Source: a virus
Strand: one strand, 5' to 3'
IMG/VR virus record: IMGVR_UViG_3300023174_000096
Location: 1-64,000 of that record
Length of the DNA stretch: 64,000 nucleotides
The notes under the pieces were generated by a model. The model had not been told where the DNA came from and ran no database searches. It saw nothing but the letters and a program-made list of their open reading frames with translations. Positions 1 to 64,000 of the stretch are shown here, in pieces (position 1 is the first letter of the stretch; each line of letters opens with the position of its first letter). Position numbers and translations under genes: made by a program.

Positions 1-145
1 CCCCTCCCCCTCCCCCTCACCCTCCCCCTCCCCCTCGCCCTCCCCCTCCCCCTTCCCCTCCCCCTCCCCCTCACCCTTCCCCTCGCCCTTCCCCTCACCC
101 TCACCCTCACCCTTCCCCTCGCCCTTCCCCTCACCCTCACCGGGC
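1..145. repeat. Low-complexity CCCCTC / CACCCT tract
   Basis: A run of six-base C/T units, irregularly alternating CCCCTC, CACCCT and GCCCTT. Read on the minus strand it stays in frame with the CobT-like gene and encodes alternating Gly with Glu or Lys, so it is a coding repeat rather than a telomere or origin. Such tracts are prone to slippage and assembly collapse, so the copy number here is uncertain. Confidence 0.9.
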
Positions 146-1071
146 TCTCCCTTCTGGCCCTTCTGGCCCTTCTGGGGCTGCTTCTGGTCTCCCTCGCCCT
201 GCCCGTTGTCCGGGTTGCTCGCCGCGAGCTTGTCGAGGATCGCCACCGCCTCAAGGGCCAGCGTGAGCGCCGAGCCGTCGAGGAGGTCTTGCTTCGCCCG
301 GGCGATCCCCGCAGGGGTGCTCACGTCCGGGATGGAGCGGCGCAGGATGTCATGGAGCGCGCCACCCTTGGCGACGAGGGCGAAGCCCTCCGGGCACTCC
401 CGCTTGATGTCCGCGAGGTTCGCGCGGACAACCTCCGTGTTGTACCCGAGGCCCGCGTCGCGGAGGGCGATGAACACCGCCGAGACGGCGTTGACGGGCT
501 GTCCCGCCTTGGCGCGGCTGTCCCGCTCCATCTTGACGATGAAGTCCGCGAGATCGGCCATCTTCGTGCGGACCCCGGGGTACTCGGCGCAGCCGAGCCT
601 CTCGATGCACACGTCCTCAAAGACGTTCTGGAGATCCAGAACGAGCTTGCGGTGCTTCTTCCAGTCCACCGTGGGGTTCGCCCGGACGGGCTCGATGGCC
701 GCACGGATCACCTGTTCCGACAGGGTGCCCTGCTGGGAGTACACCCGGTGGAACGCCTCGTGGGCGGCACCGCCCACCATCGCCATGTAGACCCGGCGGG
801 ACACGGTCTCGTCGCACTGGGCGACGTTGATGAGAGCGGGCTGGTGCGCCTCGCGCCCAACGTGCGCCGCAATGGAGGGCGCGTCGAAGTCGCCCGCCGC
901 GATGCGGTTGGCGACGACGCGCCAACCGAACGGCCCCCTCATGAAGAAGCGCGTGCCAGAGCTCTGGACGGGGACCATGCGGTCCCGGCCACAAATGGAG
1001 AGGACGGTGCGACGGTGCCCCTCGCGAACGAGGGTACCGGGCATGGAGTCGTCGATGGTGCGAGTGGTCAT
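1..1071 (-). CDS. CobT-like protein with HExxH motif, C-terminus beyond window
   Basis: Open minus-strand frame from ATG at 1071 to the window edge (357 codons, incomplete at the C-terminus). Residues 104-108 read HEAFH, an HExxH motif in an otherwise soluble alpha-rich region. Near residue 310 the sequence becomes a Gln/Lys/Gly linker and then a long Gly-Glu/Gly-Lys repeat. CobT-like proteins have this order: an HExxH-containing N-terminal part, a charged low-complexity hinge, then a VWA domain, which would lie outside the window. It is transcribed divergently from a CobS/MoxR-like AAA+ ATPase at 1402-2607, the usual partner. CobS/CobT-like pairs are known in phages without cobalamin synthesis and probably act as a chaperone or remodelling machine. 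Its substrate here is unknown. Confidence 0.7.
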   Translation of the reverse strand, partial: MTTRTIDDSMPGTLVREGHRRTVLSICGRDRMVPVQSSGTRFFMRGPFGWRVVANRIAAGDFDAPSIAAHVGREAHQPALINVAQCDETVSRRVYMAMVGGAAHEAFHRVYSQQGTLSEQVIRAAIEPVRANPTVDWKKHRKLVLDLQNVFEDVCIERLGCAEYPGVRTKMADLADFIVKMERDSRAKAGQPVNAVSAVFIALRDAGLGYNTEVVRANLADIKRECPEGFALVAKGGALHDILRRSIPDVSTPAGIARAKQDLLDGSALTLALEAVAILDKLAASNPDNGQGEGDQKQPQKGQKGQKGEPGEGEGKGEGKGEGEGEGKGEGKGEGEGEGKGEGEGEGEGEGEGEGEG

Positions 1072-1082
1072 AGTGCCCCTCC

Positions 1083-1121
1083 CACGGAGCGGGGGGTGGT
1101 GGTGTAACCGGGAATCGTCAC
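1083..1121 (-). promoter_or_regulatory. Early promoter module, copy 1
   Basis: CCGGTT block, 17-nt spacer, TCCGTG block reading toward the CobT-like gene; start codon 11 nt after the second block. Confidence 0.65.
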
Positions 1122-1300
1122 GGGGGGTGTTACGCCCGTCGAGGCCCGAGCTCGTGTCTTTTCGGGGAGGGGGGCCAGCCCGAAGGGCTGGGGGGTGGGG
1201 GGCCACAAGAAATCGGCCCCCCGCCCGAGGCCCCCCGGACCCCTACGGGGTCCGACCCCCGTCCCGCGCGAGCCCGAGATCCGCTCGTGAGACCCCCCAT
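1122..1300. other. Intergenic between divergent promoters
   Basis: GC-rich stretch between the two divergent promoter modules. It holds no convincing ORF. A pyrimidine/purine-skewed stretch with the sequence ACAAGAAATCGG at about 1204, seen again near 11189, is the only recurrent element I notice. Confidence 0.4.
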
Positions 1301-1337
1301 GTCGATTCTTGGTTACGAACCCGCCCCGTGCTCCGTG
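1301..1337 (+). promoter_or_regulatory. Early promoter module, copy 2
   Basis: TTGGTT at 1309-1314, 17-nt spacer, TCCGTG at 1332-1337. A 64-nt leader follows, with GGGCGTAAC at 1342-1350, a GGGCC/GGCCC hairpin at 1364-1378 and a purine-rich ribosome site before ATG 1402. Confidence 0.7.
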
Positions 1338-1401
1338 GGAGGGGCGTAACGACAACGGACCGAGGGCCAACGCGGCCCCACGACCCTCACGGAGAACGAC
1401 C

Positions 1402-2607
1402 ATGACGACCACGAACGCCACCCTCACTTGTGACCTCTGCGGGCACCGCGCCCACAACCTCGTCGGCCACCTCATGGAGGCGCACGGCGTCTCCGAGTCG
1501 GACTACGAGGGGGAGACCGTGAGCCCCGCGCTTGACGCTGCGTTCGCGGCGCACGCGAAGGGCAAGAAGCGCGAGCCGGTCACGGCGGGGCACCGTCTCA
1601 CGACCCGCTTCGCGGGGGTCGAGCTCCCGGTGAACACGGACGTGCCCGTCGAGGCGTGCTTGTCTCTCCCGGAGGGCTACAGCGTCCCCAAGTACGGGAA
1701 GCTGGCGGCGAGCGTGGAGACCGTCACCAAGCGGGTGATGGGGGGCAAGGTCCGCCCGGTGTGGGTGTGGGGGCCTCCGGGCACTGGCAAGGATGCGGTC
1801 ATCTGGGCCATCTCGGCCAAGACCCGCACGCCCGCCGTGACGTTCAACATCAGCCCTTCGGCGGATGTCGAGGGCTGGATCGCCGTCCGTGCCCTCTCCG
1901 ACAAGGGGACGCACTGGGAGGAGGGCGCGCTCTTGAAGGCCCTCCGGGACGGCTACGTCACGCCCAGCGGGCGGCGGGTGGCGATGATCATCATCCTGTC
2001 GGACCTCGACCGGGCGACCCGCGCCCAGATGGAGCCCCTCCGGGCCATCTTGGACAGCCTTGGGGGCCGTATCCAAGGCCCGGACGGGCGCGTCCACAAG
2101 GTGCTGGAAGGCACCCGCATCGTGGCCACTGCCAACACCAGCGGTGGTGGTGACACCACGGGGCGCTACACGTCCACCCCGGTGGATACGTCCCTCATGG
2201 ACCGGGTGACGTTCAAGGTGGCGTTCGCCAACATGGACTCCCGGGACGAGGAACCGATCATCCGGGCGAAGTACAGCGCCCTTTGCGCGCGGTTCACCGA
2301 GGTCGCCCCGACCGTCATGCGCGCCACGACGGCCATCCGTGATGCGATCACCAAGGGTGACCTGTACATGGACTTCGGGCACCGCACGGTCTGCTCGTGG
2401 CTCGATGCCATCGAGAACGAAGCGTCGTTCTACGGGGGCAAGGATGCGTCCAAGGTCATCCGGGCGGGGTTGCAGGACGTGCTGGCGGGGTGCCCCAACG
2501 ATGACACCCGCGAGCAACTGAAGCTCCTCGTGGACCCGCACCTGCGCGGGGGCGCGGTCGAGGAGGGCGACACCTCCCACATCTCCCGCGATCCGCTGGG
2601 GGTCTGA
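1402..2607 (+). CDS. CobS/MoxR-like AAA+ ATPase with N-terminal zinc finger
   Basis: 401 aa. Residues 10-28 form a Cys-x2-Cys-x9-His-x4-His finger followed by a Tyr, like the MucR/Ros-type 'HL..HG....Y' element also seen in the endonuclease at 61395-62501. The AAA+ module has Walker A GPPGTGK at 124-130, a hydrophobic Walker B strand ending DLDRA at 201-205, and a sensor region with ATANTSGGG and an LMDR arginine-finger-like segment. This is the CobS/MoxR arrangement. Such ATPases work with VWA proteins such as the divergent neighbour to remodel a target complex. The start at 1402 is chosen over the longer frame because it follows a leader with GGAGAA-type spacing and begins the finger. Confidence is high for the ATPase, low for its target. 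Confidence 0.85.
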   Translation: MTTTNATLTCDLCGHRAHNLVGHLMEAHGVSESDYEGETVSPALDAAFAAHAKGKKREPVTAGHRLTTRFAGVELPVNTDVPVEACLSLPEGYSVPKYGKLAASVETVTKRVMGGKVRPVWVWGPPGTGKDAVIWAISAKTRTPAVTFNISPSADVEGWIAVRALSDKGTHWEEGALLKALRDGYVTPSGRRVAMIIILSDLDRATRAQMEPLRAILDSLGGRIQGPDGRVHKVLEGTRIVATANTSGGGDTTGRYTSTPVDTSLMDRVTFKVAFANMDSRDEEPIIRAKYSALCARFTEVAPTVMRATTAIRDAITKGDLYMDFGHRTVCSWLDAIENEASFYGGKDASKVIRAGLQDVLAGCPNDDTREQLKLLVDPHLRGGAVEEGDTSHISRDPLGV

Positions 2608-2642
2608 CGATTCACGGTTACAACCCCCCCGGCGGCTACGTC
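2606..2642 (+). promoter_or_regulatory. Early promoter module, copy 3
   Basis: ACGGTT at 2614-2619, 17-nt spacer, TACGTC at 2637-2642. The first bases overlap the CobS-like stop codon. A 52-nt leader with CAGGAG ribosome site precedes ATG 2695. Confidence 0.6.
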
Positions 2643-2694
2643 GGGGGGTCGAGGCCAAGGGCCATCACGGTTCCAGAGCACAGGAGTCACAGTC

Positions 2695-3696
2695 ATGAAC
2701 ATCAACATCTCGCAAGGCACGGTTCGCCCCTACATCCTCTCTTCCCTCGTCGCTCACGGGGGCGAGGCCCCCGGGGCGACCGTCACCGCCGAGGCCCTCG
2801 TGGCCGTGGGCGCGGACCCGGCGGTTGAGAGCAACCGCCAGCACGTCGCGAACGCCCGCCACGACCTCAAGGGTCGCGGCTGCGTGGTGGACGGAAGCGC
2901 CCGGGGCATGTGGAGGCTCACCGACGCTGGGCGGGCGGTCCACGGTGGGGCTCCCCTCCCCCCCTACGTCCGTGCGCCCAAGGCCGACACCGGGAAGCCC
3001 CTCGTGGAGGTGCTGGGGGAAGCCCCGACCCCCGTCGAGACGGTCGAGCCCGCCCCGGAGCTCGACAAGGTCGAGACGGTCGAGCTCGCTCCCGTCGAGG
3101 AGACCCCGGTGGTGGAGACCCCGGTGGTGGAGCCCGCTCCCGTGGTGGACCTCCCCGCCCCGGTGACCGTCGAGGCTGCGCCCGTCGAGGCTCCCGCCCC
3201 GGTGACCGTCGAGACGGCCCCTGTTGAGCCCGTGGAGGCTGCGCCCGCCACGGCTCCCAAGCGCCGTCTGAAGGTCGCCACGGCGGTCCCGGCGGTGGTC
3301 GTGCCCGAGTGGGTGCAGGACGAGTCCCTCCGCACGATGGTGGTGGAGTCCACCGAGTGCTTCGGGCTCTGGTCCGCCAAGGCCACGGGGTGCGGGGAGT
3401 GCGTGCTGGCGGGGTGGTGCCGCAACGCCAAGGCGGCGACGCTGGAGGTGCTTGCGGGCAAGATCAAGACGGAGACGCCCGCCACCCCCGAGCCCGTCAC
3501 CAAGACGGTCGCCACCCTCGATGCCGAGGTGGGCAAGGGTCTGTCCCCCGATGCCGCCCGCACGGCCCCCAAGCCCGAGGAGGGCTTCACGATCAAGGCC
3601 ACGCACGACACGGTGTGCGGCGTCACGGGTGCGCCCATCCGCAAGGGTGATGCCGTGCGGTACGTCCGGGGGACGGGTCTGGTACTGGTGAAGTGA
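2695..3696 (+). CDS. Winged-helix-like protein with Pro/Val/Glu linker and Cys-rich C-terminus
   Basis: 333 aa, not recognised as a named family. Residues 1-75 look like a small winged helix: helical segments, then a hairpin reading roughly 'RGCVVDGSARGMWRLTDAGR', typical of DNA-binding repressors or modification-dependent modules. Residues ~100-190 are a repetitive linker of Val-Glu-Thr/Pro-Ala units. After a basic 'PKRRLK' patch come Cys residues in the form TECFGLW...TGCGECVLAGWCR, possibly zinc- or cluster-binding. The end is a short beta-rich module (HDTVCGVTGAPIRKGDAVRYVRG) resembling small 'ingredient-handling' zinc modules. Likely a regulator or bridging DNA-binding protein; function unproven. 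Confidence 0.75.
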   Translation: MNINISQGTVRPYILSSLVAHGGEAPGATVTAEALVAVGADPAVESNRQHVANARHDLKGRGCVVDGSARGMWRLTDAGRAVHGGAPLPPYVRAPKADTGKPLVEVLGEAPTPVETVEPAPELDKVETVELAPVEETPVVETPVVEPAPVVDLPAPVTVEAAPVEAPAPVTVETAPVEPVEAAPATAPKRRLKVATAVPAVVVPEWVQDESLRTMVVESTECFGLWSAKATGCGECVLAGWCRNAKAATLEVLAGKIKTETPATPEPVTKTVATLDAEVGKGLSPDAARTAPKPEEGFTIKATHDTVCGVTGAPIRKGDAVRYVRGTGLVLVK

Positions 3697-3728
3697 GGCA
3701 CCCGGGGCGGGTGCTCCCCGCCCCCCCA

Positions 3729-3836
3729 TGACCGTGCCCGTGGCCCCTCCTGCCACGGGCGGCTGGACACCCCTCCCTTGGCCGGTCGTCATCAAGCCAA
3801 GGAAGGGGGACGCGGGTTCAAGTCCCGCGACGGTCA
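3729..3836 (+). ncRNA. tRNA-like element (acceptor and T-arm only)
   Basis: TGACCGT at 3729-3735 pairs perfectly with ACGGTCA at 3830-3836, and just inside lies a canonical-looking T-arm (stem CGCGGG / CCCGCG, loop TTCAAGT). The interior is ~76 nt of other hairpins, and I cannot fold a D-arm or an anticodon arm with U33. It may be a degenerate tRNA, a tRNA mimic, or chance in GC-rich DNA. Low confidence. Confidence 0.25.
3736..3760. terminator. Hairpin after the winged-helix-like gene
   Basis: Perfect 9-bp stem GCCCGTGGC / GCCACGGGC with a 7-nt loop, 40 nt after the stop at 3696. There is no T-tract, so it is a weak terminator candidate; it also lies within the tRNA-like element. Confidence 0.35.
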
Positions 3837-3879
3837 CCCCACAACCGAGGGCCACCGTGGCCCCAAGAAGGACACCACC

Positions 3880-4332
3880 ATGCTCGACATCACCGCCCAG
3901 ACTGCCACCATCAACGACCCCAGCGCCCCCATGCCCGCCAAGATCGCGGCGGCGGCGATCCTCTGGGAGACAATTGAACAGTGCGAGAAGGTGCTGGAGA
4001 CCTTCAAGCGGGACGTGCGCGCCGTCGCCGTGGCCACGGGTCGCCCCACGGTCACCCTCGATGGCGCGGGGCTCTCGCAGTGCAAGGTGGTGGTCCCCGG
4101 GCCGTCCCTGCGACTGCGGGAGGGGCTCTCCGTCGAGGGCCAGCGTGCCGCCTTGGGCGAGCTCTTCGACCTCGTCTACGAGGTCAAGCTGAACCTGCGG
4201 AGCACCTCCCCAACCGCCGTCGCGACGTACCCCGCGTCGGTGCAAGCGCACCTCGCCACGGTCGCGTCACTCGTGCCGAACACCCCACGGGTGAGCCTCA
4301 AGACCCTCACGGGCGTCGAAGAGGTGAAGTGA
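3880..4332 (+). CDS. Unknown 150 aa protein
   Basis: 150 aa, not recognised. The N-terminal third is helical (Ala/Ile-rich, 'AAAAILWETIEQCEKVLETFKRDV'-like heptads), followed by a beta-rich segment and a second helical tail. It resembles the short phage proteins with a 'host-nuclease inhibitor/Gp46-like' helix layout, but that is only an impression. The start at 3880 has an AAGGA site 8 nt upstream and a leader hairpin (GGGCC / GGCCC) like those before 1402 and 4935. No promoter module of the recurrent type is seen nearby, so it may be read from copy 3 upstream. Confidence 0.7.
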   Translation: MLDITAQTATINDPSAPMPAKIAAAAILWETIEQCEKVLETFKRDVRAVAVATGRPTVTLDGAGLSQCKVVVPGPSLRLREGLSVEGQRAALGELFDLVYEVKLNLRSTSPTAVATYPASVQAHLATVASLVPNTPRVSLKTLTGVEEVK

Positions 4333-4367
4333 CGATTCTTGGTTACGGGGTGAGGGGTGTCTCCGTG
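4331..4367 (+). promoter_or_regulatory. Early promoter module, copy 4
   Basis: TTGGTT at 4339-4344, 17 nt, TCCGTG at 4362-4367; ATG 4376 follows after 8 nt. Confidence 0.7.
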
Positions 4368-4375
4368 GTGCGGGT

Positions 4376-4534
4376 ATGAAGCGCATCGACACCCGCTACA
4401 ACCACCGCATCGAGAACCCCACCTCCCGCCGCGCCCTGCGCCTCGCGGTTGACCGCGAGGGAGCTCTCCTCGCCCGCGAGGCCCGCGAGTCTCTCGACGC
4501 CCGCGAGGCCCGCGAGGAGGCTCGCGGGGAGTGA
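4376..4534 (+). CDS. Small charged Arg/Glu-rich peptide
   Basis: 52 aa, too short for most gene callers. The C-terminal half repeats 'DAREAREE'-like units of alternating Arg and Glu, predicting a single charged helix. It is supported by its own promoter module with the invariant 8-nt spacing to ATG and by the hairpin that follows the stop. Function unknown. Confidence 0.65.
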   Translation: MKRIDTRYNHRIENPTSRRALRLAVDREGALLAREARESLDAREAREEARGE

Positions 4535-4540
4535 CCCCGG

Positions 4541-4568
4541 CACGGAGAGGGCCTCGGCCCTCTCCGTG
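4541..4568 (+). terminator. Hairpin terminator after small charged peptide gene
   Basis: Stem CACGGAGAGGG / CCCTCTCCGTG (11 bp) with a CCTCGG loop, 6 nt after the stop at 4534. No strong T-tract. Confidence 0.5.
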
Positions 4569-4635
4569 GGGGGTGCCCAAGTTCTTGTGGTGTCGTCCCG
4601 CCCGGGGGGTCGCATGGAGAACTTGGGCACCCCCC
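4568..4635. terminator. Long inverted repeat between convergent genes
   Basis: Perfect 18-bp arms, 4568-4585 and 4618-4635 (core GTGCCCAAGTTCT), around a 32-nt loop. It lies exactly between the stops of convergent genes 4376-4534 and 4644-4781, so a bidirectional terminator is the simplest reading. A matching architecture (34-bp arms, 31-nt loop) occurs at 5736-5834. Confidence 0.55.
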
Positions 4636-4643
4636 CTCCCCCC

Positions 4644-4781
4644 TCACTCACTCATGAGCCGTTCCCAACTCATTTCGTGAGTGGGGACGTAGGGGATCTT
4701 CCCCCCCGAGCGCCTGCGCTTGCGCGCGGGCTTGGGGGCGGGCTTGGTGACGGGGGCGGTGGCGGGCTTGGTGGCGTTCAT
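4644..4781 (-). CDS. Small basic Pro/Lys/Ala-rich peptide
   Basis: 45 aa: an Ala/Pro/Lys-repeat N-terminus, a strongly basic core (PARKRRRSGGK) and an acidic tail ending ERLMSE. It looks like a small nucleic-acid-binding peptide. Support comes from its own promoter module on the minus strand, 8 nt upstream of the start codon, and from the shared terminator region at its 3' end. Confidence 0.65.
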   Translation of the reverse strand: MNATKPATAPVTKPAPKPARKRRRSGGKIPYVPTHEMSWERLMSE

Positions 4782-4789
4782 ACCCGCAC

Positions 4790-4826
4790 CACGGAGGCAC
4801 CCCCTCACCCGTAACCAACAATCGAC
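4790..4826 (-). promoter_or_regulatory. Early promoter module, copy 5
   Basis: Minus-strand TTGGTT (4813-4818), 17 nt, TCCGTG (4790-4795); start codon of 4644-4781 follows after 8 nt. Confidence 0.7.
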
Positions 4827-4840
4827 CGTGACCCCCTCGT

Positions 4841-4877
4841 GTCGATTCTTGGTTACGAACCCGGACCCCGCTACGTC
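4841..4877 (+). promoter_or_regulatory. Early promoter module, copy 6
   Basis: TTGGTT at 4849-4854, 17 nt, TACGTC at 4872-4877. A long leader follows with GAGCGTAAC at 4882-4890 and the GGGCC-AACGC-GGCCC hairpin, then GAGGAG before ATG 4935. Confidence 0.65.
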
Positions 4878-4934
4878 GAGGGAGCGTAACACCACCCGAG
4901 GGCCAACGCGGCCCCACGAACCGAGGAGACTGTC

Positions 4935-5693
4935 ATGGAAGCCATCACCACCCCCGTCGCCACCTTCACCAGCAACCTCTCGCACGCCGTCACCCCCGGC
5001 GTGTGGGAGTTGAGCATCGAGACGCGCTTCATCAGCACCCACTGCGGGTGCTGCGGGCGCTCGCTCAAGACGCCCGAGTCGGTCGAGGCGGGCATCGGCC
5101 CGGAGTGCAGCGCGCGGTACGGGACGCTCACCACCCGCAGCGCGGAGCCCGACATGGTCGCGGCCCGCACCCTCATCGCCAACCTCGGGGCCGGGGTGTT
5201 CGCCCCCGATGTGCTCACCTGCGACGACGCGGCCACCGTCGCGGGGGTGCTCATGCACCGCTTCTCGCGCCACTTCCGCACCTGCCGTTGGATTCCCGAC
5301 GCGGTGTATGCCCTTGGCTACCACAAGGTGGCCGAGCGGATGGCCAAGCGCGCCTCCGTGAAGATCGGGGAGGGCGCGCAGGAGCCCGGTGCGGACGCCC
5401 CCAGCGTCGCCCGCGTGCGCGGCTTCCGGGGCTTCCGCCGCGCCCCCCGCGTCGAGACGGTGACCATCGCCGTCGAGGGCGACACCCTCGTGGTCCGCAC
5501 CCCCTTCAACGAGGGGTTCAACGCGGCCCTCCGCGAGACCGTCGCGGGTCGCCGCTGGGACAGCGCGGCCAAGGCGTGGCGCGTGCCCGCCGCCGCCCGC
5601 CCCGCCCTCTGGACGGCCCTGCGGGGGGCCTTCGCGGGGCTCACCCTCACCAGCCCCAAGGGCGAGAGCGTGATCCCCTCCCTCGCGGACTGA
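4935..5693 (+). CDS. Zinc-finger (DUF6011-like) plus HARP-like C-terminal module
   Basis: 252 aa. Residues ~35-56 (HCGCCGRSLKTPESVEAGIGPECSARYG) form a Cys-x2-Cys...GP-x-Cys knuckle of the kind found in phage and actinobacterial DUF6011-type proteins. The C-terminal ~70 residues end in a module with 'RRWDSAAKAWRVPAA', which matches the short HARP/DUF5710-style motif (G.RWD...K.W.VP) also present in the minus-strand gene at 7394-7620. These modules are associated with binding or annealing nucleic acids. Start 4935 follows a GAGGAG site. The role is inferred only at the level of nucleic-acid binding. Confidence 0.8.
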   Translation: MEAITTPVATFTSNLSHAVTPGVWELSIETRFISTHCGCCGRSLKTPESVEAGIGPECSARYGTLTTRSAEPDMVAARTLIANLGAGVFAPDVLTCDDAATVAGVLMHRFSRHFRTCRWIPDAVYALGYHKVAERMAKRASVKIGEGAQEPGADAPSVARVRGFRGFRRAPRVETVTIAVEGDTLVVRTPFNEGFNAALRETVAGRRWDSAAKAWRVPAAARPALWTALRGAFAGLTLTSPKGESVIPSLAD

Positions 5694-5735
5694 GGGGCAC
5701 GGGCGGGGGGTGGGGCCGGGGGGGCCACCACCCCC

Positions 5736-5834
5736 GTTACCGACCCGCTGGTCGGTAAGTTGGGTGTCCGTCTAGGGCGAGATGCGATCCGGCCCCGTAG
5801 GGACACCCAACTTACCGACCAGCGGGTAGGTAAC
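5736..5834. repeat. 34-bp-arm inverted repeat
   Basis: Arms 5736-5769 and 5801-5834 are complementary with one mismatch (core GGTCGGTAAGTTGGGTGTCC), loop 31 nt. It sits between co-directional genes ending at 5693 and starting at 5899. It could be a terminator, a structured RNA, or a protein-binding site; ACCGACC occurs repeatedly within it. Confidence 0.75.
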
Positions 5835-5853
5835 CGACCCCACGGCCAAGAAA

Positions 5854-5890
5854 TGCGAATCTTGGTTACGGGGTGGGGGCGGGCTCCGTG
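5854..5890 (+). promoter_or_regulatory. Early promoter module, copy 7
   Basis: TTGGTT at 5862-5867, 17 nt, TCCGTG at 5885-5890; ATG 5899 after 8 nt. Confidence 0.7.
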
Positions 5891-5898
5891 GTGTTGGC

Positions 5899-6153
5899 AT
5901 GAACACCACCTTCTACGTCGAGACCGAGACCGAGACTGAGATCGCCCTCACTGTCCAGTGGGGCGTGGAACCGGGCGAGGAGGGCTCGTACTGGAGCCCC
6001 TCCTACCCGCCCCACCCCTTCATCGTGGCGATCAAGACGCCCGAGGGTCTCCCGGTCGAGGAGACCCCCGAGGTCTACCTCGCCGCCGAGCGAGCGATGG
6101 CCGACGCCTTTGAGACCTTTGAGAGCGACTGCGCCGACTACGACGACGAGTGA
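5899..6153 (+). CDS. Small acidic protein
   Basis: 84 aa, very acidic, starting with a Thr-Glu alternation (ETETETE) and ending DDE. Not recognised. It could be a DNA-mimic type protein given the charge, but nothing specific supports that. It has its own promoter module. Confidence 0.7.
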   Translation: MNTTFYVETETETEIALTVQWGVEPGEEGSYWSPSYPPHPFIVAIKTPEGLPVEETPEVYLAAERAMADAFETFESDCADYDDE

Positions 6154-6226
6154 GGGACGGGGTGGGGGCGGGCTCTCCCCCCGAGCCCCTATGGAGAACT
6201 TGGGGGCACCCCACCCCCAGACTGCC

Positions 6227-6263
6227 GACGATTCTTGGTTACGACCTCGCACCCGTCTCCGTG
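6227..6263 (+). promoter_or_regulatory. Early promoter module, copy 8
   Basis: TTGGTT at 6235-6240, 17 nt, TCCGTG at 6258-6263; ATG 6272 after 8 nt. Confidence 0.72.
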
Positions 6264-6271
6264 GTGTGAGC

Positions 6272-6679
6272 ATGATGTACGAGCACGAAGACGAAGACCG
6301 CGCCATTCACGAACTCTTCGCGGGGGGCTACCCCGAGCCCTCCCCCGAGGAGTTCGCGGAGATGCTCCGCGAGGCCGAGGCTCTCGACGCGGTGTACCGC
6401 GCCGATGACCTCGCCCGCGCCGCTGCCGCCCGGGCGTTCCGGGAGCCCGCCGCCGCCCTCGCCTTCCTCGTGGAGGCACACGGGGGCGATGACTGCGAGG
6501 GGGAGTGCCCCGCCCCCGTGGAGGTGCTGGAGGTGCTCTCCTGCAACGACGGTAGCGCCATGCGCGCCGTTGTGCGGTGCGCCGACGGCACCACCCGCAC
6601 CGTGGAAGCCAGCATCCACCACTATCCGGGGTCGTTGGAGTGCCCCCCGGACGTGGACGTGAATTACGAGTACCTGTGA
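6272..6679 (+). CDS. Acidic 135 aa protein, unknown
   Basis: 135 aa. The N-terminal half is helical and acidic (EEFAEMLREAEALDAV). The C-terminal half contains a beta-rich segment with Cys residues (DDCEGECPAPVEVLEVLSC). ATG 6272 is preferred over the upstream ATG at 6110 because it sits 8 nt after the promoter block like its neighbours; a second ATG follows immediately. No recognised family. Confidence 0.7.
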   Translation: MMYEHEDEDRAIHELFAGGYPEPSPEEFAEMLREAEALDAVYRADDLARAAAARAFREPAAALAFLVEAHGGDDCEGECPAPVEVLEVLSCNDGSAMRAVVRCADGTTRTVEASIHHYPGSLECPPDVDVNYEYL

Positions 6680-6680
6680 G

Positions 6681-6715
6681 CGATTCTTGGTTACAGAGGG
6701 CCACCCGTCTCCGTG
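6681..6715 (+). promoter_or_regulatory. Early promoter module, copy 9
   Basis: TTGGTT at 6687-6692, 17 nt, TCCGTG at 6710-6715; begins 1 nt after the upstream stop; ATG 6724 after 8 nt. Confidence 0.72.
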
Positions 6716-6723
6716 GTGTGAGC

Positions 6724-6870
6724 ATGAACCCCGACGACAGCATGGACATCGACACCGTGGTAGCGGGGATGACCCCCGAGGAGAGGGCCGAGTACCTCGC
6801 GTGGTGCGACGAGCGCCGCGCCGAGGCCCTTGCCTACCAGATGGAACACGAGGAGCCCGAGGAGGGCTGA
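6724..6870 (+). CDS. Small acidic 48 aa protein
   Basis: 48 aa, helical and acidic, with 'MTPEERAEYLAWCDERRAEAL' as its core helix. Supported by promoter spacing and by clear GC codon bias. Function unknown. Confidence 0.65.
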   Translation: MNPDDSMDIDTVVAGMTPEERAEYLAWCDERRAEALAYQMEHEEPEEG

Positions 6871-6946
6871 CCCGGGCGGGGGGACGGGCTGGGAGGCCCC
6901 GGCCCCGTACCGAGAAATGTGCCCCTGTGACCCCGCGAGGCACGCT

Positions 6947-6983
6947 GGCGATTCTTGGTTACAACCCCACCCCCCTCTCCGTG
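6947..6983 (+). promoter_or_regulatory. Early promoter module, copy 10
   Basis: TTGGTT at 6955-6960, 17 nt, TCCGTG at 6978-6983; ATG 6992 after 8 nt. Confidence 0.72.
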
Positions 6984-6991
6984 GTGAGAGC

Positions 6992-7195
6992 ATGATCCTC
7001 GACACCACGGGCCGCAAGATCAACGTCAACGGCCCGGAGATCAACGAGGCCGTCACCCGCCGGATCGCCACCCTCGTCGGCTTCGGCGTCGAGGTGGAGG
7101 AGATCATCGCCCGGGTGGGGGATACACCCGCCACCCCGGCCCGGTGGATCGCCTTCATGGCCCGCGCCATCGAGGCGGGCACCTACGAGGTGTGA
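6992..7195 (+). CDS. Small 67 aa protein, unknown
   Basis: 67 aa, beginning MILDTTGRKINVNG and then helical. No family recognised. It has its own promoter module and is the last plus-strand gene before a minus-strand block, with GC-rich low-complexity sequence downstream (7200-7260). Confidence 0.68.
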   Translation: MILDTTGRKINVNGPEINEAVTRRIATLVGFGVEVEEIIARVGDTPATPARWIAFMARAIEAGTYEV

Positions 7196-7338
7196 GGGGG
7201 ACGAGGGGGACGAGGGGGGAGGGAGCCGAGAGGCCCCGACCCCCCTCGCCACGCCATCTGATTTCTTGTCGGGGCATCCCCGGCACCGGGAATCGAAGGA
7301 TCGAAGCACCGGGAGGGGTCTGGCGGGGTCAAAGTGTG

Positions 7339-7363
7339 TTTTGCCCCCTAGCGGGATACCGCC
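7339..7363 (-). repeat. Shared 3'-flank element (TATCCCGCTAGGGG type), copy A
   Basis: A 24-25 nt sequence, plus-strand TTTTGCCCCCTAGCGGGATA then CCGCC, nearly identical to 12913-12936. Both copies lie 28-31 nt past the stop of a minus-strand gene, so a 3'-end signal is plausible. Related TATCCC...CGCTAGG strings occur upstream of minus-strand virion genes. Confidence 0.5.
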
Positions 7364-7393
7364 GGGGGGCGTCCACACGCTCCGAACCTTCGA

Positions 7394-7620
7394 TCACCAC
7401 TCCCCGTAGCTGCGACGGCCCCCGCCCTTGCCGTCGCACTCGTCGCAGTAGTGCGGGGAGCACCCCGGGTAGCCGCAGGGGTGCCAGCCGGGGCGGGGGC
7501 GGGGGACTTGGGGGCCGTCCCGCCGACGAGGGCGCGGGCGGCGTCCGCCTTGTCGGCGGGTACAAGCCAGCCCTTCTGGGCGGCGTCCCAGCGCCCGCCG
7601 AGGGCCTTGATCCGAATCAC
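7394..7620 (-). pseudogene. HARP-like module plus zinc finger, split by a frameshift
   Basis: The frame starting at GTG 7620 encodes a HARP/DUF5710-like motif (IKALGGRWDAAQKGWLVPAD) and then degenerates into Ala/Pro/Thr. In the next frame, continuing to the stop at 7394-7396, is a convincing Cys-rich ending: HPCGYPGCSPHYCDECDGKG then RRSYGEW. The two halves join if the frame changes somewhere within the C-rich tract around 7480-7530. This may be a natural frameshift mutation, programmed slippage, or a sequencing error in a homopolymer-like stretch. The motif order parallels the intact 4935-5693 protein in reverse. Confidence 0.6.
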
Positions 7621-7682
7621 GGTCGCCAGAGCATAGGTGCCCGGATCTCCCGGGCTGGGTTAGTGGTTGGAGAGAGGGTGAA

Positions 7683-7712
7683 CCGCCCGACCGGGATAGC
7701 CCGGTCGGGCGG
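7683..7712. terminator. Perfect 13-bp hairpin
   Basis: CCGCCCGACCGGG / CCCGGTCGGGCGG around an ATAG loop, directly after the stop of the minus-strand gene 7719-8237. Confidence 0.7.
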
Positions 7713-7718
7713 TGCGTG

Positions 7719-8237
7719 TCACGCCTCCCAGAACCGGGCGAACTTGCCCCTGAAGTGGAGTTTCTCAAGGGCTTTGTGGCTCTGCGCCCATTGCTCCAGA
7801 GTGGTGCCTTGAAACACCCCGTCGGGGTCAGGGTGCTCGGAGTAGTACGCGACCCTCTCCGCATACTCGCGGCGCACCACGTCCATGAAATACACGGGGT
7901 ATTCGCGGGTGAGATCCATGTATCCCCCGGTCCCGGTCTCGAATACCTTGCCGCCGAGGGCCTTGGCCAGCCACGCGAGCATCGCATCGGTGACCATGTA
8001 GCCCACGGCCCCGCGGCGGTGATCCACCGAGATGTGCCCGCGGCTCTCGTACCAAAACTGGACGAGAACCACACCCTGTGGCCCCGCGGGGTTGCGGAGG
8101 ACAGAGCCCTTGTCCGTGAGCTCACCGTCGAGGGTGAGGGCGTCCCCGAAGGTCGCTGAGAGGGCCAGTTGCAGGTGGGCGTGAAACTCGGTGAGGGAGA
8201 TGCGCCTCCGAAACTTGAGGTGCGCCGTGTTGCCCAC
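7719..8237 (-). CDS. Unknown 172 aa protein
   Basis: 172 aa from a GTG at 8237, 2 nt after the upstream gene's stop, so co-transcribed with 8240-8734. A mixed alpha/beta protein with 'RGAVGYMVTDAMLAWLAKALGG' in the middle and an aromatic C-terminus (HFRGKFARFWEA). Not recognised. A strong hairpin follows its stop. Confidence 0.72.
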   Translation of the reverse strand: MGNTAHLKFRRRISLTEFHAHLQLALSATFGDALTLDGELTDKGSVLRNPAGPQGVVLVQFWYESRGHISVDHRRGAVGYMVTDAMLAWLAKALGGKVFETGTGGYMDLTREYPVYFMDVVRREYAERVAYYSEHPDPDGVFQGTTLEQWAQSHKALEKLHFRGKFARFWEA

Positions 8238-8239
8238 GT

Positions 8240-8734
8240 TCAGACCTCTTGCGCCCAGGGGAAATCCTTGGGTCCGAGGGGGGCGTGGGTGCCGTCATCG
8301 TTGAAGGCGGGCACGACGTAGGTGTACGAACACCCCTTGGAGGTGTCGAGGTTCGCGCGGGCGCACTCGTTGTGCGTCTTGAGACACTCGGCGTAGTTCG
8401 CGTCGAAGTCTCCTTTCAGGGCGTTGCGAGCCGCCGCGAGGGCCTTGGTGTACTGGACGCGGGCACGGGCCACATCGGGGGTCACAACCCCCTTCATGCC
8501 GTGCTCCAGCCGCAGAACGTGCTCCGCAGCCTTGACCACGGCGTGTGCGAGCATACGCGCCGCGAACGGGAGCCCCAGCGTGGGAGCAGTTTGCGCCATC
8601 CCGGCGAGCATGTTGATCATGCCGTCCTCACGGGCGTAGTGGGCGTCTTTGATCGCCCCCATGAAAACGTGGAGGTCCCCCTCGGTTTCCGGTGCGCGGG
8701 TCGTCTTGCGGGTCGTCTTCGTCTTGTTGGTCAT
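8240..8734 (-). CDS. Unknown helical 164 aa protein
   Basis: 164 aa with a basic Thr/Lys N-terminus (NKTKTTRKTTRA) and a mostly helical Ala-rich body, plus scattered Cys in the C-terminal third. First gene of a two-gene minus-strand unit with 7719-8237. No family recognised. Confidence 0.72.
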   Translation of the reverse strand: MTNKTKTTRKTTRAPETEGDLHVFMGAIKDAHYAREDGMINMLAGMAQTAPTLGLPFAARMLAHAVVKAAEHVLRLEHGMKGVVTPDVARARVQYTKALAAARNALKGDFDANYAECLKTHNECARANLDTSKGCSYTYVVPAFNDDGTHAPLGPKDFPWAQEV

Positions 8735-8752
8735 CGGTGTCTCCGTGAGGGG

Positions 8753-8929
8753 TCAGTAGTTGAGGGTGATGTCCCGGCGCGCGGCGCGCTCCGAGCGGCG
8801 GCGGGCGATGCGCCCCGCCTTGGCGCTCGCCGCCGTGCCCTTGCGGGCGGTGCGGCAGCAGTCGCACTTGGGGCCACCGGGGCCGTGGGGGGCCACGGCG
8901 GCGATGCGGAGCTTCTTGTCAGCGTTCAT
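8753..8929 (-). CDS. Small basic protein with CDCC motif
   Basis: 58 aa, absent from ordinary length-filtered calls. It has a Cys cluster (KCDCCRTARKG) and then a strongly basic helix (AGRIARRRSERAARRD), suggesting a small nucleic-acid-binding protein. Its promoter module lies 8 nt upstream on the minus strand. Confidence 0.68.
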   Translation of the reverse strand: MNADKKLRIAAVAPHGPGGPKCDCCRTARKGTAASAKAGRIARRRSERAARRDITLNY

Positions 8930-8937
8930 GCCAGCAC

Positions 8938-8976
8938 CACGGAGAGCGATCCCACCCCGTAACCAAGAATCGTCAC
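8938..8976 (-). promoter_or_regulatory. Early promoter module, copy 11
   Basis: Minus-strand TTGGTT (8961-8966), 17 nt, TCCGTG (8938-8943); start codon 8929 after 8 nt. Back-to-back with copy 12. Confidence 0.72.
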
Positions 8977-8988
8977 GGGGGGCTCACG

Positions 8989-9025
8989 GTCGATTCTTGG
9001 TTACGAACCCCCCGCCCGCTCCGTG
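8989..9025 (+). promoter_or_regulatory. Early promoter module, copy 12 (no ORF)
   Basis: TTGGTT at 8997-9002, 17 nt, TCCGTG at 9020-9025. No start codon follows at the usual distance; instead a noncoding stretch runs to the terminator at 9403-9470. Confidence 0.7.
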
Positions 9026-9180
9026 GTGGGGACAGAGACGACGGACGGACAGCACGGAGGTGCAAGTGTCATGGTGAACTGAAGGCGACAATCCGGCAGG
9101 TGTGCAGTGTGACCGCCGGATCGCCCACAAATGGCTGCAAGGGAGACGACGACAGGCGCTCCCCCCAAGTGAAATACGGA

Positions 9181-9255
9181 CCTGTCACCAACCCGAGACC
9201 CGAAAGGGTCGTCCCTGCGATGGTCACACGCCCGGTTCGACTCCGGGTGGCAGGG
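9181..9255 (+). ncRNA. tRNA-like element, 75 nt
   Basis: CCTGTCA at 9181-9187 pairs with TGGCAGG at 9248-9254 (one G-U), and a textbook T-arm sits at 9231-9247 (CCCGG, loop TTCGACT, CCGGG). The length of 75 nt is right for a tRNA. The D-arm is poor and I find no anticodon arm with U33, so it is a decayed tRNA or a tRNA mimic rather than a functional tRNA that I could assign. Confidence 0.35.
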
Positions 9256-9402
9256 CTAGCTCGGTCACGTCGGTCTGGGCGAACGTGACACCCAAGAGCC
9301 CCCCCAGACAAGCCTACCTCGCAACTTCGCACGCGAGGGACGGTGTTGGGATGCTGTGCGAGGCGTGGCCCGCCGTGGCGAAGCGGGGCGACTCACCAAG
9401 CC

Positions 9403-9470
9403 CGAGAGCCCCCGGAAGAGGTGCCCCCGAGACGGGGGAGGAACACCCCCTCCGGGGGCTCTCGCTTTTC
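9403..9470 (+). terminator. Strong intrinsic terminator with nested hairpin
   Basis: Perfect 14-bp outer stem, 9403-9416 and 9451-9464 (CGAGAGCCCCCGGA), enclosing an inner CCCCC-GAGAC-GGGGG hairpin, followed by CTTTTC. The best intrinsic terminator in the window. Confidence 0.75.
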
Positions 9471-9520
9471 GTGGCCGAGAACTTCGGTGTCAGCACTGGG
9501 CAGGCTGCGGCGTCTCTCGT

Positions 9521-9556
9521 GCGAATCCCTGTTACAACCCCGCCCACGACTCCGTG
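9521..9556 (+). promoter_or_regulatory. Early promoter module, copy 13
   Basis: Diverged CCTGTT at 9528-9533, 17 nt, TCCGTG at 9551-9556; ATG 9563 after 6 nt. Confidence 0.6.
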
Positions 9557-9562
9557 GTGGGC

Positions 9563-9940
9563 ATGAAGGAGACGAAGACCATGACGACCCTCACGAACCT
9601 CACCCCGCACGCCCTGACCCTCCGCAACCCCGAGACGGGGGTGGAGACGGTCATCCCCCCCAGCGGGACGGTGGCCCGCTGGGCCACCGTGGATTTCGAG
9701 CGGGTGTTGGAGACGGTGCCCGGGGTGCCCGTCCCCGTGGCCTCGGCCCCGGTCTTCGGAGGGGCCGAGGGGCTCCCCGAGCCCACCCCCGGCACCCTCT
9801 TCATCGTGAGCTCCCTCGTCCTGCAAGCCCTCAAGGGCTCGCGCCCGGACGTTCTCGGACCCGGAACGGGGCCGAACGACAACGCGGTGAGGAACGACAA
9901 GGGGCACGTCGTGGCCGTGACCCGGTTGGTTCGCGGGTGA
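9563..9940 (+). CDS. Conserved phage-type protein with PPSGTVAR and GTGPNDNAVR motifs
   Basis: 125 aa. Pattern: NLTPHALTL near the N-terminus, then 'IPPSGTVARW', then 'GTLFIVSSLVLQAL', then 'LGPGTGPNDNAVRNDKGHVVAVTRLV'. This motif series recurs in small uncharacterised proteins of phages and actinobacterial elements. Its function is not established as far as I know. The perfect hairpin at 10058-10092 follows, shared with the convergent gene 10103-10435. Confidence 0.8.
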   Translation: MKETKTMTTLTNLTPHALTLRNPETGVETVIPPSGTVARWATVDFERVLETVPGVPVPVASAPVFGGAEGLPEPTPGTLFIVSSLVLQALKGSRPDVLGPGTGPNDNAVRNDKGHVVAVTRLVRG

Positions 9941-10057
9941 CGGGGCCGGGGGGGAGGGAGGGTGACCGGGGGGTGGGGGGCAGGAGCCTCGCGCCCTCCG
10001 TTGGTGGTCCTAGAAAGTTCTTGGGACGCCCTCGCGCCGATGGATGTGCCACGTTGC

Positions 10058-10092
10058 GGTGACTTGGGCGGGGCAGACCCGCCCAAGTCACC
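10058..10092. terminator. Bidirectional hairpin terminator
   Basis: Perfect 15-bp stem GGTGACTTGGGCGGG / CCCGCCCAAGTCACC with a 5-nt loop, between convergent genes ending at 9940 and 10103. Confidence 0.7.
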
Positions 10093-10102
10093 CCCCGTCT
10101 CA

Positions 10103-10435
10103 TCAGTGGCGGTAACCACCGGGGCAGTGCCAGCCGTCGTCGCAGTCCTCCTCGGCCTCACGGAGGAGCTCATCACAGTCCTCCGCGAGACGGGCGGTGG
10201 TCGTGCCCAGCAGGGCTGCGATGCGGGCGAGGTCGGTGACGACCACCTCTCCCTCCCCGCAGCAGAGGATGCAGTGCGCCTCGATGATGTCCTCCTGCCC
10301 GCGACGGAGGTAGACGTAGGCCATCGAGCCCGGGAGGTCGCCGTCTCGCTCCACCTCCGTGGTGAAGGTGGCGACGGTGAAGGTGGCGACGGTGACGGGG
10401 GCGACGGTGACGGTGGCCATGACGGTGGTGTTCAT
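10103..10435 (-). CDS. Unknown 110 aa protein with Cys motif
   Basis: 110 aa. The N-terminus is an imperfect Val-Thr-Val-Ala repeat. The middle holds HCILCCGEGEVVV, and the C-terminus is acidic and Cys-containing (DCDDGWHCPGG). Start 10435 is 8 nt from promoter copy 14 and is preferred to the longer frame. Possibly metal-binding; not recognised. Confidence 0.68.
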   Translation of the reverse strand: MNTTVMATVTVAPVTVATFTVATFTTEVERDGDLPGSMAYVYLRRGQEDIIEAHCILCCGEGEVVVTDLARIAALLGTTTARLAEDCDELLREAEEDCDDGWHCPGGYRH

Positions 10436-10443
10436 ACCCTCAC

Positions 10444-10480
10444 GACGGATACGCCCCCCCACCCGTAACCAAGAATCGAC
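10444..10480 (-). promoter_or_regulatory. Early promoter module, copy 14
   Basis: Minus-strand TTGGTT (10467-10472), 17 nt, TCCGTC (10444-10449); start codon 10435 after 8 nt. Back-to-back with copy 15. Confidence 0.7.
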
Positions 10481-10519
10481 GTGACAATCTTCGGTTACGA
10501 CTGCCACCCCGTCTCCGTG
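10481..10519 (+). promoter_or_regulatory. Early promoter module, copy 15
   Basis: TCGGTT at 10491-10496, 17 nt, TCCGTG at 10514-10519; ATG 10528 after 8 nt. Confidence 0.7.
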
Positions 10520-10527
10520 GTGAGGGC

Positions 10528-10821
10528 ATGACCTACCCCGAGTACCAGTCGGTCGAGAGCTTCGCCACCTTCCTCTTGGACGACGACCGCACGTCGTTCA
10601 ATCTGGGCGAGGCCCACATGGTCGCCAAGGCCACGGGGGTGAGCAACCTCACCGTGGTGCGGGAGCTCACCGAGGGCTACGGGTTCACCCTCATCCCCCC
10701 CAGCACGCCCAAGGCGGTCCGTGGCTTCACGGCGAACAGCCACAACCGCTGGGAGGGCAACCCCGGTGCGGGCGGCGGTGGCGGCGACTCCCTCACGGGC
10801 TTCGCGGGCCGGGAGGGCTGA
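10528..10821 (+). CDS. Unknown 97 aa protein with Gly-rich tail
   Basis: 97 aa. The helical N-terminal two-thirds includes 'GEAHMVAKATGVSNLTVVRELTEGYG', which could be a compact helix-turn-helix; then comes a flexible tail with GAGGGGGDS. This resembles phage proteins that pair a short HTH-like helix bundle with 'FTANSHNRWEGNPG' near the end. Function unknown. Confidence 0.7.
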   Translation: MTYPEYQSVESFATFLLDDDRTSFNLGEAHMVAKATGVSNLTVVRELTEGYGFTLIPPSTPKAVRGFTANSHNRWEGNPGAGGGGGDSLTGFAGREG

Positions 10822-10824
10822 CCG

Positions 10825-10857
10825 AGGGGTGGCCCGGAGGCACCCCGGCCATCCCCT
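10825..10857 (+). terminator. Imperfect hairpin after 10821
   Basis: AGGGGTGGCC pairs with GGCCATCCCCT (one bulge), 4 nt after the stop. Weak candidate. Confidence 0.4.
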
Positions 10858-10892
10858 GCCCCAAGAACTTGAACCCACCCGAGCGTAGGCAC

Positions 10893-10929
10893 GTCGATTC
10901 TCGGTTACGAACCCGGGGGGGACTCCGTG
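10893..10929 (+). promoter_or_regulatory. Early promoter module, copy 16
   Basis: TCGGTT at 10901-10906, 17 nt, TCCGTG at 10924-10929; ATG 10939 after 9 nt. Confidence 0.7.
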
Positions 10930-10938
10930 GTGAGGGGC

Positions 10939-11148
10939 ATGACCACGGTCGCGAAAATCCTCAAAGGAGTCGGCAACCCCCACCTCTCCCTCTACAAGGG
11001 GGAAGGGTACTGGTACTTCGCCTTCGACGACGGGGGGTCTCGCCACGAGACCCGGTCGGTCATGGTCCTGCGCCTCTCCCACCTGTCCCTCGACCAGTGG
11101 GTCGCGGAGGGACGAGCCCTCGTCGCCCTCGTGGAAGAGGGGGGCTGA
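10939..11148 (+). CDS. Small 69 aa protein, unknown
   Basis: 69 aa with a beta-rich centre (GYWYFAFDDGG...ETRSVMVLRLSHLS) reminiscent of small phage proteins whose sequence reads 'LYKGEGYWYF'. Not assigned. Own promoter module. Confidence 0.68.
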   Translation: MTTVAKILKGVGNPHLSLYKGEGYWYFAFDDGGSRHETRSVMVLRLSHLSLDQWVAEGRALVALVEEGG

Positions 11149-11241
11149 CAGGGACAGGGGGTGTCACCCACCCCCCGCCCCCACGGGCGTAACAAGAAAT
11201 CGGGGGGCACCCCCCACCCCGACCCGAAGCCGGGGACGGCG

Positions 11242-11278
11242 GTCGATTCTCGGTTACAGACACCACACTCACTCCGTG
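11242..11278 (+). promoter_or_regulatory. Early promoter module, copy 17
   Basis: TCGGTT at 11250-11255, 17 nt, TCCGTG at 11273-11278; ATG 11287 after 8 nt. Last copy in the window. Confidence 0.7.
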
Positions 11279-11286
11279 GAGAGAGC

Positions 11287-11547
11287 ATGAACACGCTGCA
11301 AATCATCACGCAGGACGGGGGCTTCCTCCCCCTCTACGTCGGCACCATCGCCACGGGCTCCCACAAGGGGGCGAGGCGGGTCACCAAGCAGGTGGCCACC
11401 CTCGCCGCCCACTTCCCCGACGCCCGCATCGAGGTGCTCACCAAGCGCGGGTGGGAGCCCCGCCGAATCGTCAAGATCGGCAAGTCGTACTACACCCGGG
11501 TCGCCCCCGGCCCGGTCCTCTCCCCCAGCTTCTACGGGGAGGTGTGA
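11287..11547 (+). CDS. Unknown basic 86 aa protein
   Basis: 86 aa, basic, with 'ATGSHKGARRVTKQVATLAAHFPDARIEVL'. Mixed alpha/beta. First gene of a unit that runs through 11549-11821 into the lectin-cassette array A, with a 1-nt gap to the next start. Confidence 0.7.
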   Translation: MNTLQIITQDGGFLPLYVGTIATGSHKGARRVTKQVATLAAHFPDARIEVLTKRGWEPRRIVKIGKSYYTRVAPGPVLSPSFYGEV

Positions 11548-11548
11548 C

Positions 11549-11821
11549 ATGGACCCCAACGTGAACGGGGCGAGGCGCGCGGTGGCGTGGGCTTTCCAAG
11601 TCCACGCCCTGCTCGACCACCTCCACCGACGTGACCCGAACAGCACCGGGTTCCACAAGCTCGCCGCTCGGGCGCTCGCCAACCGGGCGTGGGACGCCTT
11701 CGTGGAGATGGAGGCCAACCCCGAAGACCTCGCCCTCGACGATGACCTCGATGAAGCCCTCACCGGGGTCGAGAGGGTCTTCAACGCCTACGTCGGGCAG
11801 CGTGACGACCATGCTCAGTAG
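11549..11821 (+). CDS. Small helical protein directly upstream of cassette array A
   Basis: 90 aa, almost wholly helical (ARRAVAWAFQVHALLDHLH..., ALANRAWDAFVEMEANPED) and acidic at the C-terminus. The stop overlaps the start of the first lectin cassette (11811). Its size and helicity are compatible with many small adaptor proteins. I looked for resemblance to DGR accessory protein Avd and cannot claim it. Confidence 0.68.
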   Translation: MDPNVNGARRAVAWAFQVHALLDHLHRRDPNSTGFHKLAARALANRAWDAFVEMEANPEDLALDDDLDEALTGVERVFNAYVGQRDDHAQ

Positions 11822-12002
11822 CCCGGTCGCCGTCCGTGGCGGGGGCTACCAGAACGACCTCCGAACCTCCCCAAGGAGGGCACACAAGCTGGCCACCAGC
11901 GTGGTGGTGACGCTGGGGTTCCGTACCCGCCTGACGTGCAGGTGCCCCCGGTCATGCCCACCGAGAACCTTGGGCTTCGCGGCGGGGCGTGCGTCGAGGT
12001 GA
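11811..12002 (+). CDS. Degenerate lectin/FGE C-terminal cassette A1
   Basis: 63 aa, ATG overlapping the previous stop. Recognisable landmarks are RGGGYQNDL (in place of RGGSW) and VTLGFRTRLT (in place of LGFR). The segment between has lost the VRAA.R core, and the frame runs on 20 residues past the usual end, overlapping A2. Probably a decayed or highly diverged member of the cassette family. Confidence 0.5.
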   Translation: MLSSPVAVRGGGYQNDLRTSPRRAHKLATSVVVTLGFRTRLTCRCPRSCPPRTLGFAAGRASR

Positions 12003-12109
12003 AAGCCGTATGGTTGTCCACCCATAACGCCCTGTCCTCGCGGTCAGACCGATGCGCTCAAATCTACGGCTTCCGAACCCACCTGCCAGTAAGGCAACCC
12101 CGAACGTGA
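11954..12109 (+). CDS. Lectin/FGE C-terminal cassette A2
   Basis: 51 aa from ATG 11954 (a GTG at 11942 is possible). Landmarks: GLRGGACVEV ... IYGFRTHLPV, the 'GFRTHLP' ending of one of the two cassette subfamilies (also 21128 and, as FRVHLPG, 22027). Its TGA overlaps the GTG of A3. Confidence 0.6.
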   Translation: MPTENLGLRGGACVEVKAVWLSTHNALSSRSDRCAQIYGFRTHLPVRQPRT

Positions 12110-12276
12110 AGCCCACCACCAAGCCCTCCGACCTCCGCGTGTACCGCGGCGGCAGTTGGTACGGCCACGCACCGTCGTGGGTGCGCGCCGCGTCTCGCGA
12201 CACGCTCGGGCCTGCGGACCGTTACAGCAACATCGGGTTTCGGTGCGCCCTTCGGGGAAGGGAACCCCGAACGTGA
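12106..12276 (+). CDS. Lectin/FGE C-terminal cassette A3
   Basis: 56 aa from GTG 12106, overlapping the A2 stop (GTGA). Sequence landmarks: RVYRGGSWYGH, APSWVRAASR, then DTLG, P-A-D-R, YSN, IGFRCALRG. This is the terminal strand-loop segment of the FGE-sulfatase / C-type-lectin fold, with variable residues exactly where DGR target proteins vary. A 30-nt framework (12169-12198) is identical in cassettes 25340 and 26931. Its TGA overlaps the GTG of the membrane protein 12273-12536. Confidence 0.85.
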   Translation: MKPTTKPSDLRVYRGGSWYGHAPSWVRAASRDTLGPADRYSNIGFRCALRGREPRT

Positions 12277-12536
12277 ACCCCACGGACAAGGCTATGTCCT
12301 CCCCGCTAGCGGTCGCGGTCGCCCAATTCGTCTACCACCTGCTGTGGTACTTGAATGTCCGCTCCACCGCAGTAGGACACTTCCGCTTCGCGCTGATCAC
12401 GGACGTACTGAGTACGGCGCTGTACGTCTCAATCATCAAACGCCTTGTCGAAGACGGGCGGCGCTCCCAATGGATCGGGCTGATGGTGGGCGGGTCCCTA
12501 GGGTCGTGGGTAGGGCTTCACCTGCCGCTGCTATAA
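12273..12536 (+). CDS. Small membrane protein coupled to cassette array A
   Basis: 87 aa from GTG 12273, overlapping the A3 stop. Two or three hydrophobic segments: residues ~9-25, ~38-52 and ~68-87 (WIGLMVGGSLGSWVGLHL). It has the look of a small phage membrane protein (DUF5698-like or holin-like topology cannot be separated by eye). Translational coupling to a lectin cassette suggests co-production. Confidence 0.65.
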   Translation: MNPTDKAMSSPLAVAVAQFVYHLLWYLNVRSTAVGHFRFALITDVLSTALYVSIIKRLVEDGRRSQWIGLMVGGSLGSWVGLHLPLL

Positions 12537-12541
12537 ACCCC

Positions 12542-12559
12542 GCATCCTAGGTAGGATGC
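12542..12559. promoter_or_regulatory. Palindromic operator-like site
   Basis: GCATCCTA-GG-TAGGATGC, perfect 8-bp arms, 4 nt before ATG 12564. Confidence 0.5.
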
Positions 12560-12563
12560 CCCG

Positions 12564-12878
12564 ATGACCAGCAGCCGCATCGCGCGAGTTCTTACCGTAG
12601 GGGCCACCCTCGGTGCCGCCTACCGACTGCACGAAGAACCCCACAGCCCCGGAAAATTCTGGCACCTCGTCACCTGTGCCCTCGCCGCCATCTCCACCCA
12701 CCACCGGGGCGAACCCCCCCGGCTCAATCCCCACGAAACCGCCGCCTCCTACCTCGCCGTCCCAACGGCACTCCTCGCCTACCGCTACGAAACCACCGCC
12801 ACCAACGCAATCTGGATCGCCGCCGTACTCGCGTGGGCCGTCTGCGCTTACGTCAGCAACCGAAACGAAGATTCGTAG
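12564..12878 (+). CDS. Membrane protein, 104 aa
   Basis: 104 aa with an N-terminal hydrophobic stretch (VLTVGATLGAAYRL), a middle one (FWHLVTCALAAI) and a strong C-terminal one (AIWIAAVLAWAVCAYV). Not recognised; possibly part of the lysis or envelope set together with the preceding membrane gene. The 18-bp palindrome abuts its start. Confidence 0.65.
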   Translation: MTSSRIARVLTVGATLGAAYRLHEEPHSPGKFWHLVTCALAAISTHHRGEPPRLNPHETAASYLAVPTALLAYRYETTATNAIWIAAVLAWAVCAYVSNRNEDS

Positions 12879-12912
12879 CGCCGGGGGAACCCCCGCCCCC
12901 CCACGGGTGAGG

Positions 12913-12936
12913 TTTTGCCCCTAGCGGGATACCGCC
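12913..12936 (-). repeat. Shared 3'-flank element, copy B
   Basis: Nearly identical to 7339-7363; 28 nt past the stop of the sigma-like gene. Confidence 0.5.
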
Positions 12937-12963
12937 TCCGACGACCCCGCCCCCCTCCCGACG

Positions 12964-13641
12964 CTACGTTCCTTCGATCAGCGCCCCGCGCACCTCGGCC
13001 AGCACCCGCTGACCCCACTCTTCCCGTGCCCCCACCGCCAGCAGGGCCTCCTTCCGGCTCTGCCCAGCGTACAGGCCCGACAGGAACGCCTCCACACGGT
13101 CCCGCTCCTCCCCCTCCCCGTACAGACCCACCAACAGGTCGCGGAGCTCCGTGTACCCCTCCCCCGTAGAGCTCAGTCCCACGGGGAGCTCGCCGTCGTC
13201 CGTCACCCCCTCGCGACTGTCCCTCAACCGTTCGCGACGGAGGTAGTTGGCCAGCACGCACCGGATCACGATGTGGACGTAGTGCCCGAAGGAGGATTTC
13301 TTGTGGTCCCAAGGGCACGAGCCACGGTTGCGAGCGAGAAGCCCACGGTAGATCTCTTGGAGGAACTCCTCGGGGTCGATGCCCTCCCGCACCAGCACCC
13401 CCGTGAAACCTCCCGCGTAGAACAACTTCCTCACCTCGTGGCCCCGCACCCCAAGGTCGATCCCCAGTGCCGTGCCCCCCACCCCACCGTTCATCCGCCG
13501 GGAGAGAGACCCCAGCAACACCCGCAGCGGGAGAGACGGGTTCCCCGGGAGAACCTTGGGAGCAGGTGCCCGACGAGAAAAAGTCCTCCGTCGCGGGGTA
13601 GTGTCAACCGACCAGTGGTCCCAAACAAACGCCAGCGTCAT
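12964..13641 (-). CDS. Sigma-factor-like protein (ECF region-2-like)
   Basis: 225 aa. Residues ~88-140 read DPEEFLQEIYRGLLARNRG, SSFGHYVHIVIRC and LANYLRRERLRDSRE, which match the helical pattern of sigma-70 region 2 (D..EDL.QE...R....F....W......R...D..RR). The C-terminal ~80 residues are helical and could hold a diverged region 4 ('LSGLYAGQSRKEALLAVG', HTH-like). ATG 13641 has GGAGG 5 nt upstream and is preferred to GTG 13644. Phage-encoded ECF-like factors redirect host RNA polymerase. Either recurrent promoter type in this window could be its target; that is inference. Confidence 0.65.
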   Translation of the reverse strand: MTLAFVWDHWSVDTTPRRRTFSRRAPAPKVLPGNPSLPLRVLLGSLSRRMNGGVGGTALGIDLGVRGHEVRKLFYAGGFTGVLVREGIDPEEFLQEIYRGLLARNRGSCPWDHKKSSFGHYVHIVIRCVLANYLRRERLRDSREGVTDDGELPVGLSSTGEGYTELRDLLVGLYGEGEERDRVEAFLSGLYAGQSRKEALLAVGAREEWGQRVLAEVRGALIEGT

Positions 13642-14078
13642 CACAGCCTCCGATTTTGGTTGCGTCCCAAACTTCCAACTTCGACACGGGTTCAGTCCCT
13701 TGGGGCATCAGGTCACCGCCAGACCCGTCCCCATCTCGCCCTTCGGGCGCTGGGAGGGGTGGGGCAACGACGAGATAGAGATGACGGTGATGGTCACGGT
13801 GCTCACCGACACACCCGGTGTCGGACACTCACCCGTGCGCCTCTCCCTCCCTGTGTCCCCTTCTAACAACCCCCTGTTTTCTCGGGATAACCCATTTACC
13901 GGGGTTTTGTTAGCCGTAATGGGGGGTGTCTGTCAACTTCCAAGGGCGTGTAACGGGGGTGGCGGGTGGTCCCAAGGTGAGGGCGGGGCAGGCCCAAGTT
14001 TCCCAAGCTCACGCCTCGGACCGTCCCCAAGTGACTGAGACGGCACCCCATGACACTATGGGTAGTGTAGTAAACGGT
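13642..14078. other. Gene-poor regulatory region
   Basis: About 430 nt between the divergent sigma-like and FmdB-like genes. It contains the AT-richest stretch of the area (13860-13915), an imperfect inverted repeat, a CCGTAAT string at 13914 related to the GCGTAA motif, and CACTA-TGGG-TAGTG at 14054-14067. No gene seen. Confidence 0.45.
13863..13913. repeat. Imperfect inverted repeat CTAACAACCCC / GGGGTTTTGTTAG
   Basis: Arms separated by ~27 nt in unusually AT-rich DNA. Could be an operator or terminator; undecided. Confidence 0.45.
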
Positions 14079-14294
14079 ATGCCGACCTACACCTACCAAT
14101 GTTCCAAGTGTTCCTCCCAGTACGAGCGGGTGCAGCGGATCAGTGACCCACCCGACGTGGTGTGTCCTGTCCCTGTGGGCGATCCGGGAGGTAGTGGAGA
14201 CGATCAGTGTGGCGGGGCGGTACGGAGGGTGATCGCGCCCGGTGGGGGAGGTTTCATCCTCAAGGGCGGGGGCTGGTACCGGGACGGGTACTGA
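14079..14294 (+). CDS. FmdB-family zinc-ribbon protein
   Basis: 71 aa. MPTYTYQCSKCSSQYERVQRI is the FmdB/CxxC-CxxC-SSSS signature (first Cys-x2-Cys), the second Cys pair is VVCPVP...DQCGG, and the tail GGGGFILKGGGWYRDGY is the classic FmdB ending. These small zinc ribbons are called putative regulators; the biochemical role is not settled. The longer upstream frame is rejected because the family begins at this Met. Confidence 0.85.
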   Translation: MPTYTYQCSKCSSQYERVQRISDPPDVVCPVPVGDPGGSGDDQCGGAVRRVIAPGGGGFILKGGGWYRDGY

Positions 14295-14306
14295 GGCGGG
14301 GTGGTG

Positions 14307-14498
14307 TCACTTCTTGGCGGGCGGGACGGTGGTGAAGTCACTGGCCGTGAAGTGTGACAGAGGTGACGGTGGCGGTGGTTCTTTCTTGTTGATGAAGCAC
14401 ACGGAGCACATGGTGGCTCGGGAGTGCAGGGCGAGTCGTCCGCACCGTTCGCACCGGGGATATTCCTCGGGTTCGTAGGCTGGGGGTCGTGTTGTCAT
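14307..14498 (-). CDS. Small zinc-ribbon protein
   Basis: 63 aa with CERCGRLALHSRATMCSVC (two Cys-x2-Cys knuckles) and a Pro-rich tail. ATG overlaps the TGA of the ATP-grasp gene (ATGA), so the two are translationally coupled. Confidence 0.7.
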   Translation of the reverse strand: MTTRPPAYEPEEYPRCERCGRLALHSRATMCSVCFINKKEPPPPSPLSHFTASDFTTVPPAKK

Positions 14499-15235
14499 CG
14501 GAAGGTCTTGTGTTCTGCGTAGTGGGCGTAGCTCTTCCACGCTGCGATAAGTAGCGCACCGGGGTTGGTGACCATGTCGAAGCGTCCTGCGGTGAGCACG
14601 CTGTTGACTTCGACGACGGCGGGGTGCCCTTTGTGGCACCATCCCACGTCGAGGACGTAGGCTCCGGGGGCTTCGGCCTTCCACGCCCGGTACGCTTTCT
14701 CGGCGTAGGCACGGAGTTCTGGGTTGTGGTCGGGGTCTTTACGGACGCCCCGGGGTCCGATGAAGAACCGTTCCTCGCGGCTGAAGTGCAGGTACTCTTG
14801 GGCGAGGACCGGGTAGTCGTCTGGGAACAGGCAGACGCTAGTGGCGGCGTACAGGAAACTCCTCGCGTGGAACGCCTTGGCTTCGTTGAGGGGCTTCACG
14901 AAGATTTTCTGTGTGCTACGGGGGTGTGAGCGTTCCCGTACCCGCAGTACGCCCAGCGTGGTTTTCCACACCCTTCGGTGGGCGAGGGGTTTGAGGGCCG
15001 TGGGGATGTCCACGTTGGGGTAGGGGGTCTTGAAGGTCCATTCGTAGATGGCCTTCACGGCTCCCGCGTCTCCTTTCACGGGGGTGTCGGGGGTGACGGT
15101 GCGGGGGAGTTTGTTACGGGCGAAGGGGATCACCCGGTAGCCTCGGCGGGTGAGGTCTGCTGCTACGAGGGCGCACGAGTTTGAGAGGTAGCCTTTCGTC
15201 GCGGTGCCCGCTTGTATGTACGCGGTGGGTGTCAT
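14495..15235 (-). CDS. ATP-grasp fold protein (DUF4343-like)
   Basis: 246 aa. Features of ATP-grasp enzymes: KIFVKPLNEAKAF (nucleotide-binding Lys on a beta strand), 'PVLAQEYLHFSREERFFIG' (hinge Glu plus catalytic region) and 'YVLDVGWCHKGHPAVVEVNSVLTAG' (metal-binding E-x-N at the end). Free-standing ATP-grasp proteins occur in phages as putative peptide- or amino-acid-ligases. The substrate is unknown. A GCGTAA motif lies 9 nt upstream of the start, making it the first gene of the unit with the zinc ribbon. Confidence 0.7.
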   Translation of the reverse strand: MTPTAYIQAGTATKGYLSNSCALVAADLTRRGYRVIPFARNKLPRTVTPDTPVKGDAGAVKAIYEWTFKTPYPNVDIPTALKPLAHRRVWKTTLGVLRVRERSHPRSTQKIFVKPLNEAKAFHARSFLYAATSVCLFPDDYPVLAQEYLHFSREERFFIGPRGVRKDPDHNPELRAYAEKAYRAWKAEAPGAYVLDVGWCHKGHPAVVEVNSVLTAGRFDMVTNPGALLIAAWKSYAHYAEHKTFR

Positions 15236-15243
15236 GGCGGGGT

Positions 15244-15252
15244 GTTACGCCC
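15244..15252 (-). promoter_or_regulatory. GCGTAA motif (GGGCGTAAC)
   Basis: Minus strand, 8 nt before the start of 14495-15235. Confidence 0.5.
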
Positions 15253-15333
15253 CGAAGGCCAGTACTTCGTATGTTTGGCGGGCTTGGGTGCCGGGGGCGG
15301 GCGTGCGCGGTAGGGGTTGCCCGTGGCGCGCTG

Positions 15334-15759
15334 TCAGTTGAGCAGGGAGGAGGGGTCGTTCTTGGGGAGGCTGCTGGCGGCGCGGATGAGGGCGTCCATG
15401 TCTGCCTCGGGTGCGTCGGGGGTGTCGTCCTCGTTGATCTCGTAGCCGTCTTCGTCTCGGCCCCACAGGGCGTAGGGGGACTCGTTGGCGTTGAGGAGGA
15501 ACAGGGCCGAGAGCTCCCCATCGGGTTCTTCCACCACGGCGACGGTGAACAGCGGGTGGCGGTGGACGGCGCGGACCTCCTCGGGCATCGAGCATTGGGA
15601 GAGCACCAGTCGCTTGCGGTCTGGGAGGTGGCACCAGCAGTCCCGGCTGACGTAGATGCGCTCTGGGAGGGTGGGGGCGAGTTTCCGGGCGAGGGTGATG
15701 AGGCGTTGCGCCCCGGTGAAGGCGAGGGCTGCGAGGAGGGTGCGAGTGTTGATCTTCAT
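15334..15759 (-). CDS. Unknown 141 aa protein
   Basis: 141 aa. A helical N-terminus (TRTLLAALAFTGAQRLITLARKLAP), a beta-rich middle and an acidic tail (DEDGYEINEDDTPDAPEAD). Not recognised. Preceded by GGGCGTAAC, 8 nt upstream. The ~80 nt after its stop hold nothing evident. Confidence 0.7.
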   Translation of the reverse strand: MKINTRTLLAALAFTGAQRLITLARKLAPTLPERIYVSRDCWCHLPDRKRLVLSQCSMPEEVRAVHRHPLFTVAVVEEPDGELSALFLLNANESPYALWGRDEDGYEINEDDTPDAPEADMDALIRAASSLPKNDPSSLLN

Positions 15760-15767
15760 GGGGGGTT

Positions 15768-15776
15768 GTTACGCCC
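15768..15776 (-). promoter_or_regulatory. GCGTAA motif (GGGCGTAAC)
   Basis: Minus strand, 8 nt before the start of 15334-15759. Confidence 0.5.
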
Positions 15777-15787
15777 GTGGCGGGGGG

Positions 15788-16711
15788 TCAGAAACCGAAC
15801 AGGTCGTCGAGGGAGGTGACGGTGTTGGGTTGGACGCAGTGGGGTGACAACCACAGACGCTCGCGGGATTTGTTCTCGTTGTCCCCGCGTCGGTTGTGCC
15901 CGCCGTGCCCTTCCCATGACACTTCCCGCCAGCCTTCGGGCATTGGGCGGTCGTCGTACCCGGCCAGCACGATGCGGACGGTGGGTGTGGCGTTGGCGAC
16001 GGCCCACTCGACCACCTTGTCGAACACGTCGGGGTCGTCGTCCTCCCCGTAGCACTTGCCGTCTCTCCCTTCGTGCGTGTAGGGGGGGTCGAGGAAGATG
16101 CCCGTGGGCAGTTTCCCGTGGAAGTTGTTGACGACGGAGTGTGATAGCGCCCGTGTGTAGTCCCCGCAGAGCACCCGCACCCGTCGCAGTCGGGCTTGGA
16201 GGTCTCGCATGTGTTGGTGGACATCCCGCGTCATCGCGTGGACGCCCTTGCCGTGTAGCCCTCCCGCACACATGGGCTTGCATCGTCGGGGAATGTCCAC
16301 GCACCACGCGCCCGTGAAGAAAGAGCTCATGCCCCACACCCACCACCCGGCGATCTTGGGGTCGCACCAATCGGGGTCTGCTTCCAGTTGGGCTCGGAGT
16401 TGGTCCCGGCGTTCCCACAGCCATCGGTGTCGGGCGTGGAGGTCGTTTTCCAGCACCGGGTGGTCCGCGTGGCGTGCGACGGCGTCCGGGTCTTGGGACA
16501 CGGCCCGCCAGAAGTTCGCGACGTACCCGTTGGCGTCGTTGATCGTCTCGGTCCCCTTGAACGGTGCGGGGCGAGCCAGCAGCACGGCGGCGCTGCCCGC
16601 GAACGGCTCGACGTAGTTGGTGACGTTGCCGAGGGCTTCCCACACGGTGTCGGCCACCATTGACTTGCCTCCCATGTAGGGGAACGGGGCTTTGAGGTCG
16701 GAGGTGCTCAT
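15788..16711 (-). CDS. D12-class DNA adenine N6-methyltransferase, paralog 1
   Basis: 307 aa. PYMGGK at the N-terminus, motif I FAGS at 37-40 and motif IV DPPY at 208-211, in the order of Dam/D12-class enzymes. It transfers a methyl group from SAM to adenine N6 in a specific DNA site, probably protecting phage DNA from restriction or marking it. Paralogous to the next gene upstream (16724-17797), 12 nt away; both end in a conserved SLDDLFGF-like tail. The recognition site cannot be read from sequence. Confidence 0.9.
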   Translation of the reverse strand: MSTSDLKAPFPYMGGKSMVADTVWEALGNVTNYVEPFAGSAAVLLARPAPFKGTETINDANGYVANFWRAVSQDPDAVARHADHPVLENDLHARHRWLWERRDQLRAQLEADPDWCDPKIAGWWVWGMSSFFTGAWCVDIPRRCKPMCAGGLHGKGVHAMTRDVHQHMRDLQARLRRVRVLCGDYTRALSHSVVNNFHGKLPTGIFLDPPYTHEGRDGKCYGEDDDPDVFDKVVEWAVANATPTVRIVLAGYDDRPMPEGWREVSWEGHGGHNRRGDNENKSRERLWLSPHCVQPNTVTSLDDLFGF

Positions 16712-16723
16712 GGCGGTGGGGGG

Positions 16724-17797
16724 TCAGAAGCCGAACAGGTCGTCGATGGACGTTGGTGCGGTGGTGTGTCGGAGGCAGTGGGGTGAGAGCCACAGACGTT
16801 CCCGGTGCTGTTGGCTCCCCTTGTGGGATTGATTTGCCATGCCGCCCTTGAGGAATCCCTCTCGGTACCACTCGACGGCGGTCCAGCCTTGGGTTTCGAG
16901 TTCTTGGTGCTCCGTGTCGTAGCCCGCCAAGACGATTCGGTACTTGGGGTTGTCCCCGTTGACCTTGCACCACCGCCTCACGTCGCTGGCGATGGTGCCG
17001 CTGTCCGAAGCATAAAGATCTCCCGTGCGCACATCATCCGCATACGGGGGATCGAGGAAAACGCCCGCGTGTCCGCCTTGTCGCACCGGCAGGGTCTGCA
17101 ACGCGCCGCTGGTACACGCGCGCGTCCAGTCCCCATTGAGCACGCGGACGTGCCGCAGCCTCGCGGACAGGAACCGCAGCCAACGGGTGAGCTCTGGCAT
17201 CGTCATCGGGTGGTACTCGGGCTCCGCTCCCACACCCTCCTCGCGCAGTTGCGGGCGGTTCATCCCTTGTCCGTTGCCGACAAGGTGCGGGATTTGACGT
17301 GCCACACCACCGTTCTTCGACCGCTTCGTGATGCGCCCATCGTCACCGACGACCCACGGCCCATCGCCGCTGCACCACCCGCTTCCGATCCAGCAGGACT
17401 GCCCCCACGCCCACCAGCCCGCCATCTTGGCGTCGTAGAAGTCGGGGTCGCCCATGAGGTGTTCGAGTTGTCGCTCGCTGCGCCACTTCACGAGGGCGAG
17501 GTGACGGGCGTGCATATCGGCCTCGCACACGGGCCACGAGGCAGCTTCGGCCACCGCATCGGGGTCGCGGATGATGGCCCTCCATGCGTTGCAGAGCAGC
17601 CCGTCCATGTCGTTGACGGTCTCGCTGTGGTAGGGACGGTTCGCGGTGTGCGGGCGACGTAGCAACACGGCGAGGGAGCCCGCGAAGGGTTCGACGTAGT
17701 GCTCAACGTCACCCAGCGCGGTCCAGACGTGTTCCGCCGCGTCGGCTTTGCCGCCGAACCACGGCCACGGGGTCTTGTAGAGGTTGGTGAGTGTCAC
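16724..17797 (-). CDS. D12-class DNA adenine N6-methyltransferase, paralog 2
   Basis: 357 aa from GTG 17797. PWFGGK, motif I FAGS at 38-41, motif IV DPPY at 249-252, C-terminus SIDDLFGF. Compared with paralog 1 it carries a ~50-residue insertion between motifs I and IV (around 'RSKNGGVARQIPHLVGNGQG'), likely in the target-recognition region, suggesting a different DNA site. First gene of a two-gene unit preceded by GGGCGTAAG. Confidence 0.9.
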   Translation of the reverse strand: MTLTNLYKTPWPWFGGKADAAEHVWTALGDVEHYVEPFAGSLAVLLRRPHTANRPYHSETVNDMDGLLCNAWRAIIRDPDAVAEAASWPVCEADMHARHLALVKWRSERQLEHLMGDPDFYDAKMAGWWAWGQSCWIGSGWCSGDGPWVVGDDGRITKRSKNGGVARQIPHLVGNGQGMNRPQLREEGVGAEPEYHPMTMPELTRWLRFLSARLRHVRVLNGDWTRACTSGALQTLPVRQGGHAGVFLDPPYADDVRTGDLYASDSGTIASDVRRWCKVNGDNPKYRIVLAGYDTEHQELETQGWTAVEWYREGFLKGGMANQSHKGSQQHRERLWLSPHCLRHTTAPTSIDDLFGF

Positions 17798-17805
17798 GGG
17801 CGTAC

Positions 17806-17814
17806 CTTACGCCC
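17806..17814 (-). promoter_or_regulatory. GCGTAA motif (GGGCGTAAG)
   Basis: Minus strand, 8 nt before the start of 16724-17797; abuts the methylase remnant stop. Confidence 0.5.
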
Positions 17815-17867
17815 TAGAAGCCGAACAGGTCGTCGAGGGTGATGGGTGTCGTGACGGGGGCGGGGCG
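17814..17867 (-). pseudogene. Remnant C-terminus of a third adenine methylase
   Basis: The minus strand encodes PITLDDLFGF followed by a stop, matching the C-termini of both intact methylases; 20 nt (GAAGCCGAACAGGTCGTCGA on the plus strand) are identical to the end of paralog 2. Upstream the similarity stops abruptly at the leader of the plus-strand gene 17925-19478. The simplest reading is a third tandem copy mostly deleted or replaced. Confidence 0.65.
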
Positions 17868-17924
17868 GGCGTAAGGGCGTGTGCCCCTGCCTGCACGTCC
17901 GTGCCCCGGGGCCAAGGAGTACCC

Positions 17925-19478
17925 ATGAAGCTCATTCACCGTGCCCGATGGAGCGATGCCGAGAAGCTCGCCGTGATGGCGGCGTACAACGCCACTGACA
18001 CTGCCGAGGAGTTCTTCCGGCACTTCCGGGCGTCCGTCCCCACCGCGCCTGTCCGCACCACCAAGGCGTACATCACCTACCTCTGCGAGACGATCCGCGA
18101 GGACCGCCGCCCCGTGTACGAGGACTTGAGTCGGATGCTCCAGCAGGAGCTCCGCAAGGAGAAAGAGAGGCTCGCGGCGCTCAAGGAGGCGCAGGCTCCC
18201 AAGGTCGAACCGCCCAAGGTCGAGGCTCCCAAGGTCGAGGCTCCCAAGGCTTCCATCCCCGACTACCTCGACGAGATCAAGGACGGGCCGATGGATGTCC
18301 CCGTCAAGACGCCCTCGCCCAACTTCGTGGGGGATGCCCGACCGAAGCCGACGCCTCACGCTGCCGTCCCTCGCCACTACCGGGTGCCCGTGTACACGCA
18401 GATGGACTTCTCCTATGCGGACATCGTGGCGTTCTTCGCCGTGCCCGAGGTGATGGTGAAGGCGGCTCTCGACGGCGGGGTGATCCCGTCGCACGAGGGG
18501 TCCGTGCGTCGCGAGGTGTTCATGGCCCTGCACGAGTCGATGTCCGATGGCTTGGACTTCGACGCGGCGTGCGACGTGATCCGTGAGAAGTTTCGTGAGA
18601 AGCCCATCGTGCCCGCCGAGAAGCTGTACGCTCCCACCGTCGAGAAGTCTCCCATCGAGCCCGACCCCTACTTGAAGGGACCCTTCCCCATCGAAAAGAA
18701 GCAAGAAGCCCCGACGCTGGACGACCCGAACTCCGACGCGATGGACGCCTTCACCGTCGAGGAAGCTGCCGCTGCGCTGGGCTTGACGGACACGGGCATC
18801 CTGCTCACGGCCATCAACCGCGATGGGTTCCCCGCCGTGAAGATCGACGGCAAGTGGTGCATCACCCGCGCCGACCTCAAGCGCGTGCGCGCCCTGCGGG
18901 AGTCGGGCTTCACCGTCGAGGAAGCCCTCAAGCGTGCGGGCGCACCTGTGCCCCCGACCTCCGTGCCCAGCGAGACTTCGTGGACCGACCACATCGCCCC
19001 GCTGACCCCGGAGGAAGCGGGTGAGACGGACGCGAGGCCCGACGTGGTGGACCGTGACCCGGTGTGGGAGATGGTCTCGCTGGAAGATCTGGCCAGCGAG
19101 CTCCACATTCACGTCGCCAGCGTGTACCAAGGGGTGTCCGACCACCCGCTGGTGCGGAAGCACGGCGACGATCTTGGCGTCCCCCGCCAAGCCTTCGACC
19201 TCATCGAAGAGAAGTGGCGGAAGTGCCGCAATCTCTCGGCGGCGTTCGACTTCGCCGCCGAGAAGCTCGGTGTCCTCCCCCCGCCCCCTGCGGAGATCTA
19301 CGTCGCAGAGATGGACGAGCGTCAGTGGGCTCTGGAGGCTCTCGGTGAGGGTGTCTTCACCGTCGAGCAAGCCCTCAAGATCGCGGGGGTGACGGACACC
19401 CCTCGCAACCGCTGGCCGCTGGGGCTTCTCGGGCGGGGCGAGATCACCCTCGCCCAAGCCGCGAAGCTGCTCCGTTAG
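17925..19478 (+). CDS. Multi-helix-turn-helix protein with charged linker
   Basis: 517 aa. Residues 1-70 look like a SANT/Myb-type helix bundle (RWSDAEKLAVMAAYNATDTAEEFFRHF). A charged helix and Lys-Val-Glu-Ala/Pro-Pro repeats (KVEPPKVEAPKVEAPK) follow. From ~150 on come several similar segments of the form 'FSYADIVAFFAVPEVMVKAALDGG', 'FTVEEAAAALGLTDTGILLTAINRDG' and 'VSLEDLASELHIHVASVYQGV', each like an excisionase/MerR-type winged HTH. Multiple DNA-contact modules on a long chain suggest a transcriptional regulator or nucleoid-type protein. The start at 17925 has AAGGAG 8 nt upstream. Confidence 0.75.
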   Translation: MKLIHRARWSDAEKLAVMAAYNATDTAEEFFRHFRASVPTAPVRTTKAYITYLCETIREDRRPVYEDLSRMLQQELRKEKERLAALKEAQAPKVEPPKVEAPKVEAPKASIPDYLDEIKDGPMDVPVKTPSPNFVGDARPKPTPHAAVPRHYRVPVYTQMDFSYADIVAFFAVPEVMVKAALDGGVIPSHEGSVRREVFMALHESMSDGLDFDAACDVIREKFREKPIVPAEKLYAPTVEKSPIEPDPYLKGPFPIEKKQEAPTLDDPNSDAMDAFTVEEAAAALGLTDTGILLTAINRDGFPAVKIDGKWCITRADLKRVRALRESGFTVEEALKRAGAPVPPTSVPSETSWTDHIAPLTPEEAGETDARPDVVDRDPVWEMVSLEDLASELHIHVASVYQGVSDHPLVRKHGDDLGVPRQAFDLIEEKWRKCRNLSAAFDFAAEKLGVLPPPPAEIYVAEMDERQWALEALGEGVFTVEQALKIAGVTDTPRNRWPLGLLGRGEITLAQAAKLLR

Positions 19479-20044
19479 CGGGTGAGCAGCGGCAGCAGGT
19501 GCGGGCGAAGGGACGGATTCTGGTAGGCCAGCCGGATGACCCGCGACCGTAGGCTCGCCGTCTTCGCGAGCTCTTCTTCCGACAGCACCCGGTTCTTGGG
19601 CACGCCGTGAACATCACCGTCGTCACCGAAGCCCACGGTGATGTGGAAGTCCTGACCCTCTGGGCTCAACCCCAGTGACGCCCGGAAGTCTCTCCCTCCC
19701 GGCCAATCGACCACCACGAAGTAGGCCACCTTGGTTCCCGACGCGGCGCTGCCTACGCCCTTGGGTCTCCATCCCCCGTCGAGGGGGAGCATCGCGATGA
19801 TCTTCTGGGCGTCGCTCTTGGACACGCCACGGGTGCTGGCGACGTAGTCCACGGCTTTCTTGCCGTCCTGCGGTCCCGCCAAAGTGACGTGGGCTTTGTC
19901 CCCGTCCCGCCTCACGCGGTTGGCGATGAGCTTCTGTGCTCGCTCCTCGCCCAACGCCGTAACGAGTACCCTCTCGGCTTTCTCTTGCTCGGCTTTGACG
20001 CGAGCGTCCGTGGCCATGATCGCGCCCTTGACCTCGATGTGCAT
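19475..20044 (-). CDS. 2H-phosphoesterase-like protein with LRPHLLPLL C-terminal segment
   Basis: 189 aa. Two H-x-T-x motifs, HVTLAG (residues ~52-57) and HITVGF (~134-139), fit the 2H phosphoesterase superfamily, which includes LigT, cyclic phosphodiesterases and the phage anti-CBASS protein Acb1. Which of these it resembles cannot be judged by eye. The last 26 residues (RSRVIRLAYQNPSLRPHLLP...) are a segment that forms the N-terminus of three unrelated proteins in this window (49793-50512, 52549-53205, 63256-63561). The 3' end overlaps the convergent gene 17925-19478 by 4 nt. Confidence 0.6.
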   Translation of the reverse strand: MHIEVKGAIMATDARVKAEQEKAERVLVTALGEERAQKLIANRVRRDGDKAHVTLAGPQDGKKAVDYVASTRGVSKSDAQKIIAMLPLDGGWRPKGVGSAASGTKVAYFVVVDWPGGRDFRASLGLSPEGQDFHITVGFGDDGDVHGVPKNRVLSEEELAKTASLRSRVIRLAYQNPSLRPHLLPLLTR

Positions 20045-20063
20045 ACCTCGCCGGGGGGATAGG

Positions 20064-20072
20064 GGGCGTAAC
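20064..20072 (+). promoter_or_regulatory. GCGTAA motif (GGGCGTAAC)
   Basis: 7 nt before ATG 20080. Confidence 0.5.
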
Positions 20073-20079
20073 GTCTGTC

Positions 20080-20247
20080 ATGAAGACCCAACCTCACCCG
20101 TCTCCTGCTTGTGGCGGGGGCTGGAACCTCCAGTACAACGCCTACTACCGTGCGTGGGCGCGTGGGCGGGGACTCACTCGGAGCGAGACACCCGTGACCG
20201 TGGGTTTCCGGGTCGCCCTGTCTTGGCGACGGCCACTGGGGGGCTGA
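20080..20247 (+). CDS. Lectin/FGE C-terminal cassette B
   Basis: 55 aa. Landmarks: CGGGWNLQYNAYYRAWAR ... VTVGFRVALSW. This is the shortest and most isolated cassette, with the GGxW and GFR anchors retained, the VRAA.R core altered, and no long N-terminal leader. It is preceded by its own GCGTAA motif, so it starts a transcription unit. Confidence 0.65.
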   Translation: MKTQPHPSPACGGGWNLQYNAYYRAWARGRGLTRSETPVTVGFRVALSWRRPLGG

Positions 20248-20249
20248 CA

Positions 20250-20297
20250 TGGACCCCCGTATCGCCCTCGATCAAGCCGCGAAGCTGCTTCGATGAC
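20250..20297 (+). other. Mosaic 15-codon remnant
   Basis: ATG-initiated peptide MDPRIALDQAAKLLR. The first ~26 nt, starting CTGACATGG, repeat the start of 20625-21131 (MDPRIALAQ...), and the rest repeats the end of 17925-19478 (LAQAAKLLR, stop). It looks like a recombination joint rather than a gene; its TGA overlaps the next ATG. Confidence 0.6.
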
Positions 20298-20526
20298 CCC
20301 GAAGGTCCCCACCAGCACCGTCACCGTTACGGGCGTGAACGTCGAAGGGTGCAACGATTGCCCCTTCCGCGACGACTCGGTCGCCATAGACGGGCACCCC
20401 TCGGTGTGCCGCCTCACGGGCCGTCAATTCGGTGTGTACCCGTACACGACCGGGGCATGGGAGACGTGCCCGCTGAAGCACGGTCCCGCCGTGGTCGCCC
20501 TGCTAGTAAACCCCGCCAAGGGGTAA
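20293..20526 (+). CDS. Small Cys-containing protein, unknown
   Basis: 77 aa with 'GCNDCPFRDD...VCRLTG...TCPLKHG', a spaced Cys pattern that might bind an Fe-S cluster or zinc. It resembles the short phage and plasmid proteins with 'C..CPF......C.L.......CPL'. ATG overlaps the stop of the mosaic remnant. Followed by a tandem CAGCCCGTTCCGC repeat (20528-20553). Confidence 0.65.
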   Translation: MTPKVPTSTVTVTGVNVEGCNDCPFRDDSVAIDGHPSVCRLTGRQFGVYPYTTGAWETCPLKHGPAVVALLVNPAKG

Positions 20527-20608
20527 TCAGCCCGTTCCGCCAGCCCGTTCCGCAATCTCGCGGATCACGCCCTTCGACCGAATACCCAGCCGGGAAGTGA
20601 GCCCGTTA

Positions 20609-20617
20609 GGGCGTAAG
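20609..20617 (+). promoter_or_regulatory. GCGTAA motif (GGGCGTAAG)
   Basis: 7 nt before ATG 20625. Confidence 0.5.
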
Positions 20618-20624
20618 GACTGAC

Positions 20625-21131
20625 ATGGACCCCCGTATCGCCCTCGCCCAAGAGTACGACGCCCTCGCGGAGATCACCGACCAGTATTACCGCGAACACG
20701 CCACCCGCCAAGAGCTCTGGCAGCAGGAAGCTCGCGTCAACCGTGCCCTCGCCGCCGTGTACCGGCACGAAGCCGAGAGTGACCTTCTCCTCCGCGCCGT
20801 CCGCGCCCTCGCGGGGCTCGACCCGGACGCCCTCAAGTCCATCACGCCCGAAGCGATGCACCGGGTGCTGGGTAGGCGGGGATGGACGAAGACCGGGGAG
20901 ATTCCGTGGGCTGGCGATCCGTCTCGCGTCGGGTTCCACACTTACGATCACCCCACGGCCCTCGGCTGCGGCGGCGACCCGATGGGGGTGATCCCGGCGG
21001 TGCTGGTGCCCGAAGGCCCGGATGCCCATGATTACCCGCGTCGGGTGATGGAGTGGGCCACGGACGTAGCGGCCCGACACGGTGACGTGGCCCCTGCGGA
21101 GGTGCTCGCGGAGGCGTGGGCGAAGCCGTGA
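20625..21131 (+). CDS. Unknown 168 aa protein heading cassette array C
   Basis: 168 aa: a helical N-terminal half (EYDALAEITDQYYREHATRQE) with coiled-coil character, then a mixed region. Not recognised. Its stop overlaps the GTG of cassette C1, so all five array C members may be translated from its message. Confidence 0.7.
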   Translation: MDPRIALAQEYDALAEITDQYYREHATRQELWQQEARVNRALAAVYRHEAESDLLLRAVRALAGLDPDALKSITPEAMHRVLGRRGWTKTGEIPWAGDPSRVGFHTYDHPTALGCGGDPMGVIPAVLVPEGPDAHDYPRRVMEWATDVAARHGDVAPAEVLAEAWAKP

Positions 21132-21289
21132 AGTCGTCGGTCAAAGCCTTTCGCGTCCGCCGCAGTAGCCCTTGGCTCTACGACGATCCGTCGTGGGTGC
21201 TCGCGTCTGCTCGCCATTCGCGCGTGCCCTCGGGATGTAACAGTGCGCTGGGTTTTCGCACGCACCTACCGGGAAAGATGCCGCGATGA
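21128..21289 (+). CDS. Lectin/FGE C-terminal cassette C1
   Basis: 53 aa from GTG 21128 (GTGA overlap). Landmarks: RRSSPWLYDDPSWVLASAR ... ALGFRTHLPG. RGGSW has become RSSPW, but DPSWVLASAR and GFRTHLPG keep the fold pattern. Belongs to the GFRTHLP subfamily with A2. Confidence 0.7.
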   Translation: MKSSVKAFRVRRSSPWLYDDPSWVLASARHSRVPSGCNSALGFRTHLPGKMPR

Positions 21290-21465
21290 ACCCCACCCCC
21301 AAGCAACCCAAGCCTGACTACCTCTACCGAGGGTTTCGCGGCGGGGCGTGGGACTACTCGACCGCCGCCAACGTGCGCGCGGCCTATCTCTTCGGCAGCA
21401 CGCCGACGCTCCGTGACTACCTCATCGGGTTTCGCTGCGCGCTGCGGGTAAGGGAACCCCGGTGA
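21286..21465 (+). CDS. Lectin/FGE C-terminal cassette C2
   Basis: 59 aa from ATG 21286 (ATGA overlap). Landmarks: YRGFRGGAWDYS, AANVRAAYLFGS, PTLRDYLIGFRCALRV. Variable positions after GGAW, after VRAAY and before GFR. The framework is very close to C4 at both protein and DNA level. Confidence 0.8.
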   Translation: MNPTPKQPKPDYLYRGFRGGAWDYSTAANVRAAYLFGSTPTLRDYLIGFRCALRVREPR

Positions 21466-21845
21466 GGCCCAGCAAGAAGCTCCTCGCGGAGAAAATTCGT
21501 GAAGCCTTGTCGGGCTACCTCGGCACGGTGAAAGACTCGACGACCATTCAGTCTGTCCGAGACCAAGTGCTATCGGCGTTGCCGACGAACTTCTCGGGGT
21601 CATTGGACGTGTCGCAGGACCCACTCGACCCCACCAAGATCAACGTGGTGGCGCACGTCCCGTTGACCTACGTCCAAGTGACATACATCGCAGAGCCTTC
21701 CGGGGACCACCACTACGTCGGCGGGTGTTGGCTCTCTGACGACCCCAGCAGGGTTCGCCCCTGCGCCGGGAGCAGGGTGGGTCCGACGAATCACACGGTC
21801 TCGGTGGGCTTCCGAGTGTGCCTACGGGGGAGGATGTTGCGATGA
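21462..21845 (+). CDS. Cassette C3 fused to an N-terminal phage-type domain
   Basis: 127 aa from GTG 21462. Residues 1-~80 form a separate domain (helical start RPSKKLLAEKIREALSG, then 'TKINVVAHVPLTYVQVTYI', typical of short phage proteins with paired beta strands). Residues ~82-127 are a cassette: VGGCWLSDDPSRVRPCAG ... SVGFRVCLRG. It is the only cassette carried at the C-terminus of an intact fused protein, the arrangement expected for a DGR target. Confidence 0.75.
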   Translation: MRPSKKLLAEKIREALSGYLGTVKDSTTIQSVRDQVLSALPTNFSGSLDVSQDPLDPTKINVVAHVPLTYVQVTYIAEPSGDHHYVGGCWLSDDPSRVRPCAGSRVGPTNHTVSVGFRVCLRGRMLR

Positions 21846-22030
21846 ACCCCACCTCCAAGCCCACCGCCGACAACCTTCCCCGCGTGTTTCGCGGCGGGTC
21901 GTGGAACATCACGTCCGCCACCTTCGTGCGCGCGGCGTTTCGCGACGACTGCACGCCGACGATCCGTGTCATCAACCTCGGGTTTCGCTGCGTCCTTCGG
22001 GGAAGGGAACCCTTGAAGGTGACCCCGTGA
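21842..22030 (+). CDS. Lectin/FGE C-terminal cassette C4
   Basis: 62 aa from ATG 21842 (ATGA overlap). Landmarks: RVFRGGSWNIT, SATFVRAAFRDDC, PTIRVINLGFRCVLRG. Leader MNPTSKPTADNL parallels C2. Variable codons are AAC ATC, GAC GAC TGC, ATC and GTC ATC AAC, all of NNC form. Confidence 0.82.
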   Translation: MNPTSKPTADNLPRVFRGGSWNITSATFVRAAFRDDCTPTIRVINLGFRCVLRGREPLKVTP

Positions 22031-22257
22031 GCTTCGGCACCGGGAAGACAAGTTCTCGGCTGACCGAGATCGTCCTGCACACAACGGCGGATGCCCGCGC
22101 GAGGGCGGGGACCCTTCAGTACAAGGGTGGAAGCTGGTCGAACCGGGAACAAAGCTGGATGCAGATCACCCAGCGCCACGGCAACCCCGCGTACTACAGC
22201 AGCGTGGGACTGAGCTTCCGGGTTCACCTACCGGGACGGGCACCCCGTGGCGATTGA
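22027..22257 (+). CDS. Lectin/FGE C-terminal cassette C5, extended N-terminus
   Basis: 76 aa from GTG 22027 (GTGA overlap). A ~32-residue N-terminal piece unlike the other leaders precedes YKGGSWSNREQSWMQITQR ... SVGLSFRVHLPG. Diverged but with both anchors intact; GFRTHLP-like subfamily ending. Confidence 0.72.
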   Translation: MSFGTGKTSSRLTEIVLHTTADARARAGTLQYKGGSWSNREQSWMQITQRHGNPAYYSSVGLSFRVHLPGRAPRGD

Positions 22258-22283
22258 AGGGGCTATCCGCCCCCTACGGTGAG

Positions 22284-22598
22284 ATGACCGACGACTTCCT
22301 GCGCCGCCTACGGGAGCGCCTCGATCCCGCCCACGCTGAAGAGCTCGCGCGCTCGTACCACGAGGCGTGCGACCCCCGGTCCCTATCTTGGGACCAGCTA
22401 TCCTTGGACCGACGTACCCGTCTGACGGAGGCCATGCGCGTGCTGATTGAACACATCTTGGAGGAGCACCCCCACCTTTGGGCCGTGAAGTACGAGCTCG
22501 TCGTGTGCGAGCGGTGCGGTGTCGTCCGTCGCCGGGACGGCAAGAACCCCTCGTGCCCCCGCAAACCCCCCAGTGTCTTACCTCGACAGGAGCCCTGA
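22284..22598 (+). CDS. Unknown 104 aa protein with zinc-knuckle end
   Basis: 104 aa from ATG 22284 with GGTGAG upstream (a TTG at 22254 overlapping the previous stop is possible). Mostly helical (DDFLRRLRERLDPAHAEELAR); near the end 'VVCERCGVVRRRDGKNPSCP' could be a zinc knuckle. A small hairpin GGGGC-TATCC-GCCCC separates it from the cassette array. Confidence 0.7.
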   Translation: MTDDFLRRLRERLDPAHAEELARSYHEACDPRSLSWDQLSLDRRTRLTEAMRVLIEHILEEHPHLWAVKYELVVCERCGVVRRRDGKNPSCPRKPPSVLPRQEP

Positions 22599-22982
22599 GT
22601 GCCGAAGAAGTCCTCGCCGTCCCGGGTGTCACCCACGGACTCTCTTGACCTACGCATCCGTGAGTTGGCCGACCTCCCCGGTGGCTGGTACACCAACCCG
22701 GAGGGGGAGCGTCTCGGCAAAGCTCCCTCTTGGAAGGCCCTGTTGACCCTGCGGCGCTTCTCCCTCGCGTGGATGCCCGACGACGTGCGCGAAGACCTCC
22801 AGCCCGACGTGGAAGGCGGGGCGTCCCTGTTCTACGACGGGGACCGGGACGTGGTGCGCGTAAGGTTCTCGGACGACGGGACCGTGACCGCTGAACTGCG
22901 TGGTGAGAGTCAACCTCTCGACCTCACCGACATCACGCGCGCGGCGCAAGCCGTCCATGACCTCCTGCACAAGCGGAAGTGA
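22599..22982 (+). CDS. Unknown 127 aa protein
   Basis: 127 aa from GTG 22599, its G adjacent to the previous stop. Middle segment 'ADLPGGWYTNPEGERLGKAPSWKALLTL' and a beta-rich C-terminal half 'SLFYDGDRDVVRVRFSDDGTVTAEL'. Not recognised. Part of the coupled series 22284-23597. Confidence 0.7.
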   Translation: MPKKSSPSRVSPTDSLDLRIRELADLPGGWYTNPEGERLGKAPSWKALLTLRRFSLAWMPDDVREDLQPDVEGGASLFYDGDRDVVRVRFSDDGTVTAELRGESQPLDLTDITRAAQAVHDLLHKRK

Positions 22983-22986
22983 CGCC

Positions 22987-23418
22987 ATGAGACTCACCTA
23001 CAACGCCGAAGCCAACGCCGCCTACCTGCACGTCAACCCGGACGGCACCCGTCCCAGTGAGTCCGTGCGACGGGACACCCACGGCCCGTTCGTGATCGAC
23101 TACGACGCGGACGGGAAGCTCTTGGGCATCGAGGTGCTCGATGCCCGCACGGTGCTGCGAGAGGCCACCCTCACTGCGAAGGACTTCCGCACGGTGCCCC
23201 CCACCGACGAGGAGGTGGACGCGCACGACGACAATGGAGGGGACTTCTTGGTCAGCTTCGACCACCGCTCTGGTGGCCCGTGTTGCCGGGTGATGGGAGG
23301 GGAGACGGCCAAGAAGTACGCCGCCTACCAGCGAAAGAACCCCCGACTCCATGTGTGGTACTGGCGGTCGATTGATTGGGACGGCAACCTCGTGCCGTGG
23401 CCCGTGGTGAAGCCATGA
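22987..23418 (+). CDS. DUF2283-like N-terminus, 143 aa
   Basis: 143 aa. The first ~55 residues, 'RLTYNAEANAAYLHV' ... 'FVIDYDADGKLLGIEVLDA', match the small DUF2283 family (uncharacterised, phage and bacterial). The rest is a 'GGDFLVSFDHRSGGPCCRV' and aromatic segment with no match known to me. ATG 22987 is chosen because the family begins there. Confidence 0.78.
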   Translation: MRLTYNAEANAAYLHVNPDGTRPSESVRRDTHGPFVIDYDADGKLLGIEVLDARTVLREATLTAKDFRTVPPTDEEVDAHDDNGGDFLVSFDHRSGGPCCRVMGGETAKKYAAYQRKNPRLHVWYWRSIDWDGNLVPWPVVKP

Positions 23419-23597
23419 CCGTCTACATCCCCGTCTCGTGTACCTGCGGGCCGTACTGGAGTGTCGTCCCGCCGCCTCCGTGCCCGGTGCATCGCGTCCC
23501 GTCGCTCTCGCAGCCCACTCCCATATCTCCGAAAGACCTCGCGGCGATGTACCGCCGGATGGCCGACGCGCTCGATCCGCCGACCAACGACAAGTGA
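23415..23597 (+). CDS. Small Cys/Pro protein
   Basis: 60 aa from ATG 23415 (ATGA overlap). 'VSCTCGPYWSVVPPPPCPVH' suggests a Cys/His metal site; a short helix follows (PKDLAAMYRRMADAL). Such peptides are common in phages of high-GC hosts. Confidence 0.65.
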   Translation: MTVYIPVSCTCGPYWSVVPPPPCPVHRVPSLSQPTPISPKDLAAMYRRMADALDPPTNDK

Positions 23598-23599
23598 TC

Positions 23600-23608
23600 G
23601 GGCGTAAC
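23600..23608 (+). promoter_or_regulatory. GCGTAA motif (GGGCGTAAC)
   Basis: 34 nt before ATG 23643, further than usual, with AAGGAG in between. Confidence 0.45.
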
Positions 23609-23642
23609 AGAGGGGCCACCCAAGGCAAGGAGACCCCCCCCA

Positions 23643-23951
23643 ATGTCCAAGGCAAGCCTCAGCACCCCCGACACCTACGGTCTCGTCATGATCACCTCCG
23701 GTCCTTTCAAGGGCTGGGTGGGTGAGTACGACGACAATGACGAGGAGACGGGGTGCTACATCGTCTATCCCCTGTACCCCGTGGACTGCTGCCCGTACAA
23801 GCTGTACCGCTCCACGAGCATCCGCACACTCACCGAGGATGAGTTGGAGAATGCGGAAAAGCGCAAACGTGCCCTTCACGCTCTCGGTGGGGAGATTCCT
23901 GCACCGACGCATGAAAGTCAGTTACACCCGGACGCCACGCTCCGTGTGTAG
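23643..23951 (+). CDS. KOW-like small protein, 102 aa
   Basis: 102 aa. 'LVMITSGPFKGWVGEYDDNDEETGCYIVYPLYP' has the KOW/Tudor-like beta pattern (hydrophobic, GPFKGxxG), followed by a helical tail. KOW motifs bind nucleic acid or RNA polymerase partners. Good SD (AAGGAG) upstream. Moderate confidence in the motif. Confidence 0.7.
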   Translation: MSKASLSTPDTYGLVMITSGPFKGWVGEYDDNDEETGCYIVYPLYPVDCCPYKLYRSTSIRTLTEDELENAEKRKRALHALGGEIPAPTHESQLHPDATLRV

Positions 23952-23954
23952 GGC

Positions 23955-24497
23955 ATGAACCCGTATCAGCATCTCGCCCAGCAAGCCCGGTACGTCTGGA
24001 CCGCCCGTGATGGTCTCGTCCACGAGTACGCATGGGCGATCCCGTGCGACGCGGCCATCGCGGCCATAGTTGGGCTCGGCAAGCCCGTCGTCGAGCTCGG
24101 GGCCGGGAACGGGTACTGGGCCAGCCTCATCGCGGAGGCTGGCGGCACCGTCGAGTGCTACGACCGCGAACCCGGAAGGCACATTCGCGGCGAAAAGAGC
24201 AAGCTCTGGCACCCCGTGTCGGAGGGGACGTGCGACGTGATCACCCGCGCGCACAAGGACCACGCGCTCCTGCTGGTGTGGCCCCCCTACGACAAGCCGA
24301 TGGGCACGGAGTGCCTCCTTCGCTTCATGGAGGCGGGCGGGAGCACCCTCGTGTACGTCGGTGAGGGCTCCGGGGGATGCACCGCCGACGACGAGTTCCA
24401 TCGCATCCTCGACGAGCACTGGAGCGAGGAGCAGTGCGTCTGCCTTCCTCAGTGGTCGGGGATTCACGACGGGCTCTCTGTGTATCGTGCGAAGTGA
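23955..24497 (+). CDS. Class I SAM-dependent methyltransferase
   Basis: 180 aa. Motif I 'VVELGAGNGYWASLIA' and a catalytic-type 'LLLVWPPYDKP' at the position of the N-MTase (D/N)PPY motif, here WPPY. The fold is clear; whether it methylates nucleic acid or another substrate is not. A short protein for the family (no separate recognition domain). Its stop overlaps the next start (TGATG). Confidence 0.8.
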   Translation: MNPYQHLAQQARYVWTARDGLVHEYAWAIPCDAAIAAIVGLGKPVVELGAGNGYWASLIAEAGGTVECYDREPGRHIRGEKSKLWHPVSEGTCDVITRAHKDHALLLVWPPYDKPMGTECLLRFMEAGGSTLVYVGEGSGGCTADDEFHRILDEHWSEEQCVCLPQWSGIHDGLSVYRAK

Positions 24498-24850
24498 TGG
24501 GCACGAGCAAGTTTGAGGGCCACGCCCTGTGCGTGGCCGACTACGAGGAGAACTACATCTACGGGCTCGGGACCGACGAGACCGTGATGAAGGGCATCAG
24601 CGCCTTCGTCCTCGACGCAGGGGGTTCAACCGTCCGTGCGTCGGCCCCTATGGCGTTTGAGGACGAGGTGGACGAGGACGGCTACTTCAAGGACGTGAGG
24701 GACGAGTACCGCGAACTCACCGCCCGCAAGGCCCTCCCGGTGATGCGGGTGAAGGTGACCGTGGAAGTAGAGCCCCTGTCAGACGAAGAGTCCGCGAGGG
24801 TGTGGGAAGATCACTGCGCCAAGCTGCGGGCCAAGCGGGGTGAACCGTGA
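24497..24850 (+). CDS. Unknown acidic 117 aa protein
   Basis: 117 aa, acidic, alpha/beta ('FEGHALCVADYEENYIYGLGT'). Not recognised. Coupled on both sides: ATG overlaps the methyltransferase stop, and its TGA overlaps the next GTG. Confidence 0.7.
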   Translation: MGTSKFEGHALCVADYEENYIYGLGTDETVMKGISAFVLDAGGSTVRASAPMAFEDEVDEDGYFKDVRDEYRELTARKALPVMRVKVTVEVEPLSDEESARVWEDHCAKLRAKRGEP

Positions 24851-25290
24851 CCCTGCGACGGATTCACTCCCCCCAAGAAGAACTGCTGGAACAAGCCCTG
24901 CGGGACGACGCCCGTCACTTGGACGAGATCATCGCCATCAGTGAAGCCCTCGGAGCGCCCGTGGACTCCTCGGGACCGGAGATCTTGGAGATCGCACGGG
25001 AGTTGGTACGCCGTGTCGAGGCGATGGATTCCTTGCTGCGCCAGCACCTCCCCAAGTGCGGCGAGTGCGGCGCTATCGCCACCCGGACGTACATCCACAC
25101 GGTGGGACAGCGGTGTTATGCGTGCGACGACGAGGGGTGCATCACGGAGCACTTCTGCGCGCAGTGTCACCAAGTCGCCCATGACACGGGCGAGCCCTGC
25201 CCCTTCTGCGGTTCCACCGAGTACACTCCCCGCGTAGAGGCCGACCTCACGAATCTACCCTTCGCCAACGTGCGACGTGCGACGTTCTGA
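24847..25290 (+). CDS. Zinc-ribbon protein, 147 aa
   Basis: 147 aa from GTG 24847. A helical N-terminal half, then a Cys-rich C-terminal half: KCGECG, RCYACDDEGC, FCAQCHQ, PCPFCG. Eight or more Cys plus His suggest two zinc sites. Likely nucleic-acid or protein binding. Last gene before cassette array D. Confidence 0.75.
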   Translation: MTLRRIHSPQEELLEQALRDDARHLDEIIAISEALGAPVDSSGPEILEIARELVRRVEAMDSLLRQHLPKCGECGAIATRTYIHTVGQRCYACDDEGCITEHFCAQCHQVAHDTGEPCPFCGSTEYTPRVEADLTNLPFANVRRATF

Positions 25291-25324
25291 CGGGGGCGAT
25301 GTTGGAAGACCCCGAAGACCTGTA

Positions 25325-25333
25325 GGGCGTAAC
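25325..25333 (+). promoter_or_regulatory. GCGTAA motif (GGGCGTAAC)
   Basis: 6 nt before ATG 25340 of cassette D1. Confidence 0.5.
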
Positions 25334-25339
25334 GGGGGT

Positions 25340-25546
25340 ATGGCAAGATCACGAAAGACCCCCGCTCCCTACGAAACAAACCCGACCGACACCCTCTACC
25401 GCGTCTACCGCGGCGGCTGTTGGTACGACAACGCACCGTCGTGGGTGCGCGCCGCGTCTCGCGGCGCGAACGTGCCTGCGTACCGTGACAACAACTTGGG
25501 GTTTCGGTGCGCGCGCGGGGGTTCCGAAAGGAAGGTGAAACCGTGA
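25340..25546 (+). CDS. Lectin/FGE C-terminal cassette D1
   Basis: 68 aa from ATG 25340. Landmarks: YRVYRGGCWYDN, APSWVRAASR, then GANV, P-A-Y-R, DNN, LGFRCARGG and a basic SERKVKP tail. Compared with A3 and D5, the framework from GCACCG to TCTCGC is identical over 30 nt, while flanking variable codons differ only where an adenine would stand in an AAC/ACG/GAG template. First gene of array D with its own GCGTAA motif. Confidence 0.88.
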   Translation: MARSRKTPAPYETNPTDTLYRVYRGGCWYDNAPSWVRAASRGANVPAYRDNNLGFRCARGGSERKVKP

Positions 25547-26577
25547 GCAACCCCAAGACCGACATCCTCTACCGCGTCCTCCGCGGCGGCGGTTGGTACA
25601 TCCGCGAACCGTCGTGGGTGCGCGCGGCCATTCGCAGCACGAACGAGCCTGCGAACCGTGGCCTCAACTTGGGGTTTCGGTGCGCGCGCGGGGGTTCCGA
25701 AAAGAGGTCGGGGCGTAATACGGGCATGAAGATCGAACTGGCTTTGTACTCAACCCAAGAGCAACCGAAGTCCACCGCCCAGTGGGCGTGCGCCCGGTCC
25801 CCCCACTACCACTGGGAATCTGCCTCGCTGATTACCTCCCCCGACACGATCTGGGGATTCATGGACGAGGTGATGTCCGTGGACGCGGACGCGCGGGGGG
25901 ACACCGTAGCCGTTCGTTCTAGGTGGGAAGACCGCGAGTGGACCCAATACGTCCACCCGACCTACGGGGTCGTCCCCAAGCTCTTCGTGGACGAGGACGG
26001 CAAAGTGATCGAGGAATGGCCGACTCTTGAGGAGATCGGAGGCCCGTGGGTAGCGACGCACGTCCTGCCCGATGGGCACGGGATGCCCCTCTGCTACGTC
26101 CCCCCCACGGAGGGTTTCCAGATGGGAGACGCGATCTCTTCGACCAAAGATCGACGGGTCGTAGACGTTCTGGGCGGGTTCGTGGCCCTCACCCCCACCA
26201 CCATCGAGCAGTGGGCTTGGTATTGCGCGGCCACCGGGAAGCCGGTCCCCGAAGTCAACACCGAGAATCGCCACCACCCGGTGGTCGAGGTGGACTTTTG
26301 GCAGTCCCGCGACTTCGCAGAGTGGGCGGGTCTGGAGCTTCCCACGGAGGAACAGTGGGAGCACGCCGCGCGTGGGCGGGATGGGCGCAAGTTCCCGTGG
26401 GGCAACGAAGAACCGGGAGCCTACCCGGACCCGAAGTGTCACTGGTCTGGTGGCGACAGCGAGGGTGCCGATGGAGTCGCGCCCGTTTTTGAGCGTCCCG
26501 ATGGTGCCTCCCCCTACGGGTGCCTCGACATGAGCGGGAACGTCTGGGAGTGGTGCGACTCCCTGTACTACAGGTGA
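25543..26577 (+). CDS. Cassette D2 read in frame into an FGE-sulfatase-like body that lacks its own C-terminus
   Basis: 344 aa from GTG 25543 (GTGA overlap with D1). Residues 1-~60 are a complete cassette (RVLRGGGWYIREPSWVRAAIR ... NLGFRCARGG) whose usual stop is missing. The body may instead start at ATG 25726 (283 aa), 6 nt after a GCGTAA motif. The body has the formylglycine-generating-enzyme/SUMF1 pattern: 'YVPPTEGFQMGD', 'HPVVEVDFWQSRDFAEWAGLELPTEEQWEHAARG', 'FPWGNE', 'YGCLDMSGNVWEWCDSLYYR', then stop. The family normally continues with R-V-x-RGGSW...GFR, which here is the next cistron in the +1 frame. Known catalytic Cys residues lie in the missing part, so sulfatase activation is unlikely; a ligand-binding lectin-fold role is more plausible. 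Confidence 0.85.
   Translation: MSNPKTDILYRVLRGGGWYIREPSWVRAAIRSTNEPANRGLNLGFRCARGGSEKRSGRNTGMKIELALYSTQEQPKSTAQWACARSPHYHWESASLITSPDTIWGFMDEVMSVDADARGDTVAVRSRWEDREWTQYVHPTYGVVPKLFVDEDGKVIEEWPTLEEIGGPWVATHVLPDGHGMPLCYVPPTEGFQMGDAISSTKDRRVVDVLGGFVALTPTTIEQWAWYCAATGKPVPEVNTENRHHPVVEVDFWQSRDFAEWAGLELPTEEQWEHAARGRDGRKFPWGNEEPGAYPDPKCHWSGGDSEGADGVAPVFERPDGASPYGCLDMSGNVWEWCDSLYYR
25711..25719 (+). promoter_or_regulatory. GCGTAA motif (GGGCGTAAT)
   Basis: 6 nt before ATG 25726, the alternative start of the FGE-like body. Confidence 0.5.
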
Positions 26578-26581
26578 AACC

Positions 26582-26761
26582 GTGAGTGATCCCAAGACCG
26601 CCGACACCCGTCTCCGCGTGTATCGCGGCGGGTCGTGGTGGAACAAGACCACCACCTATGTGCGTTTGGGGGTGAGCAGCGTTGACACGCCCACGAACCG
26701 TCTCTTCGACTTGGGGTTTCGTTGCGCGCTGCGGGGATGTGAGAGGAAGGTGAAACCGTGA
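26582..26761 (+). CDS. Lectin/FGE C-terminal cassette D3 (missing C-terminus of the FGE body)
   Basis: 59 aa from GTG 26582, 4 nt after the body's TGA and in the +1 frame. Landmarks: RVYRGGSWWNK, TTTYVRLGVSSVD, PTNRLFDLGFRCALRG. Read continuously after the body it would complete an FGE domain. A +1 slip at AGG-TGA would join the two in one chain. Confidence 0.82.
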   Translation: MSDPKTADTRLRVYRGGSWWNKTTTYVRLGVSSVDTPTNRLFDLGFRCALRGCERKVKP

Positions 26762-26934
26762 GCAACCCCAAGACCGACACCCTCCTCCGCGTCTACCGCG
26801 GCGGTAGCTGGGACAACTTCGATCCGTCGTGGGTGCGCGTCGCGCTCCTTAGCTGGAGCGGGCCGACGTACCGGGACATCGACCTCGGTTTTCGGTGCGC
26901 GCGTGTGGGTTCCGAAAGGAAGGTGAAGCCGTGA
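26758..26934 (+). CDS. Lectin/FGE C-terminal cassette D4
   Basis: 58 aa from GTG 26758 (GTGA overlap). Landmarks: LLRVYRGGSWDNF, DPSWVRVALLSWSG, PTYRDIDLGFRCARVG. Leader VSNPKTDT and tail SERKVKP are shared with D1/D2/D5. Confidence 0.85.
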   Translation: MSNPKTDTLLRVYRGGSWDNFDPSWVRVALLSWSGPTYRDIDLGFRCARVGSERKVKP

Positions 26935-27107
26935 GCAACCCCAAGACCGACACCCGTCTCCGCGTCTTCCGCGGCGGTAGCTGGGGCTACCACGCACCGT
27001 CGTGGGTGCGCGCCGCGTCTCGCTACTCGCTCGTGCCTGCGAACCGTGACAACCTCTTGGGGTTTCGGTGCGCACGCGGGGGTTCCGAAAGGAAGGTGAA
27101 GCCGTGA
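26931..27107 (+). CDS. Lectin/FGE C-terminal cassette D5
   Basis: 58 aa from GTG 26931 (GTGA overlap). Landmarks: RVFRGGSWGYH, APSWVRAASRYSLV, PANRDNLLGFRCARGG. One of the three near-identical cassettes (with A3 and D1). Its stop overlaps the start of a zinc-ribbon gene whose first codons (GTGAGTGAT) repeat the D3 start. Confidence 0.88.
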   Translation: MSNPKTDTRLRVFRGGSWGYHAPSWVRAASRYSLVPANRDNLLGFRCARGGSERKVKP

Positions 27108-27679
27108 GTGATCATTTCTGGACGTGCCCGTTGTGTGGCACTCCCTGTGAAAAGCTCTACAAGAACACAGACTTCTGGACGTGCCCGTACTGCCCCGCAT
27201 GGTCCGAACCCGGCGGCGGGAAGCGCATGGGACAGGTGTCTTCGTGGAGCCTCGCGGAGTGCCAACCGGGGGCGAAGAAGGTGATGGTCCCCGTGCGCGC
27301 GGGCACCGCTTGGCACTACGGCGACCACCTCGTGTGGCCCTTGGACGATTTCGTCCACGTCGGGCGGTCCCTTGAAGACGTGCTCGCCAAGGTCAAGAAG
27401 CGCACGGGCTCGGAGCCCCCACACCCCATGGTCGAGTACGTCCCGGCCCTCACCCTGCGGATCGGTGCCCTGTGCCGTAGGGGGCCGTCTCCCGCCCGGT
27501 ACGTCGGCGGCGGAAAAGCCTTGGCCGTGTCCGCACAGGACAGCGACCTCATGCTCGGAAATGCAAGCCCTCCCTCGGGCGGCGAAGATAATCTTCCCCT
27601 GCCCACCGCCCGTGAAGTTCTCCAACGGGCTGTGACACTGGCGACGGACGAAGAACTCGACGCACTTATCCAGAGGTGA
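27104..27679 (+). CDS. Zinc-ribbon protein, 191 aa
   Basis: 191 aa from GTG 27104. Residues ~6-35: WTCPLCGTPCEKLYKNTDFW then TCPYCPAW, a four-Cys zinc ribbon. A beta-rich middle and a helical C-terminus (AREVLQRAVTLATDEELDALI) follow. The start region appears copied from a cassette start, suggesting cassettes insert or excise at this junction. Confidence 0.72.
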   Translation: MSDHFWTCPLCGTPCEKLYKNTDFWTCPYCPAWSEPGGGKRMGQVSSWSLAECQPGAKKVMVPVRAGTAWHYGDHLVWPLDDFVHVGRSLEDVLAKVKKRTGSEPPHPMVEYVPALTLRIGALCRRGPSPARYVGGGKALAVSAQDSDLMLGNASPPSGGEDNLPLPTAREVLQRAVTLATDEELDALIQR

Positions 27680-27684
27680 CTGCC

Positions 27685-27942
27685 ATGACCCGTGAAGAAC
27701 TCGCTGAACGTGACCCCGACCTCCTGTTCGCAGACGGCTTCGACGAGGCGATCTTGGGCGTGGCCGAACGCTGCGGGAGCCCGCTGGTGGTCGTCTACGA
27801 CTACGCCAAGTGCTGCGAGATACTGGTGTCGCGCGACGGCATGAGCGACGACGAGGCCGTCGAATGGATGGAGTTCAACGTGGTGGGGGCCTACGCCGGG
27901 GACCGCACCCCGTGGTTCCTGCATGGGGCTCCAGAAATGTGA
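27685..27942 (+). CDS. Unknown 85 aa protein
   Basis: 85 aa, mixed alpha/beta: 'GVAERCGSPLVVVYDYAKCCEILVSRDGMSDDEAVEWMEFNVVGAYAG'. Small proteins with this 'VVYDY.KC.EIL...GMS.EEA.EW..FN..GAY.G..TP.F' pattern recur in phages and mobile elements; their role is not known to me. A GTG at 27676 overlapping the previous stop is an alternative start. Confidence 0.78.
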   Translation: MTREELAERDPDLLFADGFDEAILGVAERCGSPLVVVYDYAKCCEILVSRDGMSDDEAVEWMEFNVVGAYAGDRTPWFLHGAPEM

Positions 27943-27954
27943 ATGCGAAAAGCA

Positions 27955-27984
27955 TTGACATTCTGTTTGCGGGGTGGCATAGAT
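27955..27984 (+). promoter_or_regulatory. Sigma-70-type promoter
   Basis: TTGACA at 27955-27960, then 17 nt and CATAGA(T). It is followed by AAGGAG before ATG 28029. It is the only textbook host-type -35 that I notice in the window and it lies in a locally AT-richer stretch. Confidence 0.6.
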
Positions 27985-28028
27985 GTTTCCGCAACGTCCG
28001 CCGACTATCCCCCCCAAGGAGAATGTCC

Positions 28029-28538
28029 ATGTCTATCAACACACAATCCCTCGCAGAGATCCATCGTCAGGCCACCTCCCGTGTCGAGCAGCTTCGTGCT
28101 GACATCGAGGAGGCCCAGAAGCTCCTGAGCTCCTATGAGCAGGAGCTCACCCCCCTCCTCCAGATCATGAAGGTCACGGCCCCGCTGTCCCCGGAGCCCA
28201 AGGAGGAATCCCCGGTCCTGTCCCCCGCCGCACAGATGCGTGAGGCCGTGGAGGAAGTGCTGGAGACGGAAGGCCCTGCACAGGGCGTGGAGACGGTGAT
28301 CCCGTCCCGCCGTTACAGCCAGTACAAGCTAGCCCCCCGCTTCCGTCGCTTCCTCGACCGCTTCGGCAACAACGAGAAGGTCGAGCGTCGGGAGATCGCG
28401 GCGTGGTACCGCCGCGCCCTGAGCCCCGGCATGGCCGACAACTCCCTCTACGCGATGGTGAGCGAGATCACTCGCACGCTGGTCGCCAAGGGAATCCTCG
28501 CTCGTGAGGGCGAGGGCGTCTGGCGCATCGTCCGCTGA
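28029..28538 (+). CDS. Coiled-coil plus winged-helix-like protein
   Basis: 169 aa. Residues 5-45 form a coiled coil (SRVEQLRADIEEAQKLLSSYEQEL), then comes a Pro/Glu linker, then a C-terminal ~75-residue winged-helix-like domain (FLDRFGNNEKVERREIAAWYRRAL ... ITRTLVAKGILAREGEGVWRIV). Likely a dimeric DNA-binding regulator. It has its own sigma-70-like promoter and strong SD, unlike its neighbours, so it may be expressed at a different time. Confidence 0.75.
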   Translation: MSINTQSLAEIHRQATSRVEQLRADIEEAQKLLSSYEQELTPLLQIMKVTAPLSPEPKEESPVLSPAAQMREAVEEVLETEGPAQGVETVIPSRRYSQYKLAPRFRRFLDRFGNNEKVERREIAAWYRRALSPGMADNSLYAMVSEITRTLVAKGILAREGEGVWRIVR

Positions 28539-28569
28539 CCCCCGGTGACGGCAGGGGTATCATCGCAGG

Positions 28570-29148
28570 GTGCTGCCCCCCACCGTCATCGCCGCCGCGC
28601 TTCGTACCTCCGCGCCATTCCCCGGCGGTCCTGCCTTCGACCTCCTCTGCCAAGCCATCGCCAATGCCACGGTGACGTGGTTGCCCACGGGCGTGACCCT
28701 CACGGGTGTCACCACGGGTGTGGTAGGAGCGGGCACCGTCACAGGTGCTCTCGCCTTCGCCGGGACACCCCCGCTGGTGCTGGCAGCGATGTCTGCGCTT
28801 CCGGGACCGAACGCGCCCGCCCTCGCCACCACCCTCTCGGCGGGGCTCAACAGCGGGCTGGCGGGACTCACCTACGCTGGGGTGAGTACAGGCGTGGGGA
28901 CGGGCACGGACGTGTCTCGGGTGGTTAGCGCCAACATCCCCGCCCTCGCCCAAGTTCTCCGCACCGCCCACAGCGCCCTGTGCGCCGCCCAAGGTGGGAC
29001 GGGATCGACCGTGCCCGTCTTCTACGATGCCCTCGCAGCGGGCATTGCCACCGTGGTGATCACGGGCACGGGACTCGGTGCAGTCGCCCCTACCGGGCCG
29101 CTCGGGCCAAGCTCGTCGGTGGGGGTGTCCACCTCAGTTCCCGTGTGA
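28570..29148 (+). CDS. Putative virion protein, Gly/Ala/Thr/Val-rich
   Basis: 192 aa from GTG 28570. A low-complexity beta/alpha alternation ('VTLTGVTTGVVGAGTVTGALAF', 'VVITGTGLGAVAPTGPLG') as in many small structural proteins of large myoviruses. Located just before the giant structural gene. No enzymatic motif. Confidence 0.7.
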   Translation: MLPPTVIAAALRTSAPFPGGPAFDLLCQAIANATVTWLPTGVTLTGVTTGVVGAGTVTGALAFAGTPPLVLAAMSALPGPNAPALATTLSAGLNSGLAGLTYAGVSTGVGTGTDVSRVVSANIPALAQVLRTAHSALCAAQGGTGSTVPVFYDALAAGIATVVITGTGLGAVAPTGPLGPSSSVGVSTSVPV

Positions 29149-29151
29149 CCG

Positions 29152-29739
29152 TCAGAGGACTTCTGGCTTGACCGTGACCAAGATGTAGTTGAGGGCGAGG
29201 TAACTGGCGAGGGCGTGGATCAGTCGGGCGCACCGTTCAGCATCCACCGGGGGCTCGTAGTATGTCGCGCTGAATTCCAGCGTGGCCCCCTTTGAGGCAT
29301 GGTGCCACCCCCCGTGCCCTTCCAGAAGCCCTCCCGCCCTCGCGGCAGCGGCCACTTCGCAGAGGGCGGGCCACCCGGATGGCTTAGGGTGGGAACTGCT
29401 GAGATCGTATCTGTCGTGCGAGAGGGCACCCAGAAGCACCTCGACTTGGTGCTTCAGAGTCTTGGCCTCCGAGAGGAGATAAGCCGTGGTCGTGCAGCCT
29501 CGGCGCATCCATTGTGGGGCGGCGTTCCCGTAGTGCTGGGTTTCGACCAGCCAGTTGATCTCGCGTTCGTAGTGCTTCCTCGGCACCAAGAACTCGCCCT
29601 CCAACAGAGGGCTGCTGATGACTTTGGCCTCAAGGAGGTCCAGCGGGAATTCCCTGCGGGCGACCTCGGCCATCACCCCTTCCCATGTGTAGGCGTGGCG
29701 CGGTGTCGGGACCGTGTGTGATGTCGTCGCTCGCGGCAT
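29152..29739 (-). CDS. Unknown 195 aa protein
   Basis: 195 aa from ATG 29739; helical, no recognised motif ('RKHYEREINWLVETQHYGNAAPQWMRRG'). A single minus-strand gene embedded between plus-strand virion genes, with a mirrored GCGTAA element shared with the giant gene, so possibly regulatory or morphogenetic. Confidence 0.7.
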   Translation of the reverse strand: MPRATTSHTVPTPRHAYTWEGVMAEVARREFPLDLLEAKVISSPLLEGEFLVPRKHYEREINWLVETQHYGNAAPQWMRRGCTTTAYLLSEAKTLKHQVEVLLGALSHDRYDLSSSHPKPSGWPALCEVAAAARAGGLLEGHGGWHHASKGATLEFSATYYEPPVDAERCARLIHALASYLALNYILVTVKPEVL

Positions 29740-29747
29740 GAGCACGG

Positions 29748-29753
29748 TTACGC
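29748..29753 (-). promoter_or_regulatory. GCGTAA motif (minus)
   Basis: 8 nt before the start of 29152-29739; mirror partner of 29766-29771. Confidence 0.5.
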
Positions 29754-29765
29754 TCCGATCCCACG

Positions 29766-29771
29766 GCGTAA
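29766..29771 (+). promoter_or_regulatory. GCGTAA motif (plus)
   Basis: 9 nt before ATG 29781 of the giant virion gene. Confidence 0.5.
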
Positions 29772-29780
29772 GGTAACGCG

Positions 29781-32700
29781 ATGGGCAACTTCGACGGTCA
29801 GGTACTCCCGGGCGCACGCGCCTCGACCAGCAACGCCGACACCACGGGGGAGGTCTCCTCGGGCGTGTCCCGTGCGGTGTTCACTTCCACCACCCCGACG
29901 TACCCCACGGCGACGGCCACGGACATCAACGGTGCTCGGTACCGCGCCACGCTGAGTGAAAGCGGGCAGACCGTTGAGTATTTGCTCTGGGCGAACACCT
30001 CGGGACCGCTGACCGTCGCCCCCGGCACCGTATCCACCGATGGGACGGTCGCCATCCCTACGGGCACGCTCACGGTCGGCGCGTACAAAGACGGCACGTC
30101 ACGTCTGGTGGTCACCGACAACGGCGGGGCGAACATCGTCTCGGTCACCGCCCTTGAGTTCAAGCAGGGCGGGACGACTTTGTTCGTTACAGCCCCCGGT
30201 GGCTTCACGTTTGATTCCACGTCAGGCACGATCAGCCTCAACACCCTCGTGGCAAGCGCCTCGCGGGGGGACGCCTTCCGGGCGACGTACATTGTCGGCC
30301 CCGCGACCTTCAACTGGACGCGCAACGATCCCAGTGCGACGCGCTTCGGCTGGAACGCGGCGCACCGCAAGTGGGAGCCCTACAAGGGCGGGGCAGTCAA
30401 GGACCTCGGGAAGCTGCTGTCGTCGGCGGGCTCCCGGTACACCCTGTCGCCCATCCCCACCACCCCCGTGGACGACTACCTCCCGGGCACGAACACCGTG
30501 GGCGAGTACGCCATGCTGCGCCTTGGGAGCTCTCCCGACGAGGCTTCTTACCCCGTGGTGACGGGGGTTTCGTACAGCGGCGTGAAGGTCGTCACCGACG
30601 ACGTGGCGACCCCCAGCTACAACTTCAACTCCGTGTCCCCGGCCCTCGCGGGCGTGATGGGCAACAACTCGGGGAAGATCGTATGGAACCCGGCGTTCGT
30701 TGCCGACCACGAGGGTGAGACCCTCTGGTACTCCCCAAGGGATTTCTCGGCCAAGAACGACGGGGTCGTCGGCCCCTTGGTGGACGGTTCTTGGTACACC
30801 GCCCCCGTCCCCGGCCCCCTCGACCGACCCGTCCTCCGTGTTGGTCAACGGGCACCCCTCACCGTCGTCACGGTCAACAACGAGACTGACCTCGCGGCGC
30901 TCACGGTCCCCCTCGGGAGTGCAGGTGTGGCCCTGTCCACGGGGCGCGTGAAGCTCGACCCCAACACCCCGCTGAAGGCCAACCCTGCTTCGCTGCTGTT
31001 CGACCCGGCGTACCTCAATGCGAGCCTTCGGTACGACGGCATCGCCCTCAACCGCTACCCGCAGTCGGTCCAAGCTCCCGTCTCCCTCACCCCTTCGGGC
31101 AACGACTACCTCATTCCCGCCGCCGTGGGGCTTCCCGGCACGGGCATCTCGGGACTCCTTCGGGTGCCCGATGGGACGGGCAACACTCCCGACCCCGCCC
31201 TCCCGGTGACCTACCGACCCGGCGCGTCGGGCTTGGTGAACGCGCTCACCCCCGGCTTCGGTGACGCCTACCTGTACACGGACGCGGGGCGCATCGCGAA
31301 GCTCGTCCCGGTCAACCTCGACGCAGACCTCCCCACGGATCTCTTCTCCCTCCCGCTGGACACGGCGTATGTCTCCCTCGACACGGGGCGCGTGCGAGTG
31401 GGCTACGCCCTCGCTCAGACGCTCGTCGGCAAGACGGTGTACTTCGTCCAAGCTGTCGTGACGCCCGCGCAGTACCCGGACACGGCGAGGGTGTTCTCAA
31501 GGGTGCGGGACACCTTCACCTTCGCGGGCACGGAGACCTTCACCTTCTCGGTGGACGGGGTGACCTTCACCTTCTCCCCCGCTGCTGGCACCGACATCCC
31601 CGCTGCCACGGTGGCGACGGCCCTCAACGCCATCATGGGCGCAGGTGGCTTCGCTGGAGTTCTCTCTGGCTACCTGTACATCGCCGCCCCCAATGCGTCG
31701 GGCGCGGTGGCCGTGGGCTTCAACGAGACCGGGTGCCGGGTGATGGGCTTCCCGCCCGGGTGGCGGGTGAGCAACCCCAGCGCGGGCACCAAGGACGCCA
31801 CGGACCCCAACTGGCTCGCGGACACGGGCCTGTCCTTGGGTGTCTCCCGCAGCCCCAACAACTTGGACGGATCGCAGCCCGCCACGGACGTGCGCGCCAC
31901 CTACCGGGTGACCGACGTGTCCCTGTCCGAATCTCTCTCCTCCGTCCCCTACCAACTCCTCGATTATCCTCCGCGCGAGGACATCGCGGGCTACGACGAC
32001 GGTGAGTTCTTCGCCCTGTCCGGGGTGGCCTCACCGAACACGGTGCGACTGAGCACCACGGTCAAGCCGTGGAAGGACGCCGTCTACCAGTTCGATCAGT
32101 CCCGCTTCGCTTGGCTGTCCAACTTCAGCTTCGCGGGGCAGGTGCAGTCGCCCGTGTCGGCCATTGACCTTGGCAACGCGGGGGTAGTGCCCAGTACGTT
32201 CTACCCCGCGATGGACGGGTACCTCAAGGTGTCGGCCAAGGGCGGGGCGGCGCAGTCCCTCACCCTCGGGACAGATTTCTTGGTGCCAGAGGGGTCGGGC
32301 ACGGCGCTGCTCATCGACCGCGTCGGGCCAGAGGTTCTCAACGGCTACCGTGGGAGCGTCACGGGCTCCACCCTCACGGACACCTCGGTGGACTTCACCA
32401 CCATCGCCCAAGTGGGCGACCGACTGAAGGTGACCTCGGGAGGCTCCACAGGCTCGTACACCGTGGCATCGTCCACGCCCACCACCCTCACCGTGGTGAA
32501 CCCGTTCCCCGTGGCCTCGACCGGGAACGTGTCGTGGGAGCTCTACCGTGGGGTGAACTACACGGACCCCACCAAGATCGACCCCTCGATCCTCGCGGAC
32601 GCCGTGTTCACGGAGTTCAACCACCTCGGAGGCGAGACCTTCAAGGTGCGCCTGTACACGTCCCTCGGCACGGCGGGCGGCACGCTCGACACGGTGGACC

Positions 32701-35700
32701 TCCCCACGGCCACGTCGGGGAGGGTGCTGACCGTCCGCTTCGGGACGACCGGGACGACCACCTCGCAACTGACGGTGCTCACCAGCACCGAACTTGGGGC
32801 GCTTGCCAACGGATCGCTGTTCGTCCCGACCACCAACCCCCGGTTCGCCACGGACAAGTTCTCCGTAGTGGTAGGCACCAAGGTGTTCGTGAACGGGGTG
32901 GACCTCCTGCCCGTCGCGAGCTTTTCGCCCACGATCCCGGCGAACCAGATCGAGTACCTCACCACCACGGGCGAGCTTGGGTTTGGGGCCACCGTGGAGG
33001 CGGACTACCAATCCGCCACGGTGGTCTACCGACAGGAAGTCCTCAACCCCGCCAACATCTCCCAAGGCACGGGTGAGATCTCGCCCTTCACGGGTGCCGT
33101 GGGTCTCAGCGCCACGGACATCGCGGCCAACACAGGCAGCACCGTCTACCTCGTGGATCTCCAGACCTACGAGGAGGTGTTCCTCAACCCGATCCTCGGG
33201 TCGTTCACCCTCCAGCGCCCGGTGAAGGCGGGCCAACTCGTCGAGGTGACCTACACCCGCGCCAAGCCCGACTCGGGCCTTCCCTACCCCAACGCGACCA
33301 CCCCGGAGGTTGTAACCGAGTTCCTCCCGGTGTTCATCCGTCGCGAGACGGCCACGCGGGTCAACCAACAGGTCTACTCGTTCAACGCGGGTGGGCGCAC
33401 CGTGGACACCGACGTGGAGCCCTCGGTGCTCGTCAACGCCAACCTCGTGTCCTACGGGGTGCCCAAGGGCGTCAACTTCAACTTCTCTGACAACACCTTC
33501 ACGCTCGTGAAGTCCGTGCTCGACCCGGCCACGCGGGTGCTCATCACCTATGCCGTGTACGAGGCCACGGGCGGGGAGACCAGCTACACGGTCTCCAAGG
33601 GTCCGGTGTGGAGGCCCCCGTTCCAGTTGAGGGCGAACACCACGTCCTTCGACCTCAAGGGCAACCGAACCTCGGAGCTCACGTCGGGTCGGATTCTCCG
33701 TCTGGGCAACTACCTCACCTACATCCAGAGCGCCGCTTACAACGGCACGACGAAGACGAAGGTTGAGATCTACCCCGCCCCCACCCGGGACGTGGGCTCG
33801 CTCGCTCCTTCAGATCCGCCCGTCAATCTCGTTACAGATCGGGCGATCACTCCGTTGGTGAATGGAGTGGTGACCGTGGCTGCGAACGGTCTGCTCCCCA
33901 AGCTCACGGATGCCTATGGGCTCGCCAGCGTGCCCAAGTTCCAGCCCGTCACCAAGGGCCAGAACGTCGTGCGCTTTGAGGGTGACCTGACGAAGTACGC
34001 CGTCACGGGTCACGTCATCGAGCTCTTCGGGATTCCCTTCCTCGTCGCCAAGAGTGACTTCGTGGAGGGTGCCTTCACCGACATCACCCTCGGGTCACCC
34101 TCGCCCGTGCAGATGGTGTGGACCAGCACCCTGCCGACCAGCACCGTCCGCATCTCCGTGCGCCCGATCTACCCCGTGGGCGCGACCACCTTCATCGGCG
34201 CAGGGAGCCTCGTCGGCACCGAGCCCTACGAGGTCGTCCTGTGCGAGGGGACCGCGCCGGGTGTGACCCTCACGGAAGGTCGAGACTACCAAATCGACCA
34301 GACGGCGGGCACGCTCACACTTCTGGAGCCCCGACAGACGGGAATGCCCACGGGCGCGTCCCTGCGGTTCTACCGCACCGTGCAGGACACCCTCGCCCCG
34401 TTCGTCTTCCAAGGCGTGGTGCAGTACCCCCGGGTGGCGGCGAGCGCGGGCTTCATCGACCCGCCCAGCGAGGCCAACGGAAGGCTGGGGGCCACCCTCA
34501 CTGCCACCTACACCTTCGACTCGCCCGACAGCTTCTATGCCCGGTCGCTACCGCTTCCCTCGTACATCACGGAGACGGCGCGGAGCATCGTGCAAGGGGT
34601 CACCCGCAAAGCAGCGGGCACGAACCCCTCGGTGGGTGGGTTCCCCAAGAACTCCCCGTCCACGCAGGGCACGGCGGGCTTGGTGTCGGAGCGCCAAGAC
34701 TTGGTGTCCCGCGACCGGGTCACCCGTACTTTCCTTCGCTACTACAACGGGATCATCACCTCGTTTGAGCAGGTGCTTGAGACCATCAACGGCAACCCCG
34801 TGGGCGACCGCGATGGCAAGCTCCGTCTCTGGATGGGGATGGGGGACAAGTGGACGCCGCCGGGGTACGAGGACGGGATCACCGGGGCGGTCAATCCCCG
34901 CAACGTCTGGAACGAAGTCTGGAACGGCTTCCGCACCTCGCCCATCGCACTTCTCCCAAGCGACCCCATCGTCAGCCCCTACGGCGCGAGCCTCACGGGC
35001 GGGGCGCTCACCGGGACCGCCCTGTCCGCGAGCGCCCTCGGCCAGCTACAGGGCCTTCAGTACCGAGCCATCAAGAACGACGTGGACGACGTGGTGCTCA
35101 ACGGGCTCACGGGCACCACCGTGGCCCTCTCGGGCATCATCCGGTTCAAGGTCACCTCCTACGGGGTGTACCGGGGGCTGTCCCAGCCTTCGGCCTTCTC
35201 GCGGCTGTTCCCTGAGAGGGCCGACGCTTTCACCACCACCGACCCCGGCATTGGTTACAACCCGACCACGGGCTCCGTAGGGGTGTACAGCTACGGGAAG
35301 CTGGACCTCGACCTCTTCGGGAGTCCCCCGTCCATCTCGTTTCAGTCCACCACGGGGAACTCCATCGCGCGGTTGGCCAACCCCGTGCGCGGGAACATCA
35401 CGTCGGTGCTGGGCGCGACGGTCCAAGACCGCCTCGCGCGGGCGCGCATCCTCGCCTACTACCCCAACGGAGTCTCGGGTGTTCCGGGTGCCTCCGGGCG
35501 TCCTGTGTTTGTCGCCACGGTGCTCCCGCTCGACAAGTTCCCGCTGCTCCCCAACGGCCAGCCCGACACGGCGAAGCTCGTGGCAGGAGCGGGCATCTCG
35601 GGCCTGTACGACCTGACCAGCGGCGACCCCGACCTCCACACCCCGCCGTTCAACCCCGGCGACCAGCTAGCCCTCGGCACCCCCGATGGCACGGGGTACT

Positions 35701-38700
35701 CCGTGGGGTGGACGGGCGCGACGGTGACCGTCAACGGCAACCCGGTGTTCCCCGGCGTGTTCGTGGACTCGGTCATTCAAGGGTGTTACCTCACGGTCAA
35801 GAGCTACAGCGCCGCGAACAACTTCGTCCCGGTCCTCAACCCCGCGACCTTGGTGCGGCTCACCTCGGGCAACACGGGCACGACCCTCACGGCGGAACGC
35901 GGCGACACCCTCTTCGTGGTGCCCACCACCGGGGCCTTCACCGCCATCGCCTCGCCCCCCGCGTCGGCGCTCACCCCGACGCAACTCCAGACCTTCACGG
36001 CCAGCCTCCCGGGCTACCGGGTGGGGACCGACGTGGACCTCGACGGGCGCGCGGGCGCACTGGTGGACGCAACCCTGCCGTCGTTCAGCGACCCGACGAT
36101 CTTCGGGCTGAAAGAAATCACCGGGCAGCGACCGCCCTCGCCCCTCCGCAACCTCCAAGCGCGGGTGACCTTCCAGAACGGGGATGTCTCTCCGTCGAAC
36201 ATCCCCGCCCTGCGGGGGCTGTCCCGTCTCGACTCGGGCGACTACTCCCTGCCCTACTACCAGATCGGCCCCACGGAGCTTTCCGTGCTGGGGGACACCT
36301 TCCCGCTGGGCATCGCGGTCGTCGGCGCGGAATCCCCCAACCCGCCCGTGGGCAACCCTGCGCCCACCGGATTTGCCGACTACTCGGTCGAGGCCGTCTA
36401 CCCCGACGAGATCCTCGGCAACGGTGGCTTTGTCTCGGCCACCGACCCGACCAATCCTGCGACCCTCAAGGGGACGGTGGCGCTCAACCCCGGGTACGTC
36501 TCCCACACGGGCACGGGTGACGTGAAGCCCTACGACATCGTGTACGTCCAAGAAGGGACGGGCGGGGGATCGTTCCCTGCCGGGGCGACGGGCATCCGCA
36601 CCGTGGGCGCGGTGAACTACGCGGCGAACGTCATTGAACCGCCCCGGTTCGTGACCCGCACGTCTCCCGGTGCAGGGTCTTCGGTCCTCGTGGAGAACAT
36701 CCAAGCGTGGATTGACCCCTCGTACCTCACGGGCATGACGGTGAAGGAAGACACCAACGTCATCGCCCCCAACGTCCGCACGACCTTCACGCTCACGGGT
36801 GTCCCCACCTCGGAGATGGTGTTCGACAACGGCACGGGCGGTGGGGTGCTGCCGACACCCGTGGGCGGGTTCAACGACTACTTCACGGTGGGCAACAAGC
36901 CCAACAAGATCCGGCTGAAGCTCACCAAGAACTCGACTGGGAATCTCGTGACGGCTTCCAGCGTGGTGCTGGAACTCACCTCTCAGAACCCCAACATCAC
37001 CCTGTGCGGGTTCAGCGTATCGGGAGACAACGGCACAACCCCCCAAGGCGGCACCGCGTACTTCCTCACCCAGCAGATCGTGGTGGATACCGGGGCTCCC
37101 TTCTTCAACTTCCCTGCCTTCGGCACCCCCACCACACCCGCACCGGGGGTGACCGAGATCGGGCCGATGAACGTCGGCATCGATGCTGACTCGGGGAACT
37201 CAGTATCGGGTGGGACGGAGACCCTGTACGTCGGTGACGACCGCCTCACCCTGTACGGCCCCATCGACACCCGCACGGCACGGGCGCGAGGGGCGACCAC
37301 CCCGGGGGGCACCTCCATCGAGTGCCGCCTCACCACCCGTGGCTTTGAGGCGGGCATCTTCGACTCGACCTTGGGAATCACATCGGCCTTCTCGACGCTG
37401 AACGAGATCACAGAAGTGAACGGCGGCACGGCCCTCACCTTCGCCCCCCGTGCGGGTATCACCCCCTACGGGGTGGGCACGTTCACAGCCCCCGGCGTCG
37501 GCACCCTCAAGGTGATGGCCTACGAGGGGCACGGGAACACCCCGATCAACGGGACGGACGTGACCTACAGCGCCGCCCCCTCGTCTCGCCAAGACGAGAG
37601 CGGCCCGATCCTGCTGACGGACGCCCTCTCCGACCGTGTGGACAACCCCCCGTATACGTCACTGGTCAACTTCGCGCCGCGCATCGTGGACAGGTTCGTG
37701 GTGGACACCGCAGCGGTGACGCGCGGGCTGATGTCCCGGGTCCTCCCGGGGGATATCGTCACCGCCAAGAACTCCAGCCTTTCCTACCCGCTGCCAAGGG
37801 CCAATACCAAGGCGGGCACGCACCTCGTCCGCGCCGTGCTGGTCCCTACACTGGGGTTCACCTACGAGACCCGCGAGACCTTCACCACCCCGGACACCAA
37901 CGGTGCCTACGGTGACGGCTGGATGCCCTTCACCTTTCCCACGGTGACGGGGTTCAACCTCGGGACGCTCACCCTCGCCGTGTCGGACATCGCCCAGCTA
38001 CCTGCGATCAGCGGGTGGCTCGATGCCCCGGTGACCCAGACACACGTCTTCCCGGCCACGGGGAGGGTGTATGTGATCGCGAACGAATCGGGGCTGAACA
38101 GCACCGTTACGGCGGTGTTTCAAGACTCCGTGGTGAGCGCCGACTACACCAGCTTCGACCCTTCGACCAAGAAGTTCTCGGGGCTGGCGAACTTCCAAGA
38201 CGCGCTGGGGGCGATCCTCACCGCCGCGCAGTTCAACAACATTGTCGCGGCGGGCATGAAGGTCTCTGGCTTCACCCTCCTCCCGATGGCCCCCCACAGC
38301 GACGCCATCCCCGCGAACCTTCCGGGGTATACCAGCGTCGCCGCCCCCATCTCAGTGTTTGGCATCCGTCAACTGCGCGTGTCCCGCGACGTGAGCGGTG
38401 TTACCTACACATGGAACGCCGACGTTTCGGGTGACCTGACGGGACCGGGCTCGACCGTATCCGTGTACCAGCGGTTGAAGGTGAGTAGCGCGTCGTTCGT
38501 GACCTCCCTCGACCTCGCCGTGTACGACGAAGTGCCCGGTGGGATCGAGATCGACCTCACCACCCCGCAGTGGGAGAGCCTCCACAAGCCCGTGGGCGCA
38601 CCCTTCGTGCCCACGGGCACGCAGTGCATCCTCCCGGGTGACCGCTGGGCGATTGACTACTCGGGCGCAGCGGGCATCTACGTCGAGCCGTCCTTCCCAC

Positions 38701-40397
38701 GGGACACCAACGACATGGCCTCGGGCGATGTCAACGTGGTGGACGCCGGGAACTCTCTCGCCGCGGGTCAGGTGGGCACGCGACGGCTGGCCGACTACTT
38801 CCCGGCCCCCGCCCCCGGTGACTACCAGATCGAAGCCACGGAGATCGAAGTGCGCCGCCCCCGGCGCTTCCACGCCCTCGGCAACGACTTCGGCGCAGCC
38901 CTTCAGTCCCTTCGCTACTGCTACGAGATCCGTCGCGGCATCGTCGCCACGGTCATCTCTTCGGGCGGGTACAGCATCCTCACCGCTCTCCCTGTCAACG
39001 GAGACGTGCCCCCGACCGTAACAGGCGGAACGTCAGCAACCCAACTGGGCGACTTCACCAGCAAGCTCGTGAACGTGAACCCCGGCGACGAGGTGCGGTT
39101 CATCAACGCTTCGGGGGTGATCACCGCACGGGCAGAGGTGGTGAAGGTCACGGGCGCGCTCACCCTCACTCTGTCCCGCAAGGTGACGGTGAACCCCGGG
39201 GACCGCTTTGAGGTGTACCTGAAGGTTCCGCCCGTCCCCCACGAGCAGTCCAACGAAGAACTTCTCGGGTACGCGACGGACCGGGTGGTCGTCAACCGCC
39301 CGGTGAACTACACGCCACCAACGCAGACGGGCGGGAGGGTCACCACCACCAACATCCTCACCGACGCAGGGGTGAACTTCACCGACTTTGGCGTCAAGAA
39401 AGATGACATCCTGCTGGTCGATCCCGCTGGCCGTCTGGAAGGCACGACCGGACCCGCCTCGCCCGTCCAATTCGGTCGCCGCCCCTACGGAGACAACAGC
39501 GTCCCGGCGCGTGGGGCACCCGCGTACACAGCGGGCAGTCCCGTGGTGGCCGACGACAACCGGGGCTACTTCAAAGTCACGGATGTCACCACGACGACGC
39601 TCACCGTCCAAGCCATCGGCAACCTCGCGGGCAACGTCGGAGGCGACGTGGTGTTCGGCCCAGCGGGCAGCGAGTACGCCATCTATCCCACCATCCACGG
39701 CTCCCTCGGTTCCGGCGGGGCCAACGAGGGGCAGATGGACCTCCGCGTCACCGCCCCGGCGAACGGGTCCAACAAGTTCACCGGGTACGCCAGCATCGAG
39801 CCTTTCGCGTACCGGGTGATCCGCCCTACCACCCTGCTCTCCCCGGAGACCGTCGAGCTCATCCTCGCCATGCGAGAGAGAATGCTGTCTTGGGCGGAAG
39901 AGATCCGCACGGTGCGGTTCAAGTACGGGACGTACTTCATTTTCCAGCGGGATCGTCACATCACCGACCTTGGGACGACCACCGACCCTGAGAGCGGGCT
40001 GGGGCTGCTCACCAACCCGTACCTCTTCGGGATCGTCGGCAACTGGGCGGTGTCCCCGTTCGCCAACGTGCGGGACTGTCTCTCCATCCTCGACCGTCGC
40101 TTCTGGTGTCTGGACTTCCGTCTGGACACGCTCACCCCGCCCTATGGCATTTCTGCCACGGACTACGCCAACTTCGCCAACGGCGTCGGGCGTCCCGTGC
40201 TGGTGGACCGGGTGAATGAAGCCCTCGACGGGCGCGACAAGCTGCGGCGCACCCGGTACTCGTGGCTGGACCTCCGGGTGAACCGGGTGACCGGGACGCT
40301 GGAGAGCATCCGACGTTTCGACGCCGAGCTCCCCAAGCGCAGGGCGGAAGCCGAGCAAGCTCTCGCGGCTGTAGAGTCCGTGGAGAAGCTGCCGTGA
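29781..40397 (+). CDS. Giant virion protein, 3538 aa
   Basis: 3538 aa, intact over 10.6 kb. Almost entirely beta-rich, Thr/Gly/Pro-heavy and multidomain, with many short repeats of the type 'VLI(T)YAVYEA', 'LVEVTYTRAKP' and 'TLTVVNPF'. Only the last ~200 residues become helical and charged (PETVELILAMRERMLSWAEEIRTV ... ELPKRRAEAEQALAAVESVEKLP). Size, composition and position fit a baseplate, tail-tip or fibre-associated structural protein of a large phage. No protease, lysozyme or lectin signature seen. It is followed by two coupled small genes and the 853 aa structural protein. Confidence 0.85.
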   Translation: MGNFDGQVLPGARASTSNADTTGEVSSGVSRAVFTSTTPTYPTATATDINGARYRATLSESGQTVEYLLWANTSGPLTVAPGTVSTDGTVAIPTGTLTVGAYKDGTSRLVVTDNGGANIVSVTALEFKQGGTTLFVTAPGGFTFDSTSGTISLNTLVASASRGDAFRATYIVGPATFNWTRNDPSATRFGWNAAHRKWEPYKGGAVKDLGKLLSSAGSRYTLSPIPTTPVDDYLPGTNTVGEYAMLRLGSSPDEASYPVVTGVSYSGVKVVTDDVATPSYNFNSVSPALAGVMGNNSGKIVWNPAFVADHEGETLWYSPRDFSAKNDGVVGPLVDGSWYTAPVPGPLDRPVLRVGQRAPLTVVTVNNETDLAALTVPLGSAGVALSTGRVKLDPNTPLKANPASLLFDPAYLNASLRYDGIALNRYPQSVQAPVSLTPSGNDYLIPAAVGLPGTGISGLLRVPDGTGNTPDPALPVTYRPGASGLVNALTPGFGDAYLYTDAGRIAKLVPVNLDADLPTDLFSLPLDTAYVSLDTGRVRVGYALAQTLVGKTVYFVQAVVTPAQYPDTARVFSRVRDTFTFAGTETFTFSVDGVTFTFSPAAGTDIPAATVATALNAIMGAGGFAGVLSGYLYIAAPNASGAVAVGFNETGCRVMGFPPGWRVSNPSAGTKDATDPNWLADTGLSLGVSRSPNNLDGSQPATDVRATYRVTDVSLSESLSSVPYQLLDYPPREDIAGYDDGEFFALSGVASPNTVRLSTTVKPWKDAVYQFDQSRFAWLSNFSFAGQVQSPVSAIDLGNAGVVPSTFYPAMDGYLKVSAKGGAAQSLTLGTDFLVPEGSGTALLIDRVGPEVLNGYRGSVTGSTLTDTSVDFTTIAQVGDRLKVTSGGSTGSYTVASSTPTTLTVVNPFPVASTGNVSWELYRGVNYTDPTKIDPSILADAVFTEFNHLGGETFKVRLYTSLGTAGGTLDTVDLPTATSGRVLTVRFGTTGTTTSQLTVLTSTELGALANGSLFVPTTNPRFATDKFSVVVGTKVFVNGVDLLPVASFSPTIPANQIEYLTTTGELGFGATVEADYQSATVVYRQEVLNPANISQGTGEISPFTGAVGLSATDIAANTGSTVYLVDLQTYEEVFLNPILGSFTLQRPVKAGQLVEVTYTRAKPDSGLPYPNATTPEVVTEFLPVFIRRETATRVNQQVYSFNAGGRTVDTDVEPSVLVNANLVSYGVPKGVNFNFSDNTFTLVKSVLDPATRVLITYAVYEATGGETSYTVSKGPVWRPPFQLRANTTSFDLKGNRTSELTSGRILRLGNYLTYIQSAAYNGTTKTKVEIYPAPTRDVGSLAPSDPPVNLVTDRAITPLVNGVVTVAANGLLPKLTDAYGLASVPKFQPVTKGQNVVRFEGDLTKYAVTGHVIELFGIPFLVAKSDFVEGAFTDITLGSPSPVQMVWTSTLPTSTVRISVRPIYPVGATTFIGAGSLVGTEPYEVVLCEGTAPGVTLTEGRDYQIDQTAGTLTLLEPRQTGMPTGASLRFYRTVQDTLAPFVFQGVVQYPRVAASAGFIDPPSEANGRLGATLTATYTFDSPDSFYARSLPLPSYITETARSIVQGVTRKAAGTNPSVGGFPKNSPSTQGTAGLVSERQDLVSRDRVTRTFLRYYNGIITSFEQVLETINGNPVGDRDGKLRLWMGMGDKWTPPGYEDGITGAVNPRNVWNEVWNGFRTSPIALLPSDPIVSPYGASLTGGALTGTALSASALGQLQGLQYRAIKNDVDDVVLNGLTGTTVALSGIIRFKVTSYGVYRGLSQPSAFSRLFPERADAFTTTDPGIGYNPTTGSVGVYSYGKLDLDLFGSPPSISFQSTTGNSIARLANPVRGNITSVLGATVQDRLARARILAYYPNGVSGVPGASGRPVFVATVLPLDKFPLLPNGQPDTAKLVAGAGISGLYDLTSGDPDLHTPPFNPGDQLALGTPDGTGYSVGWTGATVTVNGNPVFPGVFVDSVIQGCYLTVKSYSAANNFVPVLNPATLVRLTSGNTGTTLTAERGDTLFVVPTTGAFTAIASPPASALTPTQLQTFTASLPGYRVGTDVDLDGRAGALVDATLPSFSDPTIFGLKEITGQRPPSPLRNLQARVTFQNGDVSPSNIPALRGLSRLDSGDYSLPYYQIGPTELSVLGDTFPLGIAVVGAESPNPPVGNPAPTGFADYSVEAVYPDEILGNGGFVSATDPTNPATLKGTVALNPGYVSHTGTGDVKPYDIVYVQEGTGGGSFPAGATGIRTVGAVNYAANVIEPPRFVTRTSPGAGSSVLVENIQAWIDPSYLTGMTVKEDTNVIAPNVRTTFTLTGVPTSEMVFDNGTGGGVLPTPVGGFNDYFTVGNKPNKIRLKLTKNSTGNLVTASSVVLELTSQNPNITLCGFSVSGDNGTTPQGGTAYFLTQQIVVDTGAPFFNFPAFGTPTTPAPGVTEIGPMNVGIDADSGNSVSGGTETLYVGDDRLTLYGPIDTRTARARGATTPGGTSIECRLTTRGFEAGIFDSTLGITSAFSTLNEITEVNGGTALTFAPRAGITPYGVGTFTAPGVGTLKVMAYEGHGNTPINGTDVTYSAAPSSRQDESGPILLTDALSDRVDNPPYTSLVNFAPRIVDRFVVDTAAVTRGLMSRVLPGDIVTAKNSSLSYPLPRANTKAGTHLVRAVLVPTLGFTYETRETFTTPDTNGAYGDGWMPFTFPTVTGFNLGTLTLAVSDIAQLPAISGWLDAPVTQTHVFPATGRVYVIANESGLNSTVTAVFQDSVVSADYTSFDPSTKKFSGLANFQDALGAILTAAQFNNIVAAGMKVSGFTLLPMAPHSDAIPANLPGYTSVAAPISVFGIRQLRVSRDVSGVTYTWNADVSGDLTGPGSTVSVYQRLKVSSASFVTSLDLAVYDEVPGGIEIDLTTPQWESLHKPVGAPFVPTGTQCILPGDRWAIDYSGAAGIYVEPSFPRDTNDMASGDVNVVDAGNSLAAGQVGTRRLADYFPAPAPGDYQIEATEIEVRRPRRFHALGNDFGAALQSLRYCYEIRRGIVATVISSGGYSILTALPVNGDVPPTVTGGTSATQLGDFTSKLVNVNPGDEVRFINASGVITARAEVVKVTGALTLTLSRKVTVNPGDRFEVYLKVPPVPHEQSNEELLGYATDRVVVNRPVNYTPPTQTGGRVTTTNILTDAGVNFTDFGVKKDDILLVDPAGRLEGTTGPASPVQFGRRPYGDNSVPARGAPAYTAGSPVVADDNRGYFKVTDVTTTTLTVQAIGNLAGNVGGDVVFGPAGSEYAIYPTIHGSLGSGGANEGQMDLRVTAPANGSNKFTGYASIEPFAYRVIRPTTLLSPETVELILAMRERMLSWAEEIRTVRFKYGTYFIFQRDRHITDLGTTTDPESGLGLLTNPYLFGIVGNWAVSPFANVRDCLSILDRRFWCLDFRLDTLTPPYGISATDYANFANGVGRPVLVDRVNEALDGRDKLRRTRYSWLDLRVNRVTGTLESIRRFDAELPKRRAEAEQALAAVESVEKLP

Positions 40398-40636
40398 TCG
40401 ACCCCAAAGTGCTGGAACAATTGAGAGCCATCGGGATTGATGTCCCCCCCGAGGGCGGGGCCGTATGGCTCAACCTCAAGCCCGTGGACCCCAACACGCT
40501 CCCCCATGTGCGCGAGCAACGTGCTGCGCTGGAGAAGATTCGTGACCACCTCCGTGCCGAGCTCGATGACACCCTCGCGAAGATCGACGCCGCCCATGAA
40601 CAGCTAGAGCGCGCCAAGAACGGTGGTGGGGTGTGA
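40394..40636 (+). CDS. Small coiled-coil protein
   Basis: 80 aa from GTG 40394 overlapping the giant gene's stop (GTGA). The C-terminal half is a charged coiled coil (EQRAALEKIRDHLRAELDDTLAKIDAAHEQLERAK). Likely a structural accessory or chaperone of its neighbours. Confidence 0.72.
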   Translation: MIDPKVLEQLRAIGIDVPPEGGAVWLNLKPVDPNTLPHVREQRAALEKIRDHLRAELDDTLAKIDAAHEQLERAKNGGGV

Positions 40637-40833
40637 GCTTCCCGGACAGGTACTTTTCGTTCCTGCTATCGGGGCGCGTCGAGGACTTCCAACTCGCCAC
40701 CGAGGCGTTCCAAGCAGCCATCACGTCAGGTGTGAGTCTCGACACCCTCCAAGGGCACATGGACGAGTCCCACACGTCGGCTGAGATGCTCTGTCTGCTC
40801 CTTGATAACGGCTCTGTAGGCGAGCCAGAGTAG
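40633..40833 (+). CDS. Small unknown 66 aa protein
   Basis: 66 aa from GTG 40633 (GTGA overlap); helical (FSFLLSGRVEDFQLATEAFQAAI). Not recognised; coupled in the virion operon. Confidence 0.68.
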   Translation: MSFPDRYFSFLLSGRVEDFQLATEAFQAAITSGVSLDTLQGHMDESHTSAEMLCLLLDNGSVGEPE

Positions 40834-40837
40834 CCCA

Positions 40838-43399
40838 ATGGCCGAAGAGAACACCGTCGCTACATGGGGTGGGCTGGAGTTTCAGCTTGTCTCTGAGGAA
40901 GTCGTCGCGGTCGTTGACGCTCTCAAGGGCGTGCTGGAGCTCATCAACGCGACCCTCGACATTGGGTTGCAGATCGCGCAGATCGCCAAGACCTTCGTCA
41001 CCAGCAATCTCAATCTGGCCCGCGCAGCGGTCAACGAGCTCTTGGCCCTGTTGCGGGGCATCGCCCAAGACCTCCTCAACGTGGGCCTGTACGCGAACCT
41101 CGACGATCTCCGACTTCTTCGGGCGAACAAGGCCAACATCAAGGGCGGGTACGACGGCTGGGAGCGCCGGATGCTCACGCGGCTCAATGACCGCAACGAC
41201 CCCAACCGCCCCAACTTTTCCGAGAGCACCACCGTCATCGCGATGTTCGTCTACGTCGGGGTGCCCGACTACGAGCTCTTCTTCAAAAACCAGATCTTTG
41301 ACCGCAAGGTCTTCGACAAGCTCGCCCAAGCCATTGAGGCCATTGCCTCGCTCTTCGGGTACACCCCGAGCGGGGCGAGCCCGTCCCTGCCCATCGCGGC
41401 GAACCTCCGTGCGGAGTACACGTCACCGCAGTCGAGCGACCCCGCCCTCGTGCTCGCAGCCCTCAAGGGGGATTCCAAGATCAAGGTGGTCTGGAACAGC
41501 GCCCCCGCGCCCGGGGGCTCCGACCAAGACCCGAGCCCACAGCCCCCGTCGTCGGGCTACATTGTCGAAGTGTCCTGCTACGCCAAGGGGTTCCAAACGG
41601 GCTGGATCGCCCCCGCCACGGCGGGCACCGGGAGCACCGTCCCCGGCGCGGCTGACAACGCCCAAGCCTACACCACGGGGCAGTACCTCAAAGGCTCGAC
41701 GGGCCAGAGCCTCACGATCTTCGGCGGCGAGGACACCATCGAGATCCTCCCCGAGGTGGCTTGGCCAGATGGCTACACCCCCGGGAGTGGCACCCTCCCG
41801 GCGGGTAACACCCCGCTCTATTTCTACCTCGACCCCTCCGCGCCCGAGCCCATCATCAAAGCCTTCGGCAAGAGCGCGGATGGCAGGACGTACTACAACC
41901 AACGGGCGTTCTTCGTCCCCGAGCGGTCTGTGTTCACGCAGATGGTGGCCGGGGCGAACTACTCGTTTGAGCTCAAGAAAGAGGAGCTCCCCAAGTTCTG
42001 CCCCATCGTCAACGGGCGCATGGACACGGCGCTCGCCCAAGACCCGCAGACCGTGTACGTCCGGGTCACCCCTGTCACAGGGCGCATCACCGAGACCAAC
42101 TACACCCAAGCCCGGTGGACCCCGCGTGCCCGTCACGACGACAACGCCGTGCTGGTGAACATCGTCTGCACGTCGGGCAACGCTGAACCTCCCATCGGGA
42201 ACCCGGACTTCGGCATCCCGAGCGAGGTGCTGGAGGTGGCGATCCCCACCGTGAATCAGAACCTCTACTCCAAGGCCGTCCAGACGGCCATCGCCGTGCT
42301 GGTGCTGTCGCGGAGCGATCTCATGGCTCCCGACCCCATCACTGAGAACGCACCCCCAGACCCGGCGACCCAAGACCGCACCTACCGCCCGACAGGGCTG
42401 GAAAGCGCCGCCACCGAGGTGTTCCGCTGGATGAACATCCAGAACCCATCGGACTATTTCTCGCGGCGCAACATCTCCCCCACGTCGTTCACCGACGACA
42501 TCTACACCCGCATCGTGGAACAGGCCGACAGGTACATCCGCACGCAGGGGGCTCTCCCCCCGTCCGTGCTGAACGCGATGTCCACGACCCTCCACGACCT
42601 CGTGAATTGGAAGTGGTCCGACGCCCCCGACGCGCGAAACAACCAAGCTCTCCGGTACACGATTCTGGAGTCCCTCACGGTGCCCACGGAGTCCGGGCTC
42701 ACGCCCGTGACCCCGCTGGCGATGAACCGCTACGACACCAAGCAGTACTACTCGGCCACGACCCCCGCCGACGTGTTGAACCAACTCAACGAGAAATGGA
42801 GTGAGTCAGGCTTCGGCATCCGATATCACAGGGCGTCCGTAGACGCTGCCCCGGTGGTCGGCCCGTCACTGGAGGCCAGCCCGCAGTACTGGTACGCGCG
42901 GCAACTGATCCCCGAGAGCATCTACCAGAAGGCGCGGATGGTGCTGGGCATCACGTCCAATCAGTCCGCGAGGCGCGTGGGCTCGTGGGTGGCCACCAAG
43001 CCCTTTACCGTGCGAGCGCCCACGGGACGGCTCCTCAGCATCCTCAACAAAGTGGAGGGGGCCAGTAACCTGATCCTGTCGGGCGCGCAGACCGGGGCGG
43101 ATGCCGTCCTGCGATTCATCTCGTTCCTTGAGCAGCGGGTGCGGGAGATCCAAGAGACGATCAAGCGCCTCGATGCCCTGCTCGACCTGCCGTTTCAGGT
43201 GCCCGTGCCCGAGGCGAAAGCACTGTTGCTGATCACCAATGGGTCATCAGGCATCGTGACCGGGCTCCTCCAAGCCGAGGGCAAGCCCCAAGATGGACCC
43301 GGTGCCTACGCTGGCGGGATCGTGCTGGTGGCGGGCGGGAGCGTCCCAAGAGTTCTCATCGAGCTCCTCTCAGCGGGCATCCGTTCCGCAGGGGATTGA
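40838..43399 (+). CDS. Large virion protein, 853 aa
   Basis: 853 aa. A helical N-terminal ~150 residues (EEVVAVVDALKGVLELINATLDIGLQIAQIA ...) with amphipathic or membrane-like stretches, then a long beta/alpha body with 'SGYIVEVSCYAKGFQTGW' (fibronectin-like edge) and a C-terminal hydrophobic coil. Probably tail or baseplate. Its last 94 nt overlap the 3' end of the antisense gene 43306-44085. Confidence 0.8.
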   Translation: MAEENTVATWGGLEFQLVSEEVVAVVDALKGVLELINATLDIGLQIAQIAKTFVTSNLNLARAAVNELLALLRGIAQDLLNVGLYANLDDLRLLRANKANIKGGYDGWERRMLTRLNDRNDPNRPNFSESTTVIAMFVYVGVPDYELFFKNQIFDRKVFDKLAQAIEAIASLFGYTPSGASPSLPIAANLRAEYTSPQSSDPALVLAALKGDSKIKVVWNSAPAPGGSDQDPSPQPPSSGYIVEVSCYAKGFQTGWIAPATAGTGSTVPGAADNAQAYTTGQYLKGSTGQSLTIFGGEDTIEILPEVAWPDGYTPGSGTLPAGNTPLYFYLDPSAPEPIIKAFGKSADGRTYYNQRAFFVPERSVFTQMVAGANYSFELKKEELPKFCPIVNGRMDTALAQDPQTVYVRVTPVTGRITETNYTQARWTPRARHDDNAVLVNIVCTSGNAEPPIGNPDFGIPSEVLEVAIPTVNQNLYSKAVQTAIAVLVLSRSDLMAPDPITENAPPDPATQDRTYRPTGLESAATEVFRWMNIQNPSDYFSRRNISPTSFTDDIYTRIVEQADRYIRTQGALPPSVLNAMSTTLHDLVNWKWSDAPDARNNQALRYTILESLTVPTESGLTPVTPLAMNRYDTKQYYSATTPADVLNQLNEKWSESGFGIRYHRASVDAAPVVGPSLEASPQYWYARQLIPESIYQKARMVLGITSNQSARRVGSWVATKPFTVRAPTGRLLSILNKVEGASNLILSGAQTGADAVLRFISFLEQRVREIQETIKRLDALLDLPFQVPVPEAKALLLITNGSSGIVTGLLQAEGKPQDGPGAYAGGIVLVAGGSVPRVLIELLSAGIRSAGD

Positions 43400-44085
43400 T
43401 ACTTGGCCGCGATGCGGTCGAAGAGCTCTGGCAGGGCAAAGAACCGCCTCTTCGTGCTTGGGTCAGACGGTGGGAGCAGCCCCTCCAGAGTGACCCACGC
43501 TCGCAGGGTGTTCTCGCGCACGCCGATTCTCTTCGCGGCTTCCTTGGTGGTCTCTTTTCCCACCCTCTCGTCCGCGATGTGCCTCTCCCAAGCCACGGCA
43601 GCTTCGCGGGCGTCGTCAATGTCCACATACCGGACCCCGTCCCGCTTCCCGGCGTAGCTGAACCGCCGCACCTGCACGCTGGCGAACTTCAAGATCCGCA
43701 GGGTCTTGTAGTAGTCGTAGCCCCACGACGGGTCGTCCGAGAGGGACTTCACTGACACCATCCCTTGAGGGGGTCCCGCGCGCAGCCCCAACGTGTGCGC
43801 CCGCTCGTAGATGGCAGGGCGAGTCCTGTTGGGGAGGGCTTGGCGCATCAACCGCATGGATTGGTCGTTCCACCCGTCGAGGAGGACTTGATCTTCTTCG
43901 GGCGTCCACAGGGCCGGATCAGTCCACCCGTTGAGGTTCAACTTCTTGTAGACCGCCGCCTTGGTCCGGTGTGGGAACCGCTTGAAGATGGCCTTCCAGT
44001 TGAAGCTGCGGTTCCGCACCCTCTTGGCCGTCAAGCGTTGGAGGTCAGCTAGGTCTTCGGGGGTCCAAGGTGTCGGTCGCGGCAT
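43306..44085 (-). CDS. SANT/Myb-like and HTH protein
   Basis: 259 aa from ATG 44085. Residues 1-~45 (WTPEDLADLQRLTAKRVRN...FPHRTKAAVYKKL) and ~50-95 (WTPEEDQVLLDGWNDQSM...LPNRTRPAIYERA) are two tandem SANT/Myb-like repeats with the typical W-x3-E/ED...spacing. A third region ~170-215 (TKEAAKRIGVRENTLRAWVTLEG) is a MerR-type HTH. A DNA-binding regulator, perhaps of homing-associated type (such modules accompany phage endonucleases), but no nuclease motif is visible. Confidence 0.75.
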   Translation of the reverse strand: MPRPTPWTPEDLADLQRLTAKRVRNRSFNWKAIFKRFPHRTKAAVYKKLNLNGWTDPALWTPEEDQVLLDGWNDQSMRLMRQALPNRTRPAIYERAHTLGLRAGPPQGMVSVKSLSDDPSWGYDYYKTLRILKFASVQVRRFSYAGKRDGVRYVDIDDAREAAVAWERHIADERVGKETTKEAAKRIGVRENTLRAWVTLEGLLPPSDPSTKRRFFALPELFDRIAAKYQSPAERMPAERSSMRTLGTLPPATSTIPPA

Positions 44086-44096
44086 GGTGCAGGAGA

Positions 44097-44102
44097 TTAC
44101 GC
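44097..44102 (-). promoter_or_regulatory. GCGTAA motif (minus)
   Basis: 11 nt before the start of 43306-44085; mirror partner of 44110-44115. Confidence 0.5.
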
Positions 44103-44109
44103 ACGGAGA

Positions 44110-44115
44110 GCGTAA
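44110..44115 (+). promoter_or_regulatory. GCGTAA motif (plus)
   Basis: 7 nt before ATG 44123. Confidence 0.5.
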
Positions 44116-44122
44116 GTGAGGC

Positions 44123-44308
44123 ATGACCGACGCCAACGACGAGAACGTCATCCGAGCGATGACGGCCTATCTGGAAGATAGCCTGTCCCAAGAGAAGCTC
44201 CTGCGAGAGCTCCTCGCGAAAGCTGGTTACAACGACCCGGACGCCTCCGTGGAGGAGTGTGTGGCGAGGCTGGTGCAGGATCACCTCCGACTGAGGGTGC
44301 CGTGCTGA
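44123..44308 (+). CDS. Small acidic helical protein
   Basis: 61 aa, helical (MTAYLEDSLSQEKLLRELLAKAGY). Not recognised. Its end overlaps the GTG of the next gene by 7 nt. Confidence 0.7.
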   Translation: MTDANDENVIRAMTAYLEDSLSQEKLLRELLAKAGYNDPDASVEECVARLVQDHLRLRVPC

Positions 44309-44670
44309 TCCTCGACCACACCGACCTCGCCAAGCACCTTGACTGCGAGGCCACGGAGAGAGGCATCGTAGCCGTGCTGTACCAGAACACCGAGTGCGGG
44401 ATCATCTTCGACCTCGTCCCCGGTGGTGTGAAGGTCACCGGGTACTGCGAGGGTGTGGATGAGGCGTGTGAGCCCCGCACCCTCCAGTACCCCTTCGACA
44501 GCGCCACGTTCGACAGCATCGTGGACGATGCTGACCGGGACGGGGTCGAGCTCTGGAACCAGACCCACGGATGCCCGGACTGCTACCCGGATCGAGACAT
44601 CTACGACGACGGCCCCATGTTGGTAGACCCCGAGTGCGCCACCTGTGGTGGCGAGGGGACGGTTCTGTAG
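44302..44670 (+). CDS. Unknown 122 aa protein with zinc-knuckle C-terminus
   Basis: 122 aa from GTG 44302. An alpha/beta body, then HGCPDCYPDRDIYDDGPMLV and ECATCGGEGTVL, resembling a DnaJ-like Cys-x2-Cys pair. Likely zinc-binding. Start chosen to overlap the upstream stop as in this gene series. Confidence 0.7.
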   Translation: MLILDHTDLAKHLDCEATERGIVAVLYQNTECGIIFDLVPGGVKVTGYCEGVDEACEPRTLQYPFDSATFDSIVDDADRDGVELWNQTHGCPDCYPDRDIYDDGPMLVDPECATCGGEGTVL

Positions 44671-44782
44671 GTACAGTAGTGTCGGTGCGTCGAAGCGACG
44701 CGGCGAACGGCGAACCCCCCCTCGCCAAAGTTCGCCGTGTCACTTCGGCGCATCGGCGTTTCAACCCCACGAAGCGCGAGCC
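44671..44782. other. Intergenic with two hairpins
   Basis: GCGTCG-AAG-CGACGC and GGCGAAC...GTTCGCC inverted repeats plus a CGGCGAA direct repeat lie before ATG 44783. A leader, terminator or operator; undecided. Confidence 0.45.
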
Positions 44783-45163
44783 ATGACTGACGCACCTCAA
44801 TGTCGCCTCTGCCGTGATGGCACCTACGCCACGATGTCCCTCAAGATGTTCTCCGACGAGGACTGCGAGTGGACGCACTACTGTGACCCGTGCGGCGAGG
44901 CGATGGCCTCCGTGATCCGCGACGGGCAGAAACGCGAGCCCGAGCGACAGGTCTTGGCCCCACCCCCCGAGGGGAAGGCACCGGAGGCGACCGTGAAGGC
45001 CCGGGCCAAGAAGAAGGCACCGGAGGCCGCTGCGAAAGCTCCTGCCAAGGCTGCACAACCTACGGCCAAGGCCCCAGAGGCACCCACACCGCCCGCCCGG
45101 AAAACGGCCCCCGCCAAGAACACGGGCGGCTACGACCTCCTCGCCCTGCTGGGGATGAAGTGA
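44783..45163 (+). CDS. Zinc-finger protein with histone-H1-like Lys/Ala/Pro tail
   Basis: 126 aa. Residues 7-50: CRLCRDGTY ... HYCDPCGEAM, two Cys-x2-Cys pairs. Residues ~60-115 are Lys/Ala/Pro repeats (KAPEATVKARAKKKAPEAAAK), like H1-type DNA-compaction tails. It ends DLLALLGMK. Probably DNA-binding. TGATG overlap with the next gene. Confidence 0.72.
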   Translation: MTDAPQCRLCRDGTYATMSLKMFSDEDCEWTHYCDPCGEAMASVIRDGQKREPERQVLAPPPEGKAPEATVKARAKKKAPEAAAKAPAKAAQPTAKAPEAPTPPARKTAPAKNTGGYDLLALLGMK

Positions 45164-45390
45164 TGGGGCGACCGAAAGGTGCCAGCCAACAGACCCTCCG
45201 GGCTATCCGCCTCCTGCGTCGGCTCGACCGGGGGGAGCGCATCTGCCTCTACCGCACGGCAGAGGAATTGGGCGTGTCGGACCGGACTCTGAGCCGAGAC
45301 ATCCGGGTGCTTCGTGAGGCCGGGGAGAAGGTCGTCCGTCGTGGGGACAAGTTCTGGATCGAAGCCAAGGCAAAGGACGTGACACCGTGA
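45163..45390 (+). CDS. Small helix-turn-helix protein
   Basis: 75 aa. 'CLYRTAEELGVSDRTLSRDIRVLREAGEKVVRRGDKFWI' is a DeoR/HTH_11-type winged helix. A stand-alone DNA-binding regulator coupled to the zinc-finger/H1-like gene. Confidence 0.8.
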   Translation: MGRPKGASQQTLRAIRLLRRLDRGERICLYRTAEELGVSDRTLSRDIRVLREAGEKVVRRGDKFWIEAKAKDVTP

Positions 45391-45632
45391 GCACACTGAT
45401 CGAAGAGGCCCAAGGCGTTCTCGACGCACACCTCACCCCCCACGGGGCTACGATCCGCGCCGAGGAGCGAGACACCGACTCCCTGTACGTCACGGTCGCC
45501 GTGGGCGGTAAGACCTTCGACGAAACGATCCTCGTGGCCGGGATGCCCGCCGAGGTGAAAGGTGAGTACGTCCACTGCCGCGCCCATGCGCTCGCGGCAC
45601 GGGTGCTCGCCTATATGCACCCGGTGGCATGA
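45387..45632 (+). CDS. Small 81 aa protein, unknown
   Basis: 81 aa from GTG 45387 (GTGA overlap). Beta-rich ('SLYVTVAVGGKTFDETILVAG'), no family recognised. Confidence 0.7.
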   Translation: MSTLIEEAQGVLDAHLTPHGATIRAEERDTDSLYVTVAVGGKTFDETILVAGMPAEVKGEYVHCRAHALAARVLAYMHPVA

Positions 45633-45766
45633 ATGAAGGCTGGACGCGAGACGAACCGACCGAGGAACCCCCCGACGAGGTCAACTTCTGGAATCTCGTG
45701 CCCCTTGTCGTAGGCGCTTGGGCGGTAGGCTATTTTGGCGTGACGTGGTTTGTGCTGTGGAGGTGA
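45629..45766 (+). CDS. Single-pass membrane peptide
   Basis: 45 aa from ATG 45629 (ATGA overlap), below usual length cut-offs. An acidic N-terminus ([10 protein letters not shown]) and one transmembrane helix ([22 protein letters not shown]). Coupled between the 81 aa protein and the dCTP-deaminase-like gene; role unknown. Confidence 0.65.
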
Positions 45767-45768
45767 CG

Positions 45769-46662
45769 ATGAGGGACATCCGCTACTGGGCCGAAAAGAT
45801 CAACCCGCTTACGGACTACGCCTTCACGCAGTTCTTGATGGGCAACCGCACGTTTGAGGAGTGCGCGCAGGAAGCCCTCGACAACGTGCTGAAGGCCGAA
45901 GATGCCAACGGGGCGAGCGCCCTTGAGGGGATCGAGTGGGCGCTTCACGAGCTTGAGGCGGACGAGGCTGCGCGCGATGAAGTGGTGGCGAAGCTGGAGG
46001 ACGTGCGGGAGATGCTGAAAGAACGCTTTCGTCCCGTGGACGGCGATGCGAAGGTCGAGTTCCCCAAGGGCGCTCCCGGCATCCTCCCAGACCACGAGAT
46101 CACCGCGCTCGCCCAAGCCGGGATGATCACCCCCTATGAGAGCTCGCAAGTCTCGAAGCGCGACGATCAACGGGTGATCTCCTACGGGGTGAGCTCTTAC
46201 GGGTACGACGCGAGGGTATCCGACGACTTCAAGGTGTTCACGAACACCTACGGCACGGTGGTGGACCCCAAGAACTTCGACGACCGCAGCTTCGTGGACG
46301 TGAAGGCCCAACTAGGCCGAGACGGGTACACCATCACCATTCCCCCCCACAGCTTCGTTCTGGGCCGCACCGTCGAACGGTTCCGCATCCCCCGGGACGT
46401 GCTGGTGGTGTGCGTCGGGAAGTCCACCTATGCCCGCTGCGGGATCATCGTGAACGTGACCCCGCTGGAGCCCGAATGGGAAGGTCACGTCACGCTTGAG
46501 TTCAGCAACACCACCCCGCTGCCCGCGAAGCTGTACGCCAACGAGGGGGCGTGCCAGTTCATCTTCTTGCGGTCTGCATCCCCCTGCCAGACCTCCTACG
46601 CCGACCGCAAGGGCAAGTACCAAGGGCAGACCGGGGTGACACCCCCGAGGATGGTGAAGTGA
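45769..46662 (+). CDS. dcd: dCTP deaminase / dUTPase-fold protein with N-terminal extension
   Basis: 297 aa. Residues ~103-290 are a dCTP-deaminase-like domain: GILPDHEI, 'SSYGYDARV', '[12 protein letters not shown]', '[10 protein letters not shown]' (S-x2-AR motif, 218-226), '[10 protein letters not shown]' with the catalytic Glu at about 244, and a '[13 protein letters not shown]' C-terminus. The reaction would be dCTP to dUTP plus ammonia (or bifunctional), feeding thymidylate synthesis or a modified-base pathway. The first ~100 residues are a helical extension ([34 protein letters not shown]...) absent from ordinary Dcd. Confidence 0.85.
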
Positions 46663-47375
46663 GCCTGTACACCGACTTCAGCGGCGTGCCGGATGGCACC
46701 TACGATGTCATCTATGCCGACCCGCCCTGGTACTACTACGGCGACGGCGACAAGTACGGTGCCGCCGGGAAGCACTACGGGCTGATGTCCGACGCTGACC
46801 TCGCAACGATGCCCGTGCGGGCGAAGTGTCGCGAACAGGCCGTGATGTTTATGTGGGCGACGTGCCCGAGGCTCGACGCCGCTTTGGACCTCATGGTCCG
46901 TTGGGGATTTCACTACCGAGGCGTGGCCTTCGTGTGGGTGAAGACCTCCGTCACCGGGCGGGTGATCCACGGGCAGGGCGTCCGCCCCACGGTGGTGAAG
47001 CCCACGACGGAGCTGGTGCTGGTGGGCAGCACGCGACCGATCAAGCGCCCGTTACCGTTGGTAGACGAAAGCGTCGGGCAGGTGATCATGGCCCCCCGCG
47101 CGCGGCATTCCGAGAAGCCCTTGGAGGCACGCCGTCGTATCGAACAACTGTTTCAGCCCGACGTGCGCCGCCTAGAGATGTTCGCCCGAGGCGGTAATGT
47201 CGCCGGGTGGGATCGCTTCGGCAACGACCTACACGACGGGGGCGTCAGCCTCGAAGGACTACTGCGAATCCATGACGGCCAAGAAGAAAGTTACCTCTCG
47301 GAAGGCATCACCGAAGAAGCCTTCGATCAAGAAGACCTCTCAAAAACGGGTCGCGAAGCGGACACCCCCGAGTAA
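46659..47375 (+). CDS. MT-A70-family adenine methyltransferase
   Basis: 238 aa from GTG 46659 (GTGA overlap). DPPW at 21-24 in '[14 protein letters not shown]', then '[21 protein letters not shown]', 'VWVKTS' and '[14 protein letters not shown] ... RLEMFARG', all MT-A70 landmarks. Transfers a methyl group to adenine N6 in DNA (phage members) or RNA. The last ~45 codons lie beyond the family core and overlap the next gene in another frame. Confidence 0.88.
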
Positions 47376-47628
47376 GTCGGCTAAACAACCCATGCCGCCC
47401 GACTTTGAGGCGAGTCTCGATGAAGATACCGTGGCCAGCCTTCGATCTGCAACCGGGCCAAGAGACTACGTCCTCCGCACGCGCGCTGGGAAGTTCTTGC
47501 ACGAGGTATCCGACCTCGTGGTCGCCAATCAGTTGGCCCGGGCGCTGGGCGTGCGGGTCAAGGTGTTCAAGCGCACCAAGGACGGAGAAGTCCTCATGTC
47601 CTACAGCGGGCCGGGGAAGTGGGACTGA
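47272..47628 (+). CDS. Lys-rich N-terminus plus small unknown domain
   Basis: 118 aa. Residues 1-45 are a basic KK/TS tail ([20 protein letters not shown]...). The remainder is a compact alpha/beta module 'YVLRTRAGKFLHEVSDLVVANQLARALGVRVKVFKRTKDGEVLMSYSG'. Overlaps the MT-A70 tail by 104 nt in a different frame, which is long for this genome. Confidence 0.68.
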   Translation: MTAKKKVTSRKASPKKPSIKKTSQKRVAKRTPPSKSAKQPMPPDFEASLDEDTVASLRSATGPRDYVLRTRAGKFLHEVSDLVVANQLARALGVRVKVFKRTKDGEVLMSYSGPGKWD

Positions 47629-47990
47629 TGTCCGAGGGGCACACCTGTTCGTGGGCGACTCCCGACGGTTGCCGCGAAAGCTGGGTAGTTCCCCGCCTGT
47701 GGGAGGCATCGAAGGGCCTCCCCGTGACCGAGGTTCGCCTCGACACCCTTGAAGAAGTCACCCTCTCCTACGGGTGGCTACGTCACTGTCGGGATGACTC
47801 GCACCCGATGGTCATAACCGAGATGGGGCGGGTGAACGACGCCGACCTCACCTACCCGATCATCCTGCACCCCGAAGGGTGGTTGATGGACGGATACCAC
47901 CGTGTGGCGCGGGCGTTGCGGGAAGGGCGGGGCACTATCCCCGCCGTGCGATTCACCTACGGGACGTTGCCCCCGCCGTCGAACGGCTAG
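47628..47990 (+). CDS. ParB/sulfiredoxin-fold-like protein
   Basis: 120 aa from ATG 47628 (TGATG). 'DADLTYPIILHPEGWLMDGYHRVARALREGRGTIPAVRF' matches the ParB/Srx nuclease-like core (YPI..h..G.hhDG.HR...A...G). Phage ParB-like proteins are often nucleases or regulators; activity unproven. Its stop overlaps the stop of the convergent SNase gene. Confidence 0.75.
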   Translation: MSEGHTCSWATPDGCRESWVVPRLWEASKGLPVTEVRLDTLEEVTLSYGWLRHCRDDSHPMVITEMGRVNDADLTYPIILHPEGWLMDGYHRVARALREGRGTIPAVRFTYGTLPPPSNG

Positions 47991-48382
47991 ACGGGCTTGG
48001 GACCGTTACCGTCCCACGGCAGGGCGAACTTCCCGTCGATCATCCGCTGGTTGACGCTGACCGTCTCCCCTTGGACGCAGATGTCCGCGAGCCAGCGCCC
48101 GTACTTGTCGGCCTTGTGGGAGGTCACCCGTAAGGGCTTCCCGACGAGCATCCCCTCCAGCGCCGCCTTCGCGGCGAGGCCCACAGCCCTCGACGGACCC
48201 GTCACTTCCGGGGTGTTGATCCCCTTCAGCCGGAAGGTGACTTCAGCAGTCTTGGTGAGCGCCATCGTGTCCTTGACGTGGAAGCCGAAGTCCACGTCAA
48301 GGGTGAAGGTCTTGGCGAGACGGAGCACCACCGTGTCGCCGTCGATCACCCGCACGCACGTCCCGTCGTAACTGTAGTCCAC
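47987..48382 (-). CDS. Staphylococcal-nuclease-like protein
   Basis: 131 aa: 'CVRVIDGDTVVLRL', 'TFRLKGINTPEVTG' (R...G...PE), 'AKAALEGMLVGKPLRV', 'DKYGRWLADICV' and 'VNQRMIDG' are the SNase (thermonuclease) landmarks including the catalytic R and E. No signal peptide. It probably cleaves nucleic acid; small for the family but complete. Confidence 0.85.
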   Translation of the reverse strand: MDYSYDGTCVRVIDGDTVVLRLAKTFTLDVDFGFHVKDTMALTKTAEVTFRLKGINTPEVTGPSRAVGLAAKAALEGMLVGKPLRVTSHKADKYGRWLADICVQGETVSVNQRMIDGKFALPWDGNGPKPV

Positions 48383-48393
48383 TGTTCACCTGT

Positions 48394-49758
48394 TCAGTAG
48401 TCGATGTTCTCCCCCGTACCCGTACGGGAGCGAATCTGGATTCCGTTCGGCACGTTGCCCTTGTCGGTGGACATGGGGAACACGGCGTCGGGCGTGACGG
48501 ACCACGGTGCGCCCGTCTGTTTGTCGTACGTCTCGCGGTACGGGCGGTAGGGGTACCGGGTCTGCGGCCACGGGAGGTTGGGCGACGCCAGCACGATTTC
48601 CACGGGTACGTCGTACCGGATGTCGTTCGGGTCGATGTACGCGATGTTGAAGTGCTGCTGCATCACGTTGCCACGGTTCGTGGGACGGCGCACCGGGCCA
48701 ACGCTGTACCGCTCGTTGTTCTGCTTGAGGACGAAGTCGCGCATCGAGATGATGGGCGAGAAGCTCGTCCACACCTCGTAGCTGTGCTCTTTTCTCCGTC
48801 CGTTGGGCGTCTGCGAGATACGCTTCTCGGCGTCGTCCGGGGCCATCAGGATGTCGTAGGGACCCTCAAAGCCGCCAACAAATCCCGTCCCGTAGCAGAC
48901 CCGGCACCTGTTGCTGGGCTGCTTGTTGTAGGCGCGGGACTGCGGGTCGGTCTCGCTGCGGCAAGGGCAGGGCATCCCGCTGACCTTCTGGACGAAGAGC
49001 TTCACCCGCTCGCCGCCCTGTTCCAAGATCCAGCGGTTGCGGCGCATGGCCTCGCGCCAGATGTAGTCAAGCTGCTCGATCTGCATATCCGACGCGGGCA
49101 TCGTCTGATCCAACGGCGTCTCGATGTACCCCGTGGTTGATCCTTCCGCGACCGCCACCGTGGTCACCCGGTAGAAGAGCTTGCGGTCGATCATCGTGTT
49201 CGGGTAGAGCACGTTCCGGGCGGTGTAGTAGCTGACCACCACGGCGCTGTTGGGGCCGGGGAGGGGTGATTCCACGTTGCGGTCATCGCGCGGGTCGATC
49301 TCCACCTGCGTCTGGAGAGTGATTTCTCCCGTCTGGCCAAACACGGTGCCGACCCAAGCGGGCACGCCGTCGATGGTGACCAGCACGTCCTCCGGGGAGT
49401 TCGCGGGCACCCCCTGTGCGCGAGGCTTCGCGATGGGGTAGCGGGTCTTGAGGGTCCAGCGCGCCGCGTTTGGCGCGTCCCCCTTGGACTGCCACCCGCC
49501 CTCCCAAGGGATCACCTCACTGGAGACCAGCGCCACGTCGGTGAAGTCCCGGTAGAACGTCGCGCTCACCGGGTAGCTGTTCAACCGCTTGAACGGCCCC
49601 CGGTCGCTCGCCTCGCTACGGTAGACGTTCACGCCCACCACGTTGTACTCGGTGTTCGCGCCGATCAGGGATGGGTCATCCCAACGGATGTCCAGCACGC
49701 CCTTGCCGAAGGGCGACACGACCATCGTGTTCAGCGGCGGCTGCGGGTACAGGGACAT
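48394..49758 (-). CDS. Virion structural protein, 454 aa
   Basis: 454 aa. A fibronectin-like N-terminus ('ANTEYNVVGVNVYRSEASDRGPFKRLN'), a beta-rich middle, then a Cys cluster 'MPCPCRSETD ... NRCRVCYGTGFVGG' that resembles a zinc ribbon in tail or adaptor proteins. Likely tail or baseplate. The sequence TATCCCCCCGCTAGGGT lies directly upstream of its start. Confidence 0.78.
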   Translation of the reverse strand: MSLYPQPPLNTMVVSPFGKGVLDIRWDDPSLIGANTEYNVVGVNVYRSEASDRGPFKRLNSYPVSATFYRDFTDVALVSSEVIPWEGGWQSKGDAPNAARWTLKTRYPIAKPRAQGVPANSPEDVLVTIDGVPAWVGTVFGQTGEITLQTQVEIDPRDDRNVESPLPGPNSAVVVSYYTARNVLYPNTMIDRKLFYRVTTVAVAEGSTTGYIETPLDQTMPASDMQIEQLDYIWREAMRRNRWILEQGGERVKLFVQKVSGMPCPCRSETDPQSRAYNKQPSNRCRVCYGTGFVGGFEGPYDILMAPDDAEKRISQTPNGRRKEHSYEVWTSFSPIISMRDFVLKQNNERYSVGPVRRPTNRGNVMQQHFNIAYIDPNDIRYDVPVEIVLASPNLPWPQTRYPYRPYRETYDKQTGAPWSVTPDAVFPMSTDKGNVPNGIQIRSRTGTGENIDY

Positions 49759-49792
49759 ACCCTAGCGGGGGGATAAGGCGGGAAACGGCGGG

Positions 49793-50512
49793 TCAGTGCC
49801 AGACGGAGAACTCGTACTTGTAGTTGATCTTGTTGGCCTTGAGCCAGTCGTCGAAGTCGTCCCAAGAGATGCCCTTCAGCGCGTCCGGGCTGGCCGTGAG
49901 CATCTGGTAGAACTTCCGAGCCGCCGTGGCGGACGACGACTTGATGATGGTGTAGTGCGGGTCCGACTGCTCAAAATCGCTGTTGGGCGAGTAGGACTTG
50001 AACTCCAGCCACTCGGCCTTCACCGAGAAGTTCTTGCCGTACACCGTGATGGGCTCGACGTTCTCGGGCACCACCGAGAGGTAGTTCACGAGGTCGTCGT
50101 ACCACTTCACGCCAGAGAGGTCTCGCATCGGGTCGTACCCCGGCGTGGCGTGGGCTCGCACGTCGGCAAGCACCTTCTCGCTGGTCATCGCGCCGAAGAT
50201 CTTGTCCTTGATCGTGTCGAACGAGTCCATCGCGGAAATCTTGCCGTAGTGGCGGATGAGGTTGATGGGCATCCACGCATCGAACTTCGTGGAGAAGTAG
50301 GGGTTCCGCAACTCGGACACGCGGAGCTTGCGCTTCCCCTTGGCCGGGAGCTCCTCCAGCTTGAACTCGTAGCGGTCCCACGTCAGACGCCACCCGTCAC
50401 CGACGAGGACACCTTCCATGGCTCCCGCCGTCTTGAGGATGGGCAGGAGGTGAGGGCGAAGGGTGGGTTGTTGATGGGCCAGACGGATCAGCTTGGAACG
50501 GAGTGTTGACAT
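49793..50512 (-). CDS. Protein with N-terminal LRPHLLP tag, 239 aa
   Basis: 239 aa from ATG 50512 (GAGAGG at good spacing; an upstream ATG at 50518 is too close to the SD). Residues 3-25 are the conserved tag ([20 protein letters not shown]). The rest is unrelated to the other tagged proteins: an alpha/beta region with '[46 protein letters not shown]'. The tag suggests a common targeting or assembly signal. Confidence 0.75.
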
Positions 50513-50804
50513 GGGCATTCCTCTCACATCTCGCAGCTATAAAGAGACCAACGACGTGTGGCATGTCTACGTCCTCACCAGCACCGTCCGGGCTGTCACC
50601 TACGTCGGCTGCACCAACGACGTGGGGCGCAGGGTGCGCCAGCACAACGGAGAACTCTCTGGGGGCGCGCGGTTCACCCAACGATGGCGACCGTGGGTGC
50701 TTGGGGTGGTGTACGGGCCGTTCGACGGGCGGGGTGATGCCCAGCGGGCCGAGAGGCTGGTGAAGCGCCTACGAGGCCCCGCGCGCCTACGATGGCGGGC
50801 GTAA
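50511..50804 (+). CDS. GIY-YIG endonuclease-like protein
   Basis: 97 aa. '[40 protein letters not shown]' is the GIY-YIG core (VYVL...TYVG.T.D...R...HN), as in UPF0213/SLX1-like and homing enzymes. The ATG at 50511 overlaps the divergent gene's start codon; a later GTG (~50555) just before WHVY is an alternative. Possibly a free-standing homing or repair nuclease. Confidence 0.8.
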
Positions 50805-50805
50805 C
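50797..50805 (+). promoter_or_regulatory. GCGTAA motif (GGGCGTAAC)
   Basis: 21 nt before ATG 50827, with AAAGGAG in between. Confidence 0.45.
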
Positions 50806-50826
50806 TACCCGTGGAAAGGAGCACCC

Positions 50827-51324
50827 ATGATGGGCGCTTTCAACGAGGTAGACGACATGTTCCGTGGAGTTCAGTACAACAAGTTCACGAGTGGGCAGAT
50901 CCGCGAGGCGATGAACCGCAAGGTCGAGGCGGTGCGAGCGAAGATCGAGGAGCGCCGGGGCCGCATCGACAAGATCACCCGCGAGAACGAGATCACCCCC
51001 GAGGCCCTGTCCGACCTCATCGTGCAGTACTCGCAGGACCAGCGCCGGGGCGGAGGGGCCAAGATGTCCTACTCGATCCCGAACAGCAACACTTCTTCTG
51101 GCAACCGGACCAAGGAGACGGTGGTGCCCGCTGGGGTGATCGCCAACCTCGTGACCGAGAAGGAGCTCGTCACCTCCGAGACGGCAGAGGTGAAGCGCCT
51201 CGACCTCATCCTCCGCAACCTCAAGGACGACCAGCCCTTCGTGGACGAGAAGACGGGGGAGCTCCGTTCGCGCGCCGTGATCCACACGCTGGACGACGCC
51301 GAGATCGAGTATCTCGGCTTCTAG
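50827..51324 (+). CDS. Unknown helical 165 aa protein
   Basis: 165 aa, mostly helical with a coiled-coil centre (EAMNRKVEAVRAKIEERRGRIDKIT) and a C-terminal region typical of assembly or scaffold proteins. Two adjacent ATGs (50827, 50830). Not recognised. Confidence 0.72.
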   Translation: MMGAFNEVDDMFRGVQYNKFTSGQIREAMNRKVEAVRAKIEERRGRIDKITRENEITPEALSDLIVQYSQDQRRGGGAKMSYSIPNSNTSSGNRTKETVVPAGVIANLVTEKELVTSETAEVKRLDLILRNLKDDQPFVDEKTGELRSRAVIHTLDDAEIEYLGF

Positions 51325-51358
51325 CCTGTCAGTATCCTCGGCCTTCCAACGTCCAGAG

Positions 51359-51366
51359 GGGCGTAA
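51359..51366 (+). promoter_or_regulatory. GCGTAA motif (GGGCGTAA)
   Basis: Runs directly into ATG 51366 (GCGTAATG), unlike the other sites. Confidence 0.4.
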
Positions 51367-52556
51367 TGAAGACCATGACCGCCGCCCTCCCCAATCCCGT
51401 GGTTCACTACGAGATGATCCGCAAAGACCCGCGCAACCCGCTGCGGGTGTTCCCCGAAGACATCAAGTCGAAGATCCTGCACGACCCCTTCAACAAGCAG
51501 GGGGACAACCCCCTGCCCGCGCAGACGGTCAGCGCCTACAGCACCACCTACAACATGATGCGGTCTACCGTCGCTTACGAGCGCGGAGGGCAGCAAGTGG
51601 TGGTGCTGGGGCCACGGATGCAGGAGGCGTTCGCCAACACCTCGCTCTCCGAGGTGAGTGCGGAGCACATCCGTTTCCCCTTCCCCTGCTTCTACCTCGC
51701 CACCCCGCAGTCCAAGCTCAAGGCGTGGGGCGGAAGTGACACCCTGTGGCACCGGGTCGAAGGTGCCTACGTCATGGAAGACCCCGCCGAGCCGGGGGTG
51801 ATGAGCGTCCTCATCTGGGGCGCGGCGAACGAGCGGTCGCAGTTTCCCACGGACGACGCGACGTTCTGGTTCTCCATGCGTCTGGGCCACGGCGGGACGG
51901 TGGACCTCGACGGCGACCTTGAGAAGCGCCTCGACTTGGCCGAGCTTCGCGAAGGCACCCTGCGGAACATCGAACTGGAGTCCGCCGTCACCCGCATGGA
52001 CCTCGACGCGCGGGTGAACGGGGTGCTGGACAACCGGGGCGCGAACATCAGTGACCGTCTCGCGAACATCCCTCAATCCGAGGAGCTCGCGCGGGAGGTC
52101 AAGGCCATAGTCAAGGCGTTCCTGCGGGTGGTGATCAACACCCTGCTGTACATCAACAGCGCGTCGTGTGAGACCAAGAGCGCCGACAACGATGGGAAGC
52201 GCCGCGAGCTAGAGACTGCGCTGGGGCGCAAGAAGCACAAGAACGGCAAGGACGCCAAGAAGCTCGCCCGCGACCTCGACGCCCTCCCCAAGTACCGGGT
52301 GACGTGGATCGGCCCGACCATCGAAACGAGCGCGGGCGGCGACACAGACCTCACGGGCACCCGCACCGTGAAGGGGCACATTCGCCGGGGCCACTGGCAT
52401 ACCTACCGGGTGGGGCCGCGAAAGACCGAGGCTGGCGAGAGGATCGACCCTGCGATGCGAAAGGCGTCGCTGAAGTGGGTCGCCCCGGTGTGGGTCGGCG
52501 GCGGGGTGCCCGAGGACAAGCCCCGCGTCTACGGGGTGCGCGAGCCCGTCACTTGA
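51366..52556 (+). CDS. Unknown 396 aa protein with GHWR-type C-terminus
   Basis: 396 aa. An alpha/beta N-terminal half, a basic stretch around residue 280 (GRKKHKNGKDAKK), and a C-terminal 'VKGHIRRGHWHTYRVGPRK ... WVAPVWVGG' of the form seen at the ends of uncharacterised phage and plasmid proteins (RGHWR...G......W..P.W.G). Function unknown. Its last 8 nt overlap the convergent gene 52549-53205. Confidence 0.75.
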   Translation: MKTMTAALPNPVVHYEMIRKDPRNPLRVFPEDIKSKILHDPFNKQGDNPLPAQTVSAYSTTYNMMRSTVAYERGGQQVVVLGPRMQEAFANTSLSEVSAEHIRFPFPCFYLATPQSKLKAWGGSDTLWHRVEGAYVMEDPAEPGVMSVLIWGAANERSQFPTDDATFWFSMRLGHGGTVDLDGDLEKRLDLAELREGTLRNIELESAVTRMDLDARVNGVLDNRGANISDRLANIPQSEELAREVKAIVKAFLRVVINTLLYINSASCETKSADNDGKRRELETALGRKKHKNGKDAKKLARDLDALPKYRVTWIGPTIETSAGGDTDLTGTRTVKGHIRRGHWHTYRVGPRKTEAGERIDPAMRKASLKWVAPVWVGGGVPEDKPRVYGVREPVT

Positions 52557-53205
52557 TCGCGACGTAGGGGTTCTCCATGAGGTAGTAGTTCATCGGCAAC
52601 TGATAGAGGTTGCCGCCGAAGTCCAGAACAAAGTTCTGGCCCTTCACTTCCCGCACGGTCACCACGTCACCGGGGTTCAGCGTGAAACCGCTACGGTATG
52701 AGACGGGCTTCAGCATCGTCAGCAGCATCCCGGGCTTCAGCGGCTTGGCGTGTTGGACGCCCGCTTCCAGCATGACGAAGTACCGGGGGAAGTAGCTGCG
52801 GATGCTCTTCTCCAGTTGGTCGTGGCTGTCCGAAAGCCCCAGAGCGCGAGCCCACTCCGGGCGTTCGTAGAGGGGGATGCTGATCGCCACGTCCTCCTCG
52901 TACCAGTAGTAGCCGTTGGAGAACTCGGCCATCTTGGTAGCCGCAGCCGTGAGCATCTTCTGGGCTACGCCCTTCGCCACGGCCAGACCACCGTGGCCAG
53001 CCGTCCCGTACAGGCGAACTCCACGAGCCGCTTCCTTCCCGTACTGGGCAGGCCCCCAAGGGGTCCAAGGGGCAGAGCGGTCACCGTCGGGCCAACTCAA
53101 GGGGCCAGCGGCGACCTTCCCGTTGTCCAGCAGCGGGAGGAGGTGTGGGCGAAGGGCGGGCGTCTCATGTGCGAGACGAATCAGCTTGGTGCGAAGGGTG
53201 GTCAC
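52549..53205 (-). CDS. Protein with N-terminal LRPHLLP tag, DUF7007-like body
   Basis: 218 aa from GTG 53205. Residues 3-25 are the tag (TLRTKLIRLAHETPALRPH). The middle 'GHGGLAVAKGVAQKML ... GYYWYEEDVAISIPLYERPEW' fits the pattern of the uncharacterised DUF7007 module (GHGG......W.EED......). The C-terminal ~60 residues are beta-rich. Second tagged protein in a virion-gene neighbourhood. Confidence 0.75.
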   Translation of the reverse strand: MTTLRTKLIRLAHETPALRPHLLPLLDNGKVAAGPLSWPDGDRSAPWTPWGPAQYGKEAARGVRLYGTAGHGGLAVAKGVAQKMLTAAATKMAEFSNGYYWYEEDVAISIPLYERPEWARALGLSDSHDQLEKSIRSYFPRYFVMLEAGVQHAKPLKPGMLLTMLKPVSYRSGFTLNPGDVVTVREVKGQNFVLDFGGNLYQLPMNYYLMENPYVAIK

Positions 53206-53248
53206 GGTGAGGTCTCCTGCTTCTTGCTTTTGATAGACCCGTTAGCGA

Positions 53249-56200
53249 TCACGGGTTGATCTCGATTCCAACGAGGCCCCGAAGGGTGTCCGTCGCCGCC
53301 GTTTCGCCGCCTCCCACGAAGTTCAGTGCCTTGCCTACCCCGCCCGCATCGTTCTTGATGATGACCTTCACCAGCACCGGGCACTTGCCCTCGCCGTTGA
53401 TGAACAGCGCGGCAGGCGAGAGATTCACCGTCACGTCCGTGTAGCGAATCTGGGACACGGTGTCCGTCGCCACGGTGGAGGTCACAAGGCACCCCGCGCC
53501 GTCGAGGGCGATGTCCTGCTTCGACGGACCCGTGCCGTCTGCCCGCCCCGCGTCCATCCACGTCGTCAGCCCCGGCACCTTCACCATCACGGCCATGCCC
53601 GTAGCACCCGGCGCGGTGAGCGCGGTGTACTGGAAGTCCGTGAGCTCCACGCCCCACAGGCGGAAGGTCACCGTGGATAGGCCCGCGTTGGCCGCGTCCG
53701 CGTCGAACGCGCGGATGTATACCCGGTCGCCCGTGAGCCCCGAGTAGTCTGGCCCTACTGGGACATAGACCGAGGTGTAGTTCGTCTGCGGGTAGATGAG
53801 CACCCCCCGCGACGGGAACGGAGAAGTCAGACCTTCCGTGTAGTCAGGGTTGCGTGCGGGGAGCCCCGCCACCTGTAGGGCGTTTCCGAGATTTCCTGCC
53901 GCGTTGACCAACACCGACTTGTGGAGGTTCTGGAAGAACCACCCGGGGTAGTTGGGGTCGCCGTTCACCGGGCGCACGGGCACAGCGATGGGTGCGGGTC
54001 CGAAGGGAAGCCCCGGCCCTTGGAGTTGGGTTGCGTCGGCGGGAAAAGTGAAGTTGAGCGGGGTCCAGTTCTCTGGGTAGCGGTAGACCTCGTCCAAGAA
54101 CCGCTCCGATACGTCCTTGGGGGCATTGAGCGTGGCCCGAGTTACGTCGTCGGGATTGCCATACGGCACCAGCGCCGCCGTGTTGTCCTCCCGCATTGAG
54201 TGGAACAACACCGCATCGCCCGTGGTATTGGCGAGGGTGAAGCCCCGTGCAGGGCCACCCGTTCCGCCCGCGTAGGGGAGGGGGTAGCCCGTGACGCCGT
54301 CCACGTTCAGCAGCCGACGCACGAACAGCCGCGCCTTGGCGTCCGTGGTGAATGCCGGGGTGACCGCATCTCCCGAGAACCGGATGGAGTTCAGCACGTT
54401 CCCCGACGCCGTGAAGTTGTAGATCAGATGGTCTGTGGGCACAGGTGCGAAGGCGTCCGCCGAGGCAAGCGCCACGTCCGCGTAGCCAAACTCGATCCGC
54501 TGGCGACGGTACTCCCCGAGCCCGTTGAAGAACACCGTGAGCGCCGAAGAGATCCCTCCCACGGCAGGGTTCTCTGTGCCCTCGTAGCTGAACGAGGAGA
54601 GGGACAGGAAGGCCAAATTCTGATTGAGCGCGTACTTCCGAGAGTCGCCCGAGAGCGTGCCTCCCGTGGGAATCACGTCGTGCGAGCGGTAGCTGTCCGC
54701 GAAGACGTTGATCACCTCAAGGTCGAGCACGTTGATCCCGAAGGCCGGGTCGTTCGCCGTCGTGCGGTCGATGGGGACGTAGTATTCGACCCCCGAGTAG
54801 AAGGTCGTGTCGCCGTTGGTGACGTAGGTCACGTCCAAGGTGACGCTGGTGGGGGTGACCGTGCCGCTGTTGTCCTCGACGATTTCCGCGCGGTTCACGG
54901 GGTTCGCCACCGACGCTTCCGGTGACGTGGAGGCCGTGATCAAGTTCTCAAGGATGTCGTAGGGGAAGGCAGAGCCCGTCCATTGCACGAGGTTCACCGA
55001 GTACAACTGGTCGCTCGTCGGCACCACGCCATCCCGCACATACGCCTCGAAGTACGCTTCCTTCTTGAAGTGAACGAGGGCGTAGCTGTCGTCGGTGCGA
55101 GTGATTGCCGCCCCCGTCGCCAGCACGAAGCGGTGACGGTAGCGGGCGATCTGGAAGGCCCAGAAGTCCGCCGTGAAGTCGTCGTAGTCCCCAGCGGGGT
55201 CGAGCGTGACCACGCTGGCCGGGGCGATGGGCGTCGTGAACCGCCCCTTCTCAGCCGTGGGCGTGTAGATCAAGCCCGTCGTTGCCGAGTAGTCCTTGAG
55301 GTAGGGGAGGCGGTACGCGAAGAAGTTGCTCGCTGTGCCACCGCCAACATTGAACGAGAAACCCGGCAGCGGGACCACTGACCCAATCGCGTTCGCCGTC
55401 GCGCCGAAGATGGGCAGACCACCCGGTGCCGTCCCGGGAGAGAAACCCACCGCTGCGGGGTCCGTGAGCAGTCGCACCTGCCCCGCTGCGGGGTTGAAGA
55501 AGGGGTCTTCACCACCAATGCTGACCGTGGCCCCGAGGTGGATCTCGTCGAGGTTGTACTGCCCCGCCGCGCGACCCGGGAAGTTGTACGGGCTGATGAT
55601 CGCGTCCACCCCGCCCGCGCCGTTGACCAGCGTGTACGCACCGGGCGGGGCGGTGTCCGACAGGGAGATCGAGTTGCCCACGGTCCCCGTCGCAACGGGA
55701 ATGATCTTCACGGTGCCGCCACCTGTGGGGATGGCCACGAGGAGGGTCGGGAAGTACAGGTTGTTGAGGGCGACCGCGAGGCTCTCCGACGTGAAGACGT
55801 TCGATCCGAGAACTTGGAACTCGTAGGGGGTCGTCGGCGCGGCGACGGTCGCCGTGAAGGTCACGAGCCCGGGCGGTCCACCGGGAAGCCCCGTCAGATC
55901 GAGGGTGATGGTATACGGCGGAGCGGGGTTGGTGTTGTTCGTGATCAACGCCGAAGCGCGGGTGCCCCCCGAGGCTTCGACGAAGACCCCACCGGGCTCG
56001 CCGTCGCACCCGTTGTCGAGCACCCCCTTGCCGAGCAGAAGCGCCGCCACACAGCGGGCCTGAATGTCCGCGACGGACGCAGCGGGTCCGAAGTCAGGTT
56101 CGGTACCCGTGGGCCACTTCACCAGCGCGAGCACCCCACGGTCGGCGGGGGATACGATGCCCGACACCACCGCGTGAGGGTCCGCGATGGAGGTGAAAAT

Positions 56201-56776
56201 CCGCCACGTCGGATAACCAGTGCCCACCCCTCCCATCGACAGGGTGGCGAAGCCAGCGTGGACCTTGCCCTCACCGCCGCCCGAGTACAGACCGTTCACC
56301 ACGTTGAACGTCGGGTCCGTCGCGGGCTCGACGCCCGTGCCCGTCACTCCCGAGCCAGAAGCCGTGATGGGTGCCCTGTAGTAGTAGGGATACACGGCGC
56401 GGGCGTCTGCTGCCACGTTGCCCGTGAAAGGCAGGATGCCGTCCCAGAGCTTGAGGATGCCCCAATCGGGCACACCCGTGTTGGAGCTCCCAAGCCATGC
56501 CACGCCTTCACTGCCCACACCGCCCATTGGAGGAGGAATGAGCGCCGCGAGGTCATCGAGGGACACCTGTACGTTCACCCCCGAGTACCGCTCGTACAGG
56601 TTGAGCGTCGAGATCGCCGTCGCGGGGTGTGCGCCCGTGGGGTTCTCGACGTGCGCGTCGAGAGAGCTCGACGGAGCGCCAACGTCACCGGGAGTGAGAG
56701 ACGAGGGGCTGACCGAGCCGGGGGGCGCGAGCCCACCGCCCGTGAGAATTCCCAAGGGGTCGTCAATGCGCGGCAT
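53249..56776 (-). CDS. Large virion protein, 1175 aa
   Basis: 1175 aa, beta-rich with Gly/Pro/Thr bias: 'NLYERYSGVNVQVSLDDLAALIPPP' near the start and 'YTITLDLTGLPGGPPGLVTFTATVAAPTTPYEF' in the middle. Tail, fibre or baseplate. Its start is 2 nt past the stop of the next large gene, so the two form an operon. Confidence 0.82.
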   Translation of the reverse strand: MPRIDDPLGILTGGGLAPPGSVSPSSLTPGDVGAPSSSLDAHVENPTGAHPATAISTLNLYERYSGVNVQVSLDDLAALIPPPMGGVGSEGVAWLGSSNTGVPDWGILKLWDGILPFTGNVAADARAVYPYYYRAPITASGSGVTGTGVEPATDPTFNVVNGLYSGGGEGKVHAGFATLSMGGVGTGYPTWRIFTSIADPHAVVSGIVSPADRGVLALVKWPTGTEPDFGPAASVADIQARCVAALLLGKGVLDNGCDGEPGGVFVEASGGTRASALITNNTNPAPPYTITLDLTGLPGGPPGLVTFTATVAAPTTPYEFQVLGSNVFTSESLAVALNNLYFPTLLVAIPTGGGTVKIIPVATGTVGNSISLSDTAPPGAYTLVNGAGGVDAIISPYNFPGRAAGQYNLDEIHLGATVSIGGEDPFFNPAAGQVRLLTDPAAVGFSPGTAPGGLPIFGATANAIGSVVPLPGFSFNVGGGTASNFFAYRLPYLKDYSATTGLIYTPTAEKGRFTTPIAPASVVTLDPAGDYDDFTADFWAFQIARYRHRFVLATGAAITRTDDSYALVHFKKEAYFEAYVRDGVVPTSDQLYSVNLVQWTGSAFPYDILENLITASTSPEASVANPVNRAEIVEDNSGTVTPTSVTLDVTYVTNGDTTFYSGVEYYVPIDRTTANDPAFGINVLDLEVINVFADSYRSHDVIPTGGTLSGDSRKYALNQNLAFLSLSSFSYEGTENPAVGGISSALTVFFNGLGEYRRQRIEFGYADVALASADAFAPVPTDHLIYNFTASGNVLNSIRFSGDAVTPAFTTDAKARLFVRRLLNVDGVTGYPLPYAGGTGGPARGFTLANTTGDAVLFHSMREDNTAALVPYGNPDDVTRATLNAPKDVSERFLDEVYRYPENWTPLNFTFPADATQLQGPGLPFGPAPIAVPVRPVNGDPNYPGWFFQNLHKSVLVNAAGNLGNALQVAGLPARNPDYTEGLTSPFPSRGVLIYPQTNYTSVYVPVGPDYSGLTGDRVYIRAFDADAANAGLSTVTFRLWGVELTDFQYTALTAPGATGMAVMVKVPGLTTWMDAGRADGTGPSKQDIALDGAGCLVTSTVATDTVSQIRYTDVTVNLSPAALFINGEGKCPVLVKVIIKNDAGGVGKALNFVGGGETAATDTLRGLVGIEINP

Positions 56777-56778
56777 GG

Positions 56779-59700
56779 TCAGTTCCCTGCGGAGAGGAGG
56801 AGGTTCTTGGTGCGATAGACAGCCACCACCGAGGTCGGGACACCCATAGGGTCGGCCACGATGATCTTGTTGTCCGCGTCGAGGATCGCGAAACGCGAGA
56901 ACACCACGAGGACGAGCTCGCTGGGGCGAAACAGCAAGCTGGGGACTGCGGGGTTGACCCGCGCCAGCATGGTGGTGAAGGTCTTGTGCCGCACGGCCCC
57001 GGAGAGCGGTTGGGTCATCGCCGTGGGCTTGTACCCGAGGTGGTTGACGTAGTCGTAGAAGGCACGGAACTCCGCGTCGATGGCCGTCCCCCTGCCTGCC
57101 ACGGCGTTCCCGAGGGTCATGAGGTTCGACCCGTCCATCGGGACCATCGAGTGCAGGGTGAGCGTGCCCGTCGCAGCGTTGAAGTCACTCACGGACACCG
57201 TGGCCGTCGCCGCGAAGTACCACTCCTGCGGGAACCCAATGCCCACGTTGGGGGTGGGGATGGGGTCGAGCGGCGCGGCGTAGGGGAAGGCGAGTTCTGC
57301 ACTGCCCGCACTGGTCTGACCCGTCCAGATTTGGTTGGACACGGACAGGGGTTCCAGCACCAAGCCCTCCGGGAGGAGCGTCGTGGGCACCCCGCCCGCT
57401 TGGACGCCACACGTCTGGGGCGCGGTCGTCTGGTAGTACACGTCGAGGCGGTACCCCGTGCCCGCGTCGGGGATCGGGTCTTGCGGTGTGTAGACCACCA
57501 CCACGGGGACTTGTTGACCCGCTGCGGGGTTGATGGTGACCTTCCGCTCCGAGCTCCCGAGAGATGCGGCCAGCGTCGGGAGACCGCCCACCGTGAGGCC
57601 CGTGGTGGTCTGGATGCGCCGAGGCGGATACACTAGGGTTTGACTGCGGGTGACGACGGTGTCGGTCACCAACTGGGACTTCTGCTCCAGCAGCACCTCA
57701 CGGAACGGCACCCGGAGCTTGGGCTGTGGCACCCACGTCGCGTCCATCTCCGTCGGCCTTTGTGCCGCGTCGTACTGCACAATCGCCCCGCCGTCATACG
57801 GGGCGTAACCCGTGCCCGTGTCGGGGGTGAGCGCAGCACGGGGCGTGCGAGTGAGCCCCGCGCCCGTGGGGTAGGTGATCTCAAGCTCGATGAACAGTCG
57901 CCTCCGCGAACCGTTGCCGCCGAGGACCGTGTCCACGAGCTTTGTCCCCGACCCTACCACGTTGATCACCTGTGGGTTGGCGTCGAGGGTCATGGTGACG
58001 ATGTCCGTCCCGATCCCCACGATGTTCTTGAACTGGATCGTCTGGTCTACCGGGACGGTGCTGTGACCGTCGTCGTGGTAGCTCACCAGCACGTCGGTCA
58101 CGCGCGTCCCCAAGGGCCACGTCCCGGCCACCGTGTTTACCGCCGGGGCGGCGGTCCAGTTCTGGAGGGACGAGGTACGGAGCGCGCCAAAGTCGAGAGT
58201 GACAGTGTCCCCCTCTGTCCAGCGGTTGACCGCTGCGTTCGTCACCGCGAAGCCCGGGGGGTACGGCCCCGCGTTGGGGAGAACTTCAAAGATCACGCGC
58301 TCGACCACGGGCTGCGAGCCAAACCGTCTCGCGATGTGGTCGAACGTGCGGATGCGGTCGCCAAACACGTTGGCCGAGGGGTCGGTTGAGCGGGCGATCT
58401 CGTCGCACACCATCGGGGTGGTGGACTGCCCGCCCGACCCGCTCCCAATGATCCCCATGTCCGAGGCGTCCACCTGCCAAGTGAGGTTGGTGGAGTCGAG
58501 GAGGGATTGGGTCTGGACCTTGAGCTCCGAGGCGTAGTCGTACCCCGGCGGGGTGACGTGCCGACGAAGGTCGAGGATGTCCACCGCACTGATGAGGTCG
58601 TGGAACAGACCGTCCGGGCGATCTGACTTGGTCGCCACGATGGCCACGGGACCCGCGCTGTCGAGGTGCGTGTTGTTGAAACCAAGGTGCGTCTGGGAGA
58701 TGCCCCCGTTGGCGTTCCCTGCGGGGTTGAATCCACCCGTGCCCGAAGCGTCGTTGCGGCGGAACGCGAAGCACACGGGGATCGCGTACACGAACCCGTC
58801 CGCCGTGCCCAGCGCCGTGGCCGACGCAGAACTGCCATCACCCGCGAGGTACAGACCCCCGTCCACGAACCCGTAGGCCGTCGCGTCCGAGTTGAGGTTG
58901 ATGGTGGTGTTGTCAGCAGGGACGAAGGGGTAGCCCGCGACGGGAGCGCCTGTAGCGCCCTGTGCGAGGACGCTGATGTTGCTGAACCCATCGGGCTGCG
59001 TCTTGGGGTTCACCCCGAGCGGCACGTCACCGTAGACACGGATGCGGTACTGCACCTGCACCCGTTGGGTGCTCTCCACGTTCAACGCCGGGTCTACCAA
59101 GTTGTCCGGGAGGTCCACGCCCGAGGGAGAGCTCACGTTGCCGTGTCGGTAGATCGTGTCCTGCGTGGGCTTGTTCGGGCGATTGGCACCCCCCGTGAGG
59201 TTCGGCCCCGAGAGGACGATGGAGCCCGCCACTGCTTCCACCCTCGCGAGGGTGACACCGTTGCCCGCTGCGCCACCAGCACCCGCTGTCACTTGGACGA
59301 TGCTGGAACTGTGGGCGTTCGCCACGGCGAAGTTCGGGTACAGCGCAGTGGCATTGATTGCCGCCGCGAGGTTGATCCCCGTCACGTCCGCGTTCGCGCC
59401 GATCTGGAACTGGTTCGGCCCCGGCACACCCACGACCGCTGTGAAGGTCACGGTGGGGCCAACAATCGCGCCCGTGTTGAGGGTGACGGTGTCCCCCGCA
59501 GAAATCGAGAACGGGGCGTTGGCGATCTGGACATACCCGTAGGCGCGGGGCGACGGTGCCACCTGTGCGCGCCACACCTCCAAGAACACGAAGTCCGTGC
59601 GCTTGATGTCCGGGGGCAGACCCGAGGAAGGGTCTGCCGGGGGGAGCGTGATGAGGTTCTGTCCCGCCGTCGTGGTGTTGGTGTACTCGACCACCACGGG

Positions 59701-60009
59701 CATCCCCGCCACGTTGGCCAACAACCGAGAGAGGGCGAAGGTGTCAGCAGGAAACGCAGGGCTGAATCCGTAGTCCCCAAGCGCCGAGGTGATCCCCTGC
59801 CTACGGATGAACCCCGAGGGGAGCACCGAGCCCGAGAGAAGCACCCGGTTGTACTCGCTGGCGTCCTGCGCGAGGTTGAGTTCCGCGTCGAGGATCGGAC
59901 GCCCCGCTTGGTACACCACCGTGTCCCACGAGTAGTCGGCGGGCGTGAGGTCGCGCGATACCGACGAAGGGACGGCGGGGAGATTGAGATATCGGTTGAA
60001 TAGGGGCAT
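56779..60009 (-). CDS. Large virion protein, 1076 aa
   Basis: 1076 aa. The N-terminus 'PADYSWDTVVYQAGRPILDAELNLAQDASE' is a recurrent beginning of phage tail/baseplate proteins (W....Y..G.P.LDAELNL.QD). The body is beta-rich. It is headed by a leader with CCTATCCCCAACCGCTAGG (60020-60040 region) and forms an operon with the 1175 aa protein. Confidence 0.82.
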   Translation of the reverse strand: MPLFNRYLNLPAVPSSVSRDLTPADYSWDTVVYQAGRPILDAELNLAQDASEYNRVLLSGSVLPSGFIRRQGITSALGDYGFSPAFPADTFALSRLLANVAGMPVVVEYTNTTTAGQNLITLPPADPSSGLPPDIKRTDFVFLEVWRAQVAPSPRAYGYVQIANAPFSISAGDTVTLNTGAIVGPTVTFTAVVGVPGPNQFQIGANADVTGINLAAAINATALYPNFAVANAHSSSIVQVTAGAGGAAGNGVTLARVEAVAGSIVLSGPNLTGGANRPNKPTQDTIYRHGNVSSPSGVDLPDNLVDPALNVESTQRVQVQYRIRVYGDVPLGVNPKTQPDGFSNISVLAQGATGAPVAGYPFVPADNTTINLNSDATAYGFVDGGLYLAGDGSSASATALGTADGFVYAIPVCFAFRRNDASGTGGFNPAGNANGGISQTHLGFNNTHLDSAGPVAIVATKSDRPDGLFHDLISAVDILDLRRHVTPPGYDYASELKVQTQSLLDSTNLTWQVDASDMGIIGSGSGGQSTTPMVCDEIARSTDPSANVFGDRIRTFDHIARRFGSQPVVERVIFEVLPNAGPYPPGFAVTNAAVNRWTEGDTVTLDFGALRTSSLQNWTAAPAVNTVAGTWPLGTRVTDVLVSYHDDGHSTVPVDQTIQFKNIVGIGTDIVTMTLDANPQVINVVGSGTKLVDTVLGGNGSRRRLFIELEITYPTGAGLTRTPRAALTPDTGTGYAPYDGGAIVQYDAAQRPTEMDATWVPQPKLRVPFREVLLEQKSQLVTDTVVTRSQTLVYPPRRIQTTTGLTVGGLPTLAASLGSSERKVTINPAAGQQVPVVVVYTPQDPIPDAGTGYRLDVYYQTTAPQTCGVQAGGVPTTLLPEGLVLEPLSVSNQIWTGQTSAGSAELAFPYAAPLDPIPTPNVGIGFPQEWYFAATATVSVSDFNAATGTLTLHSMVPMDGSNLMTLGNAVAGRGTAIDAEFRAFYDYVNHLGYKPTAMTQPLSGAVRHKTFTTMLARVNPAVPSLLFRPSELVLVVFSRFAILDADNKIIVADPMGVPTSVVAVYRTKNLLLSAGN

Positions 60010-60063
60010 TTCTCGTCGCCTTCGCCTAGCGGTTGGGGATAGGCTTTCTAGCCGCCCACGACC

Positions 60064-61398
60064 CTACAGCGACTTCGCCGCGAGGTCTGCCAAGGGGCTG
60101 CGGACGCCCTCACCAAGGTAGACGGACCCTGCGAGGGGGCTGTCCCGAGTCATCTTCGCGGCGTGTACCAACCCGTTGCTGAAGGCATCCAGAAACGGGT
60201 CGTCGATCTGCGAGGGGTCGCCACACAGGACCACCTTGGTCCCGTTCGCAGCGCGAGACACCACGGTCTTCACCTCGTGGGGGGTGGCGTTCTGGATCTC
60301 GTCGAAGAGCAGGAACGCCCGAGGGATCGACCGCCCACGGATCGAGTGCATGGGCTGGATCTCCACCTGTCCCGATTGGACCAGTTGCTCCCAGTTCTTC
60401 TCCTTGACGCCCCGGTGCTTGTTCTCCTTCGCGTCGGTGGTGAGCAACTGGTCGAGGTTGTCGAAGAAGCTCATCATCCACGGGTGGAGCTTGTCGCTCT
60501 CCGAGCCCGGGAGGTACCCGAGGTCACGGCCCATCGGGACCACGGGCTTCGACAGGATGATCCGGTCGTAGACGCGATCTAGCTGCTGGAGGCCCGCTTG
60601 GAGGGCCATGAGGGTCTTGCCTGTCCCCGCTGCGCCGAGCAGCACCACCAAGTGGACCTTGGGGTCGAACAAGAGGTCGAGCGCCATGCGCTGCCCGTCG
60701 TTCCGGGCGTCGAACTTCAGTCCTTTCTGGCGAGACACTGGACGTAGTGCAGTGCCCGTCCAGCGGAACAGGCGGTGCGTGCCGTCCCCCTCCAAGAACT
60801 TGATGAACTCGTTGGGCTTCACCCCGGCGAGGTTCACATTTTCGATTACATCCGGCGGGTCGGCTCCGTAGAGAGGCTGAAGGGCATCCGGGTTGGGCAA
60901 CGACCGCTCATAGACGCCAGAGGGCACCTCGTTGGGGTCCACCCGGTCTTTCCGGTAGTCCTCTGCCTTCACCCCCTTGGCAGCAGCGAGGATGCGGAGG
61001 TTCACGTCCTTGGTGACCAGCACCACGGTTTTGTTCGTGAACCGCTCTTGGAGCTTCAGCGCACTCCCGAGGATGAGCAGGTCCATCTTGCGGGAGAGAG
61101 TTGTGTTTTGCAGACTCTCAAAGTGCTCGTCCTGCCCGACGACGTAGAACACGCTCCCGGTCTTGGGGTCAGCGATCCCATCGGGGCTGTTGACATCTCC
61201 CTGTGAGACGATCCGGGCGATGCGCCGCGAGGCCACCCGCGCAGAGCTCGCCACCTCTCGGCGCTGCGACACCTTGAGGTCGTCGAGCTCCATCACCACG
61301 AAGATGGGGATGGCCACCGACGTGTCTCGGAAGGATCGCAGGGCTTCGGGGTCGTGGACGAGGACGGACGTGTCGAGGACGTACAGCTTGTTGTTCAC
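60064..61398 (-). CDS. PIN-PhoH protein
   Basis: 444 aa. Residues 1-~145 are a PIN domain ('YVLDTSVLVHDPEAL' with catalytic Asp, 'VVMELDDLK', 'LVTKDVNLRILA'). Residues ~230-440 are a PhoH ATPase with Walker A GAAGTGKT at 255-262 and Walker B FLLFDEIQN at 362-370. This PIN-PhoH fusion (PhoH2 type, YlaK-like) is known as an RNA helicase/ribonuclease in bacteria and is frequent in phages. Its ATG overlaps the stop of the endonuclease gene upstream (ATGA). Confidence 0.92.
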   Translation of the reverse strand: MNNKLYVLDTSVLVHDPEALRSFRDTSVAIPIFVVMELDDLKVSQRREVASSARVASRRIARIVSQGDVNSPDGIADPKTGSVFYVVGQDEHFESLQNTTLSRKMDLLILGSALKLQERFTNKTVVLVTKDVNLRILAAAKGVKAEDYRKDRVDPNEVPSGVYERSLPNPDALQPLYGADPPDVIENVNLAGVKPNEFIKFLEGDGTHRLFRWTGTALRPVSRQKGLKFDARNDGQRMALDLLFDPKVHLVVLLGAAGTGKTLMALQAGLQQLDRVYDRIILSKPVVPMGRDLGYLPGSESDKLHPWMMSFFDNLDQLLTTDAKENKHRGVKEKNWEQLVQSGQVEIQPMHSIRGRSIPRAFLLFDEIQNATPHEVKTVVSRAANGTKVVLCGDPSQIDDPFLDAFSNGLVHAAKMTRDSPLAGSVYLGEGVRSPLADLAAKSL

Positions 61399-62501
61399 AC
61401 GCCCTCCAAGAGGGGTGCGAGGCTAGGTAGGCCGAAAATGTGGGGGTGGGTCTTCAAGTTCCTACCGGGGGTTTCCCATCGGTCGATCACCGACGAATAG
61501 CGGGAAGAGAGTGCTTCCCACAAAGGGTCACGCATAGACAAGACCGTGACGGGCTGGCCCGTCTCCCGCACGAAGGCGTCGATCTTGGCTTGGGTTGCGA
61601 CCGTACCGTCCTCGTGCCTCCACCCCTTGAGCTCTACCCATCCGGCGGGAATCCCGTCCGGGTGATGGGCCAGTAGGTAGAAGTCGGGGGTGTAGTAGCT
61701 GCCGTCCGAGAGATGGAACAGCTTGGGCTCGTAGTTGTAAGGCACCGCAAGATGAAGGAGCACCCGGGCAAAATTCGCCTCGAACGTGGACCGACAGTAG
61801 TGCGGGATGCCCGCACGGAATCCGCAGATGCCACGCCCACCACCTTGTGGTGCGAGGGTGCCGTTACGGATGCGGGACTCAAGGCTCTTGCGACGGGTCT
61901 CTGGGTCCCTCATCCCAATCATCGCACCGTCAGAGAATCGAAGGCGAAGGGCGTCAGATAGCTTTTCTGAATGGTCGGGTCTGGAACGAATTTCTGCAAG
62001 GATGACCCGTCCTCTGCGGCCAAGAGCCGCGCGATATTCTGGAGTGAGGTTATGGGACTTCCCCTTCCCACCCCTTGAGACGGCTTCTCGATGAGCTTCC
62101 GTTAGCGGCTTCCCGCGCCATGCCCCAGCGGCCTCGACCAGACGGGCGGACTGCATCTTCCGCTCGTCCTCACTGGACCACCTTGCCTTCGCCTTCTCGG
62201 CCATCTTCTGCTTGCAAGCGTCCGAGCGAGTGCGAGCTCCCGGGGCGTCCGTGAGGGCATCGGGATAGGCGGCGAGGTAGTCATCACGGGTCATCCCGTG
62301 AGCCGAGGCCAAGTGCGGTGTCAGCATTCGTCGAGACACCCCGCACAAGAGGCAGGAGACACGGTCGGTGGCTGGACTCCCCCGCTTCTGGAGGGACGGA
62401 GCCTTCCGGCACCCGTCGCACTTCACGTTGCGTGTCGCGGGTTTGTACCCCTCAACCTCGACACCACACGCCTTGCACCGGGGCATTTTGGCAGCATCCA
62501 T
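61395..62501 (-). CDS. Free-standing homing-type endonuclease with zinc fingers
   Basis: 368 aa. The N-terminus has CKACGVEV...CDGCRK and SCLLCGVSRRMLTPHLASAHGMTRDDY, the same Cys-x2-Cys-x9-His-x4-His finger as the CobS-like protein. Its middle is basic with NUMOD-like repeats ('KPLTEAHREAVSRGGKGKSH'). The C-terminal nuclease reads 'CRSTFEANFARVLLHLAVPYNYEPKLFHL ... YYTPDFYLL ... WVELKGW', the PD-(D/E)xK/Vsr-like order E...PDF...ELKG. Located between two virion/enzyme genes, as homing endonucleases often are. Confidence 0.82.
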   Translation of the reverse strand: MDAAKMPRCKACGVEVEGYKPATRNVKCDGCRKAPSLQKRGSPATDRVSCLLCGVSRRMLTPHLASAHGMTRDDYLAAYPDALTDAPGARTRSDACKQKMAEKAKARWSSEDERKMQSARLVEAAGAWRGKPLTEAHREAVSRGGKGKSHNLTPEYRAALGRRGRVILAEIRSRPDHSEKLSDALRLRFSDGAMIGMRDPETRRKSLESRIRNGTLAPQGGGRGICGFRAGIPHYCRSTFEANFARVLLHLAVPYNYEPKLFHLSDGSYYTPDFYLLAHHPDGIPAGWVELKGWRHEDGTVATQAKIDAFVRETGQPVTVLSMRDPLWEALSSRYSSVIDRWETPGRNLKTHPHIFGLPSLAPLLEGV

Positions 62502-62502
62502 G

Positions 62503-62516
62503 ATATGCTGGCATAT
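62503..62516. promoter_or_regulatory. Palindromic site upstream of the endonuclease
   Basis: ATATGC-TG-GCATAT, perfect 6-bp arms, immediately upstream of the endonuclease start (62501) in an AT-rich patch. Operator candidate. Confidence 0.4.
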
Positions 62517-62545
62517 TACCCGATGGTGTGGGGCTTGTCACGAGA

Positions 62546-63205
62546 TCACGTCGTAAGACGCCAAGAGATCGTGAGAAGAGAGTTTGCGGGCTTTACCAGA
62601 ACCCCCATGACTGTGTAGTTCGCCAAGATGTCCAGCGGGGCAGCGGGGGCCGGGTTGAGGTTGATCGTCGGATCGTAGGTCGGGAATACCGCCGGGACCG
62701 GGTTGGTCACCAATGGGTTCGTGGACCCAGCCCGGATGAGCCCCATCTCGTTGAGCGGACCCACGGCCTCGCTGGCCCCGAAGGTCGCCGTGAAGTCCAC
62801 CACGTTCGTCGGGTAGCTCACCGCCGCGCCCGTAGAGCTACGGAACTGCACCGACGAGAACGGCTTACGGGCGAGCTCGCTGTTGAGCCGCCGTTGCCGG
62901 GGGTCGGGCGCGTCCGGGTTGAGCAACGGTCCCGTCGCCCCGGTGCCCACGGCGAGCATCGTCAACCCGCCTTGGTACAGGGCGGTGGGAGACGCGCCCG
63001 ACGCGAGGAGAATCGCGACGAGGATGCCACCGTCGAGCGTGACGATGTTGGACTTCTCGCGGTGGTCCAGCACCTCGCCCGTGTCGGCGTCCGTGAGCTC
63101 GATGATGTACGTCCCGCGAAGGGAAATCACTCCGTCCGTGTGGCCGAAGCTGAAGCCCGACTTGAGGGCCTCCCGGGGCGTGTTGAACTTGTCCTCGTGA
63201 CGCAT
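62546..63205 (-). CDS. Virion protein, 219 aa
   Basis: 219 aa from ATG 63205 (AGAGGTGGGT upstream). 'SLRGTYIIELTDADTGEVLDHREKSNIVTLDGGILVA', 'LAVGTGATGPLLNPDAPDPRQRRLNSELARK' and 'EMGLIRAG' are the hallmarks of a widespread phage tail/fibre-related family. Structural; complete. Confidence 0.82.
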   Translation of the reverse strand: MRHEDKFNTPREALKSGFSFGHTDGVISLRGTYIIELTDADTGEVLDHREKSNIVTLDGGILVAILLASGASPTALYQGGLTMLAVGTGATGPLLNPDAPDPRQRRLNSELARKPFSSVQFRSSTGAAVSYPTNVVDFTATFGASEAVGPLNEMGLIRAGSTNPLVTNPVPAVFPTYDPTINLNPAPAAPLDILANYTVMGVLVKPANSLLTISWRLTT

Positions 63206-63255
63206 ACCCACCTCTGGTTATAGGCGGGAAACCCTACCGCGAGGGGCGGGGGATG

Positions 63256-63561
63256 TCAGACGGGAGGTTTGCCGCGAAAGGCACGGATGCTGGGGGCGTT
63301 GGTTTCCACGACCTCCTTCGACCCGTCTTCCCACTGGATGAGAGACTTGAAGGGCTTCGCGGAGGTCATCTTGAGGATCGTCCCGTAGACCGATCCGGTT
63401 CCCTTGGCGTCCGACTTGACCACAGAATACCCGACCTTCCAAGGTGAGGTGGCACCCTTCCCCGGAATAGCCGCTTCTTTGAGGAGGGGCAGGAGGTGCG
63501 GACGAAGTTCGGGCTGTTGGTGCGCCAGCCGGATGACCTTGGAACGGAGAGTGTTGCTCAT
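63256..63561 (-). CDS. Small protein with N-terminal LRPHLLP tag
   Basis: 101 aa. Residues 4-27 are the tag ([19 protein letters not shown]), then comes a short beta-rich domain ('WKVGYSVVKSDAKGTGSVYGTILKMTSAKPFKSLIQWEDGSKEVVE'), like a small SH3-type barrel. Third protein with the N-terminal tag. Confidence 0.75.
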   Translation of the reverse strand: MSNTLRSKVIRLAHQQPELRPHLLPLLKEAAIPGKGATSPWKVGYSVVKSDAKGTGSVYGTILKMTSAKPFKSLIQWEDGSKEVVETNAPSIRAFRGKPPV

Positions 63562-63606
63562 GATGCCTCAATGGCGTGATGGAATAGACTCTCAAACGTC
63601 TGGGAC

Positions 63607-64000
63607 TCAGCCCCACACCTGTTGCTGGCTCCCGTCCACCCAGACGGTGACCACTCCCGGTGCCGCGCCCGTTCGCAGGACGAAGAGGGTCTGGCGGAAG
63701 GTCGTGCCCTCGTCGGTGCCCCGCACCACGCCATCGGAGGGACCCACGGCGTAGAGCATCCGGGGCTCTGCGTTGGTGGTGGTGGGTGACCCTTGGCCCG
63801 AGAACGGGATCACCGTCCCGGTCCCCGTGATGAACGAGTACGTCCCGAGGGGGCCACCATCGAAGCCGTTGCCCGACGCGAGCAGGGCGTAGCGGTAGGT
63901 GCCGGGGCCGCGCCCACGTCTGACCGCGCCCATGCCCGCGTAGTTGTCGTTGAGGTAGCTGCCCGCGAAGGCGAACTCGGTCGCGCCCCAAGAACCGTTC
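63607..64000 (-). CDS. C-terminal part of a virion protein (5' end outside window)
   Basis: At least 131 codons, open through the window edge; the internal ATG at 63933 is not the true start. Gly-rich beta sequence ('FAGSYLNDNYAGMGAVRRG', 'GTYSFITGTGTVIPFSGQGSP', 'VVTVWVDGSQQQVWG'). Fits the C-terminus of a tail or fibre protein. Confidence 0.72.
   Translation of the reverse strand, partial: NGSWGATEFAFAGSYLNDNYAGMGAVRRGRGPGTYRYALLASGNGFDGGPLGTYSFITGTGTVIPFSGQGSPTTTNAEPRMLYAVGPSDGVVRGTDEGTTFRQTLFVLRTGAAPGVVTVWVDGSQQQVWG

Follow-up and report, generated by a model that had tools for sequence, protein, structure and literature searches.

The window analyzed here, a 64,000-nucleotide stretch of viral DNA, encodes 14 short open reading frames (ORFs) or fused segments, referred to below as cassettes, together with a single FGE/C-type-lectin body gene (Table 1). 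All of the cassettes lie on the plus strand. The first-pass annotation had listed these 14 cassettes and placed them in four clusters, and we found every one of them at its assigned position and the same four clusters.

Table 1. Cassettes and body gene in the window, with class, profile-search or Pfam FGE E value, and coupling to neighboring genes
Position	Strand	Feature	Evidence	Coupling or context
11811..12002	+	Cassette 1, divergent GFRT class, weak	RGGGY...TLGFRT; no profile or Pfam match	ATG ORF
11954..12109	+	Cassette 2, divergent GFRT class, weak	RGGAC...YGFRT; profile 0.28	Stop overlaps next start as GTGA
12106..12276	+	Cassette 3, hypervariable GFRC class	Pfam FGE 2.1e-6	
20080..20247	+	Doubtful cassette, GFRV	Motif only; profile 1.0	
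21128..21289	+	Cassette, GFRT class	Profile 4e-8	Start in GTGA overlap with preceding stop
21286..21465	+	Cassette, GFRC class	Profile 4.6e-25	ATGA overlap at start, GTGA at end
21462..21845	+	Unrelated stretch of ~84 aa plus C-terminal cassette	Profile 1.6e-7 on end (21714-21833)	
21842..22030	+	Cassette, GFRC class	Pfam FGE 1.5e-6	ATGA/GTGA overlaps
22027..22257	+	Cassette with longer leader, SFRV	Profile 7e-5	
25340..25546	+	Cassette, GFRC	Pfam FGE 1.3e-7	Positional counterpart is G001 252388
25543..25725	+	Cassette, GFRC, in frame into FGE body	Pfam FGE 2.7e-6	GTGA overlap
25726..26577	+	FGE/C-type-lectin body without C-terminal segment	Pfam FGE 1.1e-25	Ends ...GNVWEWCDSLYYR*
26582..26761	+	Cassette, GFRC	Pfam FGE 3.4e-4; profile 4e-26	Directly 3' of body, other frame
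26758..26934	+	Cassette, GFRC	Pfam FGE 4.6e-5	GTGA overlaps
26931..27107	+	Cassette, GFRC	Pfam FGE 1.3e-6	Stop overlaps GTG of next gene

The cassettes had been interpreted as the C-terminal end of the FGE/C-type-lectin fold, an assignment that holds for 11 of the 14, whose profile matches are far above chance, but that for 11811, 11954, and 20080 comes only from motif or context. In a profile search of all 1,117 stop-to-stop ORFs of at least 30 amino acids in the whole window, eight cassettes (12106, 21286, 21842, 25340, 25543, 26582, 26758, and 26931) scored at E ≤ 5e-25, all eight being themselves rows of that profile; 21128, the C terminus of 21462, and 22027 gave weaker but significant matches, and the remaining three fell below significance, with 11811 not listed. 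A profile built from phage L010 alone recovered all eight top cassettes (5.6e-15 to 2.2e-5) as well as 21128 (7.6e-5), 22027 (0.0045), and 21462 (0.049), and the best E value among reversed and shuffled controls was 0.036. The Pfam FGE-sulfatase model PF03781, a comparison that had been proposed from the outset, matched 8 of the 14 cassettes (E ≤ 0.02), always at approximately positions 204 to 255 of 255. Cassettes 11811 and 11954 look like divergent GFRT-class cassettes such as a relative carries at the syntenic site. Both of the fused cassettes described previously exist, but 25543 proved to be a cassette whose reading frame continues into the FGE body, and in 21462 the cassette follows an unrelated N-terminal stretch that has no second copy in G000 or G001.

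The cassettes span only the last ~50 residues of the fold; in solved FGEs and in TvpA, a variable protein of a diversity-generating retroelement (DGR), they match no more than the final ~45 residues (2y3c, residues 254 to 290). The body, the sole FGE body in the window, covers only Pfam FGE positions 66 to 194 of 255 and matches solved FGEs only as far as WEW; on the solved FGE 1y4j, the body aligns to residues 112 to 216 and the cassette to residues 219 to 265. Bodies end shortly past GNVWEW in G000, G001, G014, G016, L010, and L024/L043. The catalytic FGE cysteines are absent from the cassettes, which read PS-W/R-VRAASR where FGE 6muj reads YLCHDSYC. The variable repeat (VR) is not joined covalently to the end of a full-length target; body and cassette either form separate ORFs or occur in inverse order, the cassette being N-terminal in the cassette-body fusions of L024 and 25543. 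AlphaFold predictions for two natural cassette-body ORFs were poor (pLDDT of 49 and 42), too poor to bear on pairing. We rejected a programmed frameshift from body into cassette because the frame relation differs between the window (+1) and G001 (a 4-nt stop/start overlap), so that no signal is conserved.

A search of related phages for the same arrays, as had been suggested, recovered them both in relatives and in unrelated phages, with at least 24 cassettes in G001 (a syntenic 266-kb phage), 16 in G014, and 6 in G016, and the split organization, with the body apart from the cassettes, also occurs in unrelated phages; both cassette arrays and a reverse transcriptase (RT) are missing from LR745208.1 (485 kb), which is only distantly related. 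Within arrays the cassettes share one orientation and conserved linkers, sequence blocks are common to different cassettes, leaders have been exchanged, and close relatives differ in cassette copy number and location. The original description of a repertoire was right. Of 45 cassettes, 36 end with a stop codon that overlaps the start of an onward ORF (≥40 codons) as an exact NTGA, versus 32 of 100 predicted contig genes, and no internal stop occurs in any of the 46 cassettes that reached significance in G001, G014, and G016. On these grounds the cassettes look like expressed genes; of the two fates proposed for them initially, the overlaps and open frames favor individual expression.

Divergence between counterparts is concentrated in the cassettes. 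The 25340 cassette differs from its G001 counterpart at 24 positions in 120 bp (20%), compared to 6 in 991 bp of flank (0.6%), and the 12106 cassette shows ~40 differences from its positional counterpart in G001, compared to a single substitution over the ~700 bp that follow. An unrelated pair, L024/L043, shows 20 and 22 differences in cassettes 3 and 4, mostly at codon positions 1 and 2, and 6 in the 571-bp body. The 25340 pair differs also in the leader and the 3' end, indicating that part of the divergence there reflects whole-cassette replacement and not retrohoming.

The variable sites coincide with the adenines of genuine FGE-type DGR template repeats, which bears out the first-pass identification of the cassette with the segment mutagenized by DGRs. 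Columns containing A make up 25 of 27 high-entropy columns and 0 of 60 low-entropy columns; variation in the VR is adenine limited, and the constant core reads CCGTCG-NGG-GTGCGCGC. Third bases are constant at 15 variable codons (293 of 315, versus 223 ± 7 expected, in tests that treat the sequences as independent, though the cassettes are related), and sites of the form NGT, GNA, NGG, NCG, and GNG vary mainly at one base, with the resulting residues unrelated. Template-repeat adenines of two Myxococcota DGRs predict the variable columns in register (P values of 5e-12 and 1.5e-11); both of these DGRs carry an RT, and one also carries a bAvd-like protein. The cassettes show few A-to-C changes, whereas the RT of BPP-1 produces many G misincorporations with an NAC context (PMC12875486); the diversifying enzyme would therefore need a different bias.

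A search with PF00078, which does detect the RT of L014, found no DGR RT in G000, G001, G014, G016, or any other array-bearing record to which it was applied, and tblastn with the L014 RT gave only short, insignificant matches. In the search for a template repeat, the 105-kb contig yielded no further copy. Scanning viral contigs with the constant core recovered only cassette-bearing phages and two cassette-less contigs, and scanning genome contigs returned chance matches, with no cassette context among the matches listed. There was no direct match to a host template in 379 Myxococcota and 369 Thiomonas-class genomes; three matches of ~72% were all in Myxococcota, and two of the three are genuine DGR templates. 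Plasmid and phage collections gave no template match. A target hairpin downstream of the VR is known for BPP-1 and is not universal; sequences 3' of 47 cassettes fold no more strongly than shuffled ones (mean z of 0.01), and we rejected a DGR-type hairpin there. Shufflon-type inversion was also rejected, given a single inverted repeat in the 9- to 30-kb region that does not lie at cassettes and no opposing orientations. Hypervariation between near-identical phages, the template-like pattern, and the absence of an RT had all escaped the first-pass annotation.

The reading that we regard as probable, if by a narrow measure, is a split lectin whose body is encoded apart from a set of interchangeable variable subunits, these being diversified DGR-style, either by a machinery acting in trans (perhaps the host's) or at some earlier time, and shuffled by recombination. 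Each cassette would be a small expressed gene for one ~55-aa variable segment of the FGE-type fold, and a single, separate body gene, ending where the segment should start, would supply the remainder of the fold. In the two-part protein, the body would presumably be completed noncovalently by any one of many variable subunits, and one phage would thereby gain a panel of putative binding specificities. The GFRC cassettes would be diversified by mutation only opposite template-repeat adenines; since neither RT nor template lies in the phage, these would either work in trans, with a host DGR as the simplest source, or have acted in the past. Recombination would copy, lose, move, and exchange cassettes between arrays. 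This reading builds on the observed anatomy, recurrence, coupling signals, localized hypervariation, template-like pattern, and absence of a detectable RT; from these we infer that the subunits pair with the body and bind ligands, that diversification works in trans and may be ongoing, and that there is a biological target.

An explanation without any retroelement, in which ordinary mutation, strong diversifying selection, and intercassette recombination act in the phage population, accords with the failure to find an RT or template, with the block sharing and leader exchange that indicate recombination, and with the fact that codons of the conserved residues happen to be free of A. We nevertheless consider it unlikely, as one-base changes at NGT, GNA, NGG, NCG, and GNG despite unrelated residues, third-base constancy far in excess of codon usage, and variable columns in register with real DGR template adenines all speak against it, and 20% divergence beside a 0.6% flank is too rapid for point mutation. 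The cassettes could also be silent donors, not active products, that feed the covalent C-terminal end of an acceptor by a shufflon or gene conversion, much as the first-pass proposal of swapping onto acceptor proteins envisaged. Same-orientation arrays, conserved linkers, shared blocks, and copy numbers and locations that vary among close relatives would fit, as would the existence of the L024 and 25543 fusions, though there the cassette is N-terminal. That proposal is not supported, and we find silent donors improbable: in four related phages and two unrelated lineages the body always stops short of the segment, and an acceptor covalently joined to a C-terminal cassette was not seen there; flanking inverted repeats are lacking; and all cassettes possess a start codon, in most cases as part of a stop/start overlap, a feature that is superfluous in a silent donor. 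It is doubtful, too, that free cassettes or cassette-body pairs are decoys or inhibitors of intracellular host proteins, for example, FGE-type DGR-diversified putative STAND sensors. No flanking gene tested matched a tail or virion family, and putative antiviral sensors have been linked to host DGRs whose targets belong to this family (PMC10907252), but a virion role is conceivable as well, and the idea is compatible with the split lectin, only the target differing. That the cassettes are functionless, duplicated, decaying pieces of a former FGE protein seems very unlikely given their intact frames, coupled starts, and the same split organization in unrelated phages, even with three badly diverged cassettes, 20080 barely fitting, and conserved class II pairs that lack clear purifying selection (2 synonymous to 3 nonsynonymous changes and 2 to 6, too few in either case for dN/dS).

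The proposed split lectin resembles the variable proteins of FGE/C-type-lectin DGRs (for example, TvpA and the Thermus aquaticus variable protein) in fold segment, in variable sites, and in adenine-limited variation confined to the C-terminal segment, but here that segment is a separate multicopy gene without an RT, a template repeat, or an adjacent full-length target. In Thiohalocapsa PB-PSB1, some targets are apparently diversified by an RT and TR elsewhere, with RT, TR, and full-length targets in one bacterial genome (PMC10907252), whereas here the targets are in phages and are cut down to the variable segment. Multi-VR DGRs have several target genes and as many as 21 VRs within a single ORF (PMC6642488); as here, there are several VRs per genome, but inside larger ORFs of complete DGRs. 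The phage receptor-binding proteins Mtd of BPP-1 and the tentaclins (PMC10743442) also serve in ligand binding and are hypermutated in a domain that is C-type-lectin-like or similar, yet, unlike the cassettes, they are full-length tail proteins to which a DGR is linked. The PilV shufflon is likewise an array of alternative C-terminal ends; the cassettes differ in having no invertible repeats that we could find, their own starts, and one direction per array.

It is possible, and we suggest it tentatively, that phages keep a large repertoire of variable split-lectin subunits as RT-less DGR targets that the DGR of the infected bacterium diversifies, resulting in a combinatorial, antibody-like recognition. 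If this is true, DGR diversification would be separable from both its enzyme and its target body, and one phage would hold dozens of interchangeable hypervariable subunits per scaffold, extending DGRs from one protein altered over time to many simultaneous variants. RT-first DGR surveys would overlook such loci. The use of a host mutator in trans by a virus would become testable, and these small natural variable domains would provide material for the study of a two-part binding scaffold.

The first-pass annotation had described 14 short open reading frames (ORFs) or fused segments as C-terminal segments of the FGE-sulfatase/C-type-lectin fold, and all 14 of these cassettes, named here by start coordinate, lie at the positions it listed in the window, which covers the first 64 kb of a virus record of 105,516 bases in full. 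A profile search of 1,117 window ORFs, with reversed and shuffled sequences as controls, bore out the fold assignment for 11 of the 14 but was not significant for 11811, 11954, and 20080, and the standing of 20080 as a cassette is doubtful. Where a profile match was obtained, the alignment to Pfam PF03781 is confined to positions ∼204 to 255 of 255, and these cassettes correspond to no more than the final ∼50 residues of the fold. The separate FGE gene (the body) in the window ends in ...DMSGNVWEWCDSLYYR at its stop codon, just short of the RGGSW segment, with cassette 25543 upstream in frame and cassette 26582 downstream in a different frame. Aligned to solved FGE structures, body and cassettes cover the C-terminal portion of the fold between them, one after the other (in 1y4j, body 112 to 216 and cassette 219 to 265).

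Arrays of the same kind, which the first-pass annotation had proposed seeking in related phages, are present in three relatives (G001, G014, and G016); relatives were found by scanning viral sequences for tandem cassettes and for the constant core. G001 (IMGVR_UViG_3300032243_000867; 265,895 bp) shares synteny with the window phage, with matches for 78 of the 100 predicted genes, and is probably nearly complete because its gene order wraps across both ends of the record. Some eight sites in G001 carry no fewer than 24 cassettes between them, and 16 cassettes were counted in G014 (167 kb) and 6 in G016 (56 kb). All of these are free of internal stops, and the body in all three relatives terminates in GNVWEWTSTVH(K). 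Unrelated contigs show the same arrangement: in L010 the body ends in GNVWEWCDE and the cassettes are separate ORFs, in L024/L043 cassettes are fused head to tail ahead of a body without its own C-terminus, and further arrays occur in L035, L041, L070, L075, L311, L320, and L322. About nine consecutive full-length FGE-type paralogues, each with a different variable segment, lie at 4.7 to 12.3 kb of a 121-kb viral contig (L012; IMGVR_UViG_3300040801_004793), in which a search for reverse transcriptase (RT) found none. Judged by PhoH (68% identity) and DNA polymerase (64%), the nearest relative in the phage collection is the 485-kb uncultured phage LR745208.1, which has no cassette arrays.

Variation between phages is concentrated in the cassettes. 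Window positions 24400 to 25390 differ from their G001 counterpart at 6 of 991 bases, and 49 intergenic and 51 leader bases at this site are identical, yet the cassette there differs at 24 of 120. At a second site, cassette 12106 has about 40 differing positions, while the next ∼700 bases show one substitution and a short insertion. Between L024 and L043, 6 of 571 body bases differ and cassette 1 is identical, while cassette 3 shows 20 differences and cassette 4 shows 22, the majority of them at the first and second codon positions. Hypervariation is not universal; GFRT-class cassettes, among them the one that immediately follows the body, scarcely differ between G001 and G014. Shuffling is also evident: the 25340 site has one cassette in G001 versus two cassettes, the body, and three more in the window, and the G001 body lies elsewhere in the syntenic map. 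Cassettes g252388 and g41883 have two of three variable blocks in common and differ in the third, and the leader at 25340 also differs between phages; recombination between cassettes therefore adds differences that cannot be counted as retrohoming.

The substitutions follow the pattern of a diversity-generating retroelement (DGR). Among 21 cassettes of the hypervariable GFRC class from four phages, adenine (counted if in at least two sequences) is present in 25 of 27 high-entropy columns versus 0 of 60 low-entropy columns. The third base is constant in codons showing up to nine different residues; at 15 sites the majority third base accounts for 293 of 315 observations versus 223 ± 7 expected from codon usage, a value never attained in 20,000 simulations. 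Codons 4, 9, 12, 20, and 22 vary mainly at one base (NGT, GNA, NGG, NCG, and GNG, respectively). DGRs of this target type were found in two Myxococcota genomes; L244 carries an RT, an FGE target, and a template, and L242 an RT, a bAvd-like protein, and a template. Both templates align gap-free with the cassettes, and their adenines predict the variable cassette columns (P = 5e-12 for L242 and 1.5e-11 for L244), in agreement with the earlier claim that this is the segment DGRs mutagenize. A third template, L014, is one codon shorter and fits weakly without realignment (P = 0.01). We consider it very likely that a DGR-type, adenine-limited process produced the cassette variation. The Myxococcota genomes G061 and G085 have five and eight RVT_1 matches, respectively, FGE-type DGRs among them, and bacteria like these may be rich in DGRs.

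A PF00078 search that detected the L014 RT found none in the full window phage record (G000), in G001, G014, or G016, or in the other records with arrays that were searched, and no non-cassette copy that could serve as a template was found within the 105-kb contig. It follows that the enzyme either works from outside the phage, with the host as the simplest source, or was active earlier; the odds that action in trans is ongoing, and not confined to the past, appear even. No host was found among the genome-scan matches listed or in later searches of under 800 genomes. Published work describes, inside one bacterial genome, DGRs with several variable repeats (VRs), targets at a distance, and action in trans (PMC6642488, PMC10907252), and, for phages, DGRs whose one or two targets are full-length proteins (PMC10743442, PMC8144416). 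Both these and the cassettes have DGR-type variable segments, but here the segments are split from body and enzyme; arrays of stand-alone VR genes without RT are undescribed in the literature searched, which left most subscription papers outside.

A ∼23-residue motif is common to otherwise different proteins, lying close to or at the N-terminus in several and at the C-terminus in one; it resembles a shared targeting tag. In the methyltransferase-like gene pair, the common ends are marked by repeat family D5.

Features of the window phage and its full record (G000)
Feature	Coordinates	Strand	Remarks
FGE body	window 25726-26577		in last array; PF03781 positions 66-194
∼23-residue motif proteins	window 49793-50512, 52549-53205, 63256-63561, 19475-20044	-	
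∼23-residue motif, further copies	G000 76540-76914	-	four more in G001
SNF2-type helicase with probable intein	L008:16442-19468 = G000 100,442-103,468		LAGLIDADG_3 and weak intein-splicing matches
Two tandem methyltransferase-like genes	window 15788-16711, 16724-17797	-	C-terminal DDLFGF in both
3538-residue ORF	window 29781-40397	+	no PHROG match; conserved at 65% in G001

Of 45 cassettes in the window clade, 36 finish with stop and start codons overlapping in exactly four bases (NTGA), counted when the start opens an ORF of 40 codons or more, which is often the next cassette; among 100 predicted genes on the contig, 32 have this overlap. Overlap of this kind usually indicates translational coupling. 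It favors the earlier suggestion of individual expression, as evidence from sequence that stops short of proof, and the cassettes are very likely translated genes. None of the flanking genes tested matched tail or virion families, and an intracellular role is thus possible. The FGE active-site cysteines are absent from the cassettes, and ligand binding rather than catalysis would therefore be expected of them. The body is missing a core portion of its fold and would probably need a cassette to complete it; both structure predictions were of too poor a quality to bear on this, and we lean modestly toward pairing of cassettes with the body. With the cassettes encoded as separate, coupled genes, a two-part lectin would be the simplest model, one body being served by many exchangeable variable subunits.
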